Part shown: positions 1-64,000 of the stretch, one piece after another
Numbering within the stretch: the stretch's first letter is position 1
Layout of the letters: each line of letters opens with the position of its first letter
From: a virus
Reading direction: 5' to 3' (one strand)
Virus record (IMG/VR): IMGVR_UViG_3300042261_002385
Coordinates: 62,001-126,000 of that record
DNA length: 64,000 nt
Position numbers and translations under genes: made by a program
Notes under the pieces: model-generated
What the model saw: only the letters and a program-made list of their open reading frames with translations
Databases searched by the model: none
What the model was told of the DNA's origin: nothing

Positions 1-357
1 TGGTCTAACTGTCCTCCAGGATTAATCAACAATGCGATAAGTGTTGTTTACACTTCACAAGCTGGATGTCCTTCACCAGCTGTCAATTTGAATGTTTTGA
101 TATACCAAGTCATACCAACTATAACACCTATTGGTCCTTTCTGTGTAACTGATCCTTGTGTTGCACTATCTGGATTACCAGCTGGTGGGACATGGACCGG
201 AAATGGTGTTGTAAATGGTCAGTTCTGTCCTGGACAAGCTGGTCCAGGAGCTGCTACAATCACCTATACTTATACTAACAGTGGTTGTTCATTTACAGCA
301 ACTACAAATACAGGTGTCTCTCCACAACCTACATTGACACCAATACAACACAATTAA
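1..357 (+). CDS. PKD/Ig-like repeat protein, 3' end only
   Basis: Frame 1 is open from the first base to the TAA, so the gene begins outside the window. The visible ~118 residues are rich in Gly, Pro, Thr and paired Cys, with phrases such as LPAGGTWTGNGV and TITYTYTNSGCSF. These resemble the repeated PKD/Ig-like beta-sandwich modules of large secreted Bacteroidota proteins. It lies 7 nt before a gene with a type 9 secretion domain, so the two are probably co-transcribed. A surface or virion adhesin is an inference; no catalytic motif is visible. Confidence 0.7.
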   Translation, partial: WSNCPPGLINNAISVVYTSQAGCPSPAVNLNVLIYQVIPTITPIGPFCVTDPCVALSGLPAGGTWTGNGVVNGQFCPGQAGPGAATITYTYTNSGCSFTATTNTGVSPQPTLTPIQHN

Positions 358-364
358 AAATTAT

Positions 365-934
365 ATGAAACTATTTTTATTTTTGTTCTTACTTATTAGT
401 CTAAATGTTTTTAGTCAACACTCGTTTGAAATATGTGAAAATTCAAATACGTTTACATATTCAACCACAATTGACTTAAACGGAACAGTAGAATGGTTTT
501 TAAACGGTAGTTCAATTGGTCAGGGTCTTTCAATTGATATCACATATGATGAACCTGGAGAATTTCAATTAGTAGCAATGGGTTATAACGATTTAGGTTG
601 TCCAGGAACACCACAAGTTTTAGATATTATAGTTACTCAATGTGATCCACTTATTTATTGGGTTCCTAATTCATTCACACCTGATGGAAATGAATTTAAT
701 CAAACTTGGGGTCCTATATTGACAAGCGGTATTTCAGTTAATAATTTTTCACTAACAATTTATAATAGATGGGGAGCTATCATCTGGGAGTCCAAAGATG
801 TCAATACTAAATGGGATGGAACATATGGAGGTTTTTTAGTTCCAGATGGAACATACTCTTGGATTATGAAATTAGATATGATAGACAATGATGGTAAAAA
901 ATTAATTACCGGTCACGTTACAATCGTTAGATAA
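365..934 (+). CDS. Exported protein with CHU_C-like type 9 secretion C-terminal domain
   Basis: The 189-residue protein starts with a classical signal peptide (residues 1-18, hydrophobic core after MK, ending FSQ). Residues ~20-95 look like an Ig/PKD-type domain. Residues ~98-189 carry the gliding-motility-associated C-terminal (CHU_C, T9SS type B) pattern: NSFTPDGNEFNQTW, IYNRWG, KWDGTYGG and PDGTYSW. In Bacteroidota this domain directs proteins to the type 9 system and the cell surface. Finding it on a phage genome is unusual; it may be an exported effector, or the fold may have been reused on the virion. It ends 3 nt before the 3' end of the convergent tRNA operon. Confidence 0.8.
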   Translation: MKLFLFLFLLISLNVFSQHSFEICENSNTFTYSTTIDLNGTVEWFLNGSSIGQGLSIDITYDEPGEFQLVAMGYNDLGCPGTPQVLDIIVTQCDPLIYWVPNSFTPDGNEFNQTWGPILTSGISVNNFSLTIYNRWGAIIWESKDVNTKWDGTYGGFLVPDGTYSWIMKLDMIDNDGKKLITGHVTIVR

Positions 935-936
935 GT

Positions 937-1006
937 GCCGTGTATGAGGTTCGAACTCACTTAGCCCACCTTATGAGAGTAGGTTCTTTTCCACTAAGCC
1001 ACGGCT
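937..1006 (-). tRNA. tRNA-Met (CAT)
   Basis: The minus strand gives an acceptor GCCGTG/CACGGC, T arm with TTCGAAC loop, and anticodon loop CTCATAA, so the anticodon is CAT. It is the last gene of tRNA operon 1, after the thioredoxin gene. The start is uncertain by one base. It could be elongator Met or, if modified to lysidine, Ile(AUA). Leader peptide 1 contains three Met codons. Confidence 0.85.
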
Positions 1007-1011
1007 TTTAT

Positions 1012-1338
1012 TTAATGACTATGTATTACATTTTCTATTTTCTCATACAGTTTTATTTTCGGTAATACACCAACTTGTCTATCAACTACTTCACCATTTT
1101 TAAAAAAGATTATTGTAGGAATTCCTCTTACCCCATATTTATCAGGACTGATTGGATTCTCATCAATGTTTACTTTATAAACCACAATTTTTTCTTCTAA
1201 ATCATTTGAAGCTTCTTCTAATGCTGGAGCTAATGCTTTACAAGGATTACACCAATCGGCCCAAAAATCGACTAAAATTAATTTATCTGAACTTTTAATT
1301 ATATCTTGAAAGTTATCATCTGTTATACTTGCTACCAT
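1012..1338 (-). CDS. Thioredoxin, WCNPC active site
   Basis: 108 residues, the normal length of thioredoxin. It has the fold landmarks VDFWADWCNPCK (active site near residue 31) and the cis-Pro loop RGIPTIIFF. The active-site dipeptide is Asn-Pro rather than the usual Gly-Pro, which may shift redox potential. It reduces disulfides in the cytoplasm; in phages it may serve ribonucleotide reductase or a polymerase, but neither is visible here. It sits inside tRNA operon 1, between tRNA-Leu(TAA) and tRNA-Met, so it is probably co-transcribed with tRNAs. A second, canonical thioredoxin is at 17791-18135. Confidence 0.93.
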   Translation of the reverse strand: MVASITDDNFQDIIKSSDKLILVDFWADWCNPCKALAPALEEASNDLEEKIVVYKVNIDENPISPDKYGVRGIPTIIFFKNGEVVDRQVGVLPKIKLYEKIENVIHSH

Positions 1339-1369
1339 ATCTAAATTTTTTCTTTTATATATTTAATTT

Positions 1370-1458
1370 TGGTACTTCTGGTCGGACTCGAACCGACACG
1401 GACACAATGTCCAAGGGATTTTAAGTCCCTCGCGTGCTACCAATTTCGCCACAGAAGC
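1370..1458 (-). tRNA. tRNA-Leu (TAA)
   Basis: Class II tRNA with a long variable arm. The anticodon stem AGGGA/TCCCT encloses CTTAAAA, anticodon TAA. The acceptor GCTTCTG pairs with CAGAAGT, followed by ACCA. I saw no other tRNA in the window with an encoded 3' CCA. Confidence 0.93.
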
Positions 1459-1464
1459 TTGTTG

Positions 1465-1547
1465 TACCCTGGGAGAGACTCGAACTCTCACGCCTTTCGG
1501 CACCAGATCCTAAATCTGGCGTGTGCTACCAATTTCACCACCAAGGT
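1465..1547 (-). tRNA. tRNA-Leu (TAG)
   Basis: Class II tRNA. Anticodon stem CCAGA/TCTGG with loop TTTAGGA, anticodon TAG, reading CTN Leu codons. Acceptor ACCTTGG pairs with CCAGGGT. No encoded CCA. Confidence 0.92.
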
Positions 1548-1557
1548 AAGTAATTTG

Positions 1558-1631
1558 AGCATCCTGCCAGATTCGAACTGGCGTCTCTGGGTTACAAATC
1601 CAGAATAATTGACCAACTATACGAAGGATGC
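1558..1631 (-). tRNA. tRNA-Thr (TGT)
   Basis: Acceptor GCATCCT/AGGATGC and T arm GCCAG-TTCGAAT-CTGGC are perfect. The anticodon loop TTTGTAA gives TGT, with an A-C mismatch at the last stem pair. Thr ACA/ACG codons are abundant in leader peptide 1. Confidence 0.88.
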
Positions 1632-1638
1632 AATTTTG

Positions 1639-1712
1639 AGACACTGGTCGGATTCGAACCGACATACCACAGTTTTGCAGACTGGGACCTAAAGCCATTC
1701 AGACACAGTGTC
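1639..1712 (-). tRNA. tRNA-Cys (GCA)
   Basis: Acceptor GACACTG pairs with CAGTGTC. Anticodon loop CTGCAAA gives GCA. T arm GTCGG-TTCGAAT-CCGAC. One Cys (TGT) codon is present in leader peptide 1. Confidence 0.92.
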
Positions 1713-1719
1713 GTTTTGT

Positions 1720-1792
1720 TGGAATGATAGGACTTGAACCTACGACCTCCACGGTATCAGCGTGGCGCTCTCGACCAACTGAGCTACATTCC
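1720..1792 (-). tRNA. tRNA-Ile (GAT)
   Basis: Canonical class I cloverleaf: D arm GCTCAGTTGG, anticodon stem CCACG/CGTGG with loop CTGATAC, anticodon GAT, T arm GTAGG-TTCAAGT-CCTAT. Confidence 0.95.
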
Positions 1793-1800
1793 AATTTTTG

Positions 1801-1869
1801 AGGTCAGTATGGGTCTCGAACCCATGACTCGCTTGCGTCCCACTATGAAGCCTTTTATAGTGACCAACC
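1801..1869 (-). tRNA. tRNA-like gene without a recognisable anticodon arm
   Basis: The acceptor GGTTGGT/ACTGACC and T arm ATGGG-TTCGAGA-CCCAT are intact. The middle forms a 6-bp hairpin CACTAT/ATAGTG where the D arm should be. Only about 17 nt remain before the T arm, too few for a normal anticodon arm plus variable loop. It is either a degenerate tRNA or a tRNA mimic; the specificity cannot be read. Confidence 0.5.
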
Positions 1870-1874
1870 ATTTG

Positions 1875-1945
1875 TACCCCGAAGTGGGTTCGAACCACTG
1901 CCATCTCCATGTAAAAGAGATACGCTACCATTACGCCATCGGGGC
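1875..1945 (-). tRNA. tRNA-Val (TAC)
   Basis: Acceptor GCCCCGA/TCGGGGT, anticodon stem TCTCT/GGAGA with loop TTTACAT, anticodon TAC, T arm GTGG-TTCGAAC-CCAC. Leader 1 has two Val GTG codons. Confidence 0.93.
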
Positions 1946-1953
1946 TTTTTTTG

Positions 1954-2025
1954 CGGACTGAGAGAATTACGATATCTCGACCTCAACCTTAACAGGGTTT
2001 TGCTCTGCCTCTGAGCTACCAGTCC
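1954..2025 (-). tRNA. tRNA-Asn (GTT), copy 1
   Basis: Acceptor GGACTGG/TCAGTCC and discriminator G. Anticodon loop CTGTTAA gives GTT. The T loop is ATCGTAA instead of TTCGANT, a swap also seen in the tRNA-His of this window. Confidence 0.88.
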
Positions 2026-2030
2026 TTTTG

Positions 2031-2112
2031 TACCGAGAGAGAGACTCGAACTCTCACGCCTTTCGAACACCGGCTTCTTAGACCGGCGTGTCTACCATTC
2101 CACCACCTCGGC
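2031..2112 (-). tRNA. tRNA-Leu (AAG)
   Basis: Class II tRNA. Anticodon stem CCGGT/GCCGG with loop CTAAGAA, so the anticodon is AAG, with A at the wobble position. Acceptor GCCGAGG pairs with TCTCGGT. A34 tRNAs other than Arg(ACG) are uncommon in bacteria. Confidence 0.9.
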
Positions 2113-2121
2113 ATTTATTCG

Positions 2122-2194
2122 TAGCTCCTACTGGATTCGAACCAGTATCTTCGCTTTAGAAGAGCGACGTCCTGTCCAATTGAACGAAGGAGCC
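2122..2194 (-). tRNA. tRNA-Arg (TCT)
   Basis: Anticodon stem TCGCT/AGCGA with loop CTTCTAA, anticodon TCT, reading AGA. Acceptor GGCTCCT/AGGAGCT and T arm ACTGG-TTCGAAT-CCAGT. Both Arg codons in the first 24 residues of leader 1 are AGA. Confidence 0.94.
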
Positions 2195-2205
2195 ATATTA
2201 TTTTG

Positions 2206-2290
2206 TCGGTAGAGTGGGATTTGAACCCACGTCGTGATTTCTCACCTAGTGTATCAGACTAGTCCCTGAAGACCGCTCGGGTATCTACCG
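2206..2290 (-). tRNA. Class II tRNA with Ile-type anticodon (GAT)
   Basis: Acceptor CGGTAGA/TCTACCG, D arm resembling Ser/Tyr tRNAs (ACCCGAGCGG), and variable hairpin GTGA-GAAA-TCAC. The anticodon stem CTAGT/ACTAG encloses CTGATAC, the same loop as the normal tRNA-Ile at 1720-1792. Class II bodies normally belong to Ser, Leu or Tyr, so the charging identity is unclear. The stop codon of the HNH gene lies inside its first bases. Confidence 0.8.
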
Positions 2291-2824
2291 TAATCTTTCT
2301 AACCTTTTTTCTTCTTCTATATTATAATGTATTTCCCCATGGCAATTTCTACACACTAAAATACATTTATCAACTTCATTTTTTAATTTTTCAAAAGAAT
2401 GAGTTTTCCCACTTACTGAAAAATCTTTTTCTTTTGGGTTTCTATGATGAAATTCTAAAGATGATATACATTTATTATATCCACATAATTCACATTCACC
2501 ACCTTTATATTCAACTAGTCTAATCTTAACTCTTCTTCTCCATTCAATTACACTTTGAGAATTAGATTTTGATTCACTATAACTTCTATCTTTATACTTT
2601 TTGACAGTACTTATAGAAACGTTAAACTTTTCTGAAGCTTCTTTTATTGTATGTGTTTTACAATAGTTTTTTAACTCTTCTATATCAAATCTTCTTTCAG
2701 AATTTAATCCATATCTTTTACAATGATAACTAATTGTTGATTTTGATATGTTTAATTCTTTTTTTATTTCATCATAACTTTTACCTTCTTTTCTTAATTT
2801 TATTACTTTATCTTTAGTTTCCAT
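2285..2824 (-). CDS. HNH endonuclease with N-terminal helix-turn-helix repeats
   Basis: 179 residues. Residues ~1-80 contain two helix-turn-helix-like units (KSYDEIKKELNISKSTISYH and TIKEASEKFNVSISTVKKY). Residues ~105-170 form a zinc-bound HNH nuclease: CELCGYNKC, EFHHRNP and CRNCHGEIHY. This is the layout of free-standing homing endonucleases, which cut intron-less or variant alleles of neighbouring sites. It is inserted between tRNA-Asn and the class II GAT tRNA of operon 1, and its TAG overlaps the 5' end of that tRNA, so cutting may target the tRNA array. Confidence 0.9.
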   Translation of the reverse strand: METKDKVIKLRKEGKSYDEIKKELNISKSTISYHCKRYGLNSERRFDIEELKNYCKTHTIKEASEKFNVSISTVKKYKDRSYSESKSNSQSVIEWRRRVKIRLVEYKGGECELCGYNKCISSLEFHHRNPKEKDFSVSGKTHSFEKLKNEVDKCILVCRNCHGEIHYNIEEEKRLERLR

Positions 2825-2888
2825 AGGTCTTAATTATTTTATGTTAAATATTAAAAATTAAAACCTTTTTAACCAAAGTGGTTAATTG

Positions 2889-2963
2889 CGGACTTGATAG
2901 GATTCGAACCTACTATCTTCTGCTTAACAGGCAGTAGCTTATGACCACTTAAGCTTCAAGTCC
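2889..2963 (-). tRNA. tRNA-Asn (GTT), copy 2
   Basis: First gene of operon 1 after the attenuator-like terminator. Acceptor GGACTTG/CAAGTCC, discriminator G, anticodon loop CTGTTAA, T arm ATAGG-TTCGAAT-CCTAT. Asn is the most frequent residue in leader peptide 1 (six of the first 24). Confidence 0.95.
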
Positions 2964-2982
2964 TTTTATTAACTATATCAAA

Positions 2983-3014
2983 ACAAAAAACCCTCAGATT
3001 TTCATCTGAGGGTT
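2983..3014 (-). terminator. Intrinsic terminator/attenuator T1 before tRNA operon 1
   Basis: On the minus strand an 11-bp hairpin AACCCTCAGAT/ATCTGAGGGTT with a GAAA-type tetraloop is followed by a T run. It lies after leader ORF 1 and 26 nt before tRNA-Asn, so transcription must read through it to make the operon 1 tRNAs. Confidence 0.88.
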
Positions 3015-3045
3015 CGTGTTATATTTAGTTATTATACGTCACATT

Positions 3046-3159
3046 TTACGAGACAAATTTTCTAAATAGATAGGAACCCTCAGAAGGTCTAATATTACAT
3101 AACGTAATATTCACCACATTGAGTGTCAGGTTCATCATATTTGTCGTATTTGTTCTCAT
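3046..3159 (-). CDS. Leader peptide 1, cognate to tRNA operon 1
   Basis: A 37-residue ORF with ATG start and TAA stop. Residues 1-24 consist only of Asn (6), Thr (5), Met (3), Leu (3), Arg (2), Val (2), Ile (2) and Cys (1). These are the eight amino acids served by the readable tRNAs of the downstream operon. Residues 25-29 (PSEGS) are encoded by the predicted antiterminator strand (3074-3084). A trp-type attenuation leader is the best explanation: stalling in the first part would free the antiterminator. Codons 9-12 (GAACCTGA) could pair with the antiterminator as a protector strand. Translation is inferred, not shown. Confidence 0.75.
   Translation of the reverse strand: MRTNTTNMMNLTLNVVNITLCNIRPSEGSYLFRKFVS
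3074..3084 (-). promoter_or_regulatory. Predicted antiterminator strand of attenuator 1
   Basis: Minus-strand TCTGAGGGTTC, inside leader ORF 1, is the exact reverse complement of GAACCCTCAGA at 3005-3015, the 5' arm of terminator T1. All 11 bases pair, so the two structures are mutually exclusive. Confidence 0.8.
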
Positions 3160-3163
3160 TGTT

Positions 3164-3177
3164 GTTATATATTATAA
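3164..3177 (-). promoter_or_regulatory. Phage-type TATA promoter motif upstream of leader 1
   Basis: Minus-strand TTATAATATATAAC ends 4 nt before the leader 1 ATG. It matches the motif found upstream of many genes in this window. Confidence 0.55.
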
Positions 3178-3216
3178 ATTATTAGTCTCTTTTGACTTTT
3201 TTGTCATTATTTTATA

Positions 3217-3248
3217 CAAATTTAAATAAAAGTTTTAATTCTACCAAA
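3217..3248 (-). promoter_or_regulatory. Bacteroidota-type promoter for leader 1 / tRNA operon 1
   Basis: Minus-strand TTTG (3245-3248), a 20-nt spacer and TAAATTTG (3217-3224) match the host consensus TTTG and TAnnTTTG. About 50 nt of surrounding sequence is near-identical to the promoter of leader 4 at 13790-13821. Confidence 0.8.
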
Positions 3249-3259
3249 TTTAATCTAAA

Positions 3260-4615
3260 TTATTTTACTGGTGTCTCAGTTTTTTCACCAGGCTTAGCAA
3301 CTTCTGGTTTTTCACCAGGTTTCACAGGTGTCTGTTCTACAGGTTTTTCACCAGGCTTAGTCTCACTTTCTTTATGACCAGGTTTCAAATGATGAATTGT
3401 GTGATAAACGTGATAAATAGCAAATCCTATAGCAGCAACTGTAAGTAAAACTTTTATTGTTTTTCCAATTGGATCAGTCTCAGCATACAAATTAAAAGCG
3501 GCTAAAAACCATTTTTTCATATCCATAGCTGCTTCCATTCCCGGAAAAGGTGTAGCTCCTACAAGTAAACAAACATCACCAACTATACCAACTAAAGCAC
3601 CTACAATAGCACCTAAAGCTACAAATTTGAATGGACCGGGTCCACCAGCCCATTTAGATATCTTAGAAACAAAAGTAAGAGAAGCGTTTGTAACAACTTC
3701 ACCTACTAGTTCTGCAACTTTAACAATCAGTCCAAAAAAAGAAGATAAAACTCTAAGAATAAGTCTTCCCCACCATATTAGTTTTTTTCCAGTAGTTACC
3801 TCAGCATCTGGACTTTTTTCAATAAAACTCTTAAACCAATCAAGTAAAGAGTCGAATGCTGAAGACTTAACAGCCTTCACAACCTCACCTTCTTTAAGTA
3901 GTTGATAATCATAAAAATGTTTGATTAAATCATCACTCTCCGTATGTTCAATATATGATGAACTTTCTTCTACCTGATTCTCTGTCTCTTGTAGTTCTTT
4001 AAGTGTGGTTGATTCTATATTTCCTTCTCCAGATTGTAATGTAGCTGAAACTTTATTACCTAAATTAGGATTTATTTGGTTAGATTGTAATGCATCTTTT
4101 TTTTCATCACCAGTTCTTAAAAAGTTAAAAACACTTTTCAAATTCGGAATTTCTTGTTCAACTGTTTTCTTATCAGTAGATTCAATTTTTTTAGCTATAG
4201 CATCTTTTTTATCAACAGATAGCTTCTTTCCAAGATTAAGAGCTCCATTTAACATCCCCAAGAAAACATTCTTACAAAAAGTCATGATACCTTTTACAAA
4301 CCAAGAAATACCATCAATAATTTTCTTAACACGCTCTTTAAATGAATTTACAAATTTCTCTCCTTTATCTTTGACATAAGCAACTGCTTTATCTAAAAAC
4401 TGCCATTCTTCTTTTAATAGGTTGAATTTGGATTCTAAAAGTTCATTTTGGATAAACTTTTTTTCAGTATTATCAAAAATTTCAGATTTTAAACATAAAT
4501 TCCAAAAATTATCTGACAGTTCTTCATAAATTTGACCTTTTATTATAGAAGCCTGTTTATTTGCATGTTTTTTTTGTTCTTTAACAAAAGATTTATAATT
4601 TCTTACATAACTCAT
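3260..4615 (-). CDS. Large protein with hydrophobic segments and a Lys-Pro-Gly-Glu repeat tail
   Basis: 451 residues from the ATG at 4615, chosen because it follows a TTTAATATATAAC motif by 18 nt; the upstream in-frame TTG is less likely. The N-terminal half is charged and helical. Residues ~270-410 contain several amphipathic or membrane-type segments (LILRVLSSFFGLIVKVAELV, FVALGAIVGALVGIVGDVCL). The last ~45 residues are imperfect KPGEKPE repeats, a flexible tail. The composition recalls phage tail or injected membrane-active proteins, and partly resembles the protein at 59532-63875. Function unknown. Confidence 0.8.
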   Translation of the reverse strand: MSYVRNYKSFVKEQKKHANKQASIIKGQIYEELSDNFWNLCLKSEIFDNTEKKFIQNELLESKFNLLKEEWQFLDKAVAYVKDKGEKFVNSFKERVKKIIDGISWFVKGIMTFCKNVFLGMLNGALNLGKKLSVDKKDAIAKKIESTDKKTVEQEIPNLKSVFNFLRTGDEKKDALQSNQINPNLGNKVSATLQSGEGNIESTTLKELQETENQVEESSSYIEHTESDDLIKHFYDYQLLKEGEVVKAVKSSAFDSLLDWFKSFIEKSPDAEVTTGKKLIWWGRLILRVLSSFFGLIVKVAELVGEVVTNASLTFVSKISKWAGGPGPFKFVALGAIVGALVGIVGDVCLLVGATPFPGMEAAMDMKKWFLAAFNLYAETDPIGKTIKVLLTVAAIGFAIYHVYHTIHHLKPGHKESETKPGEKPVEQTPVKPGEKPEVAKPGEKTETPVK

Positions 4616-4633
4616 ATTTGTAAACAACTTTTT

Positions 4634-4646
4634 GTTATATATTAAA
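4634..4646 (-). promoter_or_regulatory. Phage-type TATA promoter motif
   Basis: Minus-strand TTTAATATATAAC, 18 nt before the ATG of the 451-residue protein and overlapping the stop codon of the upstream ribbon-helix-helix gene. Confidence 0.55.
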
Positions 4647-4818
4647 TACCCGATTTATTTTTCTGAGCCTTTAATAATTTCCAATTCTCAACATCTCTTT
4701 CCATAAACTTTCTTATCCTTTTAGAGAAATTCATTGAGTTTTCATCACAAAATTGTTTATATTCTTCTAATAATTTTTCAGGGATTCTAATTGAAATCAT
4801 TTTATCTTTGGTTGCCAT
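4642..4818 (-). CDS. Small ribbon-helix-helix (Arc/CopG-like) DNA-binding protein
   Basis: A 58-residue ORF with ATG start and TAA stop. Residues 6-45 fit a ribbon-helix-helix: strand KMISIRIP, helix EKLLEEYKQFCDEN and helix NFSKRIRKFMERDVENW. Such proteins dimerise and repress promoters. Its stop codon overlaps the TATA motif of the next gene, so it may regulate its own neighbourhood. No toxin partner is adjacent. Confidence 0.7.
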   Translation of the reverse strand: MATKDKMISIRIPEKLLEEYKQFCDENSMNFSKRIRKFMERDVENWKLLKAQKNKSGI

Positions 4819-4866
4819 AAATTATACATTTTTATACATATATATCTTTGTATGGACATTCCCTCA

Positions 4867-5421
4867 CTAAATATCTCTCAAAAAGTTAAAATCGGTTATA
4901 TCAAGTTTTAATCCTATGTTAAATCTGTTGAAAAAATCAACTAGTTTTTGTAGACTTTTATCTTCGATAGCAAAAATCGTATGTGTTGGATCGAATTTCG
5001 AATTATAACTTGTGTCTTGTATAACATGAACGCCTTTTCTACTTATAGAAAACTCAGACGCCATCATATCTCCAAATGTTATATCAACATCTAATCTCAT
5101 ATTTGGTATGTAACTACCAGGACTTCTATCATAGTCAAAAGTTCCTGATTTTATCACAGTAGTCTGGTCAATATGTTGTTCACCAGAATCATCTTTGACT
5201 AGATAAATATCAATTTCTAAAGTATCAGGAGCTAACCATCTGTTTATATCATAAGAGATTTGTAACATATCAGAGTTCAACATTACATTTCCTTTCTTAT
5301 ATTCCAATCTATCAATTCCATATTCCTCACCTTTCAAAACAACAATTGTTTCAGGTAATAAAACTTCCCATTTAGGATCATAAATACTAATATTCTCATT
5401 GAATCTACGAAGATATTTCAT
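4867..5421 (-). CDS. Unknown phage protein with MKYLRRF N-terminal tag
   Basis: 184 residues with no family I recognise. It begins MKYLRRFNEN, one of a set of similar N-termini on unrelated proteins here (7594, 8058, 15294, 38092, 41969). The remainder is a mixed alpha/beta protein with many acidic residues. The ATG follows the exported nuclease gene by 4 nt, suggesting co-transcription. The tag may direct packaging into the capsid; see findings. Confidence 0.75.
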   Translation of the reverse strand: MKYLRRFNENISIYDPKWEVLLPETIVVLKGEEYGIDRLEYKKGNVMLNSDMLQISYDINRWLAPDTLEIDIYLVKDDSGEQHIDQTTVIKSGTFDYDRSPGSYIPNMRLDVDITFGDMMASEFSISRKGVHVIQDTSYNSKFDPTHTIFAIEDKSLQKLVDFFNRFNIGLKLDITDFNFLRDI

Positions 5422-5425
5422 TGCA

Positions 5426-6160
5426 TTATTTTAATTTTATCAAAATTGGTAAATGGTCAGAAAGAGAATTTCTATTTCCTTTGTAAGGATAAACTAAAAC
5501 TTTGCTCTCGACAATTGTGTACTTTTTTTCAACAAAAAAATGATCATAATTATTTTCTGAAACAGAACCATCTCTTTTAAGAGACGTTCCTAAACCACAT
5601 AGTGGTGAATTAAAGTTTTTTAACATAGGAACATAAACTAGATGTTTACAGCTTAAATTGAAGTCTCCACAAATCAAACCATCGGTATATTGATATAATT
5701 TAGAAACTTCGTTTTGAGGAGTTTTGCTTGTTGGAACCAAATGAACTTCTCTAATCACTAAGTCTTTTTTATTAATTTTGAAAGACGCCACAAAAGGTTC
5801 TCTATCAATTGAGTCCTGTAAAGAAGCATCTAATTTAGAATAATTTAATGTTATTGATTTTCTATAAAGATAAGCATATCTTTCAGCACCTTCCCCTGTA
5901 GTTCTTGGTGAAATTACATAATTATAATCTAATATTTTTGCCATTTTCATAATACAAGAGTCACCATAAGGACCAGTGATGACCTCTTGAATAGCTACTA
6001 TGTCAGCACCTGATGATTTAATTACAGTTGTTAATCCAGTAATGACCGAATCTCTTTTAAATTTAGTTTCACCTAAATTTTGTATGTTCCAAGAAAGGAT
6101 TGTTTGTGAATAAGATATGTATGATAATAAGATAATTATAAATAAGAAAATGTTTTTCAT
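5426..6160 (-). CDS. Exported endonuclease/exonuclease/phosphatase (EEP) family protein
   Basis: 244 residues from the ATG at 6160. A signal peptide (MKNIFLFIIILLSYISYSQ) precedes an EEP/DNase I-like domain with its metal and catalytic landmarks: SWNIQN, IQEV, GDFNLS, YDHFF and SDHLPI. These bind Mg2+ and hydrolyse phosphodiesters or phosphomonoesters. A secreted nuclease on a phage genome is unusual; it might act in the periplasm or outside the cell on released DNA, or against competing phage DNA. No cofactor or immunity gene is visible. Confidence 0.88.
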   Translation of the reverse strand: MKNIFLFIIILLSYISYSQTILSWNIQNLGETKFKRDSVITGLTTVIKSSGADIVAIQEVITGPYGDSCIMKMAKILDYNYVISPRTTGEGAERYAYLYRKSITLNYSKLDASLQDSIDREPFVASFKINKKDLVIREVHLVPTSKTPQNEVSKLYQYTDGLICGDFNLSCKHLVYVPMLKNFNSPLCGLGTSLKRDGSVSENNYDHFFVEKKYTIVESKVLVYPYKGNRNSLSDHLPILIKLK

Positions 6161-6176
6161 CAAAAGTGTTTTCTTT

Positions 6177-6332
6177 CTATTTATTAATTTTCACATTTGA
6201 TTTTAATTTTCTTTTTAATCTTTTTATCATTTTAACTATTAAATCTTCTTTATCTTTTTTGTCTGATTCCAAATATCTAAAATTTCCTTTACTACTTTTA
6301 ATCTCACCTGTTATTATTACTCTTTCTTCCAT
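6177..6332 (-). CDS. Small basic protein, unknown
   Basis: A 51-residue ORF with ATG start and TAG stop. The N-terminus is beta-like (MEERVIITGEIKSSKGNFRY) and the C-terminal half is a lysine-rich helix (DLIVKMIKRLKRKLK). It lies between the EEP gene and a 60-codon ORF in the same orientation with short gaps, so it is probably a true small gene of the same transcript. Nucleic acid binding is only a guess from charge. Confidence 0.5.
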   Translation of the reverse strand: MEERVIITGEIKSSKGNFRYLESDKKDKEDLIVKMIKRLKRKLKSNVKINK

Positions 6333-6347
6333 CTCATTAAATTTTTT

Positions 6348-6530
6348 TTATATAAAACCTTTTATTGTATTATTTTCTATTCTGAACACTACAAAATCTT
6401 CTAATTTACATTTGTTTAAAATGTCACTTTGGTCTAATACCTTACCCTGAGGAAAAGCAGTAAGTGAACCATCAACATTTTTGTAGATGATATAAAGCTT
6501 ACTATCTGATTTTCTTTTAAAGATTGTCAT
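6348..6530 (-). CDS. Small unknown protein downstream of tRNA operon 2
   Basis: 60 residues, ATG start, no family recognised. Predicted beta-rich (SKLYIIYKNVDGSLTAFP, DFVVFRI). It starts 18 nt after the last tRNA of operon 2 (Gly GCC), so read-through from the tRNA operon is possible. Confidence 0.6.
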   Translation of the reverse strand: MTIFKRKSDSKLYIIYKNVDGSLTAFPQGKVLDQSDILNKCKLEDFVVFRIENNTIKGFI

Positions 6531-6547
6531 TCATTATATTATTTTTG

Positions 6548-6620
6548 AGCGAGAGATGAGGTTCGAACTCACGACCCCCACCTTGGCAAGGTGGCGCTCT
6601 ACCAGCTGAGCTACTCTCGC
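6548..6620 (-). tRNA. tRNA-Gly (GCC)
   Basis: Canonical: acceptor GCGAGAG/CTCTCGC, anticodon stem CCACC/GGTGG with loop TTGCCAA, T arm GTGAG-TTCGAAC-CTCAT. Reads GGC/GGT; leader 2 contains GGC. Confidence 0.96.
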
Positions 6621-6630
6621 TTATTTGATG

Positions 6631-6706
6631 TGGACCAGATGGGAATCGAACCCACCACACCTACCTTGCAAGGGTAAGTCGCCGAAGCCTTGGAACATGC
6701 TAGCCC
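6631..6706 (-). tRNA. tRNA-Ala (TGC)
   Basis: Acceptor GGGCTAG pairs with CTGGTCC using two wobble pairs. Anticodon loop CTTGCAA gives TGC. The D arm is irregular (inner CCAAGG/CTTCGG). Leader 2 contains two GCG Ala codons. Confidence 0.85.
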
Positions 6707-6710
6707 GTAG

Positions 6711-6782
6711 TGCGGGTAACCAGAATCGAACTGACATCACCGACTTGGAAGGCCGGTGTAATAACCATTATACGATACCCGC
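6711..6782 (-). tRNA. tRNA-Gly (TCC)
   Basis: Acceptor GCGGGTA/TACCCGC, anticodon stem CCGGC/GTCGG with loop CTTCCAA, anticodon TCC. Reads GGA/GGG; leader 2 contains both. Confidence 0.94.
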
Positions 6783-6793
6783 ATGTATTTCTG

Positions 6794-6874
6794 TCGGCAA
6801 GGTGGGATTCGAACCCACGTTTTCAACTTCCCGCTACGTGTATAGAATGTATAAGATTCCAACGGTACTTGCCG
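6794..6874 (-). tRNA. tRNA-Ile(TAT)-like with collapsed D arm
   Basis: Acceptor CGGCAAG/CTTGCCG and T arm GTGGG-TTCGAAT-CCCAC are perfect. The best anticodon arm is GGAAT-CTTATAC-ATTCT, anticodon TAT. Only 7 nt separate it from the acceptor, so the D arm is missing, while the variable region is about 25 nt. The two ATA codons in leader 2 support the Ile(AUA) reading. Confidence 0.65.
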
Positions 6875-6878
6875 AAAT

Positions 6879-6909
6879 AAAAAAACCCAGTCCTTTTGAG
6901 ACTGGGTTT
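6879..6909 (-). terminator. Intrinsic terminator/attenuator T2 before tRNA operon 2
   Basis: Minus-strand hairpin AAACCCAGTC/GACTGGGTTT followed by a T run. It lies between leader ORF 2 and the Ile(TAT)-like tRNA. Confidence 0.87.
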
Positions 6910-6930
6910 ATAAATATGTAAAGTCAAATA

Positions 6931-7014
6931 TTACATAACATAACTCAGTCTATAGACTTGACGCCCCGCGCCTGTCGCTATAAATCCAACTGATATGTTT
7001 GTAAAATTTTTCAT
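6931..7014 (-). CDS. Leader peptide 2, cognate to tRNA operon 2
   Basis: A 27-residue ORF from ATG to TAA. Residues 7-17 (ISVGFIATGAG) contain Ile twice as ATA, Gly as GGA, GGC and GGG, and Ala twice as GCG. The downstream tRNAs are Ile(TAT)-like, Gly(TCC), Ala(TGC) and Gly(GCC), so these codons are exactly the ones they would read. Several are rare in this AT-rich genome. Codons 22-25 form the antiterminator, and AGTC-TATA-GACT just before gives a possible protector hairpin. Role as an attenuation leader is inferred. Confidence 0.72.
   Translation of the reverse strand: MKNFTNISVGFIATGAGRQVYRLSYVM
6942..6951 (-). promoter_or_regulatory. Predicted antiterminator strand of attenuator 2
   Basis: Minus-strand AGACTGAGTT, within leader ORF 2, pairs with AACCCAGTCT (6899-6908), the 5' arm of T2, at 9 of 10 positions (one A-C mismatch). 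Confidence 0.65.
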
Positions 7015-7030
7015 TGTTTCTATTATATTT

Positions 7031-7044
7031 GTTATATATAAAAA
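7031..7044 (-). promoter_or_regulatory. Phage-type TATA promoter motif upstream of leader 2
   Basis: Minus-strand TTTTTATATATAAC, 16 nt before the leader 2 ATG and downstream of tRNA-Tyr. Confidence 0.5.
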
Positions 7045-7068
7045 GTTTTATTTCTTCTTTTATTTTGT

Positions 7069-7149
7069 TGGAAGGGAGGGATTCGAACCCCCGTACTCGT
7101 AAGAGAACAGATTTACAGTCTGTCGGTTTTAGCCACTCACCCACCTTCC
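7069..7149 (-). tRNA. tRNA-Tyr (GTA)
   Basis: Class II tRNA: acceptor GGAAGGT/CCCTTCC, anticodon stem CAGA/TCTG with loop CTGTAAA, long variable arm, discriminator A. Leader 3 has three consecutive TAT codons. Confidence 0.95.
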
Positions 7150-7161
7150 AATAAAGCTTTG

Positions 7162-7233
7162 TAGTCCATACGGGAATCGAACCCGTCTCTCCACCGTGAA
7201 AGGGTGGTGTCCTAGCCGATAGACGAATGGACC
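7162..7233 (-). tRNA. tRNA-Glu (TTC)
   Basis: Acceptor GGTCCAT/ATGGACT, anticodon stem CCACC/GGTGG with loop CTTTCAC, T arm ACGGG-TTCGATT-CCCGT. A host-type promoter lies directly upstream (7253-7284). Confidence 0.95.
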
Positions 7234-7252
7234 GTTTATCTGTTTTGTTTTA

Positions 7253-7284
7253 CAAAGATAAGGTAACTTTTCTAATCTACCAAA
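7253..7284 (-). promoter_or_regulatory. Bacteroidota-type promoter for tRNA-Glu/tRNA-Tyr
   Basis: Minus-strand TTTG (7281-7284), 20-nt spacer, TATCTTTG (7253-7260) fits TTTG/TAnnTTTG. The expected start lies some 10-15 nt before tRNA-Glu and after terminator T3, so it would bypass attenuator 3. Confidence 0.75.
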
Positions 7285-7293
7285 TCTTTAAAT

Positions 7294-7323
7294 AAAAAAA
7301 CCCAATCTTTTCAGACTGGGTTT
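7294..7323 (-). terminator. Intrinsic terminator/attenuator T3 before tRNA-Glu/Tyr
   Basis: Minus-strand hairpin AAACCCAGTC/GATTGGGTTT with one G-T pair, followed by a T run. It follows leader ORF 3. Confidence 0.86.
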
Positions 7324-7343
7324 GTTAAAAGTAAATCAAATAT

Positions 7344-7415
7344 TTACAACACGCAAACTAGTCCGATTGGATTACTACCCTCGGCTTCATAATAATATGT
7401 TGTTATCATTTTCAT
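7344..7415 (-). CDS. Leader peptide 3, Tyr/Glu-rich, cognate to tRNA-Glu/Tyr
   Basis: A 23-residue ORF from ATG to TAA. Residues 7-12 are YYYEAE: three TAT codons in a row, then GAA, GCC and GAG. The next tRNAs downstream are exactly Glu(TTC) and Tyr(GTA). Codons 18-21 can pair with the 5' arm of terminator T3. The initiator tRNA gene lies upstream of this ORF on the same strand. Attenuation leader by analogy with the trp and phe leaders; translation is not proven. Confidence 0.72.
   Translation of the reverse strand: MKMITTYYYEAEGSNPIGLVCVL
7354..7364 (-). promoter_or_regulatory. Predicted antiterminator strand of attenuator 3
   Basis: Minus-strand GGACTAGTTTG pairs with CAAACCCAGTC (7314-7324) as GTTTG/CAAAC plus GACT/AGTC, with a one-by-two internal loop. 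Weaker than in attenuators 1, 2 and 4. Confidence 0.5.
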
Positions 7416-7436
7416 GCTTTGATTAATTATTTTTAG

Positions 7437-7509
7437 TAGCGGGGGTAGGACTCGAACCTACGACCTCTAGGTTATGAGCCTAGCGAGCTACCAACTACTC
7501 CACCCCACA
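7437..7509 (-). tRNA. Initiator tRNA-fMet (CAT)
   Basis: Strong match to bacterial initiator tRNA: TGTGGGGTGGAGTAG at the 5' end, loop CTCATAA, and an unpaired 1-72 position (T-T), the hallmark that permits formylation. Only two consecutive G-C pairs end the anticodon stem, where canonical initiators have three. Confidence 0.92.
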
Positions 7510-7525
7510 ATGTGTTATTGTATGT

Positions 7526-7540
7526 GTATATATAAAAAAA
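7526..7540 (-). promoter_or_regulatory. Phage-type TATA promoter motif upstream of initiator tRNA
   Basis: Minus-strand TTTTTTTATATATAC, 16 nt before the initiator tRNA; presumably drives tRNA-fMet and leader 3. Confidence 0.45.
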
Positions 7541-7577
7541 GTTTTCTCTATTTCTTTATTTTAAAGGATTTTTCAAC

Positions 7578-7588
7578 TTAATATATAA
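7578..7588 (+). promoter_or_regulatory. Phage-type TATA promoter motif, near-leaderless gene
   Basis: TTAATATATAA ends 5 nt before the ATG of the next gene. Its surroundings are almost identical to 15278-15288, including the first codons downstream. Confidence 0.55.
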
Positions 7589-7593
7589 TTTGT

Positions 7594-8061
7594 ATGAGAT
7601 ATTTAACAGATTTTGGTCAATTTTTATATGAAGAACTACAATCTTATCAGTTTGAACTAATTTCAGACGATCGATTCATTTACAAATACTCATTTCAAGA
7701 TGTTGTAGGTAATAAATATTTAGTTGAATTTAAAAATATTCCTATAAGAAAAGTTGGTCAATTAAGTCACGTTTATGAATTAATGTATTATGTAGAAGAT
7801 GAGGGACAATATTCAGTTTATAAAATTGTAAATGTAAATCCTTATAGAGTTTTGAAAACTGTTTTTGGGGATATCTTAAATGATTTCACAAAAAGATGTC
7901 AGTGGGCTAAAATTATTTATTTTGTTGGATTAGCCAAAGAAAAAGAAAAACAATATGTCACATCAAGAACTAGAATATATAAAAGATATTTAGATATGAA
8001 TCCTGTTTCTGGCTTTAGAATTCAACAATCAGGAAATGCAATACAATTAACAAGAATATGA
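7594..8061 (+). CDS. Unknown protein with MRYL..F..FLYE tag
   Basis: 155 residues, no recognised family. The N-terminus MRYLTDFGQFLYEEL contains LYE, matching the (I/L)xE cleavage consensus of T4 prohead protease within a capsid-targeting-like tag. The body is mixed alpha/beta with a basic C-terminus (YVTSRTRIYKRYLD). Its stop overlaps the next ATG by 4 nt, so the pair is translationally coupled. Confidence 0.75.
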   Translation: MRYLTDFGQFLYEELQSYQFELISDDRFIYKYSFQDVVGNKYLVEFKNIPIRKVGQLSHVYELMYYVEDEGQYSVYKIVNVNPYRVLKTVFGDILNDFTKRCQWAKIIYFVGLAKEKEKQYVTSRTRIYKRYLDMNPVSGFRIQQSGNAIQLTRI

Positions 8062-8459
8062 AACACTTAAAAAAGATATTTGAAAGTAGTGAAGATGATA
8101 AAAGATACATCGAAGAATGTTTCTTAGAGATATCAGAGAATCCAAACTTCGAAGTTGATGATTTACTTGAAGTAGAATTGACCGAAAAAGTAGATTATCC
8201 AATTTCAGTATATAAATTACACATAGAATTTGGTAAAAATATAAGTTTACCTAATCCAGTAAATTCTAATCTTTATATTGGAATGGTAAAAACTGATTTA
8301 GATTTCTTAAGAATGAAGAATGAAAAAATATCCGAGTTATTAAATGATATTGAAGTTGCTATAAATAGAGTTGGCGAAAAATTTCCTAATTCAGAATGTC
8401 AAATCTATGCGAATAGAAGAGAAGAGATTGATATAGTAATAATTGTAAAAAATAATTAA
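8058..8459 (+). CDS. Unknown acidic protein with MKHLKKIFE tag
   Basis: 133 residues, no recognised family. It starts MKHLKKIFESSEDD, another member of the recurring N-terminal tag set (IFE fits (I/L)xE). The rest is acidic, with alternating predicted strands and a central helix (FLRMKNEKISELLNDIEVAI). ATG overlaps the preceding stop (ATGA), indicating an operon with its neighbour. Confidence 0.72.
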   Translation: MKHLKKIFESSEDDKRYIEECFLEISENPNFEVDDLLEVELTEKVDYPISVYKLHIEFGKNISLPNPVNSNLYIGMVKTDLDFLRMKNEKISELLNDIEVAINRVGEKFPNSECQIYANRREEIDIVIIVKNN

Positions 8460-8464
8460 ATATT

Positions 8465-8830
8465 ATGGAAAGACCGCAAACAAGAATTATAGACCAACAA
8501 CACGTTGAATCAGAAAGAGAAGTTACTGGATGGGAAGCGGAACAAATACTAAGAAAATACGGACACGAACCTAAACACTATTCATCAATTCCAGGTAACA
8601 CACCTCAGAGTCCTAATCATAATTTAACTTTTGAAGAAATGATTGCACAAGAAGAAGCTAAACGTAAAGAGGAAATGATGAGAAATCAACAACAAATGAA
8701 TGGTCCTAAACCATTGACTTTTGATGGCGGCCGTGGTTATGATTCTGAGATTAGGTATTCGACTGATGAAGATACTGGATTTGGTTTTAAGATTGAGATA
8801 TCTACTGATATGAAAATTCCAAAATATTAA
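8465..8830 (+). CDS. Unknown hydrophilic protein
   Basis: 121 residues, highly polar, without a recognised domain. Residues ~57-80 form a Glu/Gln/Lys-rich helix (FEEMIAQEEAKRKEEMMRNQ). The C-terminus is beta-like (GFKIEISTDMKIP). It lies 5 nt after the preceding gene and overlaps the convergent methyltransferase gene by 4 nt. Confidence 0.7.
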   Translation: MERPQTRIIDQQHVESEREVTGWEAEQILRKYGHEPKHYSSIPGNTPQSPNHNLTFEEMIAQEEAKRKEEMMRNQQQMNGPKPLTFDGGRGYDSEIRYSTDEDTGFGFKIEISTDMKIPKY

Positions 8831-9435
8831 ATCTTTTGAAAAACTACAATATCATCGATTTGAATTTTCTTTACACCTTGTAATTCTGTAAGAACTCCAT
8901 GTAGGCCTAATCCAGCGTTTTTGTTTTCAATAAGAATTGAACCCGGTGCAATCTCTGAAATAATCTTATTATATAACAGTGTAAGTTTTTCAGTTGTCTT
9001 GAAAGGAGTATAGGTATAGACAATGTTATATTTGGAATAGTCTTGATTCATTATATCATCTTCAATTACAGTAAGATTACTATCCCAATATTGAAGAAGT
9101 TTTTCGTTTAGAAAATCAATATAAACTTTTTGTTTCTCAATTCCATAGAATTTAAAAGTCTTACCATCTTCAAATAATTTTGACTGTTGATACATATCAA
9201 AAAGAGCTGTTCCTAATCCTATTCCACAATCACAAATATGATTTTCTTGTAGTAGTAATCCTCTTTCTTCAAGTCTCTGAAGAAGAAATATATTTAATTC
9301 AATATTAGATAGAACATAGTGCCACTCTTCATTTTGGATAAACTCTGGTTTTGAACTATCAAAATCAGTCCAAAGAGTTTTAGAATCCTGAAAATATTTG
9401 ACTAAGTTTTCATTCGGTGTAACTTCTTGTGCCAT
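8827..9435 (-). CDS. SAM-dependent methyltransferase-like protein, paralogue A
   Basis: 202 residues. A class I methyltransferase core is suggested by HICDCGIGLGTALF (motif I, SAM-binding glycines, residues ~65-78), GIEKQKVYIDF (acidic end of strand 2) and NIVYTYTPF (motif IV position). It is clearly homologous over its length to 43335-43931, which repeats all three motifs. The substrate is unknown; the spacing resembles protein or small-molecule methyltransferases more than DNA methylases. Confidence 0.72.
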   Translation of the reverse strand: MAQEVTPNENLVKYFQDSKTLWTDFDSSKPEFIQNEEWHYVLSNIELNIFLLQRLEERGLLLQENHICDCGIGLGTALFDMYQQSKLFEDGKTFKFYGIEKQKVYIDFLNEKLLQYWDSNLTVIEDDIMNQDYSKYNIVYTYTPFKTTEKLTLLYNKIISEIAPGSILIENKNAGLGLHGVLTELQGVKKIQIDDIVVFQKI

Positions 9436-9487
9436 ATAAGTTATATCTATTTTTATATTTAAGTTGTCTATAAAAGAACTCTCTAAA

Positions 9488-9499
9488 GATAATATATAG
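9488..9499 (+). promoter_or_regulatory. Phage-type TATA promoter motif before tail-fibre gene
   Basis: GATAATATATAG, about 20 nt before the ATG at 9520. Confidence 0.5.
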
Positions 9500-9519
9500 T
9501 GTATAAAATAATTTATCTA

Positions 9520-12423
9520 ATGAGCAGTATAGCTTTTGGTAGCACATATTCTTTTTTAACTGCAGCTACGCCATCATCTGGATGGATCATTGGTTTTGAT
9601 ACAGATGGTGTATTAAAGCAAATTGACACATCTGGAAACATTATACTAATAGGTGGTGGACCTACTGCTGGAAATTTAGCAACATATTCTATTTCACAAG
9701 TCTTAACTGTTGGTAATAATACTCAGAATCGTTCCATTATTATGGGAACAGCTACTAACATCAAAAGTGCAAACGGCGGTGGTAAAATTGAGTTAGACCG
9801 TTTAAGTGGAACAAATTCAGTTTTAATATCGACTGATGATAGTTCACAATCTGAAAGTTACTTATTGATGAGGAATGATTATGCAAGACTGTCTACTGAT
9901 TCATCTAAACAGATGATTGATTTGAATAAAACTGATAATGACCTGCGAATTTATAATAACAATGCTGGGTCAATATCAATAGGAGTAGATACAGGTTCTT
10001 TAGTTTACGGCCAGCTAGATGAAATTAAGATATCTTATAACTCTTCATCAACAGCTTCTACTGGTAATTTTGATAAAAATGCCGTTTTAATTGGTTCAAA
10101 AAACTCAAAAATACTTTCAGGAGTTGTTAACACAGTAGTTTTAGGAGGTCAAAATTTTACCGCCTCTAATTCGAATTCAATTTATGTTCCGGATATTTAT
10201 TTACAAAATCAAAAAGGAATAAAGTCGACTAATACAAATGAAGTATTCTATTTGAATGATAATAACGGATACACATTGTTGGACAGAAACTCAGGTAACT
10301 TAGATAATTCTTGGTTACTTATGGCAACTGACTATAATTCTACTTATCAAGCTTATGTTGAAATTGGTGTAAACTCAGACTCCGGATATGGAAATGATTC
10401 TCAAATCTATATCTATAACTCTAAAGGACCATCATATAGTTATCAAGCATATTCAAGTATTACTGTCGGTAAAAATCTTCTTAGATTTGCTTCTCAAGAT
10501 GTCGATGGTGGGTTAGATACAGTTAGAATAAATTTATCAGCTGGTAATTCTATAACTGTTGATGGATCGACTTCTTCTTTTAAAGGTATGGAGTATAATG
10601 ATGATTATTCTCTAAATTTTGTGACACATTCACTTGTAGATAAACAATATGTAGATAGTCAATTTACAGGATTTAATTTAGATGTTGTCCTAGCAGCTGG
10701 AAATAACTCACAGGCTAACGACATCGTTATGGGCACAGCTACAAGTATAAAATCAGCTAATGGTGGAGGTCAAATAGATTTAGACTTATCAGGAAATGCT
10801 GATGAAGTTGTAATATCAACAGATGGTGGAGCTCAAGCAGAATCATTTATTTCTTTGACTGCAACTGACTTATTAATTCAATCAGTTGGTAATATAACTT
10901 TGGATGGTCAAGGTCTAAGAGCATCATCAAACGACTCTTTAGGTATTGTATATCAAGCTGATTATTCGGCTACTTTTATAACACAATCATTAGTGAATAA
11001 AGGATATGTAGACTCAGGAACATCTTCTTTATGGTCAGCAATAAACTCAATTAATACTGATTATATCTCAGAAATAATACCTGGGACAGGTCTTACAGGC
11101 GGTGGAACTTATGGAACGATAAACATAGATATTGAGATAGGTAATGGTTTACAATTTGTAACTAACTCGATTTCATTAGGTGGAACTCTTTCACAAGATA
11201 CAATCATAATAGGAGATTCATTTAATTTCACTTTAGATGAATTAACAAACATAAGTTTAAGTGCGTCTGGAATCATTGACAATTATGCAACAGACTTGTC
11301 GGGATTCTTCGGAGAAACTTATTTAGATTCAAATGTTTTTGAGGCTAAAGTAGGAACCATACATGGTAACACATTTTCGAGAGTAGTAATTCAGAATCAC
11401 GTTTTACTTCTTGAAAACCAAAATGAAATCGGAGATTCGACTAGTTACGGTTTATACTTAAACGAACAAACTATTGGTGACGGTTCAACTGATAATAGAT
11501 TAATAATTAATGACGAAGTTTCTCAGAAAGGTTTAGTTTACTCACAAGATTATACATCTAATTTCACAACATATTCATTAGTTAGTAAAGGATATGCTGA
11601 TTCTTTATTAAGTAGAGTTGAAAATGGTTTAACACAGAGTCCAAACGGAAATATTATGTTAGGTGGAAGTCTGAACACAGCAGTTGTAATTGAAGGATTT
11701 ACTAATAATGTGTATTTCTCAGACGTTGGTAGATTTTCAGTAACTGCGTCTGGTTTTATAGACAAAATGGTTTACGCACCGTCAACAAATACTAGTCAAC
11801 AATTTAATAATGGTGACCAATACTACACAAGAGTGGATGATGCTTTAGGAACTTATTCACTAATAAATTTAGATCCGAGTAGAGTAGATGTTGAAAATTT
11901 AGGTGACGATGGATACCTTACTAAATTCACTATATATTCATCTGGTCAGAGTATAGGTGACCAATCGTCAAATAATAGATTTATAGTGACTGATGATAGT
12001 TATCAAAAAGGAATAGTTTATTCTGATGACTACACTGCAAACTTTACTACTTACTCATTAGTTACTAAACAATATGTTGATTCAAAAAAACCGTATAAAG
12101 TTTATGTAGCTCTTCTTAAACAATCCGGAACCTCAGCACCAACAGATATTGTATTAGAGAACACCTTTGGAATAACAGCTACTTTTAGCTACACTACAAC
12201 AGGTAATTACGAGTTGTATATGACAGGTCAATTTACTTATCAAAAAACATACATAGTAAATGGAATTGCTGATCAAAACCCAATAGGTGGGGATTTTGCC
12301 TTATTTGCAACTCAATACTTTAATACTGATAAAATAATACTTACTACCCAAGATATAGGTGGAACTGGACCAATGAACGGTTTACTAAACGACACATCAA
12401 TTGAAATCAGAGTGTATCCGTAA
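9520..12423 (+). CDS. Tail-fibre/adhesin-like structural protein with repeated SLV-K-YVDS modules
   Basis: 967 residues from the ATG at 9520, chosen because it lies ~20 nt after a TATA motif; an in-frame GTG at 9499 is less likely. The sequence is Ser/Thr/Gly/Asn-rich. A module ending in DDYSLNFVTHSLVDKQYVDS recurs at least four times, and a GTAT(N/S)IKSANGGG segment occurs twice, as in trimeric phage fibres. TGLTGGGTYGTINI is typical of fibre beta-structures. The C-terminus (~90 residues) is a distinct domain, possibly receptor-binding. It ends at the tRNA-Ser(GGA) gene. Confidence 0.85.
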   Translation: MSSIAFGSTYSFLTAATPSSGWIIGFDTDGVLKQIDTSGNIILIGGGPTAGNLATYSISQVLTVGNNTQNRSIIMGTATNIKSANGGGKIELDRLSGTNSVLISTDDSSQSESYLLMRNDYARLSTDSSKQMIDLNKTDNDLRIYNNNAGSISIGVDTGSLVYGQLDEIKISYNSSSTASTGNFDKNAVLIGSKNSKILSGVVNTVVLGGQNFTASNSNSIYVPDIYLQNQKGIKSTNTNEVFYLNDNNGYTLLDRNSGNLDNSWLLMATDYNSTYQAYVEIGVNSDSGYGNDSQIYIYNSKGPSYSYQAYSSITVGKNLLRFASQDVDGGLDTVRINLSAGNSITVDGSTSSFKGMEYNDDYSLNFVTHSLVDKQYVDSQFTGFNLDVVLAAGNNSQANDIVMGTATSIKSANGGGQIDLDLSGNADEVVISTDGGAQAESFISLTATDLLIQSVGNITLDGQGLRASSNDSLGIVYQADYSATFITQSLVNKGYVDSGTSSLWSAINSINTDYISEIIPGTGLTGGGTYGTINIDIEIGNGLQFVTNSISLGGTLSQDTIIIGDSFNFTLDELTNISLSASGIIDNYATDLSGFFGETYLDSNVFEAKVGTIHGNTFSRVVIQNHVLLLENQNEIGDSTSYGLYLNEQTIGDGSTDNRLIINDEVSQKGLVYSQDYTSNFTTYSLVSKGYADSLLSRVENGLTQSPNGNIMLGGSLNTAVVIEGFTNNVYFSDVGRFSVTASGFIDKMVYAPSTNTSQQFNNGDQYYTRVDDALGTYSLINLDPSRVDVENLGDDGYLTKFTIYSSGQSIGDQSSNNRFIVTDDSYQKGIVYSDDYTANFTTYSLVTKQYVDSKKPYKVYVALLKQSGTSAPTDIVLENTFGITATFSYTTTGNYELYMTGQFTYQKTYIVNGIADQNPIGGDFALFATQYFNTDKIILTTQDIGGTGPMNGLLNDTSIEIRVYP

Positions 12424-12424
12424 G

Positions 12425-12510
12425 CGGAGAGCAGAATACTCGAAACCCATGCAATTGAACGCACCCAACGCTTTCCAGGCGTGACTGATGACCTCATCAG
12501 TTTACTCTCC
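12425..12510 (-). tRNA. tRNA-Ser (GGA)
   Basis: Class II: acceptor GGAGAGT/GCTCTCC, discriminator G, anticodon loop CTGGAAA. The D stem is 6 bp (ACTGAT/ATCAGT), longer than usual; the T stem is weak. Confidence 0.85.
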
Positions 12511-12517
12511 AATTTAG

Positions 12518-12603
12518 CGGAGAACAGAGGAATTGAACCCCACACAAATGAACGTGCAACTCGCTTAGCAGGCGGTCCTAATCACCAGATTAGTTTATTC
12601 TCC
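12518..12603 (-). tRNA. tRNA-Ser (GCT)
   Basis: Class II: acceptor GGAGAAT/GTTCTCC, discriminator G, anticodon loop CTGCTAA. D stem again 6 bp (CTAATC/GATTAG). Confidence 0.88.
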
Positions 12604-12609
12604 ATTTAG

Positions 12610-12693
12610 CGGAAGAAGTAGGTGTCGATCCCAATACCTTTCAGTACCCACAGTTTTCAAGACTGGGTTGCAGGCCGCTGCAATTCATCTTCC
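12610..12693 (-). tRNA. tRNA-Ser (TGA)
   Basis: Class II: anticodon stem CAGT/ACTG with loop CTTGAAA, discriminator G, 6-bp D stem (TTGCAG/CTGCAA). The T loop is ATCGACA rather than TTCGANT. Confidence 0.88.
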
Positions 12694-12699
12694 AATTTG

Positions 12700-12772
12700 T
12701 GGTTCTAGAAGTATTCGAAACCTCACTTGATCGTTCGTAGCGACCTGTCCTGTCCAATTAGACGATAGAACC
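12700..12772 (-). tRNA. tRNA-Arg (ACG)
   Basis: Acceptor GGTTCTA/TAGAACC, anticodon stem GGTCG/CGATC with loop CTACGAA. A34 needs deamination to inosine by host TadA to read CGC, which is the Arg codon used in leader 4. Confidence 0.93.
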
Positions 12773-12780
12773 AAATTTAA

Positions 12781-12908
12781 CGGGGATGGTTGGACTCGAA
12801 CCAACGACCTTATAATTTCAAAATATACGAAGTAACTCTTTCAATCAACACTCTTACGAGGTAAAGTTTCAAAAGAGATAGTTTTCTCTACCACTGAGCT
12901 AAATCCCC
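12781..12908 (-). tRNA. tRNA-Phe(GAA)-like gene with a ~55-nt insertion
   Basis: The 5' part (GGGGATTTAGCTCAGTGG) and 3' part (T arm GTTGG-TTCGAGT-CCAAC, acceptor CATCCCC) are ordinary. An arm TATAT-TTTGAAA-TTATA just before the variable loop gives GAA. About 55 extra nt lie between the D arm and this arm and contain a second TTTTGAAA. The total is 128 nt. It could be an intron, a partial tandem duplication, or a non-functional gene. Confidence 0.6.
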
Positions 12909-12919
12909 AATAACATTTG

Positions 12920-12994
12920 TGACTCCGGTGGGACTCGAACCCACATATCCCTGATTAAGAGTCAGGTCCGGAAACCAATTACGGATACGAAGTC
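12920..12994 (-). tRNA. tRNA-Lys (CTT)
   Basis: Acceptor GACTTCG/CGGAGTC, anticodon stem CCTGA/TCAGG with loop CTCTTAA, T arm GTGGG-TTCGAGT-CCCAC. Confidence 0.95.
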
Positions 12995-12999
12995 ATTTG

Positions 13000-13087
13000 T
13001 GCACCCAGAAGGACTCGAACCTTCAACGGACTTTCGTCTACCCCTCGCATTAAAAGTGCGATGCTCTACCAATTGAGCCATAGGTGC
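13000..13087 (-). tRNA. tRNA-Lys (TTT) with extended variable arm
   Basis: Acceptor GCACCTA/TGGGTGC, anticodon stem TCGCA/TGCGA with loop CTTTTAA. At 88 nt it is class II-sized because of an extra variable hairpin (GAC-GAAA-GTC), abnormal for Lys. Confidence 0.88.
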
Positions 13088-13100
13088 TTAATTACCTTAG

Positions 13101-13173
13101 TGACCCCGGCGAGAATCGAACTCGCGACCCCCTGGTTAAAAGCCAGGTGCTCTACCTACTAAGCTACGAAGTC
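13101..13173 (-). tRNA. tRNA-Lys (TTT), standard form
   Basis: Acceptor GACTTCG/CGGGGTC, anticodon stem CCTGG/CCAGG with loop CTTTTAA, T arm GCGAG-TTCGATT-CTCGC. Normal 73-nt size. Confidence 0.96.
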
Positions 13174-13258
13174 AAATTTTTTCTATGTGATGACTTATAA
13201 CTTAGTAAGCCATCACTTAGCGTTTTCGTTTAGTTTCCATTTTCTTTTTTATTTTTAG

Positions 13259-13329
13259 CACGTCGCCTAGGAATTGAACCCAGCCATCGAGGTTTTGGAG
13301 ACCTGACCGACACCTTGTCTGTGCGACGT
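13259..13329 (-). tRNA. tRNA-Trp (CCA)
   Basis: Acceptor ACGTCGC/GCGACGT, discriminator G, anticodon loop CTCCAAA. Leader 4 is the only leader with a Trp codon. Confidence 0.93.
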
Positions 13330-13336
13330 ATGTTTG

Positions 13337-13410
13337 GGTGAACGACGGGTTACGATCCCGCTACCTCTGGCTTCACAAACCAGCACTCTTCCGATTGAGC
13401 TACATTCACC
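13337..13410 (-). tRNA. tRNA-His (GTG)
   Basis: Acceptor GTGAATG/CGTTCAC with the extra G-1/C73 pair diagnostic of His. Anticodon loop TTGTGAA. The T loop is ATCGTAA, as in tRNA-Asn at 1954. Leader 4 is the only leader with a His codon. Confidence 0.93.
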
Positions 13411-13417
13411 ATATAAA

Positions 13418-13464
13418 CCCCACTTCACCAGGTTAACGGACTGGCTGCCATATGGGAGTGGGGG
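13418..13464 (-). ncRNA. Compact structured element between tRNA-His and tRNA-Phe
   Basis: A perfect 7-bp stem CCCCACT/AGTGGGG encloses a CCATATGG palindrome and an arm CCAG/CTGG whose loop includes CGTTAA. It looks like a miniature tRNA with no T arm. It may be a tRNA remnant or a processing signal. Confidence 0.4.
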
Positions 13465-13487
13465 TCTCCTGTTATTCCAGGACTCCG

Positions 13488-13560
13488 TGGAATGGGTGGG
13501 TATCGAGCCCACTCCTCTGGATTTTCAGTCCAGCGCAATTACCTAATCTGCCACCATTCC
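13488..13560 (-). tRNA. tRNA-Phe (GAA)
   Basis: First tRNA of operon 4. Acceptor GGAATGG/CCATTCC, anticodon stem CTGGA/TCCAG with loop CTGAAAA. The T loop is CTCGATA (C54). Confidence 0.93.
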
Positions 13561-13572
13561 AATTTTTTTAAA

Positions 13573-13607
13573 TAAAAAAACCCGAACTTCTTTCGAGGTT
13601 CGGGTTT
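13573..13607 (-). terminator. Intrinsic terminator/attenuator T4 before tRNA operon 4
   Basis: Minus-strand hairpin AAACCCGAAC/GTTCGGGTTT followed by seven or more T. It lies after leader ORF 4 and 18 nt before tRNA-Phe. Confidence 0.9.
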
Positions 13608-13630
13608 AAATTATATTGTCTTTTATAAGT

Positions 13631-13732
13631 TTACACTTCTAAATTTGAGCAATACTCTTTTAGTACCGAACCAGTGGTGCTAAACCACGAAGTCGATTTA
13701 CTAAATGTGCTATGTTTGCGAATTGCTCTCAT
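13631..13732 (-). CDS. Leader peptide 4, cognate to tRNA operon 4
   Basis: A 33-residue ORF from ATG to TAA. Residues 1-18 contain Ser (5), Arg (2), Lys (2), Phe (2), His (1) and Trp (1), plus two Thr, one Ala and one Ile. The downstream operon encodes Phe, His, Trp, three Lys, Arg(ACG) and three Ser tRNAs. One Arg codon is CGC, the codon for that tRNA. Codons 21-23 form the antiterminator. A hairpin GTGGT-TTAGC-ACCAC lies just before it and may pause RNA polymerase. Attenuation role inferred. Confidence 0.73.
   Translation of the reverse strand: MRAIRKHSTFSKSTSWFSTTGSVLKEYCSNLEV
13666..13672 (-). promoter_or_regulatory. Predicted antiterminator strand of attenuator 4
   Basis: Minus-strand GGTTCGG in leader ORF 4 is the exact complement of CCGAACC (13597-13603) in the 5' arm of T4. 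Confidence 0.65.
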
Positions 13733-13737
13733 TTTTT

Positions 13738-13749
13738 TTATATATTGAA
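13738..13749 (-). promoter_or_regulatory. Phage-type TATA promoter motif upstream of leader 4
   Basis: Minus-strand TTCAATATATAA ends 5 nt before the leader 4 ATG. Confidence 0.55.
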
Positions 13750-13789
13750 TTGTTAAACTCTCTTTTTAAATTATTGTCATTATTCTATA

Positions 13790-13821
13790 CAAATGTAGAT
13801 AAAAGTTTTTAATCTACCAAA
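13790..13821 (-). promoter_or_regulatory. Bacteroidota-type promoter for leader 4 / tRNA operon 4
   Basis: Minus-strand TTTG (13818-13821), 20-nt spacer, TACATTTG (13790-13797) exactly fits TTTG/TAnnTTTG. Flanks match the leader 1 promoter. Confidence 0.8.
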
Positions 13822-13835
13822 TTTTTTTGAAATTT

Positions 13836-14048
13836 TTATCCTCCATAAACATCAACTACTTTACCGTCTCTTACTCTGAAGTTGACTCTGTCCCCTCTAT
13901 TAGACATATCTAACATTTTTGGAACGCCATTTTCTTCTACTATTCTAGTGATAAAACCACCGTCATTAGCATACTTCGTAGCTTGTTCTAAAGTTTTTCC
14001 TACATATTCTTCTTTACTAATGATACCATTGTTTCTTAATTGTGCCAT
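13836..14048 (-). CDS. Small protein resembling I78-type peptidase inhibitors
   Basis: 70 residues. The order GKTLEQATKYANDGGFITRIVEENG, then NRGDRVNFRVRDGKVVDVYGG resembles the compact peptidase inhibitor I78/potato inhibitor I fold, where a loop before RVNFRV-DGKV blocks serine proteases. The inhibitory loop (PKMLDMSNRGD) is visible but not diagnostic. It would act in the cytoplasm, as there is no signal peptide. A phage might use it against a host protease; the family call is tentative. Confidence 0.6.
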   Translation of the reverse strand: MAQLRNNGIISKEEYVGKTLEQATKYANDGGFITRIVEENGVPKMLDMSNRGDRVNFRVRDGKVVDVYGG

Positions 14049-14067
14049 AAGATTTAAATTATTTTTT

Positions 14068-14078
14068 TTAATATATAG
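14068..14078 (+). promoter_or_regulatory. Phage-type TATA promoter motif
   Basis: TTAATATATAG, 17 nt before the ATG at 14096. Confidence 0.5.
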
Positions 14079-14095
14079 TAAAAATTAATTTCTTT

Positions 14096-14362
14096 ATGCC
14101 ATCAAAATCGAAAACTCAGCAAAGATTAATGGGAGCAGCTTATGCTTATGCAACCGGTCAGAACAAAGATGTTCCAGAAACAGCCAAAGACGTTGCAAAA
14201 TCTTTTATTCAGAGTGAAACAAAGGGTCTAAAAAGTAAACCGGCTAAAGAAAGGGCTAAGAAGAGAGCTATAAAGAAACTCAGAGACTTTGCCAAAACTA
14301 AACACGACAAATTACCTGAAAGTGTTTCAGAACACATTATAACCAGATTTTCTGATTTCTAA
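14096..14362 (+). CDS. Small basic phage protein, DUF3008-like
   Basis: 88 residues. The start MPSKSKTQQRLMGAAYAYATG closely resembles a family of small conserved phage proteins (DUF3008 type, MP.KSK.QQR.MG). The rest is lysine-rich and helical. The family role is unknown; charge suggests nucleic acid or virion association. It starts after a TATA motif and stands alone between two minus-strand genes. Confidence 0.68.
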   Translation: MPSKSKTQQRLMGAAYAYATGQNKDVPETAKDVAKSFIQSETKGLKSKPAKERAKKRAIKKLRDFAKTKHDKLPESVSEHIITRFSDF

Positions 14363-14387
14363 CACTCATGAAACATCATGACTATAA

Positions 14388-14813
14388 TTATCCTATTTTG
14401 GTTTTGACAACTTCTGATACAATTTTCTTATCAACCGGTAGTTGCGCGAATTCTTTCATTATTTGACCTATCTGTGTTATGCCGTTTGCTATGAGTTCGT
14501 CTACTTTTGATTCAATCTCTAACTTGGTCATTTGTTTTGGTAGATAAGATTCGATTATTGCTAACTCAGCACAAGCTTGAACTATATCTTCACCTTTACC
14601 ATCAATTGGTGCTAATGATTTAATCGTTTCTTTCAAAGATTTTGATGCTTTGATTAAAATTTTTAAAACATCTTCATCGGAAAGATTTTCGACTCCAGTA
14701 TTTTTTTCGGCAGTTTGAATTTCTCCTTTGACTACAGAAAGTAAATTTTTGGTAACAGTATTCTTCATTTTGAATGCTGTCATGTAGTCTTTGTTAATTT
14801 GTTCTTTTATCAT
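14388..14813 (-). CDS. yqeY: GatB/YqeY domain protein
   Basis: 141 residues, the typical YqeY length. Landmarks: MIKEQINKDYMTAFKMKN, LLSVVKGEIQTAEKN, a helical middle, then ESYLPKQMTKLEIESKVDELI and IGQIMKEF. The YqeY fold matches the tRNA-binding tail of the amidotransferase GatB, but its cellular role is not settled. In a genome full of tRNA genes it may act on tRNA. Its 5' region (14838-15060) is long, non-coding and structured. Confidence 0.85.
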   Translation of the reverse strand: MIKEQINKDYMTAFKMKNTVTKNLLSVVKGEIQTAEKNTGVENLSDEDVLKILIKASKSLKETIKSLAPIDGKGEDIVQACAELAIIESYLPKQMTKLEIESKVDELIANGITQIGQIMKEFAQLPVDKKIVSEVVKTKIG

Positions 14814-14837
14814 TGTTTTAATTTTTCTTTATCAAAT

Positions 14838-14996
14838 AAAAAGAGAGTTTTGGAACGCCTGTCAAGTATGGTCGGAACCCTAGAACCTGTAGTATCTTGA
14901 CTTTTAGTGACCTCATCACTTAGGATTACCTTTTAATGGGCTCATCACCCTTCTTTGAGCAGTGTTACCATTCTGCTCGGAAAATCTCTCTTTGTG
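14838..14996. ncRNA. Candidate structured RNA with a long closing stem
   Basis: AAAGAGAGTTTT near 14840 pairs with AAAATCTCTCTTT near 14985. Between them lie GTCAAG/CTTGAC, AGTGA/TCACT, a GGG/CCC hairpin with a CTCATCA loop, and GAGCAG/CTGCTC, giving a multi-branched fold. Either strand could be transcribed: minus would be a 5' leader of yqeY, plus ends near a T-rich stretch (15000). No tRNA, tmRNA or known riboswitch motif is evident. Confidence 0.45.
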
Positions 14997-15052
14997 TTGT
15001 TTTTTTTTCTAATTATTTACAGATATTTCAATCCAACACAAATTTTAATACC

Positions 15053-15147
15053 TACACTCTTGAATTATATCATATATAGTATAAAATACAAGGTGGTTCA
15101 CTGATTTTTAGTAAGAGTGTAAATTTATTTGTCAGCTACTTACCACC
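15053..15147. promoter_or_regulatory. Overlapping inverted repeats, possible pseudoknot
   Basis: TACACTCTT (15053-15061) and AAGAGTGTA (15113-15121) form a perfect 9-bp stem. GGTGGT (15092-15097) in its loop can pair with ACCACC (15142-15147) outside it. The region 15000-15290 has no supportable gene and contains a TATA-like ATATATAGTATAAAAT stretch (15073-15088). Confidence 0.4.
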
Positions 15148-15277
15148 ATAATTACATTAAAACTCACACATAAGCGTATGAAGTTAAAAACTTGTTTCTG
15201 TCCGCATTTTTCGAAACTATTGTTTTAATGTCTTTTAAGAATACAAATATAGATATTATTTTTTAATAAACAAATAT

Positions 15278-15288
15278 TTAATATATAA
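15278..15288 (+). promoter_or_regulatory. Phage-type TATA promoter motif, near-leaderless gene
   Basis: TTAATATATAA ends 5 nt before the ATG at 15294, as at 7578-7588. Confidence 0.55.
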
Positions 15289-15293
15289 TCTGT

Positions 15294-16919
15294 ATGAGAT
15301 ATTTAAAATTTTATGAAGCTTTTAAATCTAAAGGAATTTCGAACACGATTAAATTCTTAAAATCAAAAGTTGGTCAGAGTTCAAGTCAAGAATTTATATC
15401 ATCACTTAAAGATTTTATGACCCACAATGATTTTCCAATAGATATTTTATCAGATGATGATATCAAATATATGAGTGCTAAAAAAGCATTATTATTAAAA
15501 TCAGACAAACAGTTATCTAATTCTAAAGGAATCTGGGTGTTGAAATATTGGTTTTCTTTAGATAAAGGATTTTTAGGATACACAGCAACAGGTAATCAAA
15601 CTAGTCCATTTAAAGGCATGGAATCAAGTGAAGGTCATGACGGTCTAAGAAGTGCGGAATTATTCACTGACAGAGACTTAGAACATATTAAAGAAAATAT
15701 TACAAGTATGGGAGAAATTTGGCCAGTCACAGATTATAAAAAACTTAAGACAGGAGATATAGTAATAGGTAGATTTGATAGTGAAATATCATTAGCTAAA
15801 ATATTTGTTGATGAACCAGACAACCATAGAGTGTATGCTATACAGGGTGTGGCATCTGGATCTGAACCTAGAGATGCATCTTGGACAAACTTAAGGCAGT
15901 ATGGCGACCTAAGTTGGTGGTTATATGATAACTCAGAAATGGGTCATGATCACCGTAAACTGCATTTCTATAGAAGTTCGAGTAACGAGTTAACCTATGT
16001 CAATCCTCCGGTTGATGAAGTAGAAAATACAGATGATGATGAAATTTTAGAAAACCCTTTAGAATGGAATTTACCACTTAGTAATAGATTTGCCTTTAGT
16101 ACTTGGGGTAGAAGTCAATTTTCTATCAATTCTTATAAAAAAATTGAGGAAGCTGATTTTGCTTTAGTTCTTTACTTTGATGATATGTTAGTATCTAATA
16201 ACGATGTTGCTTATTACGAAAAACCGTCTGAAACAAAACAAAGAAGAGGACAAGAAAAAATGGGAGCTAGTAAATTTATGTCTGACTCTGATATTAGAAG
16301 AATGAACATAGAAAGATATATTCAAAAATTATCAGCGTCTCTCAACATCACAGAATCTGAATTCTTTAATTTAGAAAAAATTGTGTCTAAGTTCTTATCA
16401 CAAGAATTTAGTTTTATTTCAATTTTCCTTAAAAAACCAGACTGGGAATATCTAGAAGAATTCACTTCAAAACTATATGCTGTTGTTGATTGCTCAGACG
16501 ATGAAAAATCATTCTATATAGAAAGAGTAAGAAGTTACTATCAAACAAAAGTTAAAGACTATTACACGTCGTATGTAAGATTTCAAGATTGTAAAAAATA
16601 TATTGTTGGTGATAGCCAATTGAAAAAGATTTTCGATGAGATTTACAAATTAGGATTAGTGATTCATAATAAGTTAGCAAAAACCGAAATAAACACAATT
16701 GAAGATTTATTTATTACAACTAAGAAATTTGAATCATTGTCGAGTTTCATCAGAATGAGTAGAAACCAATTAAATTATAATGTTAGAGAACTTATGAGTA
16801 ATTTTAGATATGGAGATGATACCGAAAGATGCTTTGAGATTTATAAACAAAGTTATGATAAATATGATGAAGATTTAATTAAAATTAAAAGAATAGAACA
16901 GTTTGTAAATTCTTTATAA
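15294..16919 (+). CDS. Large unknown protein with MRYLKFYEAF tag
   Basis: 541 residues, no recognised family. The N-terminus MRYLKFYEAFKSKG matches the recurring tag. Residues ~90-240 are rich in aromatic and charged residues, with GYTATGNQTSPFKGMESSEG and WWLYDNSEMGHDHRKLHFY. The C-terminal half is mostly helical. A catalytic role is possible but no signature is clear. If the tag is a capsid-targeting peptide, this would be one of the largest co-packaged candidates. It converges with, and overlaps by 6 nt, the next minus-strand gene. Confidence 0.75.
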   Translation: MRYLKFYEAFKSKGISNTIKFLKSKVGQSSSQEFISSLKDFMTHNDFPIDILSDDDIKYMSAKKALLLKSDKQLSNSKGIWVLKYWFSLDKGFLGYTATGNQTSPFKGMESSEGHDGLRSAELFTDRDLEHIKENITSMGEIWPVTDYKKLKTGDIVIGRFDSEISLAKIFVDEPDNHRVYAIQGVASGSEPRDASWTNLRQYGDLSWWLYDNSEMGHDHRKLHFYRSSSNELTYVNPPVDEVENTDDDEILENPLEWNLPLSNRFAFSTWGRSQFSINSYKKIEEADFALVLYFDDMLVSNNDVAYYEKPSETKQRRGQEKMGASKFMSDSDIRRMNIERYIQKLSASLNITESEFFNLEKIVSKFLSQEFSFISIFLKKPDWEYLEEFTSKLYAVVDCSDDEKSFYIERVRSYYQTKVKDYYTSYVRFQDCKKYIVGDSQLKKIFDEIYKLGLVIHNKLAKTEINTIEDLFITTKKFESLSSFIRMSRNQLNYNVRELMSNFRYGDDTERCFEIYKQSYDKYDEDLIKIKRIEQFVNSL

Positions 16920-17288
16920 ATGTTTTAAGTCCTGAATTCTATCATCTAATTCCTTAATCAGGATTATACACTCAGTTTTTAAATCTTTAAGTTTTGAAAT
17001 AGTCTCATCATCTGAAGTTTTTCCGGTTTTATTTAGCTTGACAATTTCATCATTAATACCAGATATCTCCTCTTTTAAATTAGCTTTCAATTGATCTAAC
17101 TCTGATTTAATCAGCAATTTTACTTCCGGAATAAAAGTTTTGAAATAAGGATTTTCATACAAATCGTTTTTGTAGTAATCAGAGCTAAATCCTTTAATAA
17201 TTTTAGTGATGTTATCTAAAACCTCTTCTTCATTTTGAGAAGACTTTAATTCTGATAATAACCTCTCATAATCTTTTCGTTTATTCAT
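16914..17288 (-). CDS. Coiled-coil protein downstream of smpB
   Basis: 124 residues from the ATG at 17288, which lies directly after the smpB stop. An upstream ATG would force a 62-nt overlap with smpB. The sequence is almost entirely helical with heptad-like stretches (LKANLKEEISGINDEIVKLN, LKTECIILIKELDDRIQDL). No family recognised. Tight spacing suggests translational coupling with SmpB. Confidence 0.7.
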   Translation of the reverse strand: MNKRKDYERLLSELKSSQNEEEVLDNITKIIKGFSSDYYKNDLYENPYFKTFIPEVKLLIKSELDQLKANLKEEISGINDEIVKLNKTGKTSDDETISKLKDLKTECIILIKELDDRIQDLKHL

Positions 17289-17289
17289 A

Positions 17290-17724
17290 CTACAATCCTC
17301 TTTGCATTTCTCTTTTGATATCTCTCTCTTTAATTGATTGTCGTTTATCATAAAGTTTTTTCCCCTTTACAACACCAATTTTAACTTTTAACTTATTGTT
17401 TTTACTAAATACTTGAAGTGGAACACAAGTTATTCCCTTATCATCCATCATTCTAGAAATTTTGACTATTTGATTTTTAGTAAGTAATAGTTTCTTTTCT
17501 CTATTTTCTTCGTGTTTTTCAGAAAGGTGTGTTTGTTTGTATCTGGCTACTTTGAAGTTTTTTATCCAAACTTCACCAGACTTTAGGTAGATAAAAGAAT
17601 CAGTCAAATTAACATTTCCCATTCTAATAGACTTAACTTCAGAACCAAGCAGAATTATTCCTGCTTCAAATTCTTCTAAAACATGGAATTCAAAATATGC
17701 TTTTCTGTTGTTTACAATACTCAT
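17290..17724 (-). CDS. smpB: SsrA-binding protein SmpB
   Basis: 144 residues, close to the usual ~150-160. Signatures run through its length: NRKAYFEFHVLEEFEAGI, LGSEVKSIR, NLTDSFIYLKSGEVWIKN, and the C-terminal GKKLYDKR-IKERD-KREMQR. SmpB binds tmRNA and places it in the A site of stalled ribosomes for trans-translation. A phage copy is rare. I find no tmRNA in the window, so it may recruit host tmRNA or one elsewhere in the genome. It fits with the other translation genes here. Confidence 0.95.
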   Translation of the reverse strand: MSIVNNRKAYFEFHVLEEFEAGIILLGSEVKSIRMGNVNLTDSFIYLKSGEVWIKNFKVARYKQTHLSEKHEENREKKLLLTKNQIVKISRMMDDKGITCVPLQVFSKNNKLKVKIGVVKGKKLYDKRQSIKERDIKREMQRGL

Positions 17725-17790
17725 ATAACAAATATAATTATATTTCTACAATTTGTTTAGTAAAGTTAAACAACTCATTAAATTTTTTCA

Positions 17791-18135
17791 TTAAGAAAGG
17801 TGTTCGTTAATGACCTCTTTAAGTCTGTCTTTACCAACATTACCTACAAGTTTTACTGGATTTCCCTCTGAATCAGTTACCAACTGCCCTTCTTTATAAA
17901 AAAGAAGTGTAGGAATATTCCTGATTCCCAGTTTTTTTACTAAATCTGAATTTTCATCAGCATTCAGTTTACCAACAGATAATTGACCCACGTATTCTGA
18001 AGATACTTGGTCGATAATTGGAGCAATCAATTTACAAGGTCCACACCACGGGGCCCAAACATCTACAAGTGTTAGTGGATGGTTTGTAAACTCATCAAAG
18101 TTTGTATCATTTAATTCTGTAATATATGCTATCAT
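17791..18135 (-). CDS. Thioredoxin, canonical WCGPC
   Basis: 114 residues with VDVWAPWCGPCKLIAP (active site near residue 30), a conserved buried Asp/Lys pattern and cis-Pro NIPTLLFY. Cytoplasmic disulfide reductase. It is distinct from the WCNPC thioredoxin at 1012-1338, so the phage carries two. It is preceded by the nucleotidyltransferase-like gene in the same orientation, 40 nt away. Confidence 0.95.
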   Translation of the reverse strand: MIAYITELNDTNFDEFTNHPLTLVDVWAPWCGPCKLIAPIIDQVSSEYVGQLSVGKLNADENSDLVKKLGIRNIPTLLFYKEGQLVTDSEGNPVKLVGNVGKDRLKEVINEHLS

Positions 18136-18175
18136 TTTTTCGCTTTCTTTTTTATATTTATTAAATTGATAAAGT

Positions 18176-19462
18176 TTACTCTAACCAATTAAGGTTTATT
18201 TGGGTAGTTTCTTTATCATCTTTTATTCCTAAGATTTTTCTGACCTTTCCCTTAGTGTCATTAATTATATTTTTTCTAACTGAGAGTTCTAATAGTAGTA
18301 GGTTCTCTGGAGATAACTCAACATCTTCAAGGTCATGTTTTTCAAGAATTGAAATTCCAATTATTGGATCCTCTTCAAAAATTTCTAATACATTTTTAAC
18401 TATTTTTAATTGTTCTGAAAGTTTTTTTCCCTTCAAATTTCTGATGCTATTCGGAGCGTAACGACCAACTCTTGATAGAAGTTCTAAATCTTCATCAGTT
18501 GGATCACAATCTACGTAACTATTATCTTTAAAAAAGAAATAAAGTTTGTCCCACAATTTAGCTAGCAAGTCTTTTTGCCAAATGTTTCTCATATAAAATA
18601 AAAACTCAAAAGAACTACGTATTTTTCTTAGATTATCATCTACGAATTCTTCATGACCATAAACAAAATCAGCATTATCATCTATTTTTTTATCAGTTTG
18701 AACAGGATTGAGGTGATAAATATTAGACACTTCATTAAAATTAATTTTGATATATTCCTCAATGTCTTTGTCTCTATGTATAGTAAAAAATTGATTCAAT
18801 TTTTCAGAGTATCTCTGATACATATTAAAGTATCTTTCTTTAAATCTAAATTTGAAAGTGTCATTAAATCTAACTCCAATAGTATGTTTTACAAGTTTTA
18901 ACTCAAAGTCGTCTAATTTACAATTTAGTTCATCAGCCTTTTTGACAATTCTTATTGCAGTATGAGCAGGTGTCATTAGATTACAAACTTTTAGTTCACC
19001 GGTGTTTAGAAATTCTTCAAATTCTTGAGTCCAATAAACTTTATCTTCTTCAATTGAATATCCCACCTTTGTTGAATTGATATCAAATGAACGAAGTATC
19101 AAATCAGTGTCTTTTTTATTAGATTTATACTTTACTATATTTAACATTCCATTATTTTCAGAACTAACAATAGTATAGAAGTCTCTATTAATATTTCCAT
19201 ATCTCATACCAGAATAGTCTTCCCAGAAACTTTCTTCTTTTTCTTGGTATTTGAATAAAAGACTTTTATCAGAATCGTCAATTGCTTCAATCACTCCATC
19301 AAATATAAAAATATCTACATCATTAACAACAGCTTTATTACCAGAGACTGATTGCCAAACTAAGTTGGCAATCGATCCACCAGCGATAAATCCACTACTT
19401 GGAAGAGTCCATTTAGACTTAATTACATCAACCGCGTCCCTAACAAGTTTTTCTATATTCAT
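18176..19462 (-). CDS. Nucleotidyltransferase-fold protein
   Basis: 428 residues. The N-terminal GFIAGGSIANLVWQ, then VNDVDIFIFD fits the Pol beta-type nucleotidyltransferase signature (GG-S and D-x-D, residues ~24-52). The rest is unfamiliar. CCA-adding enzymes and minimal nucleotidyltransferases share this core. Because almost all tRNAs here lack an encoded CCA, a tRNA role is conceivable but unproven, and the third catalytic Asp is not obvious. It starts just after the ClpP-like gene (2-nt gap). Confidence 0.65.
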   Translation of the reverse strand: MNIEKLVRDAVDVIKSKWTLPSSGFIAGGSIANLVWQSVSGNKAVVNDVDIFIFDGVIEAIDDSDKSLLFKYQEKEESFWEDYSGMRYGNINRDFYTIVSSENNGMLNIVKYKSNKKDTDLILRSFDINSTKVGYSIEEDKVYWTQEFEEFLNTGELKVCNLMTPAHTAIRIVKKADELNCKLDDFELKLVKHTIGVRFNDTFKFRFKERYFNMYQRYSEKLNQFFTIHRDKDIEEYIKINFNEVSNIYHLNPVQTDKKIDDNADFVYGHEEFVDDNLRKIRSSFEFLFYMRNIWQKDLLAKLWDKLYFFFKDNSYVDCDPTDEDLELLSRVGRYAPNSIRNLKGKKLSEQLKIVKNVLEIFEEDPIIGISILEKHDLEDVELSPENLLLLELSVRKNIINDTKGKVRKILGIKDDKETTQINLNWLE

Positions 19463-19464
19463 AA

Positions 19465-20031
19465 TTATTTAAGTATTTCGTCAACTACACCAAGTTCTAA
19501 TGCTTCATCAGAAGTCATATACCAGTCTTTTTTATTTTCTAAAATTTCTTTCAGTTTTTTCTTACCGATTTTAGTTCTATCTTGAGTATAATCTTCAATT
19601 TGTTTTTGAAGTCTTTTTGTTTCTTCTAATTTTTCTTCCATATCTTGAACCTTTCCCCAGAATCCAGTTGATACCTGGTGATAAAGTGGAGTAGACATTT
19701 TGTGAGCAAATCTCTTATGTCCGGAAATAAGTAATAAGAATCCACAGCTCATTGCACATCCAGTTACAATAGTATGAACAGGTGTTTTACTTCGTTCAAT
19801 AACCGAAAGTAATCCAAAACACTGATAGACAGCACCGCCGTAAGAATCAATATAGATGTTAATTGGTTCTGGTTTGTAGTCAAGTCCATAAATAGAATAG
19901 ACCTTTTTTAAGTGTTCATCATCTTGGTTTATTTCAATAACTCTTTGTGTCAATTCTCCAATTGACGATTGGTCAACCTGTTTTGTGAAAAATAGGTCGC
20001 GTTTTTTAGGTAGTGGTAAATTTTCTGCCAT
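19465..20031 (-). CDS. ClpP-like serine protease
   Basis: 188 residues. Landmarks of the ClpP/S14 fold: INIYIDSYGGAVYQCFGL, the nucleophile Ser in TGCAMSCGFLLL, the catalytic His in TPLYHQVSTG, and the C-terminal DWYMTSDEALELGVVDEIL. The position of the third catalytic residue (Asp in host ClpP) appears to be Asn in ILENKKDWYM. It could degrade proteins with host ClpX/ClpA, or serve as a prohead protease, as some phage S14 enzymes do. It lies between the sigma factor and nucleotidyltransferase-like genes. Confidence 0.88.
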   Translation of the reverse strand: MAENLPLPKKRDLFFTKQVDQSSIGELTQRVIEINQDDEHLKKVYSIYGLDYKPEPINIYIDSYGGAVYQCFGLLSVIERSKTPVHTIVTGCAMSCGFLLLISGHKRFAHKMSTPLYHQVSTGFWGKVQDMEEKLEETKRLQKQIEDYTQDRTKIGKKKLKEILENKKDWYMTSDEALELGVVDEILK

Positions 20032-20056
20032 ATTATTTTAGTTTTAAAAGTTTAAA

Positions 20057-20656
20057 TTACATATACATTTCATCAATATCATCAAATTCCTTTTTGGATT
20101 GAGATATTAGAATGTGTCGTCCGTTTCTAATTTGTGATTTGATAGTAGATAGGTTTTTACCTAATTTGTCGGCTATGTCTTTATAAGCCATCTTTTTAAT
20201 TTCTCTCATTTCAATTACAGTCTTATACGGTTCTTTGAGAGATTCCATATGCTTCTTCATAATGTCAGCTTTCATTGAAGAAACATCTTGAAGATGTAGG
20301 TCTGATTCTTCTTCAGTGATAAAGTCTTTCATAGTTGTTCCTTCGTCGTCAAATTCAATATCTAAAGAGATACTACGTTTTTCAACTTTCATGTCTTGAA
20401 GTGTTAAGTTTTTTGCTATTGTAAATAGCCAAGTTGAGAACTGTGATTTGTCTTTATCATACTTTTCAATTTTATCCAGTGCTATCATAAAAGAGTCTGT
20501 GGATAAATCTTCTGCCTTTTGAGAGTCATTACAAATACGTGAAGTAAAGTAGATTAATTTGGGATAATACTTTGAATAAAGTTGAGTAAATTCTTTCCCT
20601 GTTTTTTCTCTGAACAATTTTTCTTGTTCAGCAAATGATTTCATTTTTGATTCCAT
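20057..20656 (-). CDS. Sigma-70 family (ECF-like) RNA polymerase sigma factor
   Basis: 199 residues. Region 2 is FTQLYSKYYPKLIYFTSRIC...AEDLSTDSFMIALDKI and FSTWLFTIAKNLTLQDMK. Region 4 is EPYKTVIEMREIKKMAYKDIADKLGKN-STIKSQIRNGR, a helix-turn-helix that reads the -35 element. Regions 1 and 3 are missing, as in ECF factors. A phage sigma factor is the natural candidate for recognising the TTTAATATATAA motif of this window (inference). No anti-sigma gene is adjacent. Confidence 0.92.
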   Translation of the reverse strand: MESKMKSFAEQEKLFREKTGKEFTQLYSKYYPKLIYFTSRICNDSQKAEDLSTDSFMIALDKIEKYDKDKSQFSTWLFTIAKNLTLQDMKVEKRSISLDIEFDDEGTTMKDFITEEESDLHLQDVSSMKADIMKKHMESLKEPYKTVIEMREIKKMAYKDIADKLGKNLSTIKSQIRNGRHILISQSKKEFDDIDEMYM

Positions 20657-20664
20657 AATTGCCG

Positions 20665-20757
20665 TTAATTTTTATTTGACCGTGAGCCGCCATCGCCGTT
20701 TAATTTGCCGTTTATATTATATTTATATTGTATATATCCTAGAAGTTTAGTTTCCAT
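20665..20757 (-). CDS. Possible small ORF in the sigma factor leader
   Basis: A 30-codon ORF, ATG to TAA, fills the gap between the MGCDIHF gene and the sigma factor, ending 8 nt before the sigma ATG. Its second half is unusually GC-rich for this genome and contains AACGGC three times, plus GGCGATGGCGGC. It may be a translated leader or only a structured 5' leader. Confidence 0.35.
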   Translation of the reverse strand: METKLLGYIQYKYNINGKLNGDGGSRSNKN

Positions 20758-20761
20758 GTTA

Positions 20762-21265
20762 TTAATTATCGAAAAAGAAACAACATCTCACATTAAGAGG
20801 ATCATCATCAATCTCTTTCATTTTTTCAATAGTTTCCATTAACTCTTCAATATAATCTGAGTCATATTGAGACCAATCAACATTTAACAATTCTTCTAAT
20901 GTAAAGTAAGAATGTGAGTGAGCATCACTATCCCACTGGTCACACTTATAAAGGTAACCTGTTGAAGCATCGTTAGGTATTCCACGAGGATAACCTAATG
21001 GTTCAACTTCACCACTATTTCTTACATCGGCTAAGATACTAAAAAGATAGTAGTTTCTATTATTATAATACTCTAAATTCCAAGGAATATGCCAATTACC
21101 ATCTTCGAGTTCCCATTTATCAGCAGATACCCAACGATATTCAGTTGGAACATCTCCTAATACTTCGTTTAACTTTTGATCTCTATCATCTGATAGGTTT
21201 CTTGGGCCACTATAATCATTTGATGAAGTCCATCTTTCTACACAAAAATGTATATCACATCCCAT
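20762..21265 (-). CDS. Conserved phage protein of the MGCDIHF type
   Basis: 167 residues. It starts MGCDIHFCVERW and contains NRNYYLFSILADVRN and YPRGIPNDASTGYL, followed by HSHSYFTLEELL. This arrangement is familiar from conserved phage and bacterial proteins of unknown function. The conserved Cys, Asp, His and the HSHS stretch could bind a metal, but no activity is known to me. It lies in the lig-sigma transcript, 2 nt downstream of its neighbour. Confidence 0.7.
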   Translation of the reverse strand: MGCDIHFCVERWTSSNDYSGPRNLSDDRDQKLNEVLGDVPTEYRWVSADKWELEDGNWHIPWNLEYYNNRNYYLFSILADVRNSGEVEPLGYPRGIPNDASTGYLYKCDQWDSDAHSHSYFTLEELLNVDWSQYDSDYIEELMETIEKMKEIDDDPLNVRCCFFFDN

Positions 21266-21267
21266 AT

Positions 21268-21600
21268 TTATATTTTATATTTATATTCATTAAATTCACC
21301 TCGTCTATATTCATATAAAACAGTTATATTATCTTCTAAAACTACATTTTTATCTTCTAAAACATTGTCAATTTGACAATTCCTTCTTTCATCTTTTGGA
21401 TAAACATTTATCTCGACTTTATAATCTTTTATTAAATTAGAATCGACTAATCTATTTTGTATTTGTTTAGATATAAGTTCTCTAAGTTCTGCTTGTTTGT
21501 ATCCAGACTTATTAAATTTAATATGATTTGGATATTCTATACAGAAAAATTCAATAATATTTCTGACATAATCCAATTCTATTTCAGCGAGTGTTTTCAT
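21268..21600 (-). CDS. Unknown small protein downstream of DNA ligase
   Basis: 110 residues with no recognised family. The N-terminal half is helical (ELDYVRNIIEFFCIEYPNHI, ELRELISKQIQNRLVDSNLI) and the C-terminal half is beta-like and acidic. Its ATG overlaps the ligase stop by 4 nt, so it is translationally coupled to ligA. Confidence 0.72.
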   Translation of the reverse strand: MKTLAEIELDYVRNIIEFFCIEYPNHIKFNKSGYKQAELRELISKQIQNRLVDSNLIKDYKVEINVYPKDERRNCQIDNVLEDKNVVLEDNITVLYEYRRGEFNEYKYKI

Positions 21601-23417
21601 TTAAGTAAATCTTCTAATTCCTCAACCGTTAAAATTGTAATTCCAAGTGAGATAGCCTTTGTTTCTTTTGAAGAACCAGAACCTTTAGACTTCATAACCA
21701 AGTGTGTTGTGTTTTTAGAAACAGAACCACCGATTAAACCACCTCTACTAACAATAACTTCTTCTAAATCTTTTCTACGAACACCAGTGAAAACAAATTG
21801 TTTTCCATCTAAGTCATTTCCAGTTTTTACAACCTCTACTTTTTCAGAAATAGTGATAGGTAAGTCTTTTACAAAGTTAAAGAATTCATCATAACTATCA
21901 ATATAAGATTTAGCAGAAATCTCAGCAAATCCTTCGATTGCCATAACCTGGTCAATAGTTGGTTTAGTAACAAAATCTTCTAACAATAACAATTTCTTAC
22001 TACCTAAACCTTTAAAGATACCAGTAGCGTGTTGTAGTTTAGATAAACTCACATTAGTGACTGATTTCTGAATTGAGTCATAGACAATCTTTGCTTTACG
22101 TTTTCCAAATCGCTCAATCTTCTCTAAGTCAGAAGTTGTTAGTGAAAGAATATCCTTAATAGTTTTATATCCAGCATCCCACAGTTGAGTGATAACTCCT
22201 TCAGAAACATTATCAGCTTCTAAAATTTCAAAGAAAGAGATATTCTTTTTTAATTTTTGTTCATCAGTTTCGGTCAATGTCACCAACTCAACACCATTTT
22301 CATTCCAATCGATGTTATCGACATCAGGCATTTGAAATTCAACCGGTGTAACAACATCAGCGATAATTGGAATAACCATTCCACTTCGTTTTACAACAAC
22401 TTTTGCTCCAATACCAATACCCATATCTTTTACAAAACGGGCGTTGTTACCAGTCACATTAGATACAGTAACTCCGTCTAATTTAACAGGACTAATGTGT
22501 AGGGTAGGTTTAAGATAACCTTGTTTTGAAATATTCCAAGAGATACCGATAATTTCAGTTTCTGCAGATTGTTCAAAAGAAGGATGTTTGAAGGCTCTTG
22601 CCCAAACAGGATTATTTGATGAGGTTTCACGACCTAAAGTCATTTGAGTATTAAGATCATTAATTTCAATGATTAAACCATCGATTTCATAATCAACAGA
22701 ATATTCGTGAAAAAGGTTGATAAGAAGTTCTTCTGTAATATCAGAAATTCTACAGATATGGTAAGGAACTTTAATACTTTGACTTGAATTAAGTTCGTCT
22801 ATAATTTGTTTTTTTGATTGAAATGTATTTTTTGATTGAATAGCTCCATATTTGATGTAGCTACAATCTGTTAAAGCTTGAGTTGCTTCTTTTGAATTGA
22901 GAAGACCAGCAACTAAATTACGTGGATTTGCAAAATCGTTTGAATACTTTTCTAAAAAAGTTTTCTTAGACATCATCACTTCACCATAGGTAAAAGTGAA
23001 AGTAGGTTTAGTTAAATGATTGTCAATAAGAGCATAGTGTTCATTTGACTTCTGACCAGTAGTGCCATCACCTCGAGTCCAAGCTTCTGATGTTGATTCA
23101 TTTACACATAAAGAAAGACCATCATATTTAGGTGTGATGATAACAAAATTGTGAGTTTGTATGTTTTTTAGTCGACACCAATCCTTAATGTCATCCATGG
23201 ATTTAATTTTGTTCATCGAAGCCATCTCAATTGGTAACTTTGACTTACGAGATTCATCTGTGATAGAGTGTCCTACTTTAGATAGTAGTTCATCATTAGG
23301 AGAAAGTAGTTCTAATTCTTCAATTAATTGGTCATATTCTCTATCAGAGATAATTGGGTTACCCAATCTATAAGCTTCGTTAGCTTTTACAATCTTTTCC
23401 TTTAAGTCATTAATCAT
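21597..23417 (-). CDS. ligA: NAD-dependent DNA ligase lacking the zinc finger
   Basis: 606 residues, shorter than the ~670 of host LigA. In order: a Ia-like region (AYRLGNPIISDREYDQLI), the adenylation domain with catalytic Lys in KYDG (near residue 98), the OB domain (VVVKRSGMVIPII), helix-hairpin-helix repeats (ERFGKRKAKIVYDS, GSKKLLLLEDF), and a C-terminal BRCT (KQFVFTGVRRKDLE...GG). The four-Cys zinc finger normally between OB and HhH is absent; no Cys is present there. It seals nicks during replication or repair. First gene of a coupled group running to the sigma factor. Confidence 0.95.
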   Translation of the reverse strand: MINDLKEKIVKANEAYRLGNPIISDREYDQLIEELELLSPNDELLSKVGHSITDESRKSKLPIEMASMNKIKSMDDIKDWCRLKNIQTHNFVIITPKYDGLSLCVNESTSEAWTRGDGTTGQKSNEHYALIDNHLTKPTFTFTYGEVMMSKKTFLEKYSNDFANPRNLVAGLLNSKEATQALTDCSYIKYGAIQSKNTFQSKKQIIDELNSSQSIKVPYHICRISDITEELLINLFHEYSVDYEIDGLIIEINDLNTQMTLGRETSSNNPVWARAFKHPSFEQSAETEIIGISWNISKQGYLKPTLHISPVKLDGVTVSNVTGNNARFVKDMGIGIGAKVVVKRSGMVIPIIADVVTPVEFQMPDVDNIDWNENGVELVTLTETDEQKLKKNISFFEILEADNVSEGVITQLWDAGYKTIKDILSLTTSDLEKIERFGKRKAKIVYDSIQKSVTNVSLSKLQHATGIFKGLGSKKLLLLEDFVTKPTIDQVMAIEGFAEISAKSYIDSYDEFFNFVKDLPITISEKVEVVKTGNDLDGKQFVFTGVRRKDLEEVIVSRGGLIGGSVSKNTTHLVMKSKGSGSSKETKAISLGITILTVEELEDLLK

Positions 23418-23435
23418 AATACAAATATAGTTAAT

Positions 23436-23678
23436 TTATTCTGAAATATCAAGATTTTGTAAATTCTTTTGACGGATATATGTTTTTTCATCATAGACCT
23501 CAATAACATATCCTTCTATTTTAAATTCTACAGCCCATGCGTCGTATCCTGTCTTATACTGAGGATTCTTTTCTAAAACTTTATCAATCGCCTCTTTTGT
23601 GTCCTCAGCAACTACTCGGTATTCAGGTTTTGATGAATACCAACCACCATCATTAAATGTTACAGTCCAAATCTTCAT
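23436..23678 (-). CDS. Unknown small protein
   Basis: 80 residues from the ATG at 23678 (MKIWTVTFNDGGWYSSKPEY). A longer in-frame extension upstream is hydrophobic and AT-rich and is probably untranslated. The fold looks alpha/beta (EDTKEAIDKVLEKN then WAVEFKIEGYVIEVYDEKTY). No family recognised. It is divergent from the large structural gene at 23760. Confidence 0.6.
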   Translation of the reverse strand: MKIWTVTFNDGGWYSSKPEYRVVAEDTKEAIDKVLEKNPQYKTGYDAWAVEFKIEGYVIEVYDEKTYIRQKNLQNLDISE

Positions 23679-23728
23679 AATAACAAATGTAAAAAATAAA
23701 AAACAAAGACCAAAGAAATAACTAAAAA

Positions 23729-23739
23729 TTAATATATAA
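23729..23739 (+). promoter_or_regulatory. Phage-type TATA promoter motif before the virion gene block
   Basis: TTAATATATAA, 20 nt before the ATG at 23760; probably drives 23760-31694. Confidence 0.55.
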
Positions 23740-23759
23740 CAAAAAATCAAAATTTAAAA

Positions 23760-26700
23760 ATGGCTACATATTCTACAGTTCAAAGTACATTTCCTAAAGT
23801 AGCAGAACAGATAATTAACTATAATAAAAACATTGTTGATATATTAACAAATTTATCTAAAATAAGTGAGACACAAGACACAGTGATAAGTTTTACTGTA
23901 GCGGATGAAAACGGAGTTTCTCGCTCTTACACTATGCCTTCTCTTTTAGGAATACAAAAGGAACTACAAAGATTGGATAATAACATCAAATCTCTTTACT
24001 CGATTGACGCATCTGGTTCATTAGTTAGAACAGAAGGTTCGAATGCCTTTAAGAAAATAATTACTGTAGATTTAAATAGAGAACCTCAAGATATAGGTGT
24101 TCTCACATCTGTAGCAAAATTCAAACAATCACCAAACTGGTTTTTTGATTCACTATTAAATCCATTACTTTCAGTTGAATTTGACTTAACTGGAATAGAT
24201 GATAATGTTAGAAAAATTCAGAGCAGAAGGTATATAGTAGACTTCGCAAAAAATTCAGATGGAACACTAACGACATTAGGTCAATCGGCCTTAAATTCTT
24301 TTAATGATAATTTTATAGGAAAAGCTACGGGAGCCGGTGATTTATCTAGTTTTTTGAACTGGCATAGAACTACTCCTGGAGTTGTAGAACCAAATAATCC
24401 AAGATATGATGAACAGATTTTTGACTGTGAGCCAAATAGTGTTCAATTTGACGGACTGTTTGATGTTTTGAAAATGGACGAAGATAGAATCAATAGAAAA
24501 TTATTTATAGTTTTAAATAAACTAGAATATAGGGATATTTTAAGTAACAGTTCAAGAAATTTAGCTATAGGTGATGAAGTTGTTGTAAATACAATTGGTC
24601 AAAATTCAAAAGCATCTACTCGATATAAAATAATTGAGATAAATACCAACTCGTATGGTGATGGAGCAGGTGTTAGAATGGAGAGACTTGATGGATTCGA
24701 TCCTATAACTACAGGGATTGGAACTTTAAAATTATACTCACCAGTGATTTATTCTAAGAAAGTTAGAATTAGTATAGGTTATGATGAAAGAAACGTTGTT
24801 TTTCTTAAACCTGTAAATGCCGATTCAAACATCGTGGCAAAAAATTGGAGTAGAGGCACTGCCTTCTATACTAATGATTTATTATTAGAAGACTCATCTG
24901 ATGCTAATGGAACTTCTTTACAACAATTTTATATAGACTATGTTTATGATTATGGAACAGTCCTTAAAGATTTAGTTGCCAAGAAAATACCTAATACTTT
25001 AGCGGGACAACCAAATATTGTTACTCTAAATCCCGACAACTTTAAAGTAGTTCAAATTAATCAACATCTTACTGATACACCAGATGCTAATTTGATAAAA
25101 CAAAAACATAATATTCAACTAAACTTAAAATCAGAAATCGAACAACTGCAAAGTGCGATTTCTGATAGAGGAAAAAAACTCAAAGTTTCTAAATTCAAAT
25201 CTATCTCTGAGAAAAAGAAATTTGACATTGAAATAGACGACTTGCAGCTAAAAAGAGAAAGCAAAGCTAAACAATTAGCTACTATTGCACAAGAGATAAT
25301 TAACATTTCTAATAATCCTAACTCAAAAGTCGAACCAAAGTTTAGACTAAGAGGTTTTTGGTCGATTCCAGAGTCTGTAGCTACAAGAGGAACTAAACCT
25401 CAAGAAATTGTTCAGTTTAGAGTTCAATATAAGTATGTCTCTAAAGATGGAAAAGAAACTCCGGTTGAAACATTCCAAGTTGACAGTGCTAACAATAAAG
25501 CTAGTTTCTCTAACTGGGAAGAATTCAAAACAGATGCTAGAAAAAGAGTGTTTGATTCTACAACTGGTGAGTATAGTTGGCAGATGGAAGATGTCGCTGA
25601 TGCTGACACACCAAATATTAACCAAATTGATATACCAATTCAACAAAATGAAACTGTTCAGTTTAGAGTAAAAGCTATTTCTGAAGTTGGTTGGCCTGAC
25701 TCCGCTGTTGAGTCAGAGTGGTCGGAAATTCTATCTATTGAATTCCCTGATGATTTAAACAATGTTTATCAAGAAAATGACATCAATGCAATCCTTCAGT
25801 CAGCAACTAAAGAAGAACTTAAAGTAACAATGTCTAATGAGCTTACTGCTAAAGGATTAGATGAACATTTAGCTGACCAAATTACTGTAGAAGGTAAGGT
25901 TTACCTACACGATAGTGAATCAATACTATCAGGATTCAAAGATGAAAATGGACAATCATTAGATCTATACGAGTATCTACAGAGTCTTCAGAATAGAATT
26001 AAAAGTTTAGAAGATAGAATTAATAGAGTTAAAGGAGAACTCGAAGTTATTGTATTTAGAAATAATCAAGAGTTTGCTATTTCTAATGGTTCAGAAACTG
26101 TATTTAATGTAGAGTGTGAAGACTACTTAGAATCATTTACAGCACAAGGAGTTCCAACTGGTAGAGTTTATGAAAACAACATTTATGTTATTAAAGACTT
26201 TGTGGTTCGCATAAGAAATAAATCGACATCACCACTTGGTTTATTATCTAATAGAACATATTTACAAAATTCAGCTGTTTATAACACAGCGGTTCCTCAA
26301 TGTTTCTGGGTAAATGATAAAGATGAGCTTATGACTTCTGATATCTCAGGTTCTACAAAAACTCAAATTAACTATCAATTTGTTTGGTCGGTCAACTATG
26401 ATTCTGTTTCCGATACTACAGTAACTAAATTATCCGAGAATGTAGGTAATGCCTTTACAACCAATAATTCAATTACTGGAGTGTTATCTTCTAATGAATT
26501 CAATGTAGGATATAATGAAACAAACGTTCTTAACTTTATTGGAAATAATCTATCTCTATTAGAGCCTATAAAATGGATTGATAATTCAACATCTGTAGCG
26601 TCAACTACAAAGTTATTAACAACAATACATCCAGTTGTTCAAGATTTAGAAAAAATAACTGAAACTAATAGTGACAAAGTAAAAACTATAAATACTGGTG

Positions 26701-26957
26701 AACAAAATGATATTATAGTTCCAATTAATATTTACTTTAAATTAAATGCTTTAGACACTAATCAACAAGGTCTAAACTACCAATATGTAAATTTAAATAA
26801 TTCAACTAAGACTGTGAAACACATTAAGAAAATCAAATTCTTCTTAGAAAATGAATCTGAAAATAGACCGTTTACATTTAGTTTGAAATTTAATATCAAT
26901 AGAAATAAAGTAATTATGAAAAAAATTACCCCGGCATTAAATACACAAATTAAATAA
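23760..26957 (+). CDS. Large virion (baseplate or tail) protein with fibronectin-like and coiled-coil segments
   Basis: 1065 residues. The N-terminal ~350 residues are a helix-beta mixture (DNNIKSLYSIDASG...). Residues ~455-520 form a long coiled coil (HNIQLNLKSEIEQLQSAI ... ELQLKRESKAKQLATIAQEI). Residues ~525-670 look like fibronectin type III modules (VQFRVQYKYVSKDGKET, VQFRVKAISEVGWPDSAV). A second coiled coil is at ~735-760. No enzymatic motif. Its stop overlaps the next ATG by one base. A baseplate or tail-associated role is inferred from size, order and composition. Confidence 0.78.
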   Translation: MATYSTVQSTFPKVAEQIINYNKNIVDILTNLSKISETQDTVISFTVADENGVSRSYTMPSLLGIQKELQRLDNNIKSLYSIDASGSLVRTEGSNAFKKIITVDLNREPQDIGVLTSVAKFKQSPNWFFDSLLNPLLSVEFDLTGIDDNVRKIQSRRYIVDFAKNSDGTLTTLGQSALNSFNDNFIGKATGAGDLSSFLNWHRTTPGVVEPNNPRYDEQIFDCEPNSVQFDGLFDVLKMDEDRINRKLFIVLNKLEYRDILSNSSRNLAIGDEVVVNTIGQNSKASTRYKIIEINTNSYGDGAGVRMERLDGFDPITTGIGTLKLYSPVIYSKKVRISIGYDERNVVFLKPVNADSNIVAKNWSRGTAFYTNDLLLEDSSDANGTSLQQFYIDYVYDYGTVLKDLVAKKIPNTLAGQPNIVTLNPDNFKVVQINQHLTDTPDANLIKQKHNIQLNLKSEIEQLQSAISDRGKKLKVSKFKSISEKKKFDIEIDDLQLKRESKAKQLATIAQEIINISNNPNSKVEPKFRLRGFWSIPESVATRGTKPQEIVQFRVQYKYVSKDGKETPVETFQVDSANNKASFSNWEEFKTDARKRVFDSTTGEYSWQMEDVADADTPNINQIDIPIQQNETVQFRVKAISEVGWPDSAVESEWSEILSIEFPDDLNNVYQENDINAILQSATKEELKVTMSNELTAKGLDEHLADQITVEGKVYLHDSESILSGFKDENGQSLDLYEYLQSLQNRIKSLEDRINRVKGELEVIVFRNNQEFAISNGSETVFNVECEDYLESFTAQGVPTGRVYENNIYVIKDFVVRIRNKSTSPLGLLSNRTYLQNSAVYNTAVPQCFWVNDKDELMTSDISGSTKTQINYQFVWSVNYDSVSDTTVTKLSENVGNAFTTNNSITGVLSSNEFNVGYNETNVLNFIGNNLSLLEPIKWIDNSTSVASTTKLLTTIHPVVQDLEKITETNSDKVKTINTGEQNDIIVPINIYFKLNALDTNQQGLNYQYVNLNNSTKTVKHIKKIKFFLENESENRPFTFSLKFNINRNKVIMKKITPALNTQIK

Positions 26958-29900
26958 TGAGAAGTTTTGCAATACTTAGAACTAATGTTGGATTAACAAC
27001 CAATGTCAAAGTTATGGTTGACTCAACCTACAATTTGAGTCTATCAAGTATTGAGTCTAACTCTGAGTTGTCTTTAGATAGATATAGAAAACTATCGTTT
27101 ACCAAAAATAACTTTTACGACGAATTAGTTCCTTATTTCTTTAAAAACACACCATCTGATATAGCTTATCAAATTAAATACGATAGAGACGTTGATAATA
27201 TGTCAAATGATTTTAAAGACCAGTATGATGAAATATATCAATATGGCGCTAGAAATATAATTGCAAACAAAAGTTATACAGAAGAATTTGAGTATTTTGC
27301 ACCGCTTTATTTAGACAAAAATCACATTCCAAAAAATTTCATAATTTTCAGAGTTGATGGACCCGGTATGGATTTGTTAACAAAAGAAAACTTTACTAAC
27401 CAGATAACAAATAATTTTAAAACTGTTAAAATCTTTGACCTAAGTCTCTCTACAAATGTTGGTCAGTGGATTGATAGAAATTTCATTAGAAATGAATACT
27501 ATCCAGAAACACCTTTAGAAATGGATTTTAGAGAGCTAGAGTTCTGTAAGTGGAATGGTATCGATTACGAATCTGGAGGTTACACATCTAAATCTTATTT
27601 TATCGATGATTTTTTAGAAGAAGAAAAAGAAATATTTGAATTTGAAAAATTTATACTTGACTCTTACAAGAGCAATAAAGTAATTTTTTCTAATATAATT
27701 AATTTTTCTTTTCTATTTGATGACGAGCCATCTAATCCAGATGTTAAAAGAAAATGGTCATTAAATAGATATTATGGATTTTATTTAGATAGTATAGAAA
27801 AGAACTCAACTATTTCGCCTTACATAACACCGTTCTTAAGACAAGACGTTGAGATTTTAGAAGGTAACGTGATTTATTCACCTTCAAACACAGATCCATT
27901 TGTAGAAGGTTTTTCAGAAAAAAGGCCGTTTTATGTAGAGTATAATGGTGAATACTATAAAGTTGAGAAGTACTTAGAGACACTAACTAACCAGTTAATG
28001 CTCGTTCCGGAAAGTTCTGGTCTTGTTGTAGAACAATATGCAAATGTTAGTCAAGAAAAATTCAAAATTATATCAGACGTAAATTTATCCGGTAAACAAT
28101 CGGATTTAAATAAAAATTATGGTAGAATTGATTCACAAAACTTTCTAATAGACTATAATAATAACTATATCACAATTGACGATTTTTCAGAATGGTCAGT
28201 CTGGTTGATTGAAATAGATGGAGTATATCATAATTTAATTTTGACTGACGGTAAATTGAAAGTAAACACAGATTATTCTTTCACATTTTCGGAAAACAGT
28301 TTTAGTTATAAAGTAGCTGGTGAAATCAAAGAAGTCAGTTTTGTTGTAGATTTTGTCAATCAACCAAAAAAGTTTACAATCTACAAAACAAATTTCACGG
28401 ACATAAAAGATTTTGACACGAAAATTCTTGACACAGAATATTCAAAGTTTGAATATGAGAAACAAGACGAACTAACATTAACAGATGAAACTAAAATGTA
28501 TGTAGAAAATTTAAATACGTCTGGTGATCCAAAAGACTATGATGATTATATTTATAAAGGTGAAGTTGTAAATATCCCAGTGTCATCTGAATACACAGCT
28601 AACTACGAAACTTTTAAAATAATTGCTAGTCCAGATCAAAGATTTGGTGGTGATAAAAATGAACTTTCTAGTATATGGAGAAAAAATCCAGTATACTGCA
28701 GATGGTCTTACCAAAATTCACTATCTGCAAATGATTATCCTTACTGTCTAAATAACTCTAATCTATTCGAAGATTTTAATAGAACAACTAATGTATTTGA
28801 TCCTAATCCTTCAAGAATAGAAAGAAATTTAGATTACTTTTATTCTATAAATTCTTCAACTAGTTCCTACACACATCATAGTCTACACATTGAGGGATTC
28901 AATGATGATTATTCTTTAAATACTAATTTTAATTTTGAATTAGATAAGTATCTAAACTTAGCAACTTATTCTGTTGGAACAAATTCTTTTGCGACTTATT
29001 CTTTAGACTACTTTTCTGATTTCTTTTACATAAAACAAAGATTTCAAAACAACGATATTATTAAAAATGTTAAAAAATTCTCAGAATTTAATAAAGGAGA
29101 TGTCTCTCTACCGAATGTTTCATTATTTAGAGGTTTAAAACTATATTTATATGATGTTGAAAGTATTGACACAAACTCAAATGGAGAAATAAATACAATC
29201 AATTTATCTTCAAATAATAATTATGACAATTATAAATTTTCAATATTATTATCAGATAACGATAGTTCTGTGAATTTTGAAGGCCAAATCGAAAATTCTA
29301 CAAATTTGATGGAATGGGAAATTATAAAAGAGTGGGAGATGGATAAATTGTATGCTACTGGTTCAATAATTATTTTTAATGATATATTGTATCAAGCACA
29401 AAATCAATCAATTACGGAAAACCCAACAGATTCTACAATAGGAACCAATGTGAAGACAGCACCATACACATCATTAGATTGGTCTTTTTTAGAGGTATCA
29501 TCAAATAACCCACTTGGAACTAACTCAATATTCTGGTCTCCTGTGGCTAGTTTTACAGCTAGTGACATTGTGTATAATAATGAAGAATGGTACTATTATG
29601 ATATATCAGGAACTGATGATTTTTGGGATCCAAGTTTTGCAGTGGTCACAGGATATTCTCAAAATGATGTCGTTTTGTTCAAAGGAAAATATTACAAATC
29701 TAATGTAAATAATAACAAATGGTCACCTGATTTCAAAATACCATCGTTCTCTTTCACAGTTGGTTCACCAGTTACAGTCACAATGAAATGGCAAGCAACT
29801 ACAGCATCAACAAGTCCTAAATGGAGACCAGTTGAGCTGTGGAATCCTATATCATCTTACTCTACTAATAAAATTATAGTTCACAATGATATTGTGTGGA

Positions 29901-31003
29901 TAAGTTCACTCATTATTTCTCCAAGTGTCGGAGACGAACCTGGAATTAGTGAAAACTGGACAAAAAAATACAGTCTGATACCAGACACAGATTTTGCATA
30001 CAATAAAGACAACAATCCAATAATTCAAATGAATGATGCCTACTACTTGTGTAAATCAAATACAACAGGATCCACTTTAGATAATGGTATAGTAGTATAT
30101 GTTAATAAAAAATGGAAAAACATATTAGTAAATATCAACGTTTCAGACAATACTCTTCCGTATTTAAGAAATGCGGATAGAGATAACTTATACCAGGAAC
30201 TTTTCAAAAAACTGACAGCTTTTAATTTTTCAAATTGCATAAATGATATTTCAAATAAATATGGATTTACTGATTACATTTCATATGTTATTATTAATGC
30301 CGATGGAACGATAACTAAACACAATTATCAAAACAATATTGAAGGTTTACCTTGTTTACTAAAAGTTGAAGAACCAGAGGAGTTCAGAGTTAAAATAAAC
30401 TCTTTGACTATTAAACCTTTAGAAAATTCTAAGAAACTACAATCTAAGAGAAAATTAGTGAACGGAACAATCAGAAATTTAGACCAGATAAACTGGTATA
30501 ATGATTTACCACTTGCTGCCGATATAAGGGTTAATAAAGAAGAAAGAAAAGTAGTAAATAATAAACATGGTCAAAAAAATTATACTACAAATATATTATA
30601 CAGGCACAATGGATATTACATGCCTACTTTTTATGATATTCAGTTATTTGATAAGACACTAAATGGCATCACTGAGAACACTAAATTTGACACAAGTCTT
30701 ACAGATTTCGGATTGATGAAAGAAAGAAAAATATCAAAAATAAATAGAAAAGGATCAATTTTAAAACTAAGAAATGAAGAGGACATAAAATCAATATATC
30801 CAATGTTAGACGAATTTGGTTATACTACTAGAGACTTCTTTATTTTTTCATCTACTTGGGACTTTCAGTATCACTGGGAGACAATCAATCTGAATTTGAA
30901 ACCTAAGTTTAACATTGAATTCCCAGCTATTCAAAGTTCTATTAGAGAAAATTTTGGACAACCGTTAGATTACAAAAAAAATAACGAAAACTATAACCTA
31001 TAA
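26957..31003 (+). CDS. Giant virion structural protein, baseplate/tail type
   Basis: 1348 residues, rich in Asn, Ser, Tyr, Asp and aromatic residues, without signal peptide or membrane segments. Repeated short phrases such as WSPVASFTASDIVYNNEEWYYY and WNPISSYSTNKIIVHNDIVW suggest tandem beta modules of roughly 50-60 residues around residues 870-1030. No family recognised. Overlap with the upstream gene (TAATG) and a 1-nt gap to the downstream one indicate a single structural operon. Confidence 0.78.
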   Translation: MRSFAILRTNVGLTTNVKVMVDSTYNLSLSSIESNSELSLDRYRKLSFTKNNFYDELVPYFFKNTPSDIAYQIKYDRDVDNMSNDFKDQYDEIYQYGARNIIANKSYTEEFEYFAPLYLDKNHIPKNFIIFRVDGPGMDLLTKENFTNQITNNFKTVKIFDLSLSTNVGQWIDRNFIRNEYYPETPLEMDFRELEFCKWNGIDYESGGYTSKSYFIDDFLEEEKEIFEFEKFILDSYKSNKVIFSNIINFSFLFDDEPSNPDVKRKWSLNRYYGFYLDSIEKNSTISPYITPFLRQDVEILEGNVIYSPSNTDPFVEGFSEKRPFYVEYNGEYYKVEKYLETLTNQLMLVPESSGLVVEQYANVSQEKFKIISDVNLSGKQSDLNKNYGRIDSQNFLIDYNNNYITIDDFSEWSVWLIEIDGVYHNLILTDGKLKVNTDYSFTFSENSFSYKVAGEIKEVSFVVDFVNQPKKFTIYKTNFTDIKDFDTKILDTEYSKFEYEKQDELTLTDETKMYVENLNTSGDPKDYDDYIYKGEVVNIPVSSEYTANYETFKIIASPDQRFGGDKNELSSIWRKNPVYCRWSYQNSLSANDYPYCLNNSNLFEDFNRTTNVFDPNPSRIERNLDYFYSINSSTSSYTHHSLHIEGFNDDYSLNTNFNFELDKYLNLATYSVGTNSFATYSLDYFSDFFYIKQRFQNNDIIKNVKKFSEFNKGDVSLPNVSLFRGLKLYLYDVESIDTNSNGEINTINLSSNNNYDNYKFSILLSDNDSSVNFEGQIENSTNLMEWEIIKEWEMDKLYATGSIIIFNDILYQAQNQSITENPTDSTIGTNVKTAPYTSLDWSFLEVSSNNPLGTNSIFWSPVASFTASDIVYNNEEWYYYDISGTDDFWDPSFAVVTGYSQNDVVLFKGKYYKSNVNNNKWSPDFKIPSFSFTVGSPVTVTMKWQATTASTSPKWRPVELWNPISSYSTNKIIVHNDIVWISSLIISPSVGDEPGISENWTKKYSLIPDTDFAYNKDNNPIIQMNDAYYLCKSNTTGSTLDNGIVVYVNKKWKNILVNINVSDNTLPYLRNADRDNLYQELFKKLTAFNFSNCINDISNKYGFTDYISYVIINADGTITKHNYQNNIEGLPCLLKVEEPEEFRVKINSLTIKPLENSKKLQSKRKLVNGTIRNLDQINWYNDLPLAADIRVNKEERKVVNNKHGQKNYTTNILYRHNGYYMPTFYDIQLFDKTLNGITENTKFDTSLTDFGLMKERKISKINRKGSILKLRNEEDIKSIYPMLDEFGYTTRDFFIFSSTWDFQYHWETINLNLKPKFNIEFPAIQSSIRENFGQPLDYKKNNENYNL

Positions 31004-31004
31004 T

Positions 31005-31694
31005 ATGAGAAGACATTACATATCGCCAGAATATAATAGTATAAGAGTATATGGAAGCTTCAACATGGTTGAGGAGAGTAATTTTTTTGGTTCAAAGATG
31101 CTCGAAATAGAAGACTCTTTTTCAATCACAAATCAAGAAATTATTTACTATCAGAATGCAAATGGAGAACAACTAGATTTCTCAATAGAATCATCTCTTC
31201 AATCTTTAAACTATTCAGCAATAACAGATAAGCAACAAAATCATACACTGGTCATTGATGAATCACAACCACTTTATCAGAAAACAGAAAATACTAGATG
31301 GATATTGACAATAGATTTAGAAAAAATAATAAAAAATTATATTTTCGCTAACTTAAAAAAATTCAGAACATTTGAAGGTGTAAAAAAAGAGCTGACTTTA
31401 TATGATGATATAAATGTAGCTATAAAAAAATACATAGATTTTAATGTTTACGATAGATATAAAGTTCAGTCTATAGATTTATATGTTAGTTATCAGTCTT
31501 TGAGAAATCAAAATATACTAAGATTGAAAAATAACTGGAATAAAAATATAACAATATCAGAAAACCTTTTAACAAAAGTTCAAACCGAATATTCAACAAA
31601 TAATTCAACAGCTAGATTGATATTCAATCAAGAAAAGCCAAGTCAAGAGTTCTCATATGATTATTTTTTTAATGTAAATCTGCTAAAACTTTAA
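31005..31694 (+). CDS. Virion-associated protein, unknown
   Basis: 229 residues, starting MRRHYISPEYNSIRVYGSFN. It is mixed alpha/beta with aromatic-rich strands and no recognised domain. It follows the 1348-residue structural gene with a 1-nt gap, so it is probably a partner in the same tail or baseplate assembly. Confidence 0.7.
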   Translation: MRRHYISPEYNSIRVYGSFNMVEESNFFGSKMLEIEDSFSITNQEIIYYQNANGEQLDFSIESSLQSLNYSAITDKQQNHTLVIDESQPLYQKTENTRWILTIDLEKIIKNYIFANLKKFRTFEGVKKELTLYDDINVAIKKYIDFNVYDRYKVQSIDLYVSYQSLRNQNILRLKNNWNKNITISENLLTKVQTEYSTNNSTARLIFNQEKPSQEFSYDYFFNVNLLKL

Positions 31695-31716
31695 CAACTT
31701 TGTTTATATAAACTCT

Positions 31717-32106
31717 ATGAGTGATAGAACACAGAGAAATCTCATTACATTACTAAAACTATTTAAAAACAGACCATACCATTTATCTAAATATCTTTTA
31801 GATAACTCAGCTTTTAATAAAGAATTTTTAAAAAAAATTGATAAAAGTTTCAAACTTAACGAGTTATCAAATAAATACTCTAACTTGGACTTAGATAGCT
31901 TTAGTAGTTTGACACAGATGGATGATTTTTACAATAGCCTTTTGGAAGAAATGCATGAAATAGTAATTCGTGATAAGTCGGTAGATTTAACAAAGTCTCT
32001 AAACGAAAGGCTTGATTTTTTAATCAAAGATGAAAAATACGAAGAGGCCGCTGCAATTCGAGACTATATGGTTCAATTAGGAATAAAAAGAAGGCCTAAT
32101 TTATAA
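31717..32106 (+). CDS. UVR-motif protein
   Basis: 129 residues. Residues ~92-125 (LNERLDFLIKDEKYEEAAAI and following RDYMVQLG) match the UVR motif by which UvrB and UvrC contact each other; the motif also occurs in Clp adaptor and McsA proteins. The upstream ~90 residues are helical and unfamiliar. It might bind the host UvrB/UvrC or Clp machinery, but no direct evidence exists. It stands between the structural operon and the S1-like gene. Confidence 0.75.
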   Translation: MSDRTQRNLITLLKLFKNRPYHLSKYLLDNSAFNKEFLKKIDKSFKLNELSNKYSNLDLDSFSSLTQMDDFYNSLLEEMHEIVIRDKSVDLTKSLNERLDFLIKDEKYEEAAAIRDYMVQLGIKRRPNL

Positions 32107-32156
32107 ACTTTAATATTAATTAGTAATAGAATTTTTAACTTTTAAATAAAAAAAAT

Positions 32157-33233
32157 ATGATACAAACAATCGGAAACCCAGAATTAGAGTTCTTATTTGA
32201 GGAGGACTCTTTCAGAACGAAGAAAAAATCTCAAAAAGAGGTAGAACTTTCCAAACTCTACGAATCAACATTTGTTGAAATGCCACAAGTTGGTCAAATC
32301 ATCAATGCCACCTTTGCTGGTGAAACAAAAAACAGCTTCATTTTCACAAAACCAGGATATAAAGACGATATCCGAGTTGACAATAGACTTTCTGAAGCTA
32401 AATATCTTAAAAACTCACAAGTTGGAGACACAGTTGATGTTCTTATCGTTGATATTAATCACGATAATTTTTACATCAAAGGAAGTATTTCTACACTTTA
32501 TGAAAATAGAGCACACCAGACTCTTAAATCTCTTAAAGAAGGAGAATCTGTTATTGCCCACATCAAATCATTGAATCCAGCTGGATATGATGTTGAATTG
32601 ACACACGGAGGTGTTACACTTCCAGGATTTATGCCAAACACACTAGCTGGTATCAATAAACTCTACGACCCTAACTCAATCGTTGGTAGCACTTTTGAAG
32701 TGATGATAGAGTCATATGCTGAACAAGAAGGAACTTACATCGTCAGTAGAAGAAAATATCTACAAACGTTGATTCCTAAAGCAATCAAAGAACTGAATTT
32801 TGAACTGACTTACAGAGGTCACGTTACAGGAACTACACCATTCGGAGTATTTGTTGAGTTTAATGAGTGTCTTACAGGTATGATTCATAAAGCAAATGTT
32901 CATCCTGAGTGGCAGGAAAGATTAAGTGATATCAAACCAGGTTTTGAAATCGAGTTCTATATCAAAGAGATTGTCAAAGAAAAGATTATTCTTACGCAAA
33001 TTCTTAGAGAAACTCTTTGGGATAACATCAAAAATGGTCAAACACTTAAAGGTGTCGTTAAAGATGTTAAACAATTCGGAACTCTTGTAAGTCTTGACGA
33101 TGAAACTGTAGGTCTGATTCACACTTCTGAAATGGAGAAACTCAAAATGAGATTTCAACCAGAACAAGAAGTAAAAGTGAAAGTTCTATCAGTAGACAGA
33201 GCTTCTCGAAAAATTTTCCTCACTGTAGGATAA
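32157..33233 (+). CDS. Ribosomal protein S1-like protein with tandem S1 domains
   Basis: 358 residues. Four S1/OB-type units can be traced: ~45-115 (VGQIINATFAGETKNSFIF), ~122-195 (EGESVIAHIKSLNPAGYDVE), ~213-282 (YRGHVTGTTPFGVFVEFNEC) and ~290-358 (KNGQTLKGVVKDVKQFGTLVSL). The third and fourth are the clearest. S1 brings mRNA to the 30S subunit and matters greatly in hosts that lack Shine-Dalgarno signals, as here. A phage S1 could steer ribosomes to phage mRNA. Codon use is less A/T-extreme than its neighbours, suggesting high expression. Followed by a strong terminator. Confidence 0.9.
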   Translation: MIQTIGNPELEFLFEEDSFRTKKKSQKEVELSKLYESTFVEMPQVGQIINATFAGETKNSFIFTKPGYKDDIRVDNRLSEAKYLKNSQVGDTVDVLIVDINHDNFYIKGSISTLYENRAHQTLKSLKEGESVIAHIKSLNPAGYDVELTHGGVTLPGFMPNTLAGINKLYDPNSIVGSTFEVMIESYAEQEGTYIVSRRKYLQTLIPKAIKELNFELTYRGHVTGTTPFGVFVEFNECLTGMIHKANVHPEWQERLSDIKPGFEIEFYIKEIVKEKIILTQILRETLWDNIKNGQTLKGVVKDVKQFGTLVSLDDETVGLIHTSEMEKLKMRFQPEQEVKVKVLSVDRASRKIFLTVG

Positions 33234-33265
33234 AAAAAACCTCAGATTTTTCTGAGGTTTTTTTT
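33234..33265 (+). terminator. Strong intrinsic terminator after the S1-like gene
   Basis: AAACCTCAGA/CTGAGGTTT-type hairpin directly after the TAA, flanked by A and T runs, so it can work in both directions. A TATATATATTA stretch immediately downstream precedes the ATG at 33278. Confidence 0.9.
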
Positions 33266-33277
33266 ATATATATTAGT

Positions 33278-33769
33278 ATGATATTTACTAAATATAAATT
33301 GTTTATAGAAGCGAGATTATCCGACGTCCTTAATATTAAAGGAAATAGTGATTTAGCAAAACAAATAACAAAAATAAAAGACGCTGAGTTTGATATAAAT
33401 AAAAAATTAGTAAGGTTCATAACACTTAAAAAAAGAGTAAACAATAAAAAAATTCAATTCGAAATTGAATGGAATGACTCAGCTAAACATAATTTAATCA
33501 AAAGGATTCAAGAAAGAACGTCATTTAATAGTGTAGAGGAATTTAATCAATATTTCAAAGCTGAGTTTAATAAGATTTTTCCAGATATGGTTGGTAAAGA
33601 ATTATTGTCAACCGGTCGATATTCACTTTATTCATCTGAGTACAATTTCACAGTTATAATGCATTTTGATTTAGATGAATATTCAGATGGAATTTATGAA
33701 GTAAGAATTATTACTATTTTACCAGGAAAAAAAGGAAATGATGTTGTAAAATTCATTGATATTCTGTAA
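33278..33769 (+). CDS. Unknown protein with MIFTKYKLFIEA tag
   Basis: 163 residues. The N-terminus MIFTKYKLFIEARLSD resembles the recurring tag, and even the T4 internal protein start (FIAEA). Residues ~75-160 form a compact alpha/beta domain (WNDSAKHNLIKRIQERTSF ... YEVRIITILPG) reminiscent of small RNase/toxin-like folds, but no catalytic motif is clear. Function unknown. Confidence 0.7.
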   Translation: MIFTKYKLFIEARLSDVLNIKGNSDLAKQITKIKDAEFDINKKLVRFITLKKRVNNKKIQFEIEWNDSAKHNLIKRIQERTSFNSVEEFNQYFKAEFNKIFPDMVGKELLSTGRYSLYSSEYNFTVIMHFDLDEYSDGIYEVRIITILPGKKGNDVVKFIDIL

Positions 33770-33788
33770 AATTATTTTATATTTGTAT

Positions 33789-34037
33789 ATGATTAATTCA
33801 AACTTAGACATCAAAGATAAATTTGTTGAAATGTGTAAACTAATATTTATCAACGGTGATGGAAAATTTGTTTTTCCAGTTGATAACTTATTACATGATG
33901 AAGATTACTCTGATTTTGTTAATCACCAGGACTGGTCTATTTTAGAGTCTAAAATGACAAATCTTATTTCTAAAATAAATAATGACCAAACTATCTTAAA
34001 TAAAGATATCGAAACAGAAATCTGGGAAATGATTTAA
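33789..34037 (+). CDS. Unknown small acidic protein
   Basis: 82 residues from the ATG at 33789 (MINSNLDIKDKF), preferred over an in-frame upstream start that overlaps the previous gene. Mostly helical and acidic, no recognised family. It meets the convergent gene at 34039. Confidence 0.62.
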   Translation: MINSNLDIKDKFVEMCKLIFINGDGKFVFPVDNLLHDEDYSDFVNHQDWSILESKMTNLISKINNDQTILNKDIETEIWEMI

Positions 34038-34038
34038 T

Positions 34039-34314
34039 TCAAAAATTATTCTTCTTTCTCAATTCACAACTTTTTTTAAAACAGTGAATTGAGTTTATAT
34101 CTAAGACAACACCAAAACTTACCCATACACCTACAAAAAGATAGCTGTAGTGATTATTTTTATTATTAATATAGGTTGTATGTGCTACGTAGTAAGGTAA
34201 AATAGAAGCTGTTAGCGATATTGCACCCGCTGTAAAATATTGACGCGATAATTTTGTAGAATCTTGACAGAAAGAGTTAAAACAAATTAGTAAACTCAAT
34301 AAAAATATTTTCAT
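34039..34314 (-). CDS. Small exported membrane protein
   Basis: 91 residues. A signal peptide (MKIFLLSLLICFNSFCQ) is followed by two hydrophobic segments (AGAISLTASILPYYVA and YLFVGVWVSFGVVLDI). The Cys near the signal end may be lipidated, since LICFNSFC is lipobox-like. Possibly a superinfection-exclusion or envelope-modifying factor; inferred only from size and location signals. Confidence 0.65.
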   Translation of the reverse strand: MKIFLLSLLICFNSFCQDSTKLSRQYFTAGAISLTASILPYYVAHTTYINNKNNHYSYLFVGVWVSFGVVLDINSIHCFKKSCELRKKNNF

Positions 34315-34325
34315 AACTTATATAG

Positions 34326-34358
34326 CAAAAATAAAACCCTCTGAATCTCAGAGGGTTT
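34326..34358 (-). terminator. Intrinsic terminator, minus strand
   Basis: Hairpin AAACCCTCTGA/TCAGAGGGTTT with a 3-nt loop; the T run follows it on the minus strand. It ends the transcript of the gene cluster 37025-34362. Confidence 0.85.
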
Positions 34359-34361
34359 AAA

Positions 34362-34853
34362 TTAGTCGTGGTCACAATCTGATATATCAACACCAGTTCG
34401 TGTGACTGTTATCTCGGCGTGGTCTCCGAACTTTCTTAAATAGAAATCATTGTCAAATTGTGATAAAAATTCTATAATCTCATTATGAGCGTCAACTAAC
34501 ACTTTATCATAATTTTCATTTTCGACTTCCTCACGTCCTTCATAAACTCTTTGTGTGGAATTCCAGGTTCCCCAATTCGTTACATTTTTTTGATTAAACC
34601 AAATTGAATCTTCAGCGTAATCATCATTTACTTTAATATATTCTGTATTCGCAAAGAATACACATGTATCACCGTCATTAAAATAGGGTGTATATTGTGT
34701 CCATCCAAAAGATTCTAACGTATTATACTTCTCAAAGATGTATCTATAAAAGTCTTCAAAAATTTCAGATGAAAATTTTGTTAACTCGGTGTTTAATTTG
34801 TTAATCTCTTTTTGTCTTTGTTTAAGTTCTTTAAGTTTTTCTGTGAATTCCAT
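34362..34853 (-). CDS. Unknown protein with N-terminal coiled coil
   Basis: 163 residues. Residues 1-35 are a coiled coil (EKLKELKQRQKEINKLNTEL). The centre is aromatic-rich (FGWTQYTPYFNDGDTCVFF), and the C-terminus ends TVTRTGVDISDCDHD. No family recognised. Last gene of a minus-strand cluster of six. Confidence 0.7.
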   Translation of the reverse strand: MEFTEKLKELKQRQKEINKLNTELTKFSSEIFEDFYRYIFEKYNTLESFGWTQYTPYFNDGDTCVFFANTEYIKVNDDYAEDSIWFNQKNVTNWGTWNSTQRVYEGREEVENENYDKVLVDAHNEIIEFLSQFDNDFYLRKFGDHAEITVTRTGVDISDCDHD

Positions 34854-34855
34854 AT

Positions 34856-35569
34856 TTATTTTGTTTCTAATTTTTTCAATATATCTTTGAGAGGCATTTG
34901 TAGTAATTCATCATAGTCACTTACTTCAATACTCATTTTACTTCCTAAACGAGCCGCCCATTCTATAATACTTAAATGATGTCGATTTCTATCAAAGATA
35001 GATTTTGAAAGATATAGAATTAAATCTTTATCTTTATTAACTGAATGGTCAATTTTTCTCAGTTTATCTGTCTTAATTATTTCAGGTTCTTTACCATCTA
35101 AAATAGAATTAAGTGACATTTCACGAGTTTCTTCTGGATTTAAACTTCTAAATGACCAAGAACTAAAATCAAGAGTTCTCTTAACTCCTTCGAACTTAAT
35201 TTTTTGTTCTTTTCTAATTCCTTTAGTTCCATTCCAAGATTTGATTTCAACTTCATTAACAATTAATTTTTCTATCTTATACTTGGCACCCTCTATCATG
35301 GTTTTATACCTACTTGTATTGCAAACTAAAATGTCACCAACTTTGAGTTCAGAAAAATCTAATCTAGAGATTTTATCAGAAGTTCCGATGATGTCAGTTT
35401 TAGGTAATGGATTTCCATTTGTATCTGTGAAATTGTCTACTTTATATCTACCAAAACCTGAGATATAAACATAATTTCTTCTTTGTCCGGGTGAATTATA
35501 AAGAGAGTGAACTTCATATCGACACCCTTTAATAATCTTTGTTGAGTTTTTTTTGGCTATTACTATCAT
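34856..35569 (-). CDS. Unknown phage protein
   Basis: 237 residues. The N-terminal ~150 residues are beta-rich (RYEVHSLYNSPGQRRNYVYI, FSELKVGDILVCN), possibly small barrel modules. The C-terminal ~70 residues are helical (LILYLSKSIFDRNRHHLSII). No family recognised. It overlaps the upstream gene by one base and lies 2 nt from the downstream one. Confidence 0.7.
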   Translation of the reverse strand: MIVIAKKNSTKIIKGCRYEVHSLYNSPGQRRNYVYISGFGRYKVDNFTDTNGNPLPKTDIIGTSDKISRLDFSELKVGDILVCNTSRYKTMIEGAKYKIEKLIVNEVEIKSWNGTKGIRKEQKIKFEGVKRTLDFSSWSFRSLNPEETREMSLNSILDGKEPEIIKTDKLRKIDHSVNKDKDLILYLSKSIFDRNRHHLSIIEWAARLGSKMSIEVSDYDELLQMPLKDILKKLETK

Positions 35570-35964
35570 TAGTCTAAATTTACTTTTATATTTCCTTTTT
35601 GAGATATTTTTTCAAATGAACTTGGATGGCCTTTTATACCGTTTTGCATCCAGTCTTTGAATTCCATATTCTCTAAATAATCCTGTGCGGTTGGGATGAA
35701 TTTCATTCCAAAATCTTCAAGTAAGTGAGCCTCACAGATATCTTTGACAGAAACTTCTTTTCCTATTGAATTTTTGATAACATAACCAAAAATAGGAATC
35801 ATTACTTCATGTATCCAGAAAGAGTGGTGAGTGAGCGCTCGGTGTCTATTATCAGCAATATAGGCTTTTGAACAATCCATTTTTATGTGAATGTTTAAAT
35901 AATCTTCCGGTTCTCCTCCGAATTTCCTAGCTGATGATTTTGAGTGTATCCATGCATTTGCCAT
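35569..35964 (-). CDS. Conserved protein with HRALTHHSFWIHE motif
   Basis: 131 residues. MANAWIHSKSSARKFGG, DNRHRALTHHSFWIHEVMIP and HLLEDFGMKFIPTAQDYL recall a conserved family of unknown function seen in bacteria and phages (possibly DUF6915). The His cluster could bind a metal. No role is known. Confidence 0.65.
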   Translation of the reverse strand: MANAWIHSKSSARKFGGEPEDYLNIHIKMDCSKAYIADNRHRALTHHSFWIHEVMIPIFGYVIKNSIGKEVSVKDICEAHLLEDFGMKFIPTAQDYLENMEFKDWMQNGIKGHPSSFEKISQKGNIKVNLD

Positions 35965-35967
35965 ATT

Positions 35968-36405
35968 TTATATTTTAATTTTGTTAACTATTTCAACTAA
36001 ATCCTCTTTATTCAGTTTTGAAAAGATGGATTCTAAAATCATTTTATTTTCGTCTAAGTTGTTATAACTCATAAATTCAGATATGAAATTAAGGTAATCT
36101 TCCAATTCACCAATACCTATTCCAAGCATCTTTGAGTCTCTTTCCCAAGAAAGACCACCTGTGACTTGAAAGTCACCAAAGTCTTTAATTTTAGTTGTAA
36201 ACTCTTCAAATGGATTAAATGTTTTACCTTCTTTAAGATATGGTTCTACTAATTCTATTTCTTTTACTAATCCTATTTTATTGAACATTTCATCAGCAAT
36301 ATCTTTAGATTGCTTAAGTCCTAAACCGGTGCAGTCTTTTATCAACTTCACAACTTGAAGTTTACTATCACATTTAGATAGCAACTTTATTCTTAATCTT
36401 CTCAT
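35968..36405 (-). CDS. Ribosomal protein L7/L12 C-terminal-domain-like protein
   Basis: 145 residues. Residues ~1-50 (RRLRIKLLS, KLQVVKLIKDCTGLGLKQSKDI) match the L7/L12 C-terminal domain, whose K-V-K-VR--TGLGLKEAKD surface recruits translational GTPases. The remaining ~95 residues are unrelated and helical. It lacks the L12 N-terminal dimer domain, so it may act as a decoy or a tether for EF-Tu/EF-G rather than as a stalk protein. ATG overlaps the upstream kinase gene by 4 nt. Confidence 0.78.
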   Translation of the reverse strand: MRRLRIKLLSKCDSKLQVVKLIKDCTGLGLKQSKDIADEMFNKIGLVKEIELVEPYLKEGKTFNPFEEFTTKIKDFGDFQVTGGLSWERDSKMLGIGIGELEDYLNFISEFMSYNNLDENKMILESIFSKLNKEDLVEIVNKIKI

Positions 36406-37025
36406 AGAGCAAATTCCTTTTTAGACATATTATCTTTTAGATAATTATCAATTATCAACTGGTCTATTTGATTTACTTGTGTCAATGCATCTCCATAGAA
36501 AGAGTTATCAACATTATAGTTATGAATTACATACTTAGACATTTTATTTTTTTCTAATTCGTCCATTTCAGTTCTAGTTAGAGTATAAATAGAAGAAACT
36601 GATTTTTTTGTCAAAAATTTACACCTCTCAACTCTATCAACATAAGGAGCGAAAACAGAAATATTCTGGTCCATTTCTTTGTATAAACCAGACTCAAATA
36701 AAATTGATGAATGGAAAATACAATAAATGGCCTTTTTGTTTTTGGCAACAAATTTGTTCCAAGCTGATAGTAATTCTGGTTTGACTATATCTAAAATTTT
36801 CTGAAACTTACCGTCTGATTTGACTTTATCTTCATTGAGAAGACCATCTTTGAAATAAACCCGACCTACTTTGTCAGATATCTCGGCTTGTAATTCGTAA
36901 TTGTGTTGTAAAATAAATTTTAAAATTACATCAGCTTCAAATACTGGAATTCCAATTTGATTGAAGAGTGTAGCCACTCTGTTTTTTCCTGAATAACGAT
37001 TACCTGATAATCCTATTTTTAACAT
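36402..37025 (-). CDS. P-loop kinase, dephospho-CoA kinase-like
   Basis: 207 residues. Walker A is IGLSGNRYSGKNRVA (residues 4-18). GIPVFEAD follows, as in CoaE (G..v.DAD). Later SSILFESGLYKEMD and ERCKFLTKK match the CoaE lid region. CoaE phosphorylates dephospho-CoA; some phage nucleotide kinases share this fold, so a dNMP kinase role is also possible. It is the first gene of the cluster ending at terminator 34326. Confidence 0.75.
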   Translation of the reverse strand: MLKIGLSGNRYSGKNRVATLFNQIGIPVFEADVILKFILQHNYELQAEISDKVGRVYFKDGLLNEDKVKSDGKFQKILDIVKPELLSAWNKFVAKNKKAIYCIFHSSILFESGLYKEMDQNISVFAPYVDRVERCKFLTKKSVSSIYTLTRTEMDELEKNKMSKYVIHNYNVDNSFYGDALTQVNQIDQLIIDNYLKDNMSKKEFAL

Positions 37026-37092
37026 ACTGAAAGTTTATTCTACAAATATATAACCTTTTTAAAACAAAACAAAATATTTGTCTATTAATTTA

Positions 37093-38076
37093 ATGAATTG
37101 GACTTTAGAAGAACTTGGTTTTATACTTTACAATAATCGTTCAGTAAATGGAGTTGTCAAAAATTTCATACCTAAACACATCAATCCATTTAAGTTGAAA
37201 AAAATTGAGAGTGTTCTAAAAACATCAAAGTCTAAATTTCAATCAGATGATAGAATGGTTGAAGTAAATATAAATGAAATAAATCAACTATCGGAAGATG
37301 TCACAGTCACACCAGAAGAATTAAAAAGTCTATCAGAAGATTTTTATCTAAAATGTGGTAAATTCTCCTATGATGAGTTTCACTTTTTATTTGATAGAGG
37401 AGTGTATGACCAAGTAATGTGGAAATGGAGACTCTTTGGTCTATCTCAAATTGAAAATAGAAGACATCTTGAAATAATTGGAACCACAGTTCACCCAACA
37501 ATGAGTGGATTCTTAGATGACGCAATTGAAAAAGGTGGTATTGTAATTCCACTTTATGACGAAGATGATAACTTAATCAATTGTGCTGTTAGAAAAATAT
37601 CATTGGAAAATGACGGAACAAAAACTCTTAAATATACATTGGCTTGTCCAGATGTTCCAGTATGGGGATTAGACCAGATAGAAGAAGGTGATGAGTTTTG
37701 GATTACAGAGGGTATTTTTGATACAATGGCTATTTATGAATTAGGAGAAAAGTCGGTTTCTTGTTCTTCTGCTATGTGGTCCTCAATTCAACTTTATCAG
37801 GTATTGGAAAAGAAACCAAAGATGATTAAATTCTTTTCAGATAATGATGAAGTAGGCCTTAGAACATCCGCAATTTTGAAAGAATTCTTTACTCAATATG
37901 ATATACCCTCTAAAATATACATCAGTGAAAATCACAAAGACGCATCAGAACTTTACTTCTTAAAGAAATTGAATTTATCAACTTTAAAGGAGATTGAAGT
38001 GACCGATGATATGATAAACCTAAACAAAGACAATTCATTTAATTTCATAGAGCATCTCAAGAATAGAAAATTCTAA
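37093..38076 (+). CDS. TOPRIM-domain protein, DnaG-like primase
   Basis: 327 residues from the ATG at 37093; a TTG five codons upstream is possible. The C-terminal half carries a TOPRIM fold: EFWITEGIFDTMAIYELG (catalytic Glu) and MIKFFSDNDEVGLRTS (D-x-D). The N-terminal half has no zinc-binding Cys cluster, unlike cellular DnaG, but contains a domain (VIPLYDEDDNLINCAVRKIS) typical of phage primases. It would synthesise RNA primers in phage replication; no helicase is visible nearby. Confidence 0.8.
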   Translation: MNWTLEELGFILYNNRSVNGVVKNFIPKHINPFKLKKIESVLKTSKSKFQSDDRMVEVNINEINQLSEDVTVTPEELKSLSEDFYLKCGKFSYDEFHFLFDRGVYDQVMWKWRLFGLSQIENRRHLEIIGTTVHPTMSGFLDDAIEKGGIVIPLYDEDDNLINCAVRKISLENDGTKTLKYTLACPDVPVWGLDQIEEGDEFWITEGIFDTMAIYELGEKSVSCSSAMWSSIQLYQVLEKKPKMIKFFSDNDEVGLRTSAILKEFFTQYDIPSKIYISENHKDASELYFLKKLNLSTLKEIEVTDDMINLNKDNSFNFIEHLKNRKF

Positions 38077-38087
38077 TTAAATATATA
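38077..38087 (+). promoter_or_regulatory. Phage-type TATA promoter motif, near-leaderless gene
   Basis: TTAAATATATA ends 4 nt before the ATG at 38092. Confidence 0.5.
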
Positions 38088-38091
38088 CTCT

Positions 38092-39066
38092 ATGAAATTA
38101 AGAAGATATGGTCAGTTTATAAATGAATCTGTTGAGATAACTGATGACCTAATCAATATACTTATAGAAAGAGGTGAATTCTGTGAAGAACTTATGGAAT
38201 TGGATTATTCTCGTTTTGATTTTACAGCTAGTTATTCTGATATGTGTAAAAAAGAGGGTAGAAATCCAAAAGCTGATTTTTTAAAAATTCAAAAATATTT
38301 TGATGAAAAAGGATTTACTTTAGAAAAGTTAAAATATCTTTTTTCAGAAGAAAGTGATATAAATTGTGGATATAACCTTTATGAACTTTATACCGGAGAT
38401 AGGTCTGTATTAAATAGAGAACCACTCAAAACAATATTGTCTAAATTACCTTCTTCACAACAAGGTGGAATAAAACAAGTTTTTTCAATTGGTGGTAGTT
38501 TAGACTCTCAAAATGCAGCAGTTGATGTTTATCTTTATTTTCTTTTCGAAGAATTAAGAGTTTTTGGACATGGACCAGTTTGGTTAGGTGGAGACGGTTG
38601 GGGAAATGTTGATTTAGAAGATGATGACGGAGGTGGTTACTCAGAAGCATTTATCAGATATAGATATGGATATCATCAAACAGAATACGGAAAACTTTGG
38701 ATGGAACAATGTGGAGTAGATGAAGAATGGTTTCAAGAAAGAGCTATGCAGGATTTACAGAATTATTTGACAGATGAATTCTCAAGTATTGTTAGTATAG
38801 TTGATATTTCAAAAGATATGTCAGGTTTATCTTTAAGTGATTACTCTATAATAGAAGAAGATAGAATTATCATTGATTTACCAAAATTAGTAGAAGATAT
38901 TAATAGTTGTCCAGTGAATAGATATTGGGGTGGTGAAAAAAAATATGTAGTAGATGAGGAAAATATTGCTGCTCGATTCACAAAAGAATTGGAAGGTTTC
39001 CATTTAGATATCGAACTAACAGATACAGATGACTTAATTATCTGGGGAAGATTTAAGGAGGATTAA
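38092..39066 (+). CDS. Unknown protein with MKLRRYGQFINES tag
   Basis: 324 residues. The N-terminus MKLRRYGQFINESVE carries the recurring tag, and INE followed by S matches the (I/L)xE prohead-protease consensus. The body is acidic, with a Gly/Asp-rich stretch (GPVWLGGDGWGNVDLEDDDGG). No family recognised. It converges with the next gene, overlapping by 33 nt. Confidence 0.72.
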   Translation: MKLRRYGQFINESVEITDDLINILIERGEFCEELMELDYSRFDFTASYSDMCKKEGRNPKADFLKIQKYFDEKGFTLEKLKYLFSEESDINCGYNLYELYTGDRSVLNREPLKTILSKLPSSQQGGIKQVFSIGGSLDSQNAAVDVYLYFLFEELRVFGHGPVWLGGDGWGNVDLEDDDGGGYSEAFIRYRYGYHQTEYGKLWMEQCGVDEEWFQERAMQDLQNYLTDEFSSIVSIVDISKDMSGLSLSDYSIIEEDRIIIDLPKLVEDINSCPVNRYWGGEKKYVVDEENIAARFTKELEGFHLDIELTDTDDLIIWGRFKED

Positions 39067-40014
39067 TAAATTCTTAGCGATATCTACTATATTAGAATAT
39101 GACTCCCTGAGATGATTATGTTTAAAATTTATAACATCATCATACTTAATTATATTATTGAGTAATTCATCTTTACTGATCCAACATTCATCTTGTTTTT
39201 TTATGTTATCTTTATAGTATATCATTTGTAGATTACAAGGATGTGTAATTATTTCTATAGGTATATTTTGTAAAAATCCTTGTTTTATTGAAAATAAGTG
39301 GTCTATATGATAGCCTTTTTTAGACCTTTTTAAATTTTCAGGATTTATTAACTTATAATTATTCCTATAAATTGAGAGTGTTCTATTCATCACAACTTTT
39401 TTGTAGTCAATAAAGTTATCAATTACTTCATCATTTATTTGAGTTCCATTTTTTATTCTAGTCTTCCTAGTTTTATCTGGATTGTTGAAATTTTCATCAT
39501 TATATTTTTCTAACAGAACATCTTTTCTTTTCTCTTTATAAAAATCTGTCTGTGTAATATATTCAACTCCATACTTTTCTAAACAGGTTTTTTTTACTCT
39601 TTTTTGTAAATGACTTTTATACTCTTCAAAACCACCATATTTTTCTAAAATAGTTTTATTACGATTAGCTATGTGCTCATTATTACTGTTGCCATTTTTC
39701 CAAGATTTCAACCATTTTTCTTTAGCAATTATACAAGAGTTTTGGCAAGTAGAAGAGCAATATTTTTGATAACCATCTATCAATCTTTTATATTTAACTT
39801 CCTTTTGACAATTTAAACAAACCGGAATTTCAATACAGTTACTAATATAGTGATAAACCTTTCTTTTAAATTCTAAATTGGTCAATTTATTTACATCACA
39901 CCAATTTATTATTTTGTTCCACAACTCAAAGTTGTTCTTTGATAACCACTTTTCTGTGCACTTTTTACCCGATATATTATCAGTTATAAAATAGTTAAAT
40001 AAATCTTCTTTCAT
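39034..40014 (-). CDS. Zinc-finger HNH-type homing endonuclease
   Basis: 326 residues. Residues ~65-95 form a zinc finger (CLNCQKEVKYKR ... YCSSTC). The middle has repeated DNA-binding units with TCLEKYGVEYITQTD and ILEKYGGFEEYKSH, as in homing endonucleases. Residues ~235-275 contain the nuclease core GYHIDHLFSIKQGF and PCNLQMIYYKDNIKKQ. It runs opposite to its neighbours and overlaps the 3' end of the 38092 gene, typical of a mobile selfish gene. Confidence 0.85.
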   Translation of the reverse strand: MKEDLFNYFITDNISGKKCTEKWLSKNNFELWNKIINWCDVNKLTNLEFKRKVYHYISNCIEIPVCLNCQKEVKYKRLIDGYQKYCSSTCQNSCIIAKEKWLKSWKNGNSNNEHIANRNKTILEKYGGFEEYKSHLQKRVKKTCLEKYGVEYITQTDFYKEKRKDVLLEKYNDENFNNPDKTRKTRIKNGTQINDEVIDNFIDYKKVVMNRTLSIYRNNYKLINPENLKRSKKGYHIDHLFSIKQGFLQNIPIEIITHPCNLQMIYYKDNIKKQDECWISKDELLNNIIKYDDVINFKHNHLRESYSNIVDIAKNLLILLKSSPDN

Positions 40015-40073
40015 ACTCTTATTTATTAAAATTATGTTCTAAAAAATGACAAATACCAAACATGGATTGTTTA

Positions 40074-40086
40074 TTTTAATATATAG
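40074..40086 (+). promoter_or_regulatory. Phage-type TATA promoter motif
   Basis: TTTTAATATATAG, 17 nt before the ATG at 40104. Confidence 0.5.
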
Positions 40087-40103
40087 ATAAAATAATATTC
40101 GAA

Positions 40104-41210
40104 ATGATAATTAATTTAAAATCAGACATAGGATTATCAGGTTTCTATGTAGTATATGAAGGATCAACTAACTTAGAAAAAAAAGGATGGTATGGGTTGA
40201 GTCACCTAATGGAACACCTTTTATGCAAGTCATTTGATCACTTACAAGAAGCTTTTGACCGCGACTCTATAGAGTGGAATGCTTACACAAGTTCTAATGA
40301 AATTGTATTCTACCTAACAGGATTAGAAGATAAAGTAAATAAATGGAAAGGCGAATTTATGGACCTTTTAGGTCAATTTAATGTCACCAAAGCAGAGTTT
40401 GAAAATGAAAGAAATATTGTGTTAGAAGAATATATGGATTCTTTTAATGAACAAACACAATGTCATATTCTAAACCTATCAAGAAAACTCTTTGGTGATT
40501 TTGATCCAATTGGTCTAAAAGAAGATTTAGAAAATCTTAAGTTTATGGATTGCCTCAACTACTTTGAATTACAATATGCAAAACCAACAAAAATTATTAA
40601 CGTTTCAAAAAAAGACTACAAAAACGCGACTTTAGATTTCGCAGAAAGAAGTATCATTAAATCTTTAGAATACGGAGACCATAAAGTTCCATTAGAGCTT
40701 AATAATGATTGGAAAGATAAAACCTCTGTTGCAATACTTTCTCCAGTAATCAGTGAAGACTTTGCTTATGTTCATTTCATAAACGCGATGTTATCACTTG
40801 GTCTTAAATCTCCGTTATATCAAGAAGTAAGAGAAAAAAGAGGACTAGTTTATTATGTTCATTGTTATCAAAGTAGAATGAATCAACAAGGTCTGAATTC
40901 GATTTCAACTCAAACTTCAAATAGAAACTTTAATGCTGTAGTAGATGCTATTGAAGGTGTAATTAAGAATCCAAAAAAATATCTTACTAAAGATAGATTT
41001 AACTTGGTTAAAGACTATTATGGTGTTAGAATGAAAAAGGATGAGATTCTAAGATATAAAAGTGTAAATCAGTGGATTAATCCAGAAGGATGGTCTGTTT
41101 ATGATATTTTAGATGAAATCAATCTCAAAAAAGTATTAGAGGTTTATGAAAAATACTATCAATTTGACAACTTCTATATCTCTAATGATAAAAAAGAATT
41201 TAAAAAATAA
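40104..41210 (+). CDS. M16 (insulinase/mitochondrial processing) family metallopeptidase
   Basis: 368 residues, close to a single-unit M16 protein. The inverted zinc motif HLMEH (near residue 33) is followed after ~75 residues by the third ligand in ENERNIVLEEY. The C-terminal half contains the substrate-clamping REKRGLVYYVH. M16 enzymes cut peptides inside a closed chamber and usually act as dimers; only one gene is seen here. Possible roles are digestion of processed capsid peptides or of host signals. The stop abuts the next ATG directly. Confidence 0.85.
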   Translation: MIINLKSDIGLSGFYVVYEGSTNLEKKGWYGLSHLMEHLLCKSFDHLQEAFDRDSIEWNAYTSSNEIVFYLTGLEDKVNKWKGEFMDLLGQFNVTKAEFENERNIVLEEYMDSFNEQTQCHILNLSRKLFGDFDPIGLKEDLENLKFMDCLNYFELQYAKPTKIINVSKKDYKNATLDFAERSIIKSLEYGDHKVPLELNNDWKDKTSVAILSPVISEDFAYVHFINAMLSLGLKSPLYQEVREKRGLVYYVHCYQSRMNQQGLNSISTQTSNRNFNAVVDAIEGVIKNPKKYLTKDRFNLVKDYYGVRMKKDEILRYKSVNQWINPEGWSVYDILDEINLKKVLEVYEKYYQFDNFYISNDKKEFKK

Positions 41211-41936
41211 ATGTTATTTCCATATTTAGGTGAAAAGTCTAAATTTGCTTCATTTATAACTCCAAATATTCCTGAAGATATTTCTCATTATGTAGAACCG
41301 TTCGGAGGAGCTTTTGGGGTTTTTTTTTCTTTAAACTTTTCTAAGTTTAAAGATGTTAATTTTGTGTATAATGATATCAATACTTTAAACTGGAATCTTT
41401 TTAAACAATTAAAGGAAAATGATGATTTTATCAAATATATCAAAGACATAAAAATTGATAGAGAATACTATAAAAAATCCTTAGAGTCAATTTTAAGTAA
41501 TCACGATGAACTAGAGCTGGCAAAAGATTGGTTGATTATACTTTGTAGTTCTTCGCCATATGAAATCGGTCAAGATTCTTGGAGAAACGATGTTGAGTTT
41601 GAAGTTTTCAAACTAAAATGGAGAGCTTATAAATATCACATTGATAAAATATCTGAGATTGAAAAATTAGACTATAAAGAATCCATACTTAAGTGGGATT
41701 CTAAAAGTACTTTCTTTTATTTAGACCCGCCTTACTTCGGCAAAGAGAGTTATTATTTCAATAGTGAATTTGATGAAGCGTCCCACTATGAATTAGCTAG
41801 TCTACTAAGTAATATCGAAGGTAGATTTTTATTAAGTTATTGGTATTTTGATGGAATTGAGGAATTATACTCTGATTGTAGATTCGAATTTAAGAAGACT
41901 ATAATGGGAACAGAGTATATTATTATGAATTACTAA
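41211..41936 (+). CDS. D12-class adenine-specific DNA methyltransferase
   Basis: 241 residues. FPYLGEKSKFASFI and YVEPFGGAFGVFF form the SAM-binding motif I region; FYLDPPYFGKESYY is the DPPY catalytic motif IV. This is the Dam/D12 class that methylates N6 of adenine. The target is probably GATC or another short palindrome, not readable from sequence. It would protect phage DNA from host restriction. No linked restriction enzyme, so it is likely solitary. Confidence 0.93.
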   Translation: MLFPYLGEKSKFASFITPNIPEDISHYVEPFGGAFGVFFSLNFSKFKDVNFVYNDINTLNWNLFKQLKENDDFIKYIKDIKIDREYYKKSLESILSNHDELELAKDWLIILCSSSPYEIGQDSWRNDVEFEVFKLKWRAYKYHIDKISEIEKLDYKESILKWDSKSTFFYLDPPYFGKESYYFNSEFDEASHYELASLLSNIEGRFLLSYWYFDGIEELYSDCRFEFKKTIMGTEYIIMNY

Positions 41937-41948
41937 TTTAATATATAA
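41937..41948 (+). promoter_or_regulatory. Phage-type TATA promoter motif
   Basis: TTTAATATATAA, 20 nt before the preferred ATG at 41969. Confidence 0.55.
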
Positions 41949-41968
41949 TATAAGAAAAAATGTTATCT

Positions 41969-42550
41969 ATGAAACATATCAAATTATTTGAAAACTTCAA
42001 CTACGAACTCATTAAAGAAGATATTTTAGAATTAAAACAAATGTCTAAACAAATGTATTCTTATTTTAAAGGTAAAGGATTTCCAGTTGAAATTGAAGAA
42101 AAGATATCTAGTGAAAAGTTAAAAGAACTTGCTGATAAAGGTATGGTCAATTCTGGATTTTCTATAGGACCTAATAAAAAGAATGCTTATCAATGGAAAG
42201 GTGGCAGTAGAGAAGAATCAACAATTAGAAAAGTTGCATCTGGCAAATGGGGAGATATACCTGTAAAGTTACATATAAATGAAAAAGAAGAGTATGTAAT
42301 GGTTGCTATTCCTGGAAATGAAGTTGATAGATTATTACAAAAAGACGGTAAAGGAATAAATCTCAATGGAAAAGGTTATACAGACATTCCTGAAATAGTA
42401 GAATATGTAAACAAAATAGGAGTAGAACTTCAAAATATGATAAAAGAAAAATATCCTGAAATGGTTTATAAATTTGAAACTCAACATGGTTATTGGTTTA
42501 TCATGTATTTTGGATATCAAACAACATCAAAAGGTGGATATAAAAACTAA
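41969..42550 (+). CDS. Unknown protein with MKHIKLFENF tag
   Basis: 193 residues from the ATG at 41969. An ATG three codons upstream is possible, but starting here gives MKHIKLFENFNYEL, matching the recurring N-terminal tag (LFE fits (L/I)xE). The body has a compact alpha/beta region with GGSREESTIRKVASGKWGDI. No family recognised. Confidence 0.7.
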   Translation: MKHIKLFENFNYELIKEDILELKQMSKQMYSYFKGKGFPVEIEEKISSEKLKELADKGMVNSGFSIGPNKKNAYQWKGGSREESTIRKVASGKWGDIPVKLHINEKEEYVMVAIPGNEVDRLLQKDGKGINLNGKGYTDIPEIVEYVNKIGVELQNMIKEKYPEMVYKFETQHGYWFIMYFGYQTTSKGGYKN

Positions 42551-42570
42551 TTCTTATACTCCACTATAAA

Positions 42571-43131
42571 TTAATAATTGTTTTTTACCCAATCAACTAG
42601 TTTAAGTAAGTTCTCGGTATTATGTGGATATTTGTCTAATAAAGATTCTAAAAATTTAATTCTACCCTTTTTATATTGCTCTTTAGGAAAAACCGAGAAT
42701 TCTTCTGATATTCCATTTTCCCACTCTAATAGATGGGCAAAATCTCTTTCAATAATACTCATATCAAATTTATTAAAAGATTCAGAAAGATTTGTTATTG
42801 AATTATGATATTTAGTATCCAAAATCATTTGTTTAACATCTAAAATATCAGAATCTGATTTATCAACTACACATTCCATTAAGAATTTAGCAGAATCTTC
42901 TTCATTTGTCGAACTTTTAGGGTCATAAACACAATCATGAAAAAGAGCAGTCAACATTAACTTTTCATATTCTTTTTCTGTGAACTTACTTTTGTTTTCA
43001 TTTATTTGTTCAATCAATTCATTTAAGTGATTTAAGTTGTGATAGTGTCTATGAGACTCATTCCACATTGAAAGAAGTGTATTAACATCACATCTAATAT
43101 TCCATTTATTAAGTAGTTCTTGTAAATTCAT
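42571..43131 (-). CDS. HD-domain phosphohydrolase
   Basis: 186 residues. RHYHNLNHLNELI and the HD pair in LTALFHDCVYDPKSS, with later DTKYHN, match predicted metal-dependent HD-superfamily hydrolases. These act on nucleotides or small phosphoesters. It may shape the nucleotide pool or break down signal nucleotides used in host defence; the substrate cannot be read from sequence. ATG lies 18 nt after a TATA motif. Confidence 0.82.
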   Translation of the reverse strand: MNLQELLNKWNIRCDVNTLLSMWNESHRHYHNLNHLNELIEQINENKSKFTEKEYEKLMLTALFHDCVYDPKSSTNEEDSAKFLMECVVDKSDSDILDVKQMILDTKYHNSITNLSESFNKFDMSIIERDFAHLLEWENGISEEFSVFPKEQYKKGRIKFLESLLDKYPHNTENLLKLVDWVKNNY

Positions 43132-43149
43132 ACAAATATTAATTTTTGA

Positions 43150-43161
43150 TTATATATTAAA
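43150..43161 (-). promoter_or_regulatory. Phage-type TATA promoter motif
   Basis: Minus-strand TTTAATATATAA, 18 nt before the HD-hydrolase ATG and touching the stop of the upstream small gene. Confidence 0.55.
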
Positions 43162-43338
43162 TAACCTCCTTATAGTTTCTTTTCTACTTTTAGATCTTTC
43201 AAAACTTTTATGAAGAGTCTTCCAAGCTTCTAAGGAAGCAGTTGACCAACTTGCACCACTTTGTCTTGATTTACCTAATATAATTTGTTTATTACCATTA
43301 AGTAGTTTTCCAAATATTTCTAAAGTCTCTTTATTCAT
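43150..43338 (-). CDS. Small basic protein, unknown
   Basis: 62 residues (MNKETLEIFGKLLNGNKQII...). Predicted two-helix protein with a basic C-terminus (HKSFERSKSRKETIRRLF). Its ATG overlaps the stop of the methyltransferase-like gene by 4 nt, which supports its being real. Function unknown. Confidence 0.6.
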   Translation of the reverse strand: MNKETLEIFGKLLNGNKQIILGKSRQSGASWSTASLEAWKTLHKSFERSKSRKETIRRLFNI

Positions 43339-43931
43339 TTCTTTTTAAATACAAAGATATTATCAAGTTTGATTTTTTCTAACTCTACGAACTCTTCTAA
43401 AAGATTAAAATGACCTAAACCTTTATTAGCATGTTCTATTAGTATTGAGTTTGATTTTATATCAGATATAATTTTCTGATACATAGACTTCAATTGTTTC
43501 TGATTATTAAATGGAGAATAAGAATAAACTATATTATAATTAGAATAGTCTAAGTTCATAATATCATCTTGAATCAAATTTAAACCATCTTTCCACAGAT
43601 GTAGAAGCTCTTTATTAATGAAATCAATGTATACTTTTTGTTTTTCGATACCAGTAAATGAAAAAATCTTATCTAACTCTGTTGATTGTAGATATATTTC
43701 AAAAAGAGTATTTCCAAGTCCTATTCCACAATCACAGATATGATTGGATTCTTTTAGTAGATTTAATTCATCTAATTTTTTTAACAAAAAAATATTCTCA
43801 TTAATATCACTAAGAATATTATAATTCTCACCAGCATTAGTGAAGATATCGACGGTCAAGTCTGATTTAAAATTATGAGTGATTGTGTAATACTCAATCA
43901 AATCTGGATGTGGATCTAATTCTTCAATCAT
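43335..43931 (-). CDS. SAM-dependent methyltransferase-like protein, paralogue B
   Basis: 198 residues, clearly homologous to 8827-9435. Shared landmarks: NHICDCGIGLGNTLFEIY (motif I), FTGIEKQKVYIDFINKELL, DDIMNLDYSNYNIVYSYSPF. Identity is visible throughout the core, while the N-terminal 40 residues differ. Two diverged copies 34 kb apart suggest duplication with separate substrates. Substrate unknown. Confidence 0.72.
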   Translation of the reverse strand: MIEELDPHPDLIEYYTITHNFKSDLTVDIFTNAGENYNILSDINENIFLLKKLDELNLLKESNHICDCGIGLGNTLFEIYLQSTELDKIFSFTGIEKQKVYIDFINKELLHLWKDGLNLIQDDIMNLDYSNYNIVYSYSPFNNQKQLKSMYQKIISDIKSNSILIEHANKGLGHFNLLEEFVELEKIKLDNIFVFKKK

Positions 43932-43955
43932 ATGAGTATTTTACTGTATTTATTA

Positions 43956-44672
43956 TTATTTGTTAATATTCATTAAATCATTCATAACTTTTTGCATACC
44001 AGTAGAAGCGACTTCTTGGATATGTGTTAAAAATGGTCTTCTTTGTTTATCTATATAAAAATCCATATCTGACGGATCAACTACATAGATAAGAGTATTT
44101 GATTTTGTTAAGAATGGTATTTGATTTGCAGGAGCCACTTGCATAGAAGTTCCTACAATAATGCAAACATCACACTCATAAGCCGCCTCTTCAGCTCTTT
44201 CGACAAATTTAGGATTTAAGTTCTCACCAAACCAAACAATGTGAGGTCTAAGTTGTGATCCTTTCTCACATTTATCACCAATATTACAATCTTCTGTCCA
44301 ATCATAAATTAATGTAGAGTCTAAGGTAGAACGAACTTTTGTTAATTCACCGTGTAAGTGAACAACATTTGTTGAACCAGCTCTTTCGTGTAAGTTATCA
44401 ACATTTTGAGTGACAACAGTAACATCGAAGTCTTTTTCTAAATCGGCAATTATTTGATGTGCTAAATTAGGTTCAACTGTTTTTAATTGAGAACGTCTCA
44501 TATTATAAAAGTCCAGAACTTTTTCTCTATTTCTACGCCAACCATCAGGAGTTGCAACATCTTCTACCTTATGATTATACCACAATCCATCATCTCCTGT
44601 TCTAAAAGTAGCTACACCACTTTCAGCAGAAACTCCAGCTCCTGTAAAAATCAATATTTTTTTCTTTTCCAT
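43956..44672 (-). CDS. Sir2-family NAD-dependent protein deacylase (sirtuin)
   Basis: 238 residues, normal bacterial CobB length. GAGVSAESGVATFR binds NAD (residues ~10-23), TQNVDNLHERAGS is the conserved catalytic core strand, and VVHLHGEL carries the catalytic His. The four-Cys zinc site is reduced to DCNIGDKC. Later GTSMQVAPANQIP and YVVDPSD fit the Rossmann end. It could deacylate host proteins or consume NAD. Phage sirtuins are uncommon. Confidence 0.92.
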   Translation of the reverse strand: MEKKKILIFTGAGVSAESGVATFRTGDDGLWYNHKVEDVATPDGWRRNREKVLDFYNMRRSQLKTVEPNLAHQIIADLEKDFDVTVVTQNVDNLHERAGSTNVVHLHGELTKVRSTLDSTLIYDWTEDCNIGDKCEKGSQLRPHIVWFGENLNPKFVERAEEAAYECDVCIIVGTSMQVAPANQIPFLTKSNTLIYVVDPSDMDFYIDKQRRPFLTHIQEVASTGMQKVMNDLMNINK

Positions 44673-44762
44673 ACTATTTTACAAATCTAATAAAATTAAG
44701 TTTTATAACCTATAGAAACTCTTTATAAATTTATATATAGTCTTAAAGTTAATTGATTTATT

Positions 44763-47700
44763 ATGCCTACTATTGGAGGATTGAGTTTTAGTAAGATTGG
44801 ACTTCAGAAAAGTTTTTCAGGCACGACAGCGTCATTGAATATAAATACCAAACTTACTACAAACATTGGTAAATTACTAAAAAATAAATTAAAAAATTTA
44901 GTATCAATAAAACCAAAATTAATTGACTATAATTTTTACTCAAGCCTTGGATTCGACTCTGGTATTGTTGGTTTTGATACAACACTATCTCAAGTTGACT
45001 CTACTGATAAACCAATGAGTCCGAGATTGATGAACTGGGTTGAACCTTATTTAATTTCTGGAGTCAGAAAAACTCTTTTTTACACAGAAGTAAACTCGGG
45101 TCTTAAAATAGGAGATAGAGTTTTTATAATAAATGGTAACTACGATAGTGATGTATTGATAAAAGAAGACAAATATAAACGAGGTAGAGATGGTTATAAA
45201 GTTTTATTTGTTGACAATTGTAGAATAGTTTTAGATATTGATTATACAGGCACATTGCCCTGGACTGAAGAAGATTTGGACCGATTTATAAAAGTTCATT
45301 ATGTTGAATCAAAGAGTGATTTTGAATCAGTAAACAGACAAATCACTACAACTAATGGATATCTTGATTACAAGTTTAATTTTTACAATAAAAATTTAAT
45401 TTTCACAACAACAAATTTTACGGCTACTACAGGTCCAGATTTCGGTGTTAATGGAGGAATTACTCAGTCTGGTTTTTTTGTGAGAGATGACCAGAATGTC
45501 TTACTACAAGGCACTTATTCCTGGATTCCAATAACCTCATCAATAATAGCTGGTTCTTTCTCATACGCAGAATCAATAATTGATTTGAGTAACGACCGAA
45601 TGAAAATATTAGGTGGATCATTTACCGTATCGAGTGTCTCATGGAATTTCAAAGAAAATTTTATTTATAAGTATGAAGTAGGGCCAACTCAATCTCTGTG
45701 GGTAGTAGACGTTAAATATTCAAGACCTATACTAACAAAAACAAACTTTAGAGATGGTAACTTTGATGGTCTTTGGAACGTTGGTCTTTTTGGTAGACAA
45801 GATAAGAAAATTATCTGGCATGGAACAAGATCAACTTGGAACACAGGAACATTATTAAATACAAATTGGGTTAAAGGCACATTTAACTCAAAATTCTCAC
45901 TTGCTGAAAGTTTTTTTTGTGAATATGATCAATATGGTTTACCAAATCAAAAACAAAATGGTCCGAATAATAATGGAAGAGGTTTTAACTTTATCATAGA
46001 TTCTGAACTTAACAGTTCTACGATTGAAAATGGAACATTAATAAATACAAGAGTAGGTTACGGATCATCAACATATTCATTTGTAGAACAACATTTACTA
46101 AACAACACTAATTTGAACTTTTTGAACAAAATCAAAAAAGGATATTTTGATAACTGTGAGTTCAATAATACAAAAATTGAAAACTCCGAAATTAAAAATG
46201 GTAGGTCTACTAATAGTGACTTTAATAATATAAAGTCAATTAATTCTTATTTTAAACAGTCTGTCATAAAAAACTCTGATTATATCAGTGATGAGATAAT
46301 TAAAATTCTTAATTATGAAGAACTTAATATATCAGAATGGAAAACAACCAATCCTATATACTCTTCTTTTACTTACTCTCAAAGAAATGGTCCATCACAC
46401 AAACTTTTAAAATTTTATATTTCTAAAAAAGATTTTGAACGATTTAGAAAAGACGATTATTTTTATTTGAAGAACATTATCATAAATGACGGACAAAAAA
46501 AATTAGTCAATTTTTTTGACAAAAAATTTAAATTAGGTGCTTGGACAGAATACATAGATGATTTTTATGATCCGACAAATCCTTATTTTACATCACAGCC
46601 TACATCAGGACAATCGTCTATTGTAGGAACCTATTCATTTTTCAAAAGAGGTATATCAGCTACAGCATATTTATCGACTCCAAAGGAAAATAAATACTTA
46701 TTAACAACTGTTACAGATGGGACAAACTTTTGGACTCAGGTCGCAGGTACTAACTCAAATGGTTCACTAAGTGGACACGGATTATATTCTGTCGATGTTT
46801 TGATTTCTCTTTATGATAGAGATGACAATTACGTTTCAGGATTGAACTTCGACAGACTAGATTCTACTTTTACAATATATACAAACGAAACCATAAAATT
46901 TATTTACACAGACAGTGGCACTGAATATACCGAAATCAGACAGCCCTCTGGATACTACGACTCAAAACCGTATTACATTATAACAAGTGGAACTGGTCTA
47001 ACTCAAGGTTATATTTTTTACACAGCATCAAACTCAAGATGGGAAAACTATCAAAACTTCGATCCATTGACTGGTTCTGCGAGTGGAAATTTCTGGATGT
47101 CATTATCAGAAACAGGAACATTACCACTTAGCACTAGCTACAGTTGGGTTCAACAAACAAGTTTATCGATTAGTATTACCAGTTCATCAATCTATAACCC
47201 AGAAATATCTCCACCAAATTCTACTCAGAAAGTCTCAATTTATCCTAGACCTGGTTCTATCGGATATGTAATAGATTCAGACTTTGAGAGCGGAATAGTT
47301 GAAAGATCTAATTGGAACTCTGGCTATAATATTGGTTACAACAATGATTTGAATATTACAAAGTTTTTGAATGAAGGAGGTCAATATGACTTGACATTTT
47401 TAACACAAAGCTCGACTATAATTGCAAAAACAGGATTATACACACCACATCAAGAAGTGTCAAATGACACTATAAAAGTTGGTAATGTAGTGTTCCTTAA
47501 TTCTGTTGATTATGACAGCACCGGTAAAATACTTACAATTACTTTAAACAATCCAGGAACTGGTTATGTAAGTGCAACAAGTCTTCAATTATCAGGTGGT
47601 TCGGGAACTCAAGCAACTGTTATGATTACAGCAACTGCTATAGGTGCAGTCACTGGAATTACTGGACCTGCTAATAACTCACACACTTATACAACTTTAT

Positions 47701-50243
47701 CGAGTCCTGTATCCACCTACAACATTTCGTCATCTGGAACAGGCCTCACAGTAAATGCAGTTCTTAGTGGTTCAAATATATCATCAATTACAGTTGCTAA
47801 TCCTGGTAGTGGGTATTTAGCAGGTGATGTCATAGCAGTTCCGGGAAATACAAGTCCTAATCCAGCGACTTTTAGCATAACATCAGTGACAAATGGTGAA
47901 ATAATTTCTGTTACAATTTCAAATGGTGGTATTCAATATATTGAAAATGAGTTATTAACGATTGTTGGTGGTGGTTCTAATGGTATAATAGAAGTCACTT
48001 CAACAACTGGTTCTATAGTCACCCTACCAGATGCGTATAAAATCACGTCTGTAATCAACGATGAAATTAGATTAAAAGAAATCGCAACATCTTCTACAGT
48101 AATATCAACACTTTTGACGGGTGGTGTGAGTTACACAAAAAATTCATTTAATAGATGGGGGTATATACATCCTTTGAAAATTAATAAAAGTTTCATAAAA
48201 AGTGGTTTACTGAGAAGAACTTATATTTATAACTCTTTGATTGAGAATACTACAATCAATCTTCAGGATTTAGATTTCAATAATATTATTAATTTTAAAA
48301 ATCTAATAAATATAGAGATTTTGTTTAAAAACAATAAAAATATTCTTTCAAAAGCGTCATATGTCAATTCAAATATGGTCAGTGGAAGTGATGATTGGTA
48401 TGATGGACTTTGGAATAATTCAATTTGGAATAGCGGAACTTTCTCAAAAGGAATAGTAAAAGAATCCTCTTGGCACGATGGTAGATTTGTCAACGGTACA
48501 TTCTATCAATCAAAAAGTTTCAACGCTACTCCAGACTCAGTTTTTCAGTATTATGATTCTGACAGAATATACTCTAGTTGGAAAAAAGGACTAACTTCAG
48601 ATATTTTAGCCAATGATAGATTCTCCTGGAGAAAAGGAGTCTTTGTAAATGGTAGTTTTCTTAAAAGTGATTGGGAGTCTGGTCAATTCTTAAATGGTAA
48701 ATTCTATAATTCTAAGTGGTATGCTGGAACTTTTAGTTCAGGAATTATAGGAGACGTCACTCTTTCATCATCTGATACAAAATTTTATAACGGAGAAATA
48801 AAAACAGCCATAGTAGAAAATGCTAACATTTATGCTGAAGACACTTCATTCACAGGAGCTTCTACATCAACAATTGTCTGGAATACAGGAACTTTCAATG
48901 CTGGTATTTTTGGCTGTGACATATTAAATCAACCAACAAGCTACCATACAGCAACTTGGAATGATGGTGAATTCAATGGTGGTGAATTTCAAACGAATGG
49001 TAAATGGAAAACAGGAATTTTTAACGGTGGTAAATTTATCTCTGGTTTTGGATGGACTTCTTCTTTAACTTCACAATCAGAATTTGGTTGGGAGGACGGA
49101 GAATTTAATGGTGGTGAGTTTGGAAATGCAAATTTAGGCACAAATTCAATTTGGTATACCGGTGAGTTTAATGGTGGTAAATTTGTAGGAAGAATTTGGA
49201 ATGACGGTGTGTTTACATCCGGAGATTTCTTAGGGTCTGCAACATATGCAGCAGTCGGTGGAAATAATCCAGATGGAATGACAACGTCAAATGTCGACTA
49301 TTTTGTTGACTCATTTACAAATGAATATTACGGAAAATGGTTATCAGGTATTGTCACAAACAACAAAGATGAATTTATTAAGAATAAAAAACTATTTACC
49401 AAGCAGATAAGATCTATACAGATAAAAAGGCCATTAAGTATTGCAAACTTCAAAAAAATGCTTTGGCTTGGTGGAACCTTTAGTCATCCAGGGGGAAATT
49501 TTTATAGCAGTGCATGGTTAGACGGTAATTTCTTAAAAGGAAAGTTCGAATTAAGTTCGTTTAATCCCTATGTGAAAAGAAATGGTTCACCTAGTCAGAG
49601 TTTTAATCTAAATGATGATATCTCAACTGGAGAAGGAAGTTGTCTATGGCAAGATGGAATTTTCTCAGAAAGTGAGTTCTATATTTCACAATGGAATACA
49701 GGTAAGTTTTTATCTGGAACAGCCTACGGTATGGTATGGAAAAACGGAACAAGTAACTATATGAATGCCTACAATATATTCTGGGACAACGGAACTTGGA
49801 GAAACGGAAACTGGTTTGGTTCTTATATTGGATACAACGGAACAATTGATTCAGATTTTAATAGACAAATATTACTAAGAGGTATGTCATATAGTGGAAC
49901 GTCTTCTACTCATTTTTGGAATGTATTTGAAGAGACTCAAGCTAATATGGTTGTAGAGAATATGATCGGATCACAAACAGTAAATCCATTAAGTCTTTCT
50001 GCTGTACCAGCTAGTCATATAACTTCCGACAGAAGATTAAAGAATATTTTAAAAGTTCATGAAATAGTGAATGGTATAAACGTTTATGATTTTGAATATA
50101 TATATGAACCTGGACAAGTATACAGAGGAGTTATAGCACAGGAATTGTTAGAAACTAAATTTAAAGATGCTGTAATTTTAGTTGATGATACTTACTTGGT
50201 CGACTATAGCAAACTTGAAATAGAATTTAAAAAAATTAACTAA
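44763..50243 (+). CDS. Giant tail-fibre/adhesin with WNxGxFNGG repeats and S74 chaperone domain
   Basis: 1826 residues. The middle and C-terminal parts (~330-380, ~1200-1700) contain many short repeats of the type W-x-x-G-x-F-x-G-G-x-F (WNDGEFNGGEF, WYTGEFNGGKF, WKTGIFNGGKF), expected to form a beta-solenoid stalk. Residues ~920-1110 are Gly/Ser/Thr-rich. The end (~1755-1826) is an S74 intramolecular chaperone: TSDRRLKNILKVHEI, YDFEYIYEPGQVYRGVIAQEL, LVDYSKLE. S74 domains trimerise the fibre and then cleave themselves off with a Ser-Lys dyad. The next gene follows after 2 nt. Confidence 0.9.
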   Translation: MPTIGGLSFSKIGLQKSFSGTTASLNINTKLTTNIGKLLKNKLKNLVSIKPKLIDYNFYSSLGFDSGIVGFDTTLSQVDSTDKPMSPRLMNWVEPYLISGVRKTLFYTEVNSGLKIGDRVFIINGNYDSDVLIKEDKYKRGRDGYKVLFVDNCRIVLDIDYTGTLPWTEEDLDRFIKVHYVESKSDFESVNRQITTTNGYLDYKFNFYNKNLIFTTTNFTATTGPDFGVNGGITQSGFFVRDDQNVLLQGTYSWIPITSSIIAGSFSYAESIIDLSNDRMKILGGSFTVSSVSWNFKENFIYKYEVGPTQSLWVVDVKYSRPILTKTNFRDGNFDGLWNVGLFGRQDKKIIWHGTRSTWNTGTLLNTNWVKGTFNSKFSLAESFFCEYDQYGLPNQKQNGPNNNGRGFNFIIDSELNSSTIENGTLINTRVGYGSSTYSFVEQHLLNNTNLNFLNKIKKGYFDNCEFNNTKIENSEIKNGRSTNSDFNNIKSINSYFKQSVIKNSDYISDEIIKILNYEELNISEWKTTNPIYSSFTYSQRNGPSHKLLKFYISKKDFERFRKDDYFYLKNIIINDGQKKLVNFFDKKFKLGAWTEYIDDFYDPTNPYFTSQPTSGQSSIVGTYSFFKRGISATAYLSTPKENKYLLTTVTDGTNFWTQVAGTNSNGSLSGHGLYSVDVLISLYDRDDNYVSGLNFDRLDSTFTIYTNETIKFIYTDSGTEYTEIRQPSGYYDSKPYYIITSGTGLTQGYIFYTASNSRWENYQNFDPLTGSASGNFWMSLSETGTLPLSTSYSWVQQTSLSISITSSSIYNPEISPPNSTQKVSIYPRPGSIGYVIDSDFESGIVERSNWNSGYNIGYNNDLNITKFLNEGGQYDLTFLTQSSTIIAKTGLYTPHQEVSNDTIKVGNVVFLNSVDYDSTGKILTITLNNPGTGYVSATSLQLSGGSGTQATVMITATAIGAVTGITGPANNSHTYTTLSSPVSTYNISSSGTGLTVNAVLSGSNISSITVANPGSGYLAGDVIAVPGNTSPNPATFSITSVTNGEIISVTISNGGIQYIENELLTIVGGGSNGIIEVTSTTGSIVTLPDAYKITSVINDEIRLKEIATSSTVISTLLTGGVSYTKNSFNRWGYIHPLKINKSFIKSGLLRRTYIYNSLIENTTINLQDLDFNNIINFKNLINIEILFKNNKNILSKASYVNSNMVSGSDDWYDGLWNNSIWNSGTFSKGIVKESSWHDGRFVNGTFYQSKSFNATPDSVFQYYDSDRIYSSWKKGLTSDILANDRFSWRKGVFVNGSFLKSDWESGQFLNGKFYNSKWYAGTFSSGIIGDVTLSSSDTKFYNGEIKTAIVENANIYAEDTSFTGASTSTIVWNTGTFNAGIFGCDILNQPTSYHTATWNDGEFNGGEFQTNGKWKTGIFNGGKFISGFGWTSSLTSQSEFGWEDGEFNGGEFGNANLGTNSIWYTGEFNGGKFVGRIWNDGVFTSGDFLGSATYAAVGGNNPDGMTTSNVDYFVDSFTNEYYGKWLSGIVTNNKDEFIKNKKLFTKQIRSIQIKRPLSIANFKKMLWLGGTFSHPGGNFYSSAWLDGNFLKGKFELSSFNPYVKRNGSPSQSFNLNDDISTGEGSCLWQDGIFSESEFYISQWNTGKFLSGTAYGMVWKNGTSNYMNAYNIFWDNGTWRNGNWFGSYIGYNGTIDSDFNRQILLRGMSYSGTSSTHFWNVFEETQANMVVENMIGSQTVNPLSLSAVPASHITSDRRLKNILKVHEIVNGINVYDFEYIYEPGQVYRGVIAQELLETKFKDAVILVDDTYLVDYSKLEIEFKKIN

Positions 50244-50245
50244 AA

Positions 50246-53200
50246 ATGCCTTGGACATCGACTTCGGTAAGTTTTTCTGGAAATTTTCACTGGACTTATA
50301 ATACATCATTGACACCAGACCAATTAGTTCGTTCTAGCAATGGATCATCAACAATGGGTAGGTTGACTTTTAGAAAACCTGGAACAAGTGCAGGAACATA
50401 TCAAAATTATCAATTTAAATCAAATAAGACATACATCTGGAAAACTTATGTTAGAAATTTCAATTCAGCATCTCAAAGTGGATACGGTCTGATACCAACA
50501 TTTCCAAAAAGAGCACTAAATATAACACCGCCTTATAAATACGGATCGACTTTTTCATTTCGAGGTGCATTTTATATTGAATCATTTACCAACTACGGAG
50601 TTGCAACAAATTCAAACACTTTACCGTATTCTACTACTAATACAAGTGATAATTGTTTGATTTTTATAGATAGACCATCGAATGATACCGTTACTAAAGA
50701 TATGGTAATTTACTCAGCTACTTTTTCGAATTTCGAGACGTCAGGTATAGTAGAATCAAAACTTTTAGAAATAGACTATCTTATACAAGGATATTCATTT
50801 GCAACCGCGTCATCACCAAGCTCACCAACAACAGATGATAGAAGATATGAAGGTTGGAGATTTGATGAAAGTGATGAGTCTTTTCATTATGTTCATCAAA
50901 GTAAAAGTGGAGCAAGCCAAGTAAGACTTCCTTTATCGTTAGCTATTTCACAAACCGGGGATTTAAATTCGTTTGCACAGTCAACCGGTAATGGATTGAC
51001 TTACACAGGTGTGACACATAGTAATTTTATTAGTAGATATGTTTCGAGTGAGGTGTTTAATCTTATTGTAGAAGTCGATATTTATGGATCATCTTATATC
51101 AGAGTTTATTTGTGTGACTCAGAACCACCAATTACTACCTCACCTACAATATTTGACCAATTCTTATCGACATCACAAAAAATTGGCGAACTAACGGTTT
51201 CAGACTCTATAGTAAATTTTTATAATCTCACTGGTGAAAAGTATTTAGTATTTACAAGTGAGTATAAAAATACAATTGGATATTATCAAAACTCAATAAA
51301 TAAAATACAAATAATTGAGGGTTATTCGGATACTGATAATAATGAGCAGTTCTTACTCACAGATAGTGACCAATACTTTGAACCAATCACTTTAAGTCCA
51401 ATCGGTTCATCTACTTATTCAACATACAGCGTAATCATAACAACAAATAATACTTATCACGAAGTAGGTAATGAAATTTTTGGACCAACAGGTTCGACAG
51501 GTTCTTTTGGTGGATTCTTTACTTCACAATTTGGAACAGTTTCAAACCTTAGCTATCAAATATCAAAAATAGGTAATGGTAAATTTAATTCAGGAGTTTG
51601 GGAAAATGGTGTTTGGAATAGTGGATTAAGAATTGATGATGCTGTTTATGAATTTGACAATGTAGAATTAGCAATAAAATTATCTACTAGAAATATAGTA
51701 TGGCGAATACAAATAGTAGGTTCAACCTTTTCTACTCCATATTTTGAAGTTGGTGATAGAATATCTATAAGTAATATTGTGGCAATAGATATAAACGAAG
51801 AAAGAAAATTATTGAAGAACTACTACACGGTCATTGCTAAAACAGATACAATTCTAGTTGTTGAGACAGAAAATAACTTTCCTATAAGAAGAATTGAAAA
51901 AGACTCAGACAATCATAAAATTTTAGTCACAAAAAATGTGTGGCTAAATGGTGGTTTCTTAAACGGATACTTTGAGGGAATATGGAATGATGGTCTATTT
52001 AGAGGATATCCTTATATAACAGAGATGTATAATTCTCATTGGATTGATGGAACATTTAACGGTGGACACTTCAATTCTGAGAGGCAATCATATACATTTA
52101 TTGATACATATTATTACAATGGATACGTAGGATTGACATTTGGAGCTACAGCTCATGGTTTCATACCTGGCGATTTGATAAAAATTGACAAATTTGATAA
52201 AACTGTGAATTCAAGTTACGATGGAATTCACACTGTAACAGAAATTATTGACAATTATCTACTCATAACTGACAAAACATGGGAAACTTCAACAGCGACT
52301 GAGTCCGGAATTGTATATAAACAAGCCACAACCGGTTTAATTCAGAATTTCAAATTTTTTGACAACAATGTTGCAAATAAAACCTCACAAACATCTGTTA
52401 ATCCAAAAGAAATTTGGAAATATAATTCTTGGATGGATTTAGTTTATAAAACTCAATCTTCAACAAATATTGGTTCTAATAAAATACTTTTTAATTCACA
52501 GAGTAATAATATAGACGAAGTTATACAACAACACAAATTTGGATTTGGAGACTACACGGCGATGAATTTATATGGATACATTACTGAGGATGTTTTATCA
52601 AGTGTGTCGCAATTTAGAGATATTGAAACTTTCTTTAAAAGAAACTACTCACTTGGAACAAAATATCAAATTTACCAAGATTTTTTAGGTGACATATCAG
52701 AGTTTAATAATTCCTTCGATTCTAATCCAGAGCTTGGTAACCTAAATAATTTTTATGCTGACGGATGGACTTACAGTTTTTCAGGAATATTAGCCACATA
52801 TTCATATTTAAATAAGTATGTAAAAAGTAGAACAGGTGTTCAGAATTTTACTAGTTATGACTATAATGGCGGGTCTGCATATTTATCTCCAACTTTTAGT
52901 GCTAATAGTGGAGTTTCAATCTGGGGAACTGTTTCATTCAATTCACTTCAAGAGGATTCATTTGGACTTTTACTATCAGAAGATGTCGCAAACCAGAGCT
53001 TTGGTGTAAGTGTATCAGGTATTTATCAAATAAGTGTATCGATACCAGCTAATTTCTATACCGTAGCTTATGCACCGGGTATATCTAGTTTTTTAGATAA
53101 TGACAGACTATTTATTTCAGGAAACTATTTATTAGGAGAACTCAGACTTGTGAAAGTTGCCAATAATAATAAAGCGGTTGTTACTCTTTCGAAAAAGATT

Positions 53201-54226
53201 ATCAAAACTTCAGGTGGTGATTACAATACTGGAATTGAAAGTTATCCAGAGGGTCAGGATTACGCAGAATTTCAAAGAAACTTGACTCTTAACATAGATT
53301 GGAAAGGACAATTAGAAGAAAACGACAAAATAAAAGTTCTTTTTAGAGGAACTGAAACAGTAATTAGAAACTATAACTATGCTGGTCCGTGGAGAGGATC
53401 CGGATTTGAGCAAGGTCCTGGATTCAACGATAACATAACAGACGCCGCGGCTAGATGGAGATTTGGAACTGCTTCTACATTATCAATAAACAATCAAGGT
53501 GTTGATGAGTCTATAGGATTTAATATTAAAAGAACGACAAATAAAACACTTCAATATGAAAGTGATAAAGAGATATCATTCTTTACTTTAAATAACACAA
53601 ATATTAATATTGAAAAAAATAGATATTCGATGATTGAGTTTGATATCATTCAACAACCACACTCAATTATGAATATTTTTTCTTATGGCTCTCAGAGTTT
53701 TGATATTCAATTTCACACAATTGATTTATATAACTTTACAAATTTTATAAATGAGGATGGTTCATATGGTCTTACACACGCTTATCCAGCTGGATATGAT
53801 CCTACAGTAGAACCTTTTCAAAACTATCTTTCTGTTTATTCAAATGGTATCGACTACAAATATACAGGTGAATCTACTGTTAGAGAATTCTTTTATAATA
53901 GACCAGGTCTAGATTTAGGATTTTGGAACTTTAACACTCAGTTTACGGATAATGAAATTATAAAAGTTCATGAGGTTGATAACGTTAAGTTTTATGAAAT
54001 AGATATGATACCATTCTTTCAATACACGACGGAGGACTATATAAATAAACAAATTCAATCTCCATTAGTTGGAGTAGCACCAATTATAGACTATAGTGAC
54101 GTGAATTTTAACTTTATTGGAAATATACAAATTAGCCTTGATGGTATTTCTTTAAATCAATCAACACTACCATCTACTACAATTTTTGATTCAAGTAACA
54201 CTACAGTAGCCCCTACGACTTCCTAA
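50246..54226 (+). CDS. Giant fibre/adhesin partner protein
   Basis: 1326 residues, Ser/Thr/Asn/Tyr-rich, no signal peptide. Residues ~445-465 and ~570-610 contain the same repeat style as the upstream fibre (GKFNSGVWENGVWNSGL, WLNGGFLNGYFEGIWNDGLF, HWIDGTFNGGHF). The rest resembles lectin-like or baseplate beta-domains (YNGGSAYLSPTFSANSGVSI). It ends in a Thr/Ser-rich tail. Probably assembles with the 1826-residue fibre, since the genes are 2 nt apart. Receptor binding is inferred. Confidence 0.8.
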   Translation: MPWTSTSVSFSGNFHWTYNTSLTPDQLVRSSNGSSTMGRLTFRKPGTSAGTYQNYQFKSNKTYIWKTYVRNFNSASQSGYGLIPTFPKRALNITPPYKYGSTFSFRGAFYIESFTNYGVATNSNTLPYSTTNTSDNCLIFIDRPSNDTVTKDMVIYSATFSNFETSGIVESKLLEIDYLIQGYSFATASSPSSPTTDDRRYEGWRFDESDESFHYVHQSKSGASQVRLPLSLAISQTGDLNSFAQSTGNGLTYTGVTHSNFISRYVSSEVFNLIVEVDIYGSSYIRVYLCDSEPPITTSPTIFDQFLSTSQKIGELTVSDSIVNFYNLTGEKYLVFTSEYKNTIGYYQNSINKIQIIEGYSDTDNNEQFLLTDSDQYFEPITLSPIGSSTYSTYSVIITTNNTYHEVGNEIFGPTGSTGSFGGFFTSQFGTVSNLSYQISKIGNGKFNSGVWENGVWNSGLRIDDAVYEFDNVELAIKLSTRNIVWRIQIVGSTFSTPYFEVGDRISISNIVAIDINEERKLLKNYYTVIAKTDTILVVETENNFPIRRIEKDSDNHKILVTKNVWLNGGFLNGYFEGIWNDGLFRGYPYITEMYNSHWIDGTFNGGHFNSERQSYTFIDTYYYNGYVGLTFGATAHGFIPGDLIKIDKFDKTVNSSYDGIHTVTEIIDNYLLITDKTWETSTATESGIVYKQATTGLIQNFKFFDNNVANKTSQTSVNPKEIWKYNSWMDLVYKTQSSTNIGSNKILFNSQSNNIDEVIQQHKFGFGDYTAMNLYGYITEDVLSSVSQFRDIETFFKRNYSLGTKYQIYQDFLGDISEFNNSFDSNPELGNLNNFYADGWTYSFSGILATYSYLNKYVKSRTGVQNFTSYDYNGGSAYLSPTFSANSGVSIWGTVSFNSLQEDSFGLLLSEDVANQSFGVSVSGIYQISVSIPANFYTVAYAPGISSFLDNDRLFISGNYLLGELRLVKVANNNKAVVTLSKKIIKTSGGDYNTGIESYPEGQDYAEFQRNLTLNIDWKGQLEENDKIKVLFRGTETVIRNYNYAGPWRGSGFEQGPGFNDNITDAAARWRFGTASTLSINNQGVDESIGFNIKRTTNKTLQYESDKEISFFTLNNTNINIEKNRYSMIEFDIIQQPHSIMNIFSYGSQSFDIQFHTIDLYNFTNFINEDGSYGLTHAYPAGYDPTVEPFQNYLSVYSNGIDYKYTGESTVREFFYNRPGLDLGFWNFNTQFTDNEIIKVHEVDNVKFYEIDMIPFFQYTTEDYINKQIQSPLVGVAPIIDYSDVNFNFIGNIQISLDGISLNQSTLPSTTIFDSSNTTVAPTTS

Positions 54227-54237
54227 ATAAAGGTAAA

Positions 54238-54951
54238 TTAATTTTGGATAATTAACACATATCCAACTTTACCTGATTCAGACTTTGAGTGATGACCCAT
54301 TGATTCAATTTTTGTCTCAGATCCAGTAAGTTTTATACCAGTAATTTTTTGTTTGCCAAGTATCCTCTTTTCGCCGTCACAAACAGAACATTTGTTGATT
54401 CCAATTTTACCTTGTCCAAAACAAAAACTACAGTCAAAGTTTTCAAATTTACCAGTTCCTTCACAAAAGTCACAACCATCTTCTGCTTCAAAAGTCTTTA
54501 CTACTTCACCTTCTAAGTTTCTAACTATAATTTTAGAACTATTATCCTTTCCAGTTCCTGCACAACTTTTACATTTGACCCATCTCTCATATTCTAAAGT
54601 TCCATCAAATTCTTTATCAACCGATATTTTTATATTTAGAACTTCGTTTTTTACAAAATTTTTTAAGTCTTGTTTTTGTTTGTCATAATCATATTCAACA
54701 TTGATATCAAAAAGCTCAAAGTATTCATTATAATTATTACCAAATTTACTTTTGAGGTCATAGTCTTTTCTCTCATCACCACAGAGAACATCATACGCTT
54801 CTGTTATAGAATTAAATTTAATAGGATCAACTTCTTTGTTTCTATCAGGATGATATTCAAATGATAGTTTATAGTAGGCTTTTTTTATTTCTTTTTCATT
54901 GGCGTTATTTCCAACACCAAGTATTGAATAATAGTTAATATTTAAATTCAT
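54238..54951 (-). CDS. dnaJ: DnaJ-like co-chaperone, truncated
   Basis: 237 residues, shorter than the ~370-390 of full DnaJ. The J domain (1-70) has [20 protein letters not shown] and the HPD tripeptide in YHPDRN, which stimulates DnaK ATPase. A cysteine-rich zinc domain follows with [24 protein letters not shown] and CSVCDGEK. The second C-terminal substrate domain and dimerisation helix are missing. It probably redirects host DnaK to phage proteins, perhaps the giant fibres. ATG overlaps the upstream HNH gene by 4 nt. Confidence 0.93.
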
Positions 54952-55553
54952 ATTTTGTTATATTTTCTTAAATTGTCAATTGCCCAAAGAGCCTGAAAGT
55001 TTGTGTAGTGATTTAATTTTATAGCATCTTCGTATGTCTTAGCTTGTGATATTGGTATTATATGATCTAAGTGCCATTGACCATAATTTTCAAAAGTCAT
55101 CCCATTCGAAAAGGTTGATTGTATATAAATCATAAAATACCCCATGCTACAACCAATTATATCTGTAGTTTTGGTTTTCTTTTTGAAGTTTAAGCTTCTT
55201 ATCGAAGATCTTATTGAATTTCTAACAATCCTGGTTAGTTTATAAATTTCATTATTGGATTTTTTATTAAGTTCATGTCTTCTTTTAATCTCATTAACTT
55301 TTTCTTTATTATTAGATACCCATTCTTTATAGATATGGTATCTTTCCTTCATCCATTTTTTATTATACTCACTTACTTTTTCTTTATTGAGAGATTTATA
55401 TTCTCTATTATAATCTCTTAACTTTTGTCTATTATTCTCTCTGTATTTAGCAGATGACTTTTTTCTTCTACAATTCTTACATGATGATTCATCAACACTT
55501 TTTAAAAATAGATTATCATCCTTTTCAATATTACAATCTGGACATTTTTTCAT
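54948..55553 (-). CDS. HNH-type endonuclease with N-terminal zinc finger
   Basis: 201 residues. Residues 1-30 form a zinc finger ([22 protein letters not shown]). A long basic helical linker follows ([19 protein letters not shown]-like). The C-terminal ~45 residues are the nuclease ([37 protein letters not shown]), as in phage homing endonucleases. It begins 5-6 nt after a TATA motif, in a coupled pair with dnaJ. Confidence 0.85.
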
Positions 55554-55558
55554 ATTTT

Positions 55559-55569
55559 TATATATTAAA
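55559..55569 (-). promoter_or_regulatory. Phage-type TATA promoter motif, near-leaderless gene
   Basis: Minus-strand TTTAATATATA lies 5 nt before the HNH ATG at 55553. Confidence 0.5.
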
Positions 55570-55593
55570 AAATCTCCTCCTTTATCCTAAAAA

Positions 55594-55702
55594 TTACTCA
55601 AATTCATAAAAGCCAATTTCTTTTAATTTTTCTTTCATCTCATGTTCGTCTTTTGTTAAGCCAACAATATCACAAACTTGATTAGATATACCATCAAATT
55701 CC
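55594..55702 (-). pseudogene. Possible gene remnant
   Basis: About 35 codons in the minus frame (EFDGISNQVCDIVGL, then a Lys/Glu-rich helix ending GFYEFE) end in TAA but begin directly after an in-frame TAG with no ATG near the front. It looks protein-like but has no start, so it may be the 3' remnant of a decayed gene in the 200-nt gap between the HNH and bS21 genes. Confidence 0.35.
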
Positions 55703-55751
55703 TAAATCGTAAGTTTTATTACTTTGATTAGTAAACAAACTAAATAACTTT

Positions 55752-55943
55752 TTAATCATTACTTCTGTACTTTTTTTGAATGTATGCAGCTCTTTGTAGT
55801 TCATCTCTTCTTTTTACGCATTTCTTTTTGAATTCCTTTTTTTCTTTCAGAATTTTCATTGCTTTAGATTTGTCCCATTTCTTTTTTAAGACTTTTAGAG
55901 CTCTTTCAATTGGTTGTTTCGCGTTTACTTCTACTATTAACAT
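55752..55943 (-). CDS. rpsU: Ribosomal protein bS21
   Basis: 63 residues, the usual bS21 size. MLIVEVNAKQPIERALKVLK, KKWDKSKAMKILKEKKEF, KRRDELQRAAYIQKKYR match S21, closest in style to Bacteroidota forms. bS21 binds the 30S platform near the 3' end of 16S rRNA, where mRNA leaders dock, and helps initiation. bS21 is the ribosomal protein most often reported in phages; it probably replaces the host copy to favour phage mRNA. Confidence 0.93.
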   Translation of the reverse strand: MLIVEVNAKQPIERALKVLKKKWDKSKAMKILKEKKEFKKKCVKRRDELQRAAYIQKKYRSND

Positions 55944-55962
55944 ACTACTTTTAATTTATTTT

Positions 55963-56619
55963 TTATAATTGTTTAAGTATATTTATTAAAAAATCTTTTG
56001 AATAATTTTCTATTATTTGTTTAGCAACATTTCTGTCTAATGGATAATACTTATTCTCTCTTATCCAGACAGTCAAAATCCACTTCTCACCAACTAAAGG
56101 TGGTTTACCACTATGCCAAGAGTCATCAAAAATGTTTAAATCACTGTCAACATTATTCCAGTAGATGCAATCACCAACATTTAGTCTCAAAGATATACCA
56201 GACTTATCAAATGAAGTTTCTCCACCAACTTCACATTGTCGTAAACAAATAATAAATGTTTTTAGACGCTGACCACCTAAAACAGACTCTACATAAAATT
56301 CACTTTCTTTTGAGAATGCGTCAAAATGAGGTTTAAATTCCTGTCCTGGACTATATTTAATCAGAGTTAATAATTCTTGATTCTCAATCGGTAGGTTAGA
56401 AATTTGAGAAATTTTGTCTTTTAGATCAAAAATAATATTTTTAACTGCAAAATCTTCAATGTTCAACAAATCTATATAACAATCATTAGATGTCCTCAAT
56501 TCGGAATTACCAATCACTTTTGATTCAGAAAGTTTGTCTGAGTAATACTCAATTATTTTGTCACAACTACTAACATCTAAGAAGTTACTATCTACAGTAT
56601 ATTCAAAACTCATAATCAT
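55963..56619 (-). CDS. 2-oxoglutarate/Fe(II) dioxygenase, prolyl-4-hydroxylase type
   Basis: 218 residues. The iron ligands are the His and Asp of FKPHFDAF and the distal His of DSWHSGKPP; the 2OG-binding basic residue follows in GEKWILTVWIR. Residues ~128-150 (LRQCEVGGETSFDKSGISLR) are typical of the P4H beta-barrel. It would hydroxylate proteins or nucleic acids in the cytoplasm. ATG overlaps the stop of the gp46-like gene by 4 nt. Substrate unknown. Confidence 0.9.
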   Translation of the reverse strand: MIMSFEYTVDSNFLDVSSCDKIIEYYSDKLSESKVIGNSELRTSNDCYIDLLNIEDFAVKNIIFDLKDKISQISNLPIENQELLTLIKYSPGQEFKPHFDAFSKESEFYVESVLGGQRLKTFIICLRQCEVGGETSFDKSGISLRLNVGDCIYWNNVDSDLNIFDDSWHSGKPPLVGEKWILTVWIRENKYYPLDRNVAKQIIENYSKDFLINILKQL

Positions 56620-58325
56620 TCAAAGTCGGTTTCATAAACTACTTCCTCAATTGAGGTAAATACTTCTTTATTAATTTTCAAAATCTTATCAAACATTTCC
56701 TCACTCAAAATGGCATGATGAACTACGAATATGTTGATATTGTAGTCATTTGCAAACGATTTAAGTAATAATAAAATAGAGTCGATACCTTCTAAGTCGA
56801 TTGAAGAAAAAACCTCATCTAAAAAAAGTATATTGATATGTTTTTTTGTTCTAATTAGTTTTAAGTAGGCAATTAAAATTGCAATATTAATCTTTTTTGT
56901 TTCTCCAGTCGAAAGCGAGTCGTGTTCAATTGCAACACCCAGGCTTTTGATTTCAGCAGTAAACGTTTCATCTAACTTTACATCAAATGGTAAAAGCATT
57001 TTCTTAACATTCTCAGATACAAAGTAGTTTATTGGCTTTATTATACCAGAAATAATAGCTTTCTTTACACCATCTTCACTTAAGATGCGATTTAATTCTT
57101 TATAGTATAACTCTTTTTCTTTACAAATCGTCTGACTTTCTTGTGAGATATTTTTTTTATCCTGTAACTCAATAATAGTATTTTGAAACTCTTGTATGTT
57201 AACAGAGTCTTCACCTGATTCTTTAGATTTTTTAAGATTTAGTTTTTCTATTTGAGTTTTATAATTCCTAAGTAGGTAATTTAAGTCGTTAAAGGTGGTT
57301 GTTGTCTTTTCAGATAAAGTCTTTAGCTTTTGTTGTTTTTCTTTAATTAACTTTATAGATTCTTCGATTGTCTTAAGTATAGATACAAATCCATCTTTTT
57401 TTTCTACTAATACCTGTCTTAGTGAGATAAAGTGGTCAGAATTAAAATCTGTTCTACAAGTGGGACATTTACCTGAATCATATAAATCAATTTCTCGTTG
57501 TACATTTTTAATATCATTCTGTGTATTGATATATTGACGTTTTTCAACTTCAAGTTCCTCAGTAAGTTCATTTTCTTTATCTTTAATTTTTTCTACTTTT
57601 TCTTTTAGTGCTTTGTAGTCTTCTTTTTTTGAAGACATCTCGTTCATCAGTTTTTCTATCTCAGATTGAATATTCTCTTTTTCTTTCTCAATCGCCTTTT
57701 CAATAGACTTTTTGATAGATTCAATAGAATCTTCTAAAGTTCTAATTTCAGAGTCCAATGAGGCCATCCTGACCTTATTATTTTTGTTTATATCTTTTAA
57801 AATACCATTCAGTATGTTGATTACTTCTAAGTTGAAAAGTTTATCAAGTAGTAATTGTTTTTCTTCATTTGTTAGTGATATAAAGTTTTTAAAATCATTT
57901 ATAGACATTGAAATAAAAGATTTGAAAGTTTCTATATCCATACCAATATATTTTTCAATCTTCTCATCTATATTAGCTTTACCTGCTCTTTCATTGACAA
58001 CTCCATTTTCAACAAGCTCTAATACATTAGGTGAAATACCTCTTTTAACTTCAACTTCAGTTGAGTTTGAAATAAATTTTATACGATTTAAAAGTTCTCC
58101 ATTTATACGGTTTGGTAGTGTAGAAAGCTTGTGCCATTTTTTCGTCTTACCTGATTTGACTTTACCATAAAGTGTATATTCAAATGACTCTAAGAGAGAT
58201 GATTTACCATTTCCATTTTTACCAACGAGTAAAACTAATTCACCACTTTCAGTGTTGAGTTTTACAATTTGTTCATTATTTCCAAAAGATTTATATCCAC
58301 GGATTCCAATTTCACTAATTAGCAT
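56616..58325 (-). CDS. Rad50/gp46-like recombination ATPase
   Basis: 569 residues, the size of T4 gp46. Walker A is LLVGKNGNGKSSLLESFEYTL (near residue 35). Two long coiled-coil arms flank a zinc hook CPTC (near residue 290). The signature LSTGETKKINIAI and Walker B INILFLDEVFSSID end the protein. With a gp47/Mre11-like nuclease it would resect DNA ends for recombination-dependent replication; no gp47 is in the window. Overlaps the dioxygenase gene by 4 nt. Confidence 0.93.
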   Translation of the reverse strand: MLISEIGIRGYKSFGNNEQIVKLNTESGELVLLVGKNGNGKSSLLESFEYTLYGKVKSGKTKKWHKLSTLPNRINGELLNRIKFISNSTEVEVKRGISPNVLELVENGVVNERAGKANIDEKIEKYIGMDIETFKSFISMSINDFKNFISLTNEEKQLLLDKLFNLEVINILNGILKDINKNNKVRMASLDSEIRTLEDSIESIKKSIEKAIEKEKENIQSEIEKLMNEMSSKKEDYKALKEKVEKIKDKENELTEELEVEKRQYINTQNDIKNVQREIDLYDSGKCPTCRTDFNSDHFISLRQVLVEKKDGFVSILKTIEESIKLIKEKQQKLKTLSEKTTTTFNDLNYLLRNYKTQIEKLNLKKSKESGEDSVNIQEFQNTIIELQDKKNISQESQTICKEKELYYKELNRILSEDGVKKAIISGIIKPINYFVSENVKKMLLPFDVKLDETFTAEIKSLGVAIEHDSLSTGETKKINIAILIAYLKLIRTKKHINILFLDEVFSSIDLEGIDSILLLLKSFANDYNINIFVVHHAILSEEMFDKILKINKEVFTSIEEVVYETDFE

Positions 58326-58369
58326 TAATAAGTATTATTTTTTACTTATATCAAAAAAAAAGTAAATTG

Positions 58370-58675
58370 TTATTTATTTACGACTTGTATTTTATAGATT
58401 TTAGGATCAAAGTCATTTACAATGTTAATCATTTCATCATAGGGAACAATTTTTTCGATTATTCTAAGCATCAATCTTGAATAACCTGACCAATCCTCAA
58501 TTTGACAACCAAGTTTCTTTTCAAGCTTACTATCCGGTGTAAGGGCAACTACTGCTTCTTTGTAATAAAATATTGTTTCATAAAACTGTTCTTGATAAGC
58601 AAGTGTCATAAGAACAAAAATTCCATCGTCCAGTTTGCCAATATACTCAATGATATCAAAATTTATTTCTTCCAT
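58370..58675 (-). CDS. Unknown small protein
   Basis: 101 residues, mostly helical (FDIIEYIGKLDDGIFVLMTL, YSRLMLRIIEKIVPYDEMI). No family recognised. It overlaps its upstream neighbour by one base, forming part of a tight small-gene cluster before the gp46-like gene. Confidence 0.65.
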   Translation of the reverse strand: MEEINFDIIEYIGKLDDGIFVLMTLAYQEQFYETIFYYKEAVVALTPDSKLEKKLGCQIEDWSGYSRLMLRIIEKIVPYDEMINIVNDFDPKIYKIQVVNK

Positions 58676-58893
58676 TAAGACAAAATAGTGTCAATTTTTT
58701 CTGACCTGATTTCTTTTAAGTAACCTGATTGACTTAGTGTGTTAAAAATCGATTTACCGACTGATACTCTATTACCACCATCACAAAAACAGTGCATCAT
58801 TTCCATGTAATAACGATGTATCTGCTCTTTTTCCAACTTATCTTCAATTATGTTGACTTTTTCTAAGTCTAAATAGTAATTATCAATTTTCAT
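58675..58893 (-). CDS. Unknown small protein
   Basis: 72 residues (MKIDNYYLDLEKVNIIEDKL). Helical, with one Cys-Asp-Gly turn (MMHCFCDGGNRVSVGKSIFN). No family recognised. Coupled to its neighbours by a 1-nt overlap and a 4-nt gap. Confidence 0.62.
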   Translation of the reverse strand: MKIDNYYLDLEKVNIIEDKLEKEQIHRYYMEMMHCFCDGGNRVSVGKSIFNTLSQSGYLKEIRSEKIDTILS

Positions 58894-58897
58894 ATCA

Positions 58898-59170
58898 TTA
58901 AATTATATCATCAATTATGAACTCTAACTTCTTGAATCTCTCATCTGTGTCAGTGAATATAATTTGAATTTTATCAATATCTTTAAATTCTTGAGCTTTA
59001 CCAGTGACCTCGTTAATCATAACATCTTTTTTGTAAATGATATCAATTCCAGGTTCTTCCCCTAAAAATCTTCTCATATCTTCTTTGATTTGAGATAATT
59101 TCCAATCGTCTTTTTTAAAATCAATTTTTGAGATATACTCTCTGATTGCCATTTCTTTTAATGAATTCAT
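58898..59170 (-). CDS. Unknown small acidic protein
   Basis: 90 residues. Alpha/beta pattern with a beta pair at the end (DIDKIQIIFTDTDERFKKLEFI). No family recognised. It follows a TATA-like GAATATATAAT stretch, so it may be the first gene of the cluster 59170-58370. Confidence 0.62.
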   Translation of the reverse strand: MNSLKEMAIREYISKIDFKKDDWKLSQIKEDMRRFLGEEPGIDIIYKKDVMINEVTGKAQEFKDIDKIQIIFTDTDERFKKLEFIIDDII

Positions 59171-59199
59171 AAAAATAAATTTATTTTTTTATTATATAT

Positions 59200-59532
59200 T
59201 CAAAAATCACCTTTGTCTAAAAAATAGGTATTTTGTTCACTAATTAATTTAAGATTATTATGAATAGAAGTGCAATGTTTTTTAAACATTTTTACATCTT
59301 CATCTGATAGGTCAAACCACTCACCATTTATTTTTTTTGGTTTATAAATACGATGTAACATTGCTTCTATTTTTGTTCCCCATCGAGATTCAAAACTATC
59401 TACTAAATAGATCTCGGAAGCATTTCCAGTCTTAAATTCTTTAATTCTTTTTTCAGGTGTTCTTCTTGTAAATCCAATTTTATGTAATTTTTGACCACTT
59501 ATTTCAGAACAAACTAAATAAATTGAAATCAT
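59200..59532 (-). CDS. GIY-YIG-superfamily nuclease of the T5orf172/Mug113 type
   Basis: 110 residues. IYLVCSEISGQKLHKIGFTRRTPEKRIKEF gives the Y/I-type strands with the conserved KIG and R; EAMLHRIYKPKKINGEWFDLS carries the catalytic Glu and closing NGEWF, as in T5orf172 domains. Small stand-alone versions are found in phages and may cut DNA. It overlaps the tape-measure-like gene by one base. Confidence 0.82.
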   Translation of the reverse strand: MISIYLVCSEISGQKLHKIGFTRRTPEKRIKEFKTGNASEIYLVDSFESRWGTKIEAMLHRIYKPKKINGEWFDLSDEDVKMFKKHCTSIHNNLKLISEQNTYFLDKGDF

Positions 59533-62500
59533 TATTTATCCTTTTTTTGTTTTACATCAACTTTAATTTCAAGAGGTTCTTTTGGTTTATTACCCTGTGA
59601 TTTAACAAAACCATCAATGCTATTAGCACTTCTACTAATATTTGTCAGTAATTTTACTACTTCGTCCATTTTTTGGGACACATACAAAATCTCATTCTTT
59701 CTTTCAAGATCCGCTGACAATTTTTTCTTTTTATCATCTCTAACAGTAAATAGCTCTTTGGTTTTTACTGGAGATACACGTTTTTCAGGATCAAAATTAC
59801 CAGTAGATAATTGTTTTGTTATGGACCCTAACTCTGATAAGTTTTTCAATTTCAACATTTGAAGAGCCCTACCGAGTTTCATTAAAGCCGTTGCCATTGC
59901 ATCATAACCTCTAGCAAGTGTAATCATTTTACGGGTTGTTTGAGAAATAGGATCTCTTCCAAGTGCCGATTCAAAGGCTGAACCCATCCTACCAAAGAAT
60001 GTTGTTCCTTTTCCTTCTATTTCAGCAATTCTTTTGACTACATAAGTGAAATCAATTAAATTTTGACCTACTTTTCTCATGAAGAATGGATCTACTTTCA
60101 TTTCGAATGCTTTTCTACCACTAAGAATTATATTTGCAACTTTGACAAGTCTAAATGCATAATCAGCCACTATATCATAGCTTCCAAAGCCAAAAAATGA
60201 AAGACCTCTACTCATGCTTTTTAAGAAACCACCACCATCGAGTCTTTCAAGCATTAAAACTGTTTTTGCATATGTTATGATAGAACCCGAAGGAGCTAAC
60301 ATAGACCTACTCCATCTTAATACACTACTGGCAACTGAAGAACTAAATAATTTTCTATTTCTGTAGAAAATTGCAGCAACAGTTGCCATTTGAATTGAGA
60401 CATCTCTTGGTAGTGTCAAATCTTTCCTTTCTTTAACTTTTCTAGTAGTAGATGATGATCCAATACCGAAGAATCCGGAATTAGTGGAAGTAACTGTTTT
60501 CTCTGTAACAAGCATCTTATCTAACTGTAGTGCTAATTTTGCAAATCCAATAATATTTTTAGAAATATTTTTAATGAAATTAGGACTTAAAGTAACAGTG
60601 AATGCTTTTCTATTGTTATATAAAACTGCCGCTGTCATCGCCATCGACGCGGCACCATCAGCTACTCTACCCGCTAAATCTCTAAACATAGCAGTGCTTA
60701 AACCACTATCCCAAATCATATTGAATATTTCTAAGAATGACTGAATACCGGTTTTTATACCCTGACCCCATTGTTTGGTTGGAAAAGCGGTATATTCAAC
60801 GCCACCAATTGCACCAGCGACATCTCTTATACCATAAGCAATCTGAACCATAGCATATCTCATCTGGTCGATAACTTCTTCAGCACTGTCTGAGAACCAA
60901 CCCGAAGAATTTTTAAACATATAATCGAATACCGGAGCAAACGCTTTGATAGATTCACCGACTCCTTTACCCCATTTCTTAGAAGGAAAGTTCCCACCAA
61001 AGTCTACATCACTCTCTGCAAAAATCTTAGCAGCTGCTACAATACCTTTACTTATGGCTACTATACCATAGACCATATCATCTACAACATCCTGACCGGT
61101 AGTAAACCAGCCTGTGTTTTCGTTAAGTGCGACAAACACTGGTGCAAAAGCTCCTATTGCTTTTCCAACTCCAGTAGCCCATTTCACAGGAGGACCATTC
61201 TCAAATACTGCTTTATTTTTTGCAAAGTAACCAGCGGCCGCTACAATACCTTTCGCCACAATTCTAATCGCTCTGGCAAAGTCATCAGGTCCAACTCCAC
61301 CTGATCCAAAAGCCTCAAACACAGCATTTCTAACAAGCATTGAGTAAACAGGTGAAAACGCACCTATGGCTATAGCCACACCTTCGGCCCATTTTTTTGT
61401 GGGACCTCCGGTATATTTACCCTTACTTAAAATAAAACTTACCTCAACTATTGACCAAGCAATACTCGCTAACATACCTCTACCTGTCTCAAATGGATCA
61501 GGACCACCAAAAAAACCTGATATAGCAGCCGCAATACCAACTGCACCAAGAATTAAAATTATAGGAACAAACAACGCGTAAAGAGTGGCAACTCCCATGG
61601 CCCACTGACCAAAGTTAGCATTGTATTTACCTTGTCCTAAAATATTCGCCACCTCGACTATGGTATTAGCCACAGTTAGTATCATCGGAAGACCAACCCA
61701 GAAGAATGGATTTATCACATTAAGACCTAAAGCGATTGCACCGATTGCAAAAGCACCAAGTGCAGCTCCAACCTGAATAGTCCATTTAAGTTTTGGATAT
61801 TTTCCATACTTACCCGCGTTCAAAATCATTGATGTCGCAACAATAGTTGCTGAAACAAGTAAAATCGCTGCTAGACCAGCTAAGAATACCAAAGCTTGTG
61901 GTCCAAACACAGCCGAACCTAAAGCCAGAGCACCAATTGCAAAAGCCCCTAATGAAGCAGCGACTCCAATTGCCCACTTAAGTCCTGGATAATTTTTATA
62001 TTTACCGATATTTAATATAAGTGATGATACCGCAATGACACCTGCTAAGATTAAAATAACAAGTCCACCTTTTAGTGCATCAACTGGTTTTAGAACTTTA
62101 CCTATGATCTTAGTCGCAAAGGCGTAAGCAACAAATATAATTGCTGTTACTAATCCAAAAACTAACAACTTTAGTATCATACCAAGTGTGAGTTTGTCAA
62201 ATGATGATTTAAACTTGGCGAATATAAAAGCTGACAACGCCAGTGATAGTGCCATCAAAGTAAACAACACCGGTAGTAGAATTACTTGTTTAAGAGACAA
62301 TTTACCTAAGAATTTTGAGGCAAAAGCCACTATAAAAACTACTACACCCATAGCAAACCCTAAGAAAAGTATTCTTAATATTGTTCCATAACCTAATGCA
62401 TCAATTGACTTTTTAAACATAGGTTTAGCAAATATAAATGCTGAAAGAGCCAAAGCTAATGACATAGTCGTCAAGAAAAGAGGTAGTAGTAAAACTTCTT

Positions 62501-63875
62501 TTATACTTAATTTACCTAATTTATTAGTTGCCATAGCCATTAAAAACGCAACAACACTTATACTAGCTCCTAAAAATAATATTTTGAATATTGTGCCATA
62601 TCCAAGTTTATCAAACGAAGATTTGAATTCTGAAAATATCGCAGCAGAAAGTGCGATAGCTAATGCAATAGCAACCATCGCAATAGGTAATAGTAATATA
62701 GCAACTGGATTTGTTTTTTCTAATGAGTTTATCAGTTTCGCAATACCTAACGATACAACAGCAAACATACCGGCGATTAATATTGCGGTGATTGCTTGCA
62801 TAAATCCGATAGGTTTAATCTGGTTTAAAGCGTGAGATGACCATGTGATACCTTTAGCAATCATAAACATTATCAGTGGTAGACCTAAAATAATTGCAAA
62901 CATTTTACCCATTCCAATTGAAGTAGTCTTAAAACCAAAACCTCCACCACTCGCCTGTTGTGAGGTTGTTAAAGACGTAATCAAACCAGCGATACCTCTA
63001 GCGACTATAGCAAACATTACACCAATCAAAATTGCAGTCAATGCTTTCGGGATTGATATAGGTGTAATTTGTGCCAAAAATTTAGATGACATCATAATCC
63101 CTATTGACATAGAGACCATAAGAAGAGGAAGCATCACAGCTGCTTTTAGAACTGTTCCAAATGACATACTTTGCGTCTTCATCTTCATACCTCTGAACTC
63201 CACATCCTGAGATGTTGTCATCGCAGCAATTAATTTTGATATAGCCGGAGCTACTAAAGTGAAGAGTAGAGCTATTGAAGCAGCGGTCAAAATTTGAGGT
63301 ATAGTTATTGGTTTAATCTTTGATAATAACCAAGAAGAAACCATAATACCTAAAGATGCGATGACCATTATCGCCGAAGTAATTGCAGCTTCTCTTATAG
63401 TCATTGGTCCACCAGTTGCGCCCGTAATTTTAGCTACTCTTTCAAACGCAAAAGCTACTAACATAATACCAATTCCAAGTGCAATTACGGAAAGAATATT
63501 TACTTTACCTACAATTTTAAATGCTAAACCTATTGCTAATACGGCTATTGCGATTAATAAAATAGTTGCTACACCTTTTTTGAGTTGAGATTCTTTCTTA
63601 GGATCTCCACCTTCCATAGGTTCAGTTTTTTTATCATCATTTTTTTGTTTACAAAGACCAATTATGGTTTGTTGATTTTTAAGAATCTCTTGAGTATCAG
63701 TTTTTATAGATTTAATTTCAACACTTATTTGTTCCAAAGATTTACCAAAATCTCCAGATTGTAAGGCAGCACCCGTGTCTGACTTCTTTCCATCATCTTT
63801 CTTCTGTAAAGCCTCAACTAATGCTTCCAGTCCGAGTGATAAGTTATCTAATGCTGCTAATAATTGTTTATCCAT
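59532..63875 (-). CDS. Tape-measure-like giant protein with repeated hydrophobic segments
   Basis: 1447 residues. The first ~95 residues are hydrophilic and helical. Residues ~98-620 are hydrophobic segments in repeats of ~95 residues (SFDKLGYGTIFKILFLGA, SIDALGYGTILRILFLGF, SFDKLTLGMILKLLVFG). Residues ~620-1100 repeat a K-W-x-x-G-V motif (LKWAIGVAASLGAFAIG, TKKWAEGVAIAIGAFSP, VKWATGVGKAIGAFAP). The C-terminus is helical and charged. Length and hydrophobic repeats fit a tail tape-measure protein; a membrane protein cannot be excluded. Confidence 0.72.
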   Translation of the reverse strand: MDKQLLAALDNLSLGLEALVEALQKKDDGKKSDTGAALQSGDFGKSLEQISVEIKSIKTDTQEILKNQQTIIGLCKQKNDDKKTEPMEGGDPKKESQLKKGVATILLIAIAVLAIGLAFKIVGKVNILSVIALGIGIMLVAFAFERVAKITGATGGPMTIREAAITSAIMVIASLGIMVSSWLLSKIKPITIPQILTAASIALLFTLVAPAISKLIAAMTTSQDVEFRGMKMKTQSMSFGTVLKAAVMLPLLMVSMSIGIMMSSKFLAQITPISIPKALTAILIGVMFAIVARGIAGLITSLTTSQQASGGGFGFKTTSIGMGKMFAIILGLPLIMFMIAKGITWSSHALNQIKPIGFMQAITAILIAGMFAVVSLGIAKLINSLEKTNPVAILLLPIAMVAIALAIALSAAIFSEFKSSFDKLGYGTIFKILFLGASISVVAFLMAMATNKLGKLSIKEVLLLPLFLTTMSLALALSAFIFAKPMFKKSIDALGYGTILRILFLGFAMGVVVFIVAFASKFLGKLSLKQVILLPVLFTLMALSLALSAFIFAKFKSSFDKLTLGMILKLLVFGLVTAIIFVAYAFATKIIGKVLKPVDALKGGLVILILAGVIAVSSLILNIGKYKNYPGLKWAIGVAASLGAFAIGALALGSAVFGPQALVFLAGLAAILLVSATIVATSMILNAGKYGKYPKLKWTIQVGAALGAFAIGAIALGLNVINPFFWVGLPMILTVANTIVEVANILGQGKYNANFGQWAMGVATLYALFVPIILILGAVGIAAAISGFFGGPDPFETGRGMLASIAWSIVEVSFILSKGKYTGGPTKKWAEGVAIAIGAFSPVYSMLVRNAVFEAFGSGGVGPDDFARAIRIVAKGIVAAAGYFAKNKAVFENGPPVKWATGVGKAIGAFAPVFVALNENTGWFTTGQDVVDDMVYGIVAISKGIVAAAKIFAESDVDFGGNFPSKKWGKGVGESIKAFAPVFDYMFKNSSGWFSDSAEEVIDQMRYAMVQIAYGIRDVAGAIGGVEYTAFPTKQWGQGIKTGIQSFLEIFNMIWDSGLSTAMFRDLAGRVADGAASMAMTAAVLYNNRKAFTVTLSPNFIKNISKNIIGFAKLALQLDKMLVTEKTVTSTNSGFFGIGSSSTTRKVKERKDLTLPRDVSIQMATVAAIFYRNRKLFSSSVASSVLRWSRSMLAPSGSIITYAKTVLMLERLDGGGFLKSMSRGLSFFGFGSYDIVADYAFRLVKVANIILSGRKAFEMKVDPFFMRKVGQNLIDFTYVVKRIAEIEGKGTTFFGRMGSAFESALGRDPISQTTRKMITLARGYDAMATALMKLGRALQMLKLKNLSELGSITKQLSTGNFDPEKRVSPVKTKELFTVRDDKKKKLSADLERKNEILYVSQKMDEVVKLLTNISRSANSIDGFVKSQGNKPKEPLEIKVDVKQKKDK

Positions 63876-63897
63876 AAAAAACTTTTAGTATTCACAA

Positions 63898-63909
63898 CTA
63901 TATATTAAA
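63898..63909 (-). promoter_or_regulatory. Phage-type TATA promoter motif before the tape-measure-like gene
   Basis: Minus-strand TTTTAATATATA, about 22 nt before the ATG at 63875. Confidence 0.5.
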
Positions 63910-63956
63910 ATCAACATACTCTTTAGAATATATAATTAGAAGGAGAATGATTAATT

Positions 63957-64000
63957 ATGAAAATAAAACGACTTATTAAATATTATCTTTTAGGTGAATC
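63957..64000 (+). CDS. Start of an unknown gene running off the window
   Basis: ATG followed by 14 codons with no stop (MKIKRLIKYYLLGES). The start lies ~20 nt after an AGAATATATAATT motif and after AAGGAG. The basic, aromatic N-terminus loosely resembles the recurring tag. Confidence 0.5.
   Translation, partial: MKIKRLIKYYLLGE

Follow-up and report, generated by a model that had tools for sequence, protein, structure and literature searches.

The 436-kb IMG/VR record from which this DNA derives represents a huge bacterial virus with five operons of one type: in each, a short leader ORF is followed by an intrinsic terminator (17-31 nt past the leader stop codon) and then by tRNA genes. Jointly, the five operons cover all 20 amino acids. 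Four of them (A, B, C and D) lie within the window, i.e. the whole stretch of 64,000 nt analysed here; all are on the minus strand, and each leader ORF, terminator and tRNA unit was present where the first-pass annotation had placed it. The fifth operon (G000:48850, minus strand, outside the window) has the leader MKTFKMNITQVNPQPQDQDPG..., followed by Gln, Asp and Pro tRNAs. A tRNA Met gene (7437-7509) has no leader before it.

Operon A is preceded by a Bacteroidetes-type promoter recognised by pattern matching (TTTG-N20-TACATTTG, 13790..13821). The R, K, H, S, F and W codons of its leader (33 aa, MRAIRKHSTFSKSTSWFSTTGSVLKEYCSNLEV, 13631..13732) match the operon, and the putative antiterminator segment 2 (GGTTCGG, 13666..13672; fold z -4.3) lies ahead of terminator A (13578..13607, dG -15.9). 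The tRNA array (12426..13560) comprises Phe GAA, His GTG, Trp CCA, Lys TTT, Lys TTT, Lys CTT, a composite element (12781-12908), Arg ACG, Ser TGA, Ser GCT and Ser GGA, the anticodons of Ser TGA and Ser GCT having been read by eye.

A promoter of the same type (pattern match, 3217..3248) precedes operon D. Its leader (37 aa, MRTNTTNMMNLTLNVVNITLCNIRPSEG..., 3046..3159) contains in residues 2-24 solely N, I, R, L, V, M, C and T. All 23 of the 23 residues between Met1 and Pro25 thus belong to the eight-amino-acid set of the operon, a composition with a chance probability of about 5e-9 against the background of the other leaders. Homologues of this leader occur in 11 records, and its exact DNA pattern retrieved two true relatives from IMG/VR. 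Segment 2 (TCTGAGGGTTC, 3074..3084; fold z -5.5) is predicted to form 11 bp with the 5' arm of terminator D (2989..3014, dG -17.3). The array (936..2963) contains Asn GTT, an HNH-like ORF (2285-2824), Ile GAT, Arg TCT, Leu AAG, Asn GTT, Val TAC, a Met CAT-like element called by eye (about 1800-1870), Ile GAT, Cys GCA, Thr TGT, Leu TAG, Leu TAA, a thioredoxin-like ORF (1012-1338) and Met CAT.

Operons B and C have other tRNAs upstream, and pattern matching revealed no Bacteroidetes-type promoter directly before them. The common layout proposed in the first-pass annotation (promoter, ORF, terminator, tRNAs) therefore holds for its last three parts in all four operons, and for the promoter in A and D only. 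Leader B (23 aa, MKMITTYYYEAEGSNPIGLVCVL, 7344..7415) carries the codons TAT TAT TAT GAA GCC GAG, and is followed by terminator B (7295..7326) and the genes for tRNAs Glu TTC and Tyr GTA (7067..7233). Its segment 2 (TCGGACT, 7360..7366) is part of a longer imperfect pairing which is common to the YE family, and taken alone the operon B antiterminator is weak (fold z -1.2, p 0.14). A promoter-like site past the terminator (pattern match, 7253..7284) is a possible attenuation bypass for this operon. Leader C (27 aa, MKNFTNISVGFIATGAGRQVYRLSYVM, 6931..7014) includes two Ile ATA codons together with Gly and Ala codons; its segment 2 (AGACTG, 6946..6951) gave a borderline fold (z -2.0, p 0.05). Terminator C (6883..6909) is followed by Ile TAT, Gly TCC, Ala TGC and Gly GCC (6547..6874), of which the 81-nt Ile TAT (G000 68794-68874) had its anticodon assigned by structure. 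The suggested pairing of a leader segment with the terminator 5' arm is, judged by fold z, clear in A and D, borderline in C and weak in B; in B and C it draws its support from their relatives.

Leader codons and target genes in related phages

The true assignment of leaders to operons in this record was the best among all 120 possible permutations of its five operons. A scan blind to leader composition, carried out on 17 related records, produced 67 leader/operon pairs in 19 leader families. The sensor codons (those before the antiterminator segment) matched the tRNAs of their own operon with a score of 0.495, versus 0.235 +/- 0.021 in within-genome permutations (0/20000). With one pair per family (n=19), the values were 0.427 and 0.144 +/- 0.032 (0/20000). 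Leader tails showed no match to their own tRNAs (0.162 versus 0.168 permuted). The claim that leaders are enriched in the amino acids and codons of their own tRNAs is thus borne out, permuted pairings being far worse. The leader ORFs are also conserved in relatives, with the signal confined to the true reading frame (z 12.7, against 0.4 and -2.9 in the other two frames and 1.6 in antisense).

The agreement extends to the choice between synonymous codons, which tracks the anticodon for Ile (ATY:ATA 15:0 versus 4:17, p 7e-7), Arg (AGR:CGN 19:1 versus 3:12, p 6e-6) and Ser (p 0.004). In a test set of 11 pairs from three more distant huge phages, the match was 0.424 versus 0.172 (4/20000) and the mean antiterminator z was -3.5. 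In pairwise alignments, gaps in multiples of 3 made up 267/567 in the sensor and 67/334 in the spacer, a difference which is suggestive only.

In the relatives, similar attenuators precede tRNA synthetase genes (Ile, Val, Leu, Asn, Asp, His and Gln) as well as the gene of a PheS-like ligase. Their sensors include IIII (IleRS), VVV.V.V (ValRS), LLL.L (LeuRS) and QQQQQQQ (seven Gln; GlnRS). The leader before the PheS-like SrmL ligase is rich in Phe, an example of how leaders may predict enzyme substrates. GluRS and MetRS genes without a leader also occur. When automatic criteria were applied to a further 230 kb of LR745206.1, and likewise to 160 kb of LR756502.1, no additional convincing attenuators emerged; the ValRS leader there was spotted by reading upstream of the gene. 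No leader of this kind was found in the tRNA regions of T4 and Klebsiella phage KP13-7, and Tenacibaculum phage PTm1 has no tRNAs. In Lak phages, one candidate leader lies ahead of a tRNA array; it is not decisive, because this array covers most amino acids. A degenerate PQPQDQDP pattern had four matches in other phages, which were unrelated and occurred by chance.

Terminators, antiterminators and promoters

The antiterminator fold (leader tail, spacer and terminator 5' arm) had a mean z of -3.10 in the 67 leaders, compared with -0.15 in 67 control terminators (MWU p 2.8e-20). This folding signal is far stronger than the contiguous-helix score, which is modest per leader (37/67 at p<=0.05). 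Compensatory changes in the antiterminator were observed in several leader families, and the energies of terminator and antiterminator are balanced (medians -16.9 and -17.3, respectively). A conserved 1:2 hairpin is weak and present in family A only, at Trp-Phe codons.

The gap between leader stop and terminator is 17-35 nt across the pairs, and segment 2 is located about 16-24 nt ahead of the stop. In the E. coli trp leader, segment 2 is situated further downstream relative to the stop, and a ribosome parked at the stop codon of the phage leaders may therefore cover segment 2 only partly. The excess of matching codons reaches 0.52-0.61 in the stretch that precedes segment 2 by 3-11 codons and falls to 0.01 at 0-2 codons, which fits the requirement of a stalled-ribosome mechanism. 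A Bacteroidetes-type promoter precedes 25/67 leaders, with 0.3 expected.

Proposed mechanism and rival explanations

At the level of sequence, the data support the leader/tRNA match, its frame, the codon/anticodon match, the spacing, the terminator and the conservation of the antiterminator. On this basis, we consider it very likely that each tRNA array is under the control of a ribosome-mediated transcription attenuator (trp/his/leu/pheST-type) sensing its own charged tRNAs. The trp-type reading in the first-pass annotation is thus supported; checks by permutation, conservation, codon/anticodon agreement, folding and spacing all failed to refute it. We infer leader translation, termination and the direction of the response, as well as the trigger, which would be depletion of host tRNAs by decay, demand or defence nucleases.

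Transcription would begin upstream, and a ribosome would translate the short leader ORF. If the aminoacyl-tRNA for any codon of the array is scarce, the ribosome would stall on a sensor codon 3-11 codons before segment 2. The antiterminator would then form from the tail of the leader, the spacer and the 5' arm of the terminator, and RNA polymerase would enter the tRNA genes. When charging is ample, the ribosome would reach the stop codon and disrupt the antiterminator, so that the terminator forms and no tRNAs are made. Leaders of mixed composition would act as OR gates, a single scarce aminoacyl-tRNA opening the entire array. Production of the phage tRNAs is probably restricted to times when they are in short supply at the ribosome. 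Since cognate aaRS genes would be under similar control in relatives, the response could raise tRNA and charging alike. More tRNA would be of no help where the amino acid itself is limiting. This last point counts against the attenuation reading, as do the post-terminator promoter-like site and weak antiterminator of operon B, the position of segment 2 relative to the stop, the weakness of the 1:2 hairpin and its restriction to one family, and the leaderless tRNA and aaRS genes.

Direct binding of uncharged tRNA to the leader RNA via a specifier codon, as in a T-box, would account for the targets (aaRS genes and tRNA supply) and for the terminator/antiterminator switch. It is nevertheless extremely improbable: Rfam gave no T-box match on the window, nor at E up to 1 across the tRNA regions examined (and no other Rfam leader in either), the sensors consist of many different codons in one frame, with a frame-specific signal and no single specifier codon, and start and stop are at fixed spacing. 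The leaders might alternatively encode functional small peptides, with the terminators as ordinary ends of upstream transcription and the tRNA match as a by-product. Although the amino acid sequence of leader families is indeed conserved across phages, we regard this as very unlikely, as the match is operon-specific, codon-specific and restricted to the part ahead of the antiterminator, unrelated leaders of other phages follow different tRNA sets, and ordinary terminators of the same phages are devoid of antiterminator folds.

It is also conceivable that overall ribosome supply, rather than a specific shortage, sets the terminator, and that cognate codons merely fine-tune speed. A ribosome anywhere on the leader would alter folding, and the antiterminator, being made first, would be favoured in untranslated RNA. 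This explanation leaves the strict cognate choice, the QQQQQQQ and IIII clusters and the 3-codon exclusion zone ahead of segment 2 unaccounted for, and we think it very unlikely to be correct.

It is likely that huge phages whose hosts are Bacteroidetes-like run a genome-wide, closed-loop translation-supply regulon. Each phage would have some 5 to 13 attenuators, with all amino acids distributed between them over tRNA arrays and aaRS genes. Every attenuator would be a multi-input OR gate that opens when its own charged tRNAs become scarce, and these would be the first set of tRNA operons for which control by ribosome stalling at their own cognate codons is known. It has long been asked why and when phages produce tRNAs, and this genome would name the shortage that triggers each tRNA set. 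The leaders may also serve as ready-made sensors for individual charged tRNAs in infection biology.

Relation to known systems

Ribosome-mediated attenuation of the trp/his/leu type controls amino-acid biosynthesis operons in Proteobacteria and Actinobacteria. The phage systems share with it the cognate-codon leader ORF, the competition of antiterminator and terminator and a (here predicted) stall-dependent read-through, but differ in that the targets are tRNA genes rather than enzymes, a leader would respond to as many as eight amino acids, and several attenuators split all 20 amino acids. T-box riboswitches sense tRNA charging by direct tRNA binding and control aaRS and supply genes by antitermination. 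Sensing of charging and control by antitermination are alike, whereas the phage signal is translational and T-box motifs were not found.

In the pheST-type and the Streptomyces trpS/leuS attenuators, a cognate-codon leader and a terminator lie ahead of aaRS genes (PMC1262725). These resemble the IleRS, ValRS, LeuRS, GlnRS and other leaders of the relatives, but are bacterial, respond to a single amino acid and have no tRNA arrays behind the leader; a phage set of multiple aaRS attenuators appears to be undescribed before. Where defence nucleases cut host tRNAs, phage tRNAs take their place (PMC10264068, PMC11555353). A shared benefit is plausible, i.e. phage tRNAs when host tRNAs fail, although that work concerns tRNA sequence and supply and not a shortage-sensing leader. 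We found no tRNA operon under such control in the published literature. In these phages, attenuation would be applied to tRNA genes, for many amino acids together and at the scale of a viral regulon.

Leader and tRNA array pairing

The minus strand of the window carries four short ORFs, each ending 17-31 nt ahead of an intrinsic terminator with tRNA genes beyond it, as the first-pass annotation had described. A fifth unit lies beyond the window (62001-126000) in the same virus record of 436,265 bases, where the leader MKTFKMNITQVNPQPQDQDPGRMANYVFTIS precedes tRNA-Gln, -Asp and -Pro, and the five arrays combined cover all 20 amino acids. Among named records, two uncultured huge phages, LR745206.1 (635 kb) and LR756502.1 (642 kb), come closest.

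Leaders were defined, irrespective of composition, as the longest ATG ORF of 10-50 codons with its stop 8-45 nt before a terminator followed by a tRNA. The layout recurs in related phages: 17 related records, picked via a conserved phage protein, yielded 67 leader/operon pairs. The match, scored as the share of residues upstream of the antiterminator segment (segment 2) cognate to the leader's own operon, was 0.495, and the proposed cognate pairing withstood permutation, since shuffling operons within each genome gave 0.235 +/- 0.021 (0/20000). One representative of each of the 19 leader families gave 0.427 vs 0.144 +/- 0.032 (0/20000), and the leader part after segment 2 had no excess match (0.162 vs 0.168). 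Of the 120 possible pairings in the record that contains the window, the true one ranks best.

The match is confined to the true reading frame (z 12.7, against 0.4 and -2.9 in the other two and 1.6 in antisense), and leader codon choice tracks the anticodons of the operon's tRNAs. The sensors (leader codons upstream of segment 2) contain 15 ATT/ATC and no ATA codons before Ile(GAT)-only operons, and 4 and 17 before Ile(TAT)-only operons (p 7e-7); AGR:CGN in Arg sensors is 19:1 vs 3:12 (p 6e-6) and Ser sensors also agree with their anticodons (p 0.004), all these counts being phylogenetically non-independent.

In two relatives operon A is split into His/Phe/Trp/Lys and Arg/Ser arrays, and its leader is divided too, with SSSRSSS before Arg/Ser. 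In divergent phages unrelated leaders follow arrays that are partitioned differently: MKNNINTLVLLLNNLLLQ precedes five Leu tRNAs, MKMIRRQTRKQIQGIRK Arg, Gln and Lys, MKSLSLQCQLLSSSLLSWCLLSS Trp, Leu x3, Gln, Cys, Ser and Leu, and ...AIIARARAF Arg, Ala and Arg. With the method already fixed, 11 pairs from three huge phages at greater distance (LR756501.1, LR756504.1 and LR756500.1) gave a match of 0.424 vs 0.172 (4/20000 permutations), among them MKNLTNIFWHFHFK before His and Phe, MKTKKQQYKQYQPQYK before Pro, Tyr, Tyr and Gln, and MKTVNTNIAIVEIAVIGGAEEG before Glu, Ala, Ile, Val, Gly and Glu. The same method found no leader/operon pairs in T4 and a Klebsiella jumbo phage. In two Lak phages (L192, 22811 (+); L193, 31640 (-)) a conserved leader-like ORF, M(K/R)QFNNIYKNNVDIYADSFNWYEQ..., and a hairpin stand before a long tRNA array; its residues are mostly cognate, but the array spans most amino acids.

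Several other features were observed. Array D contains, by eye, an HNH-like endonuclease ORF (2285-2824 (-)) and a thioredoxin-like ORF (WCNPC; 1012-1338 (-)). A tRNA-like element of 128 nt that carries a large insertion (12781-12908 (-)) has counterparts in two other phage records (L001, 14578-14665; L034, 3203-3340); in related phages a complete Leu-type tRNA appears to be surrounded by a TGGATGGTGA...TTTCCTCCA frame, like a tRNA nested inside a second structure. The gap between tRNA-Phe and tRNA-His holds a G+C-rich, apparently structured stretch of ~70 nt (13415-13486 (-)), called by neither ARAGORN nor Rfam. This phage and its relatives also carry Met(CAT) tRNAs outside the attenuated arrays (window 7437-7509 (-); whole record 36957-37029 (-)), possibly of the initiator type and beyond sensing by any leader.

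The predicted switch and its promoters

To model the antiterminator, the RNA was folded from the leader tail through the spacer to the 5' arm of the terminator, as it would stand before synthesis of the 3' arm. The mean z of this fold was -3.10 for the 67 attenuators vs -0.15 for 67 control terminators of these phages that also have short ORFs (Mann-Whitney p 2.8e-20). The helix between segment 2 and the terminator arm is preserved by compensatory changes in several leader families (in family D, for example, TCTGAGGGTTC/GAACCCTCAGA, TCTAGGGGTT/AACCCCTAGA and AATCTGGGTT/AACCCAGATT), which together with the fold scores bears out the suggested pairing of a leader segment with the terminator 5' arm. 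The energies are balanced (medians of -16.9 kcal/mol for the terminator and -17.3 for the antiterminator). Cognate codons are in excess 3-11 codons upstream of segment 2, with no excess at 0-2 codons, as expected if a stalled ribosome must leave segment 2 free. Segment 2 mostly lies ahead of the leader stop codon, so an unstalled ribosome may occupy it only in part; if the leader is not translated, the antiterminator might be the default fold.

Promoters were scored with a Bacteroidetes-type consensus. Such promoters occur upstream of 25 of the 67 leaders (0.3 expected), and the promoter claimed for all four layouts was found for operons A and D; none lies directly upstream of B (Glu/Tyr) or C (Ile(TAT)/Gly/Ala). 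A promoter-like site of this type at 7253-7284 (-), between terminator B and tRNA-Glu, could bypass attenuation, so operon B may be partly constitutive. Al-Shayeb et al. likewise assign phage GluRS sequences to a position among Bacteroidetes (PMC7162821).

Leaders of aminoacyl-tRNA synthetase genes

The leader/terminator device also stands ahead of aminoacyl-tRNA synthetase (aaRS) genes, named by NCBIfam, in LR745206.1 and LR756502.1: MNFNTIIIIRYS before IleRS, MINNNVNILLLPLT before LeuRS, MKTMTINNRNRLTDII before AsnRS, MKNIRLNDDRFLLTNCKADW and MRKIIKLKDDRYLWTDCLAD before AspRS, MTTSFQQQQQQQINRTD before tRNA-Gln and GlnRS, and MRALHTYKITIDLG before HisRS. The leader MKTINLNNLVVVNVSV was spotted while reading upstream of an aaRS that was identified afterwards as ValRS; GluRS and MetRS (the latter named by eye) of that phage lack a dedicated leader. 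At 377658-379200 (+) of LR756502.1 the leader contains a single His codon and is followed by small ORFs, an RNA-ligase-like ORF and HisRS, so that tRNA repair and charging genes apparently share one attenuated unit. The leader MNTNTTFNFFFSHKMV (FNFFF; LR745206.1, 614956-615030 (-)) precedes the PheS-related "mystery ligase" SrmL (NCBIfam NF051887), which suggests, from the leader sequence, phenylalanine or tRNA-Phe as its substrate.

Proposed mechanism and known systems

The best reading of these sequences is that each array would be under trp-type attenuation sensing its own charged tRNAs. At low aminoacyl-tRNA the ribosome would stall in the leader, the stall reporting the shortage; since a leader holds codons for many amino acids, scarcity of any single one should open the array. 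Added tRNA would be useful where tRNA, not amino acid, limits, and control of aaRS genes in the same way would let the phage raise charging too. A plausible trigger would be host tRNA loss through decay or defence nucleases; phage tRNAs that counter such defences have been described (PMC10264068, PMC11555353).

Full-text searches of the open-access literature found no tRNA operon under leader-peptide control, and the strings "attenuat" and "leader" are both absent from the huge-phage paper (PMC7162821). For aaRS genes, classical attenuators are already known, namely those of pheST and of Streptomyces trpS and leuS (PMC1262725).
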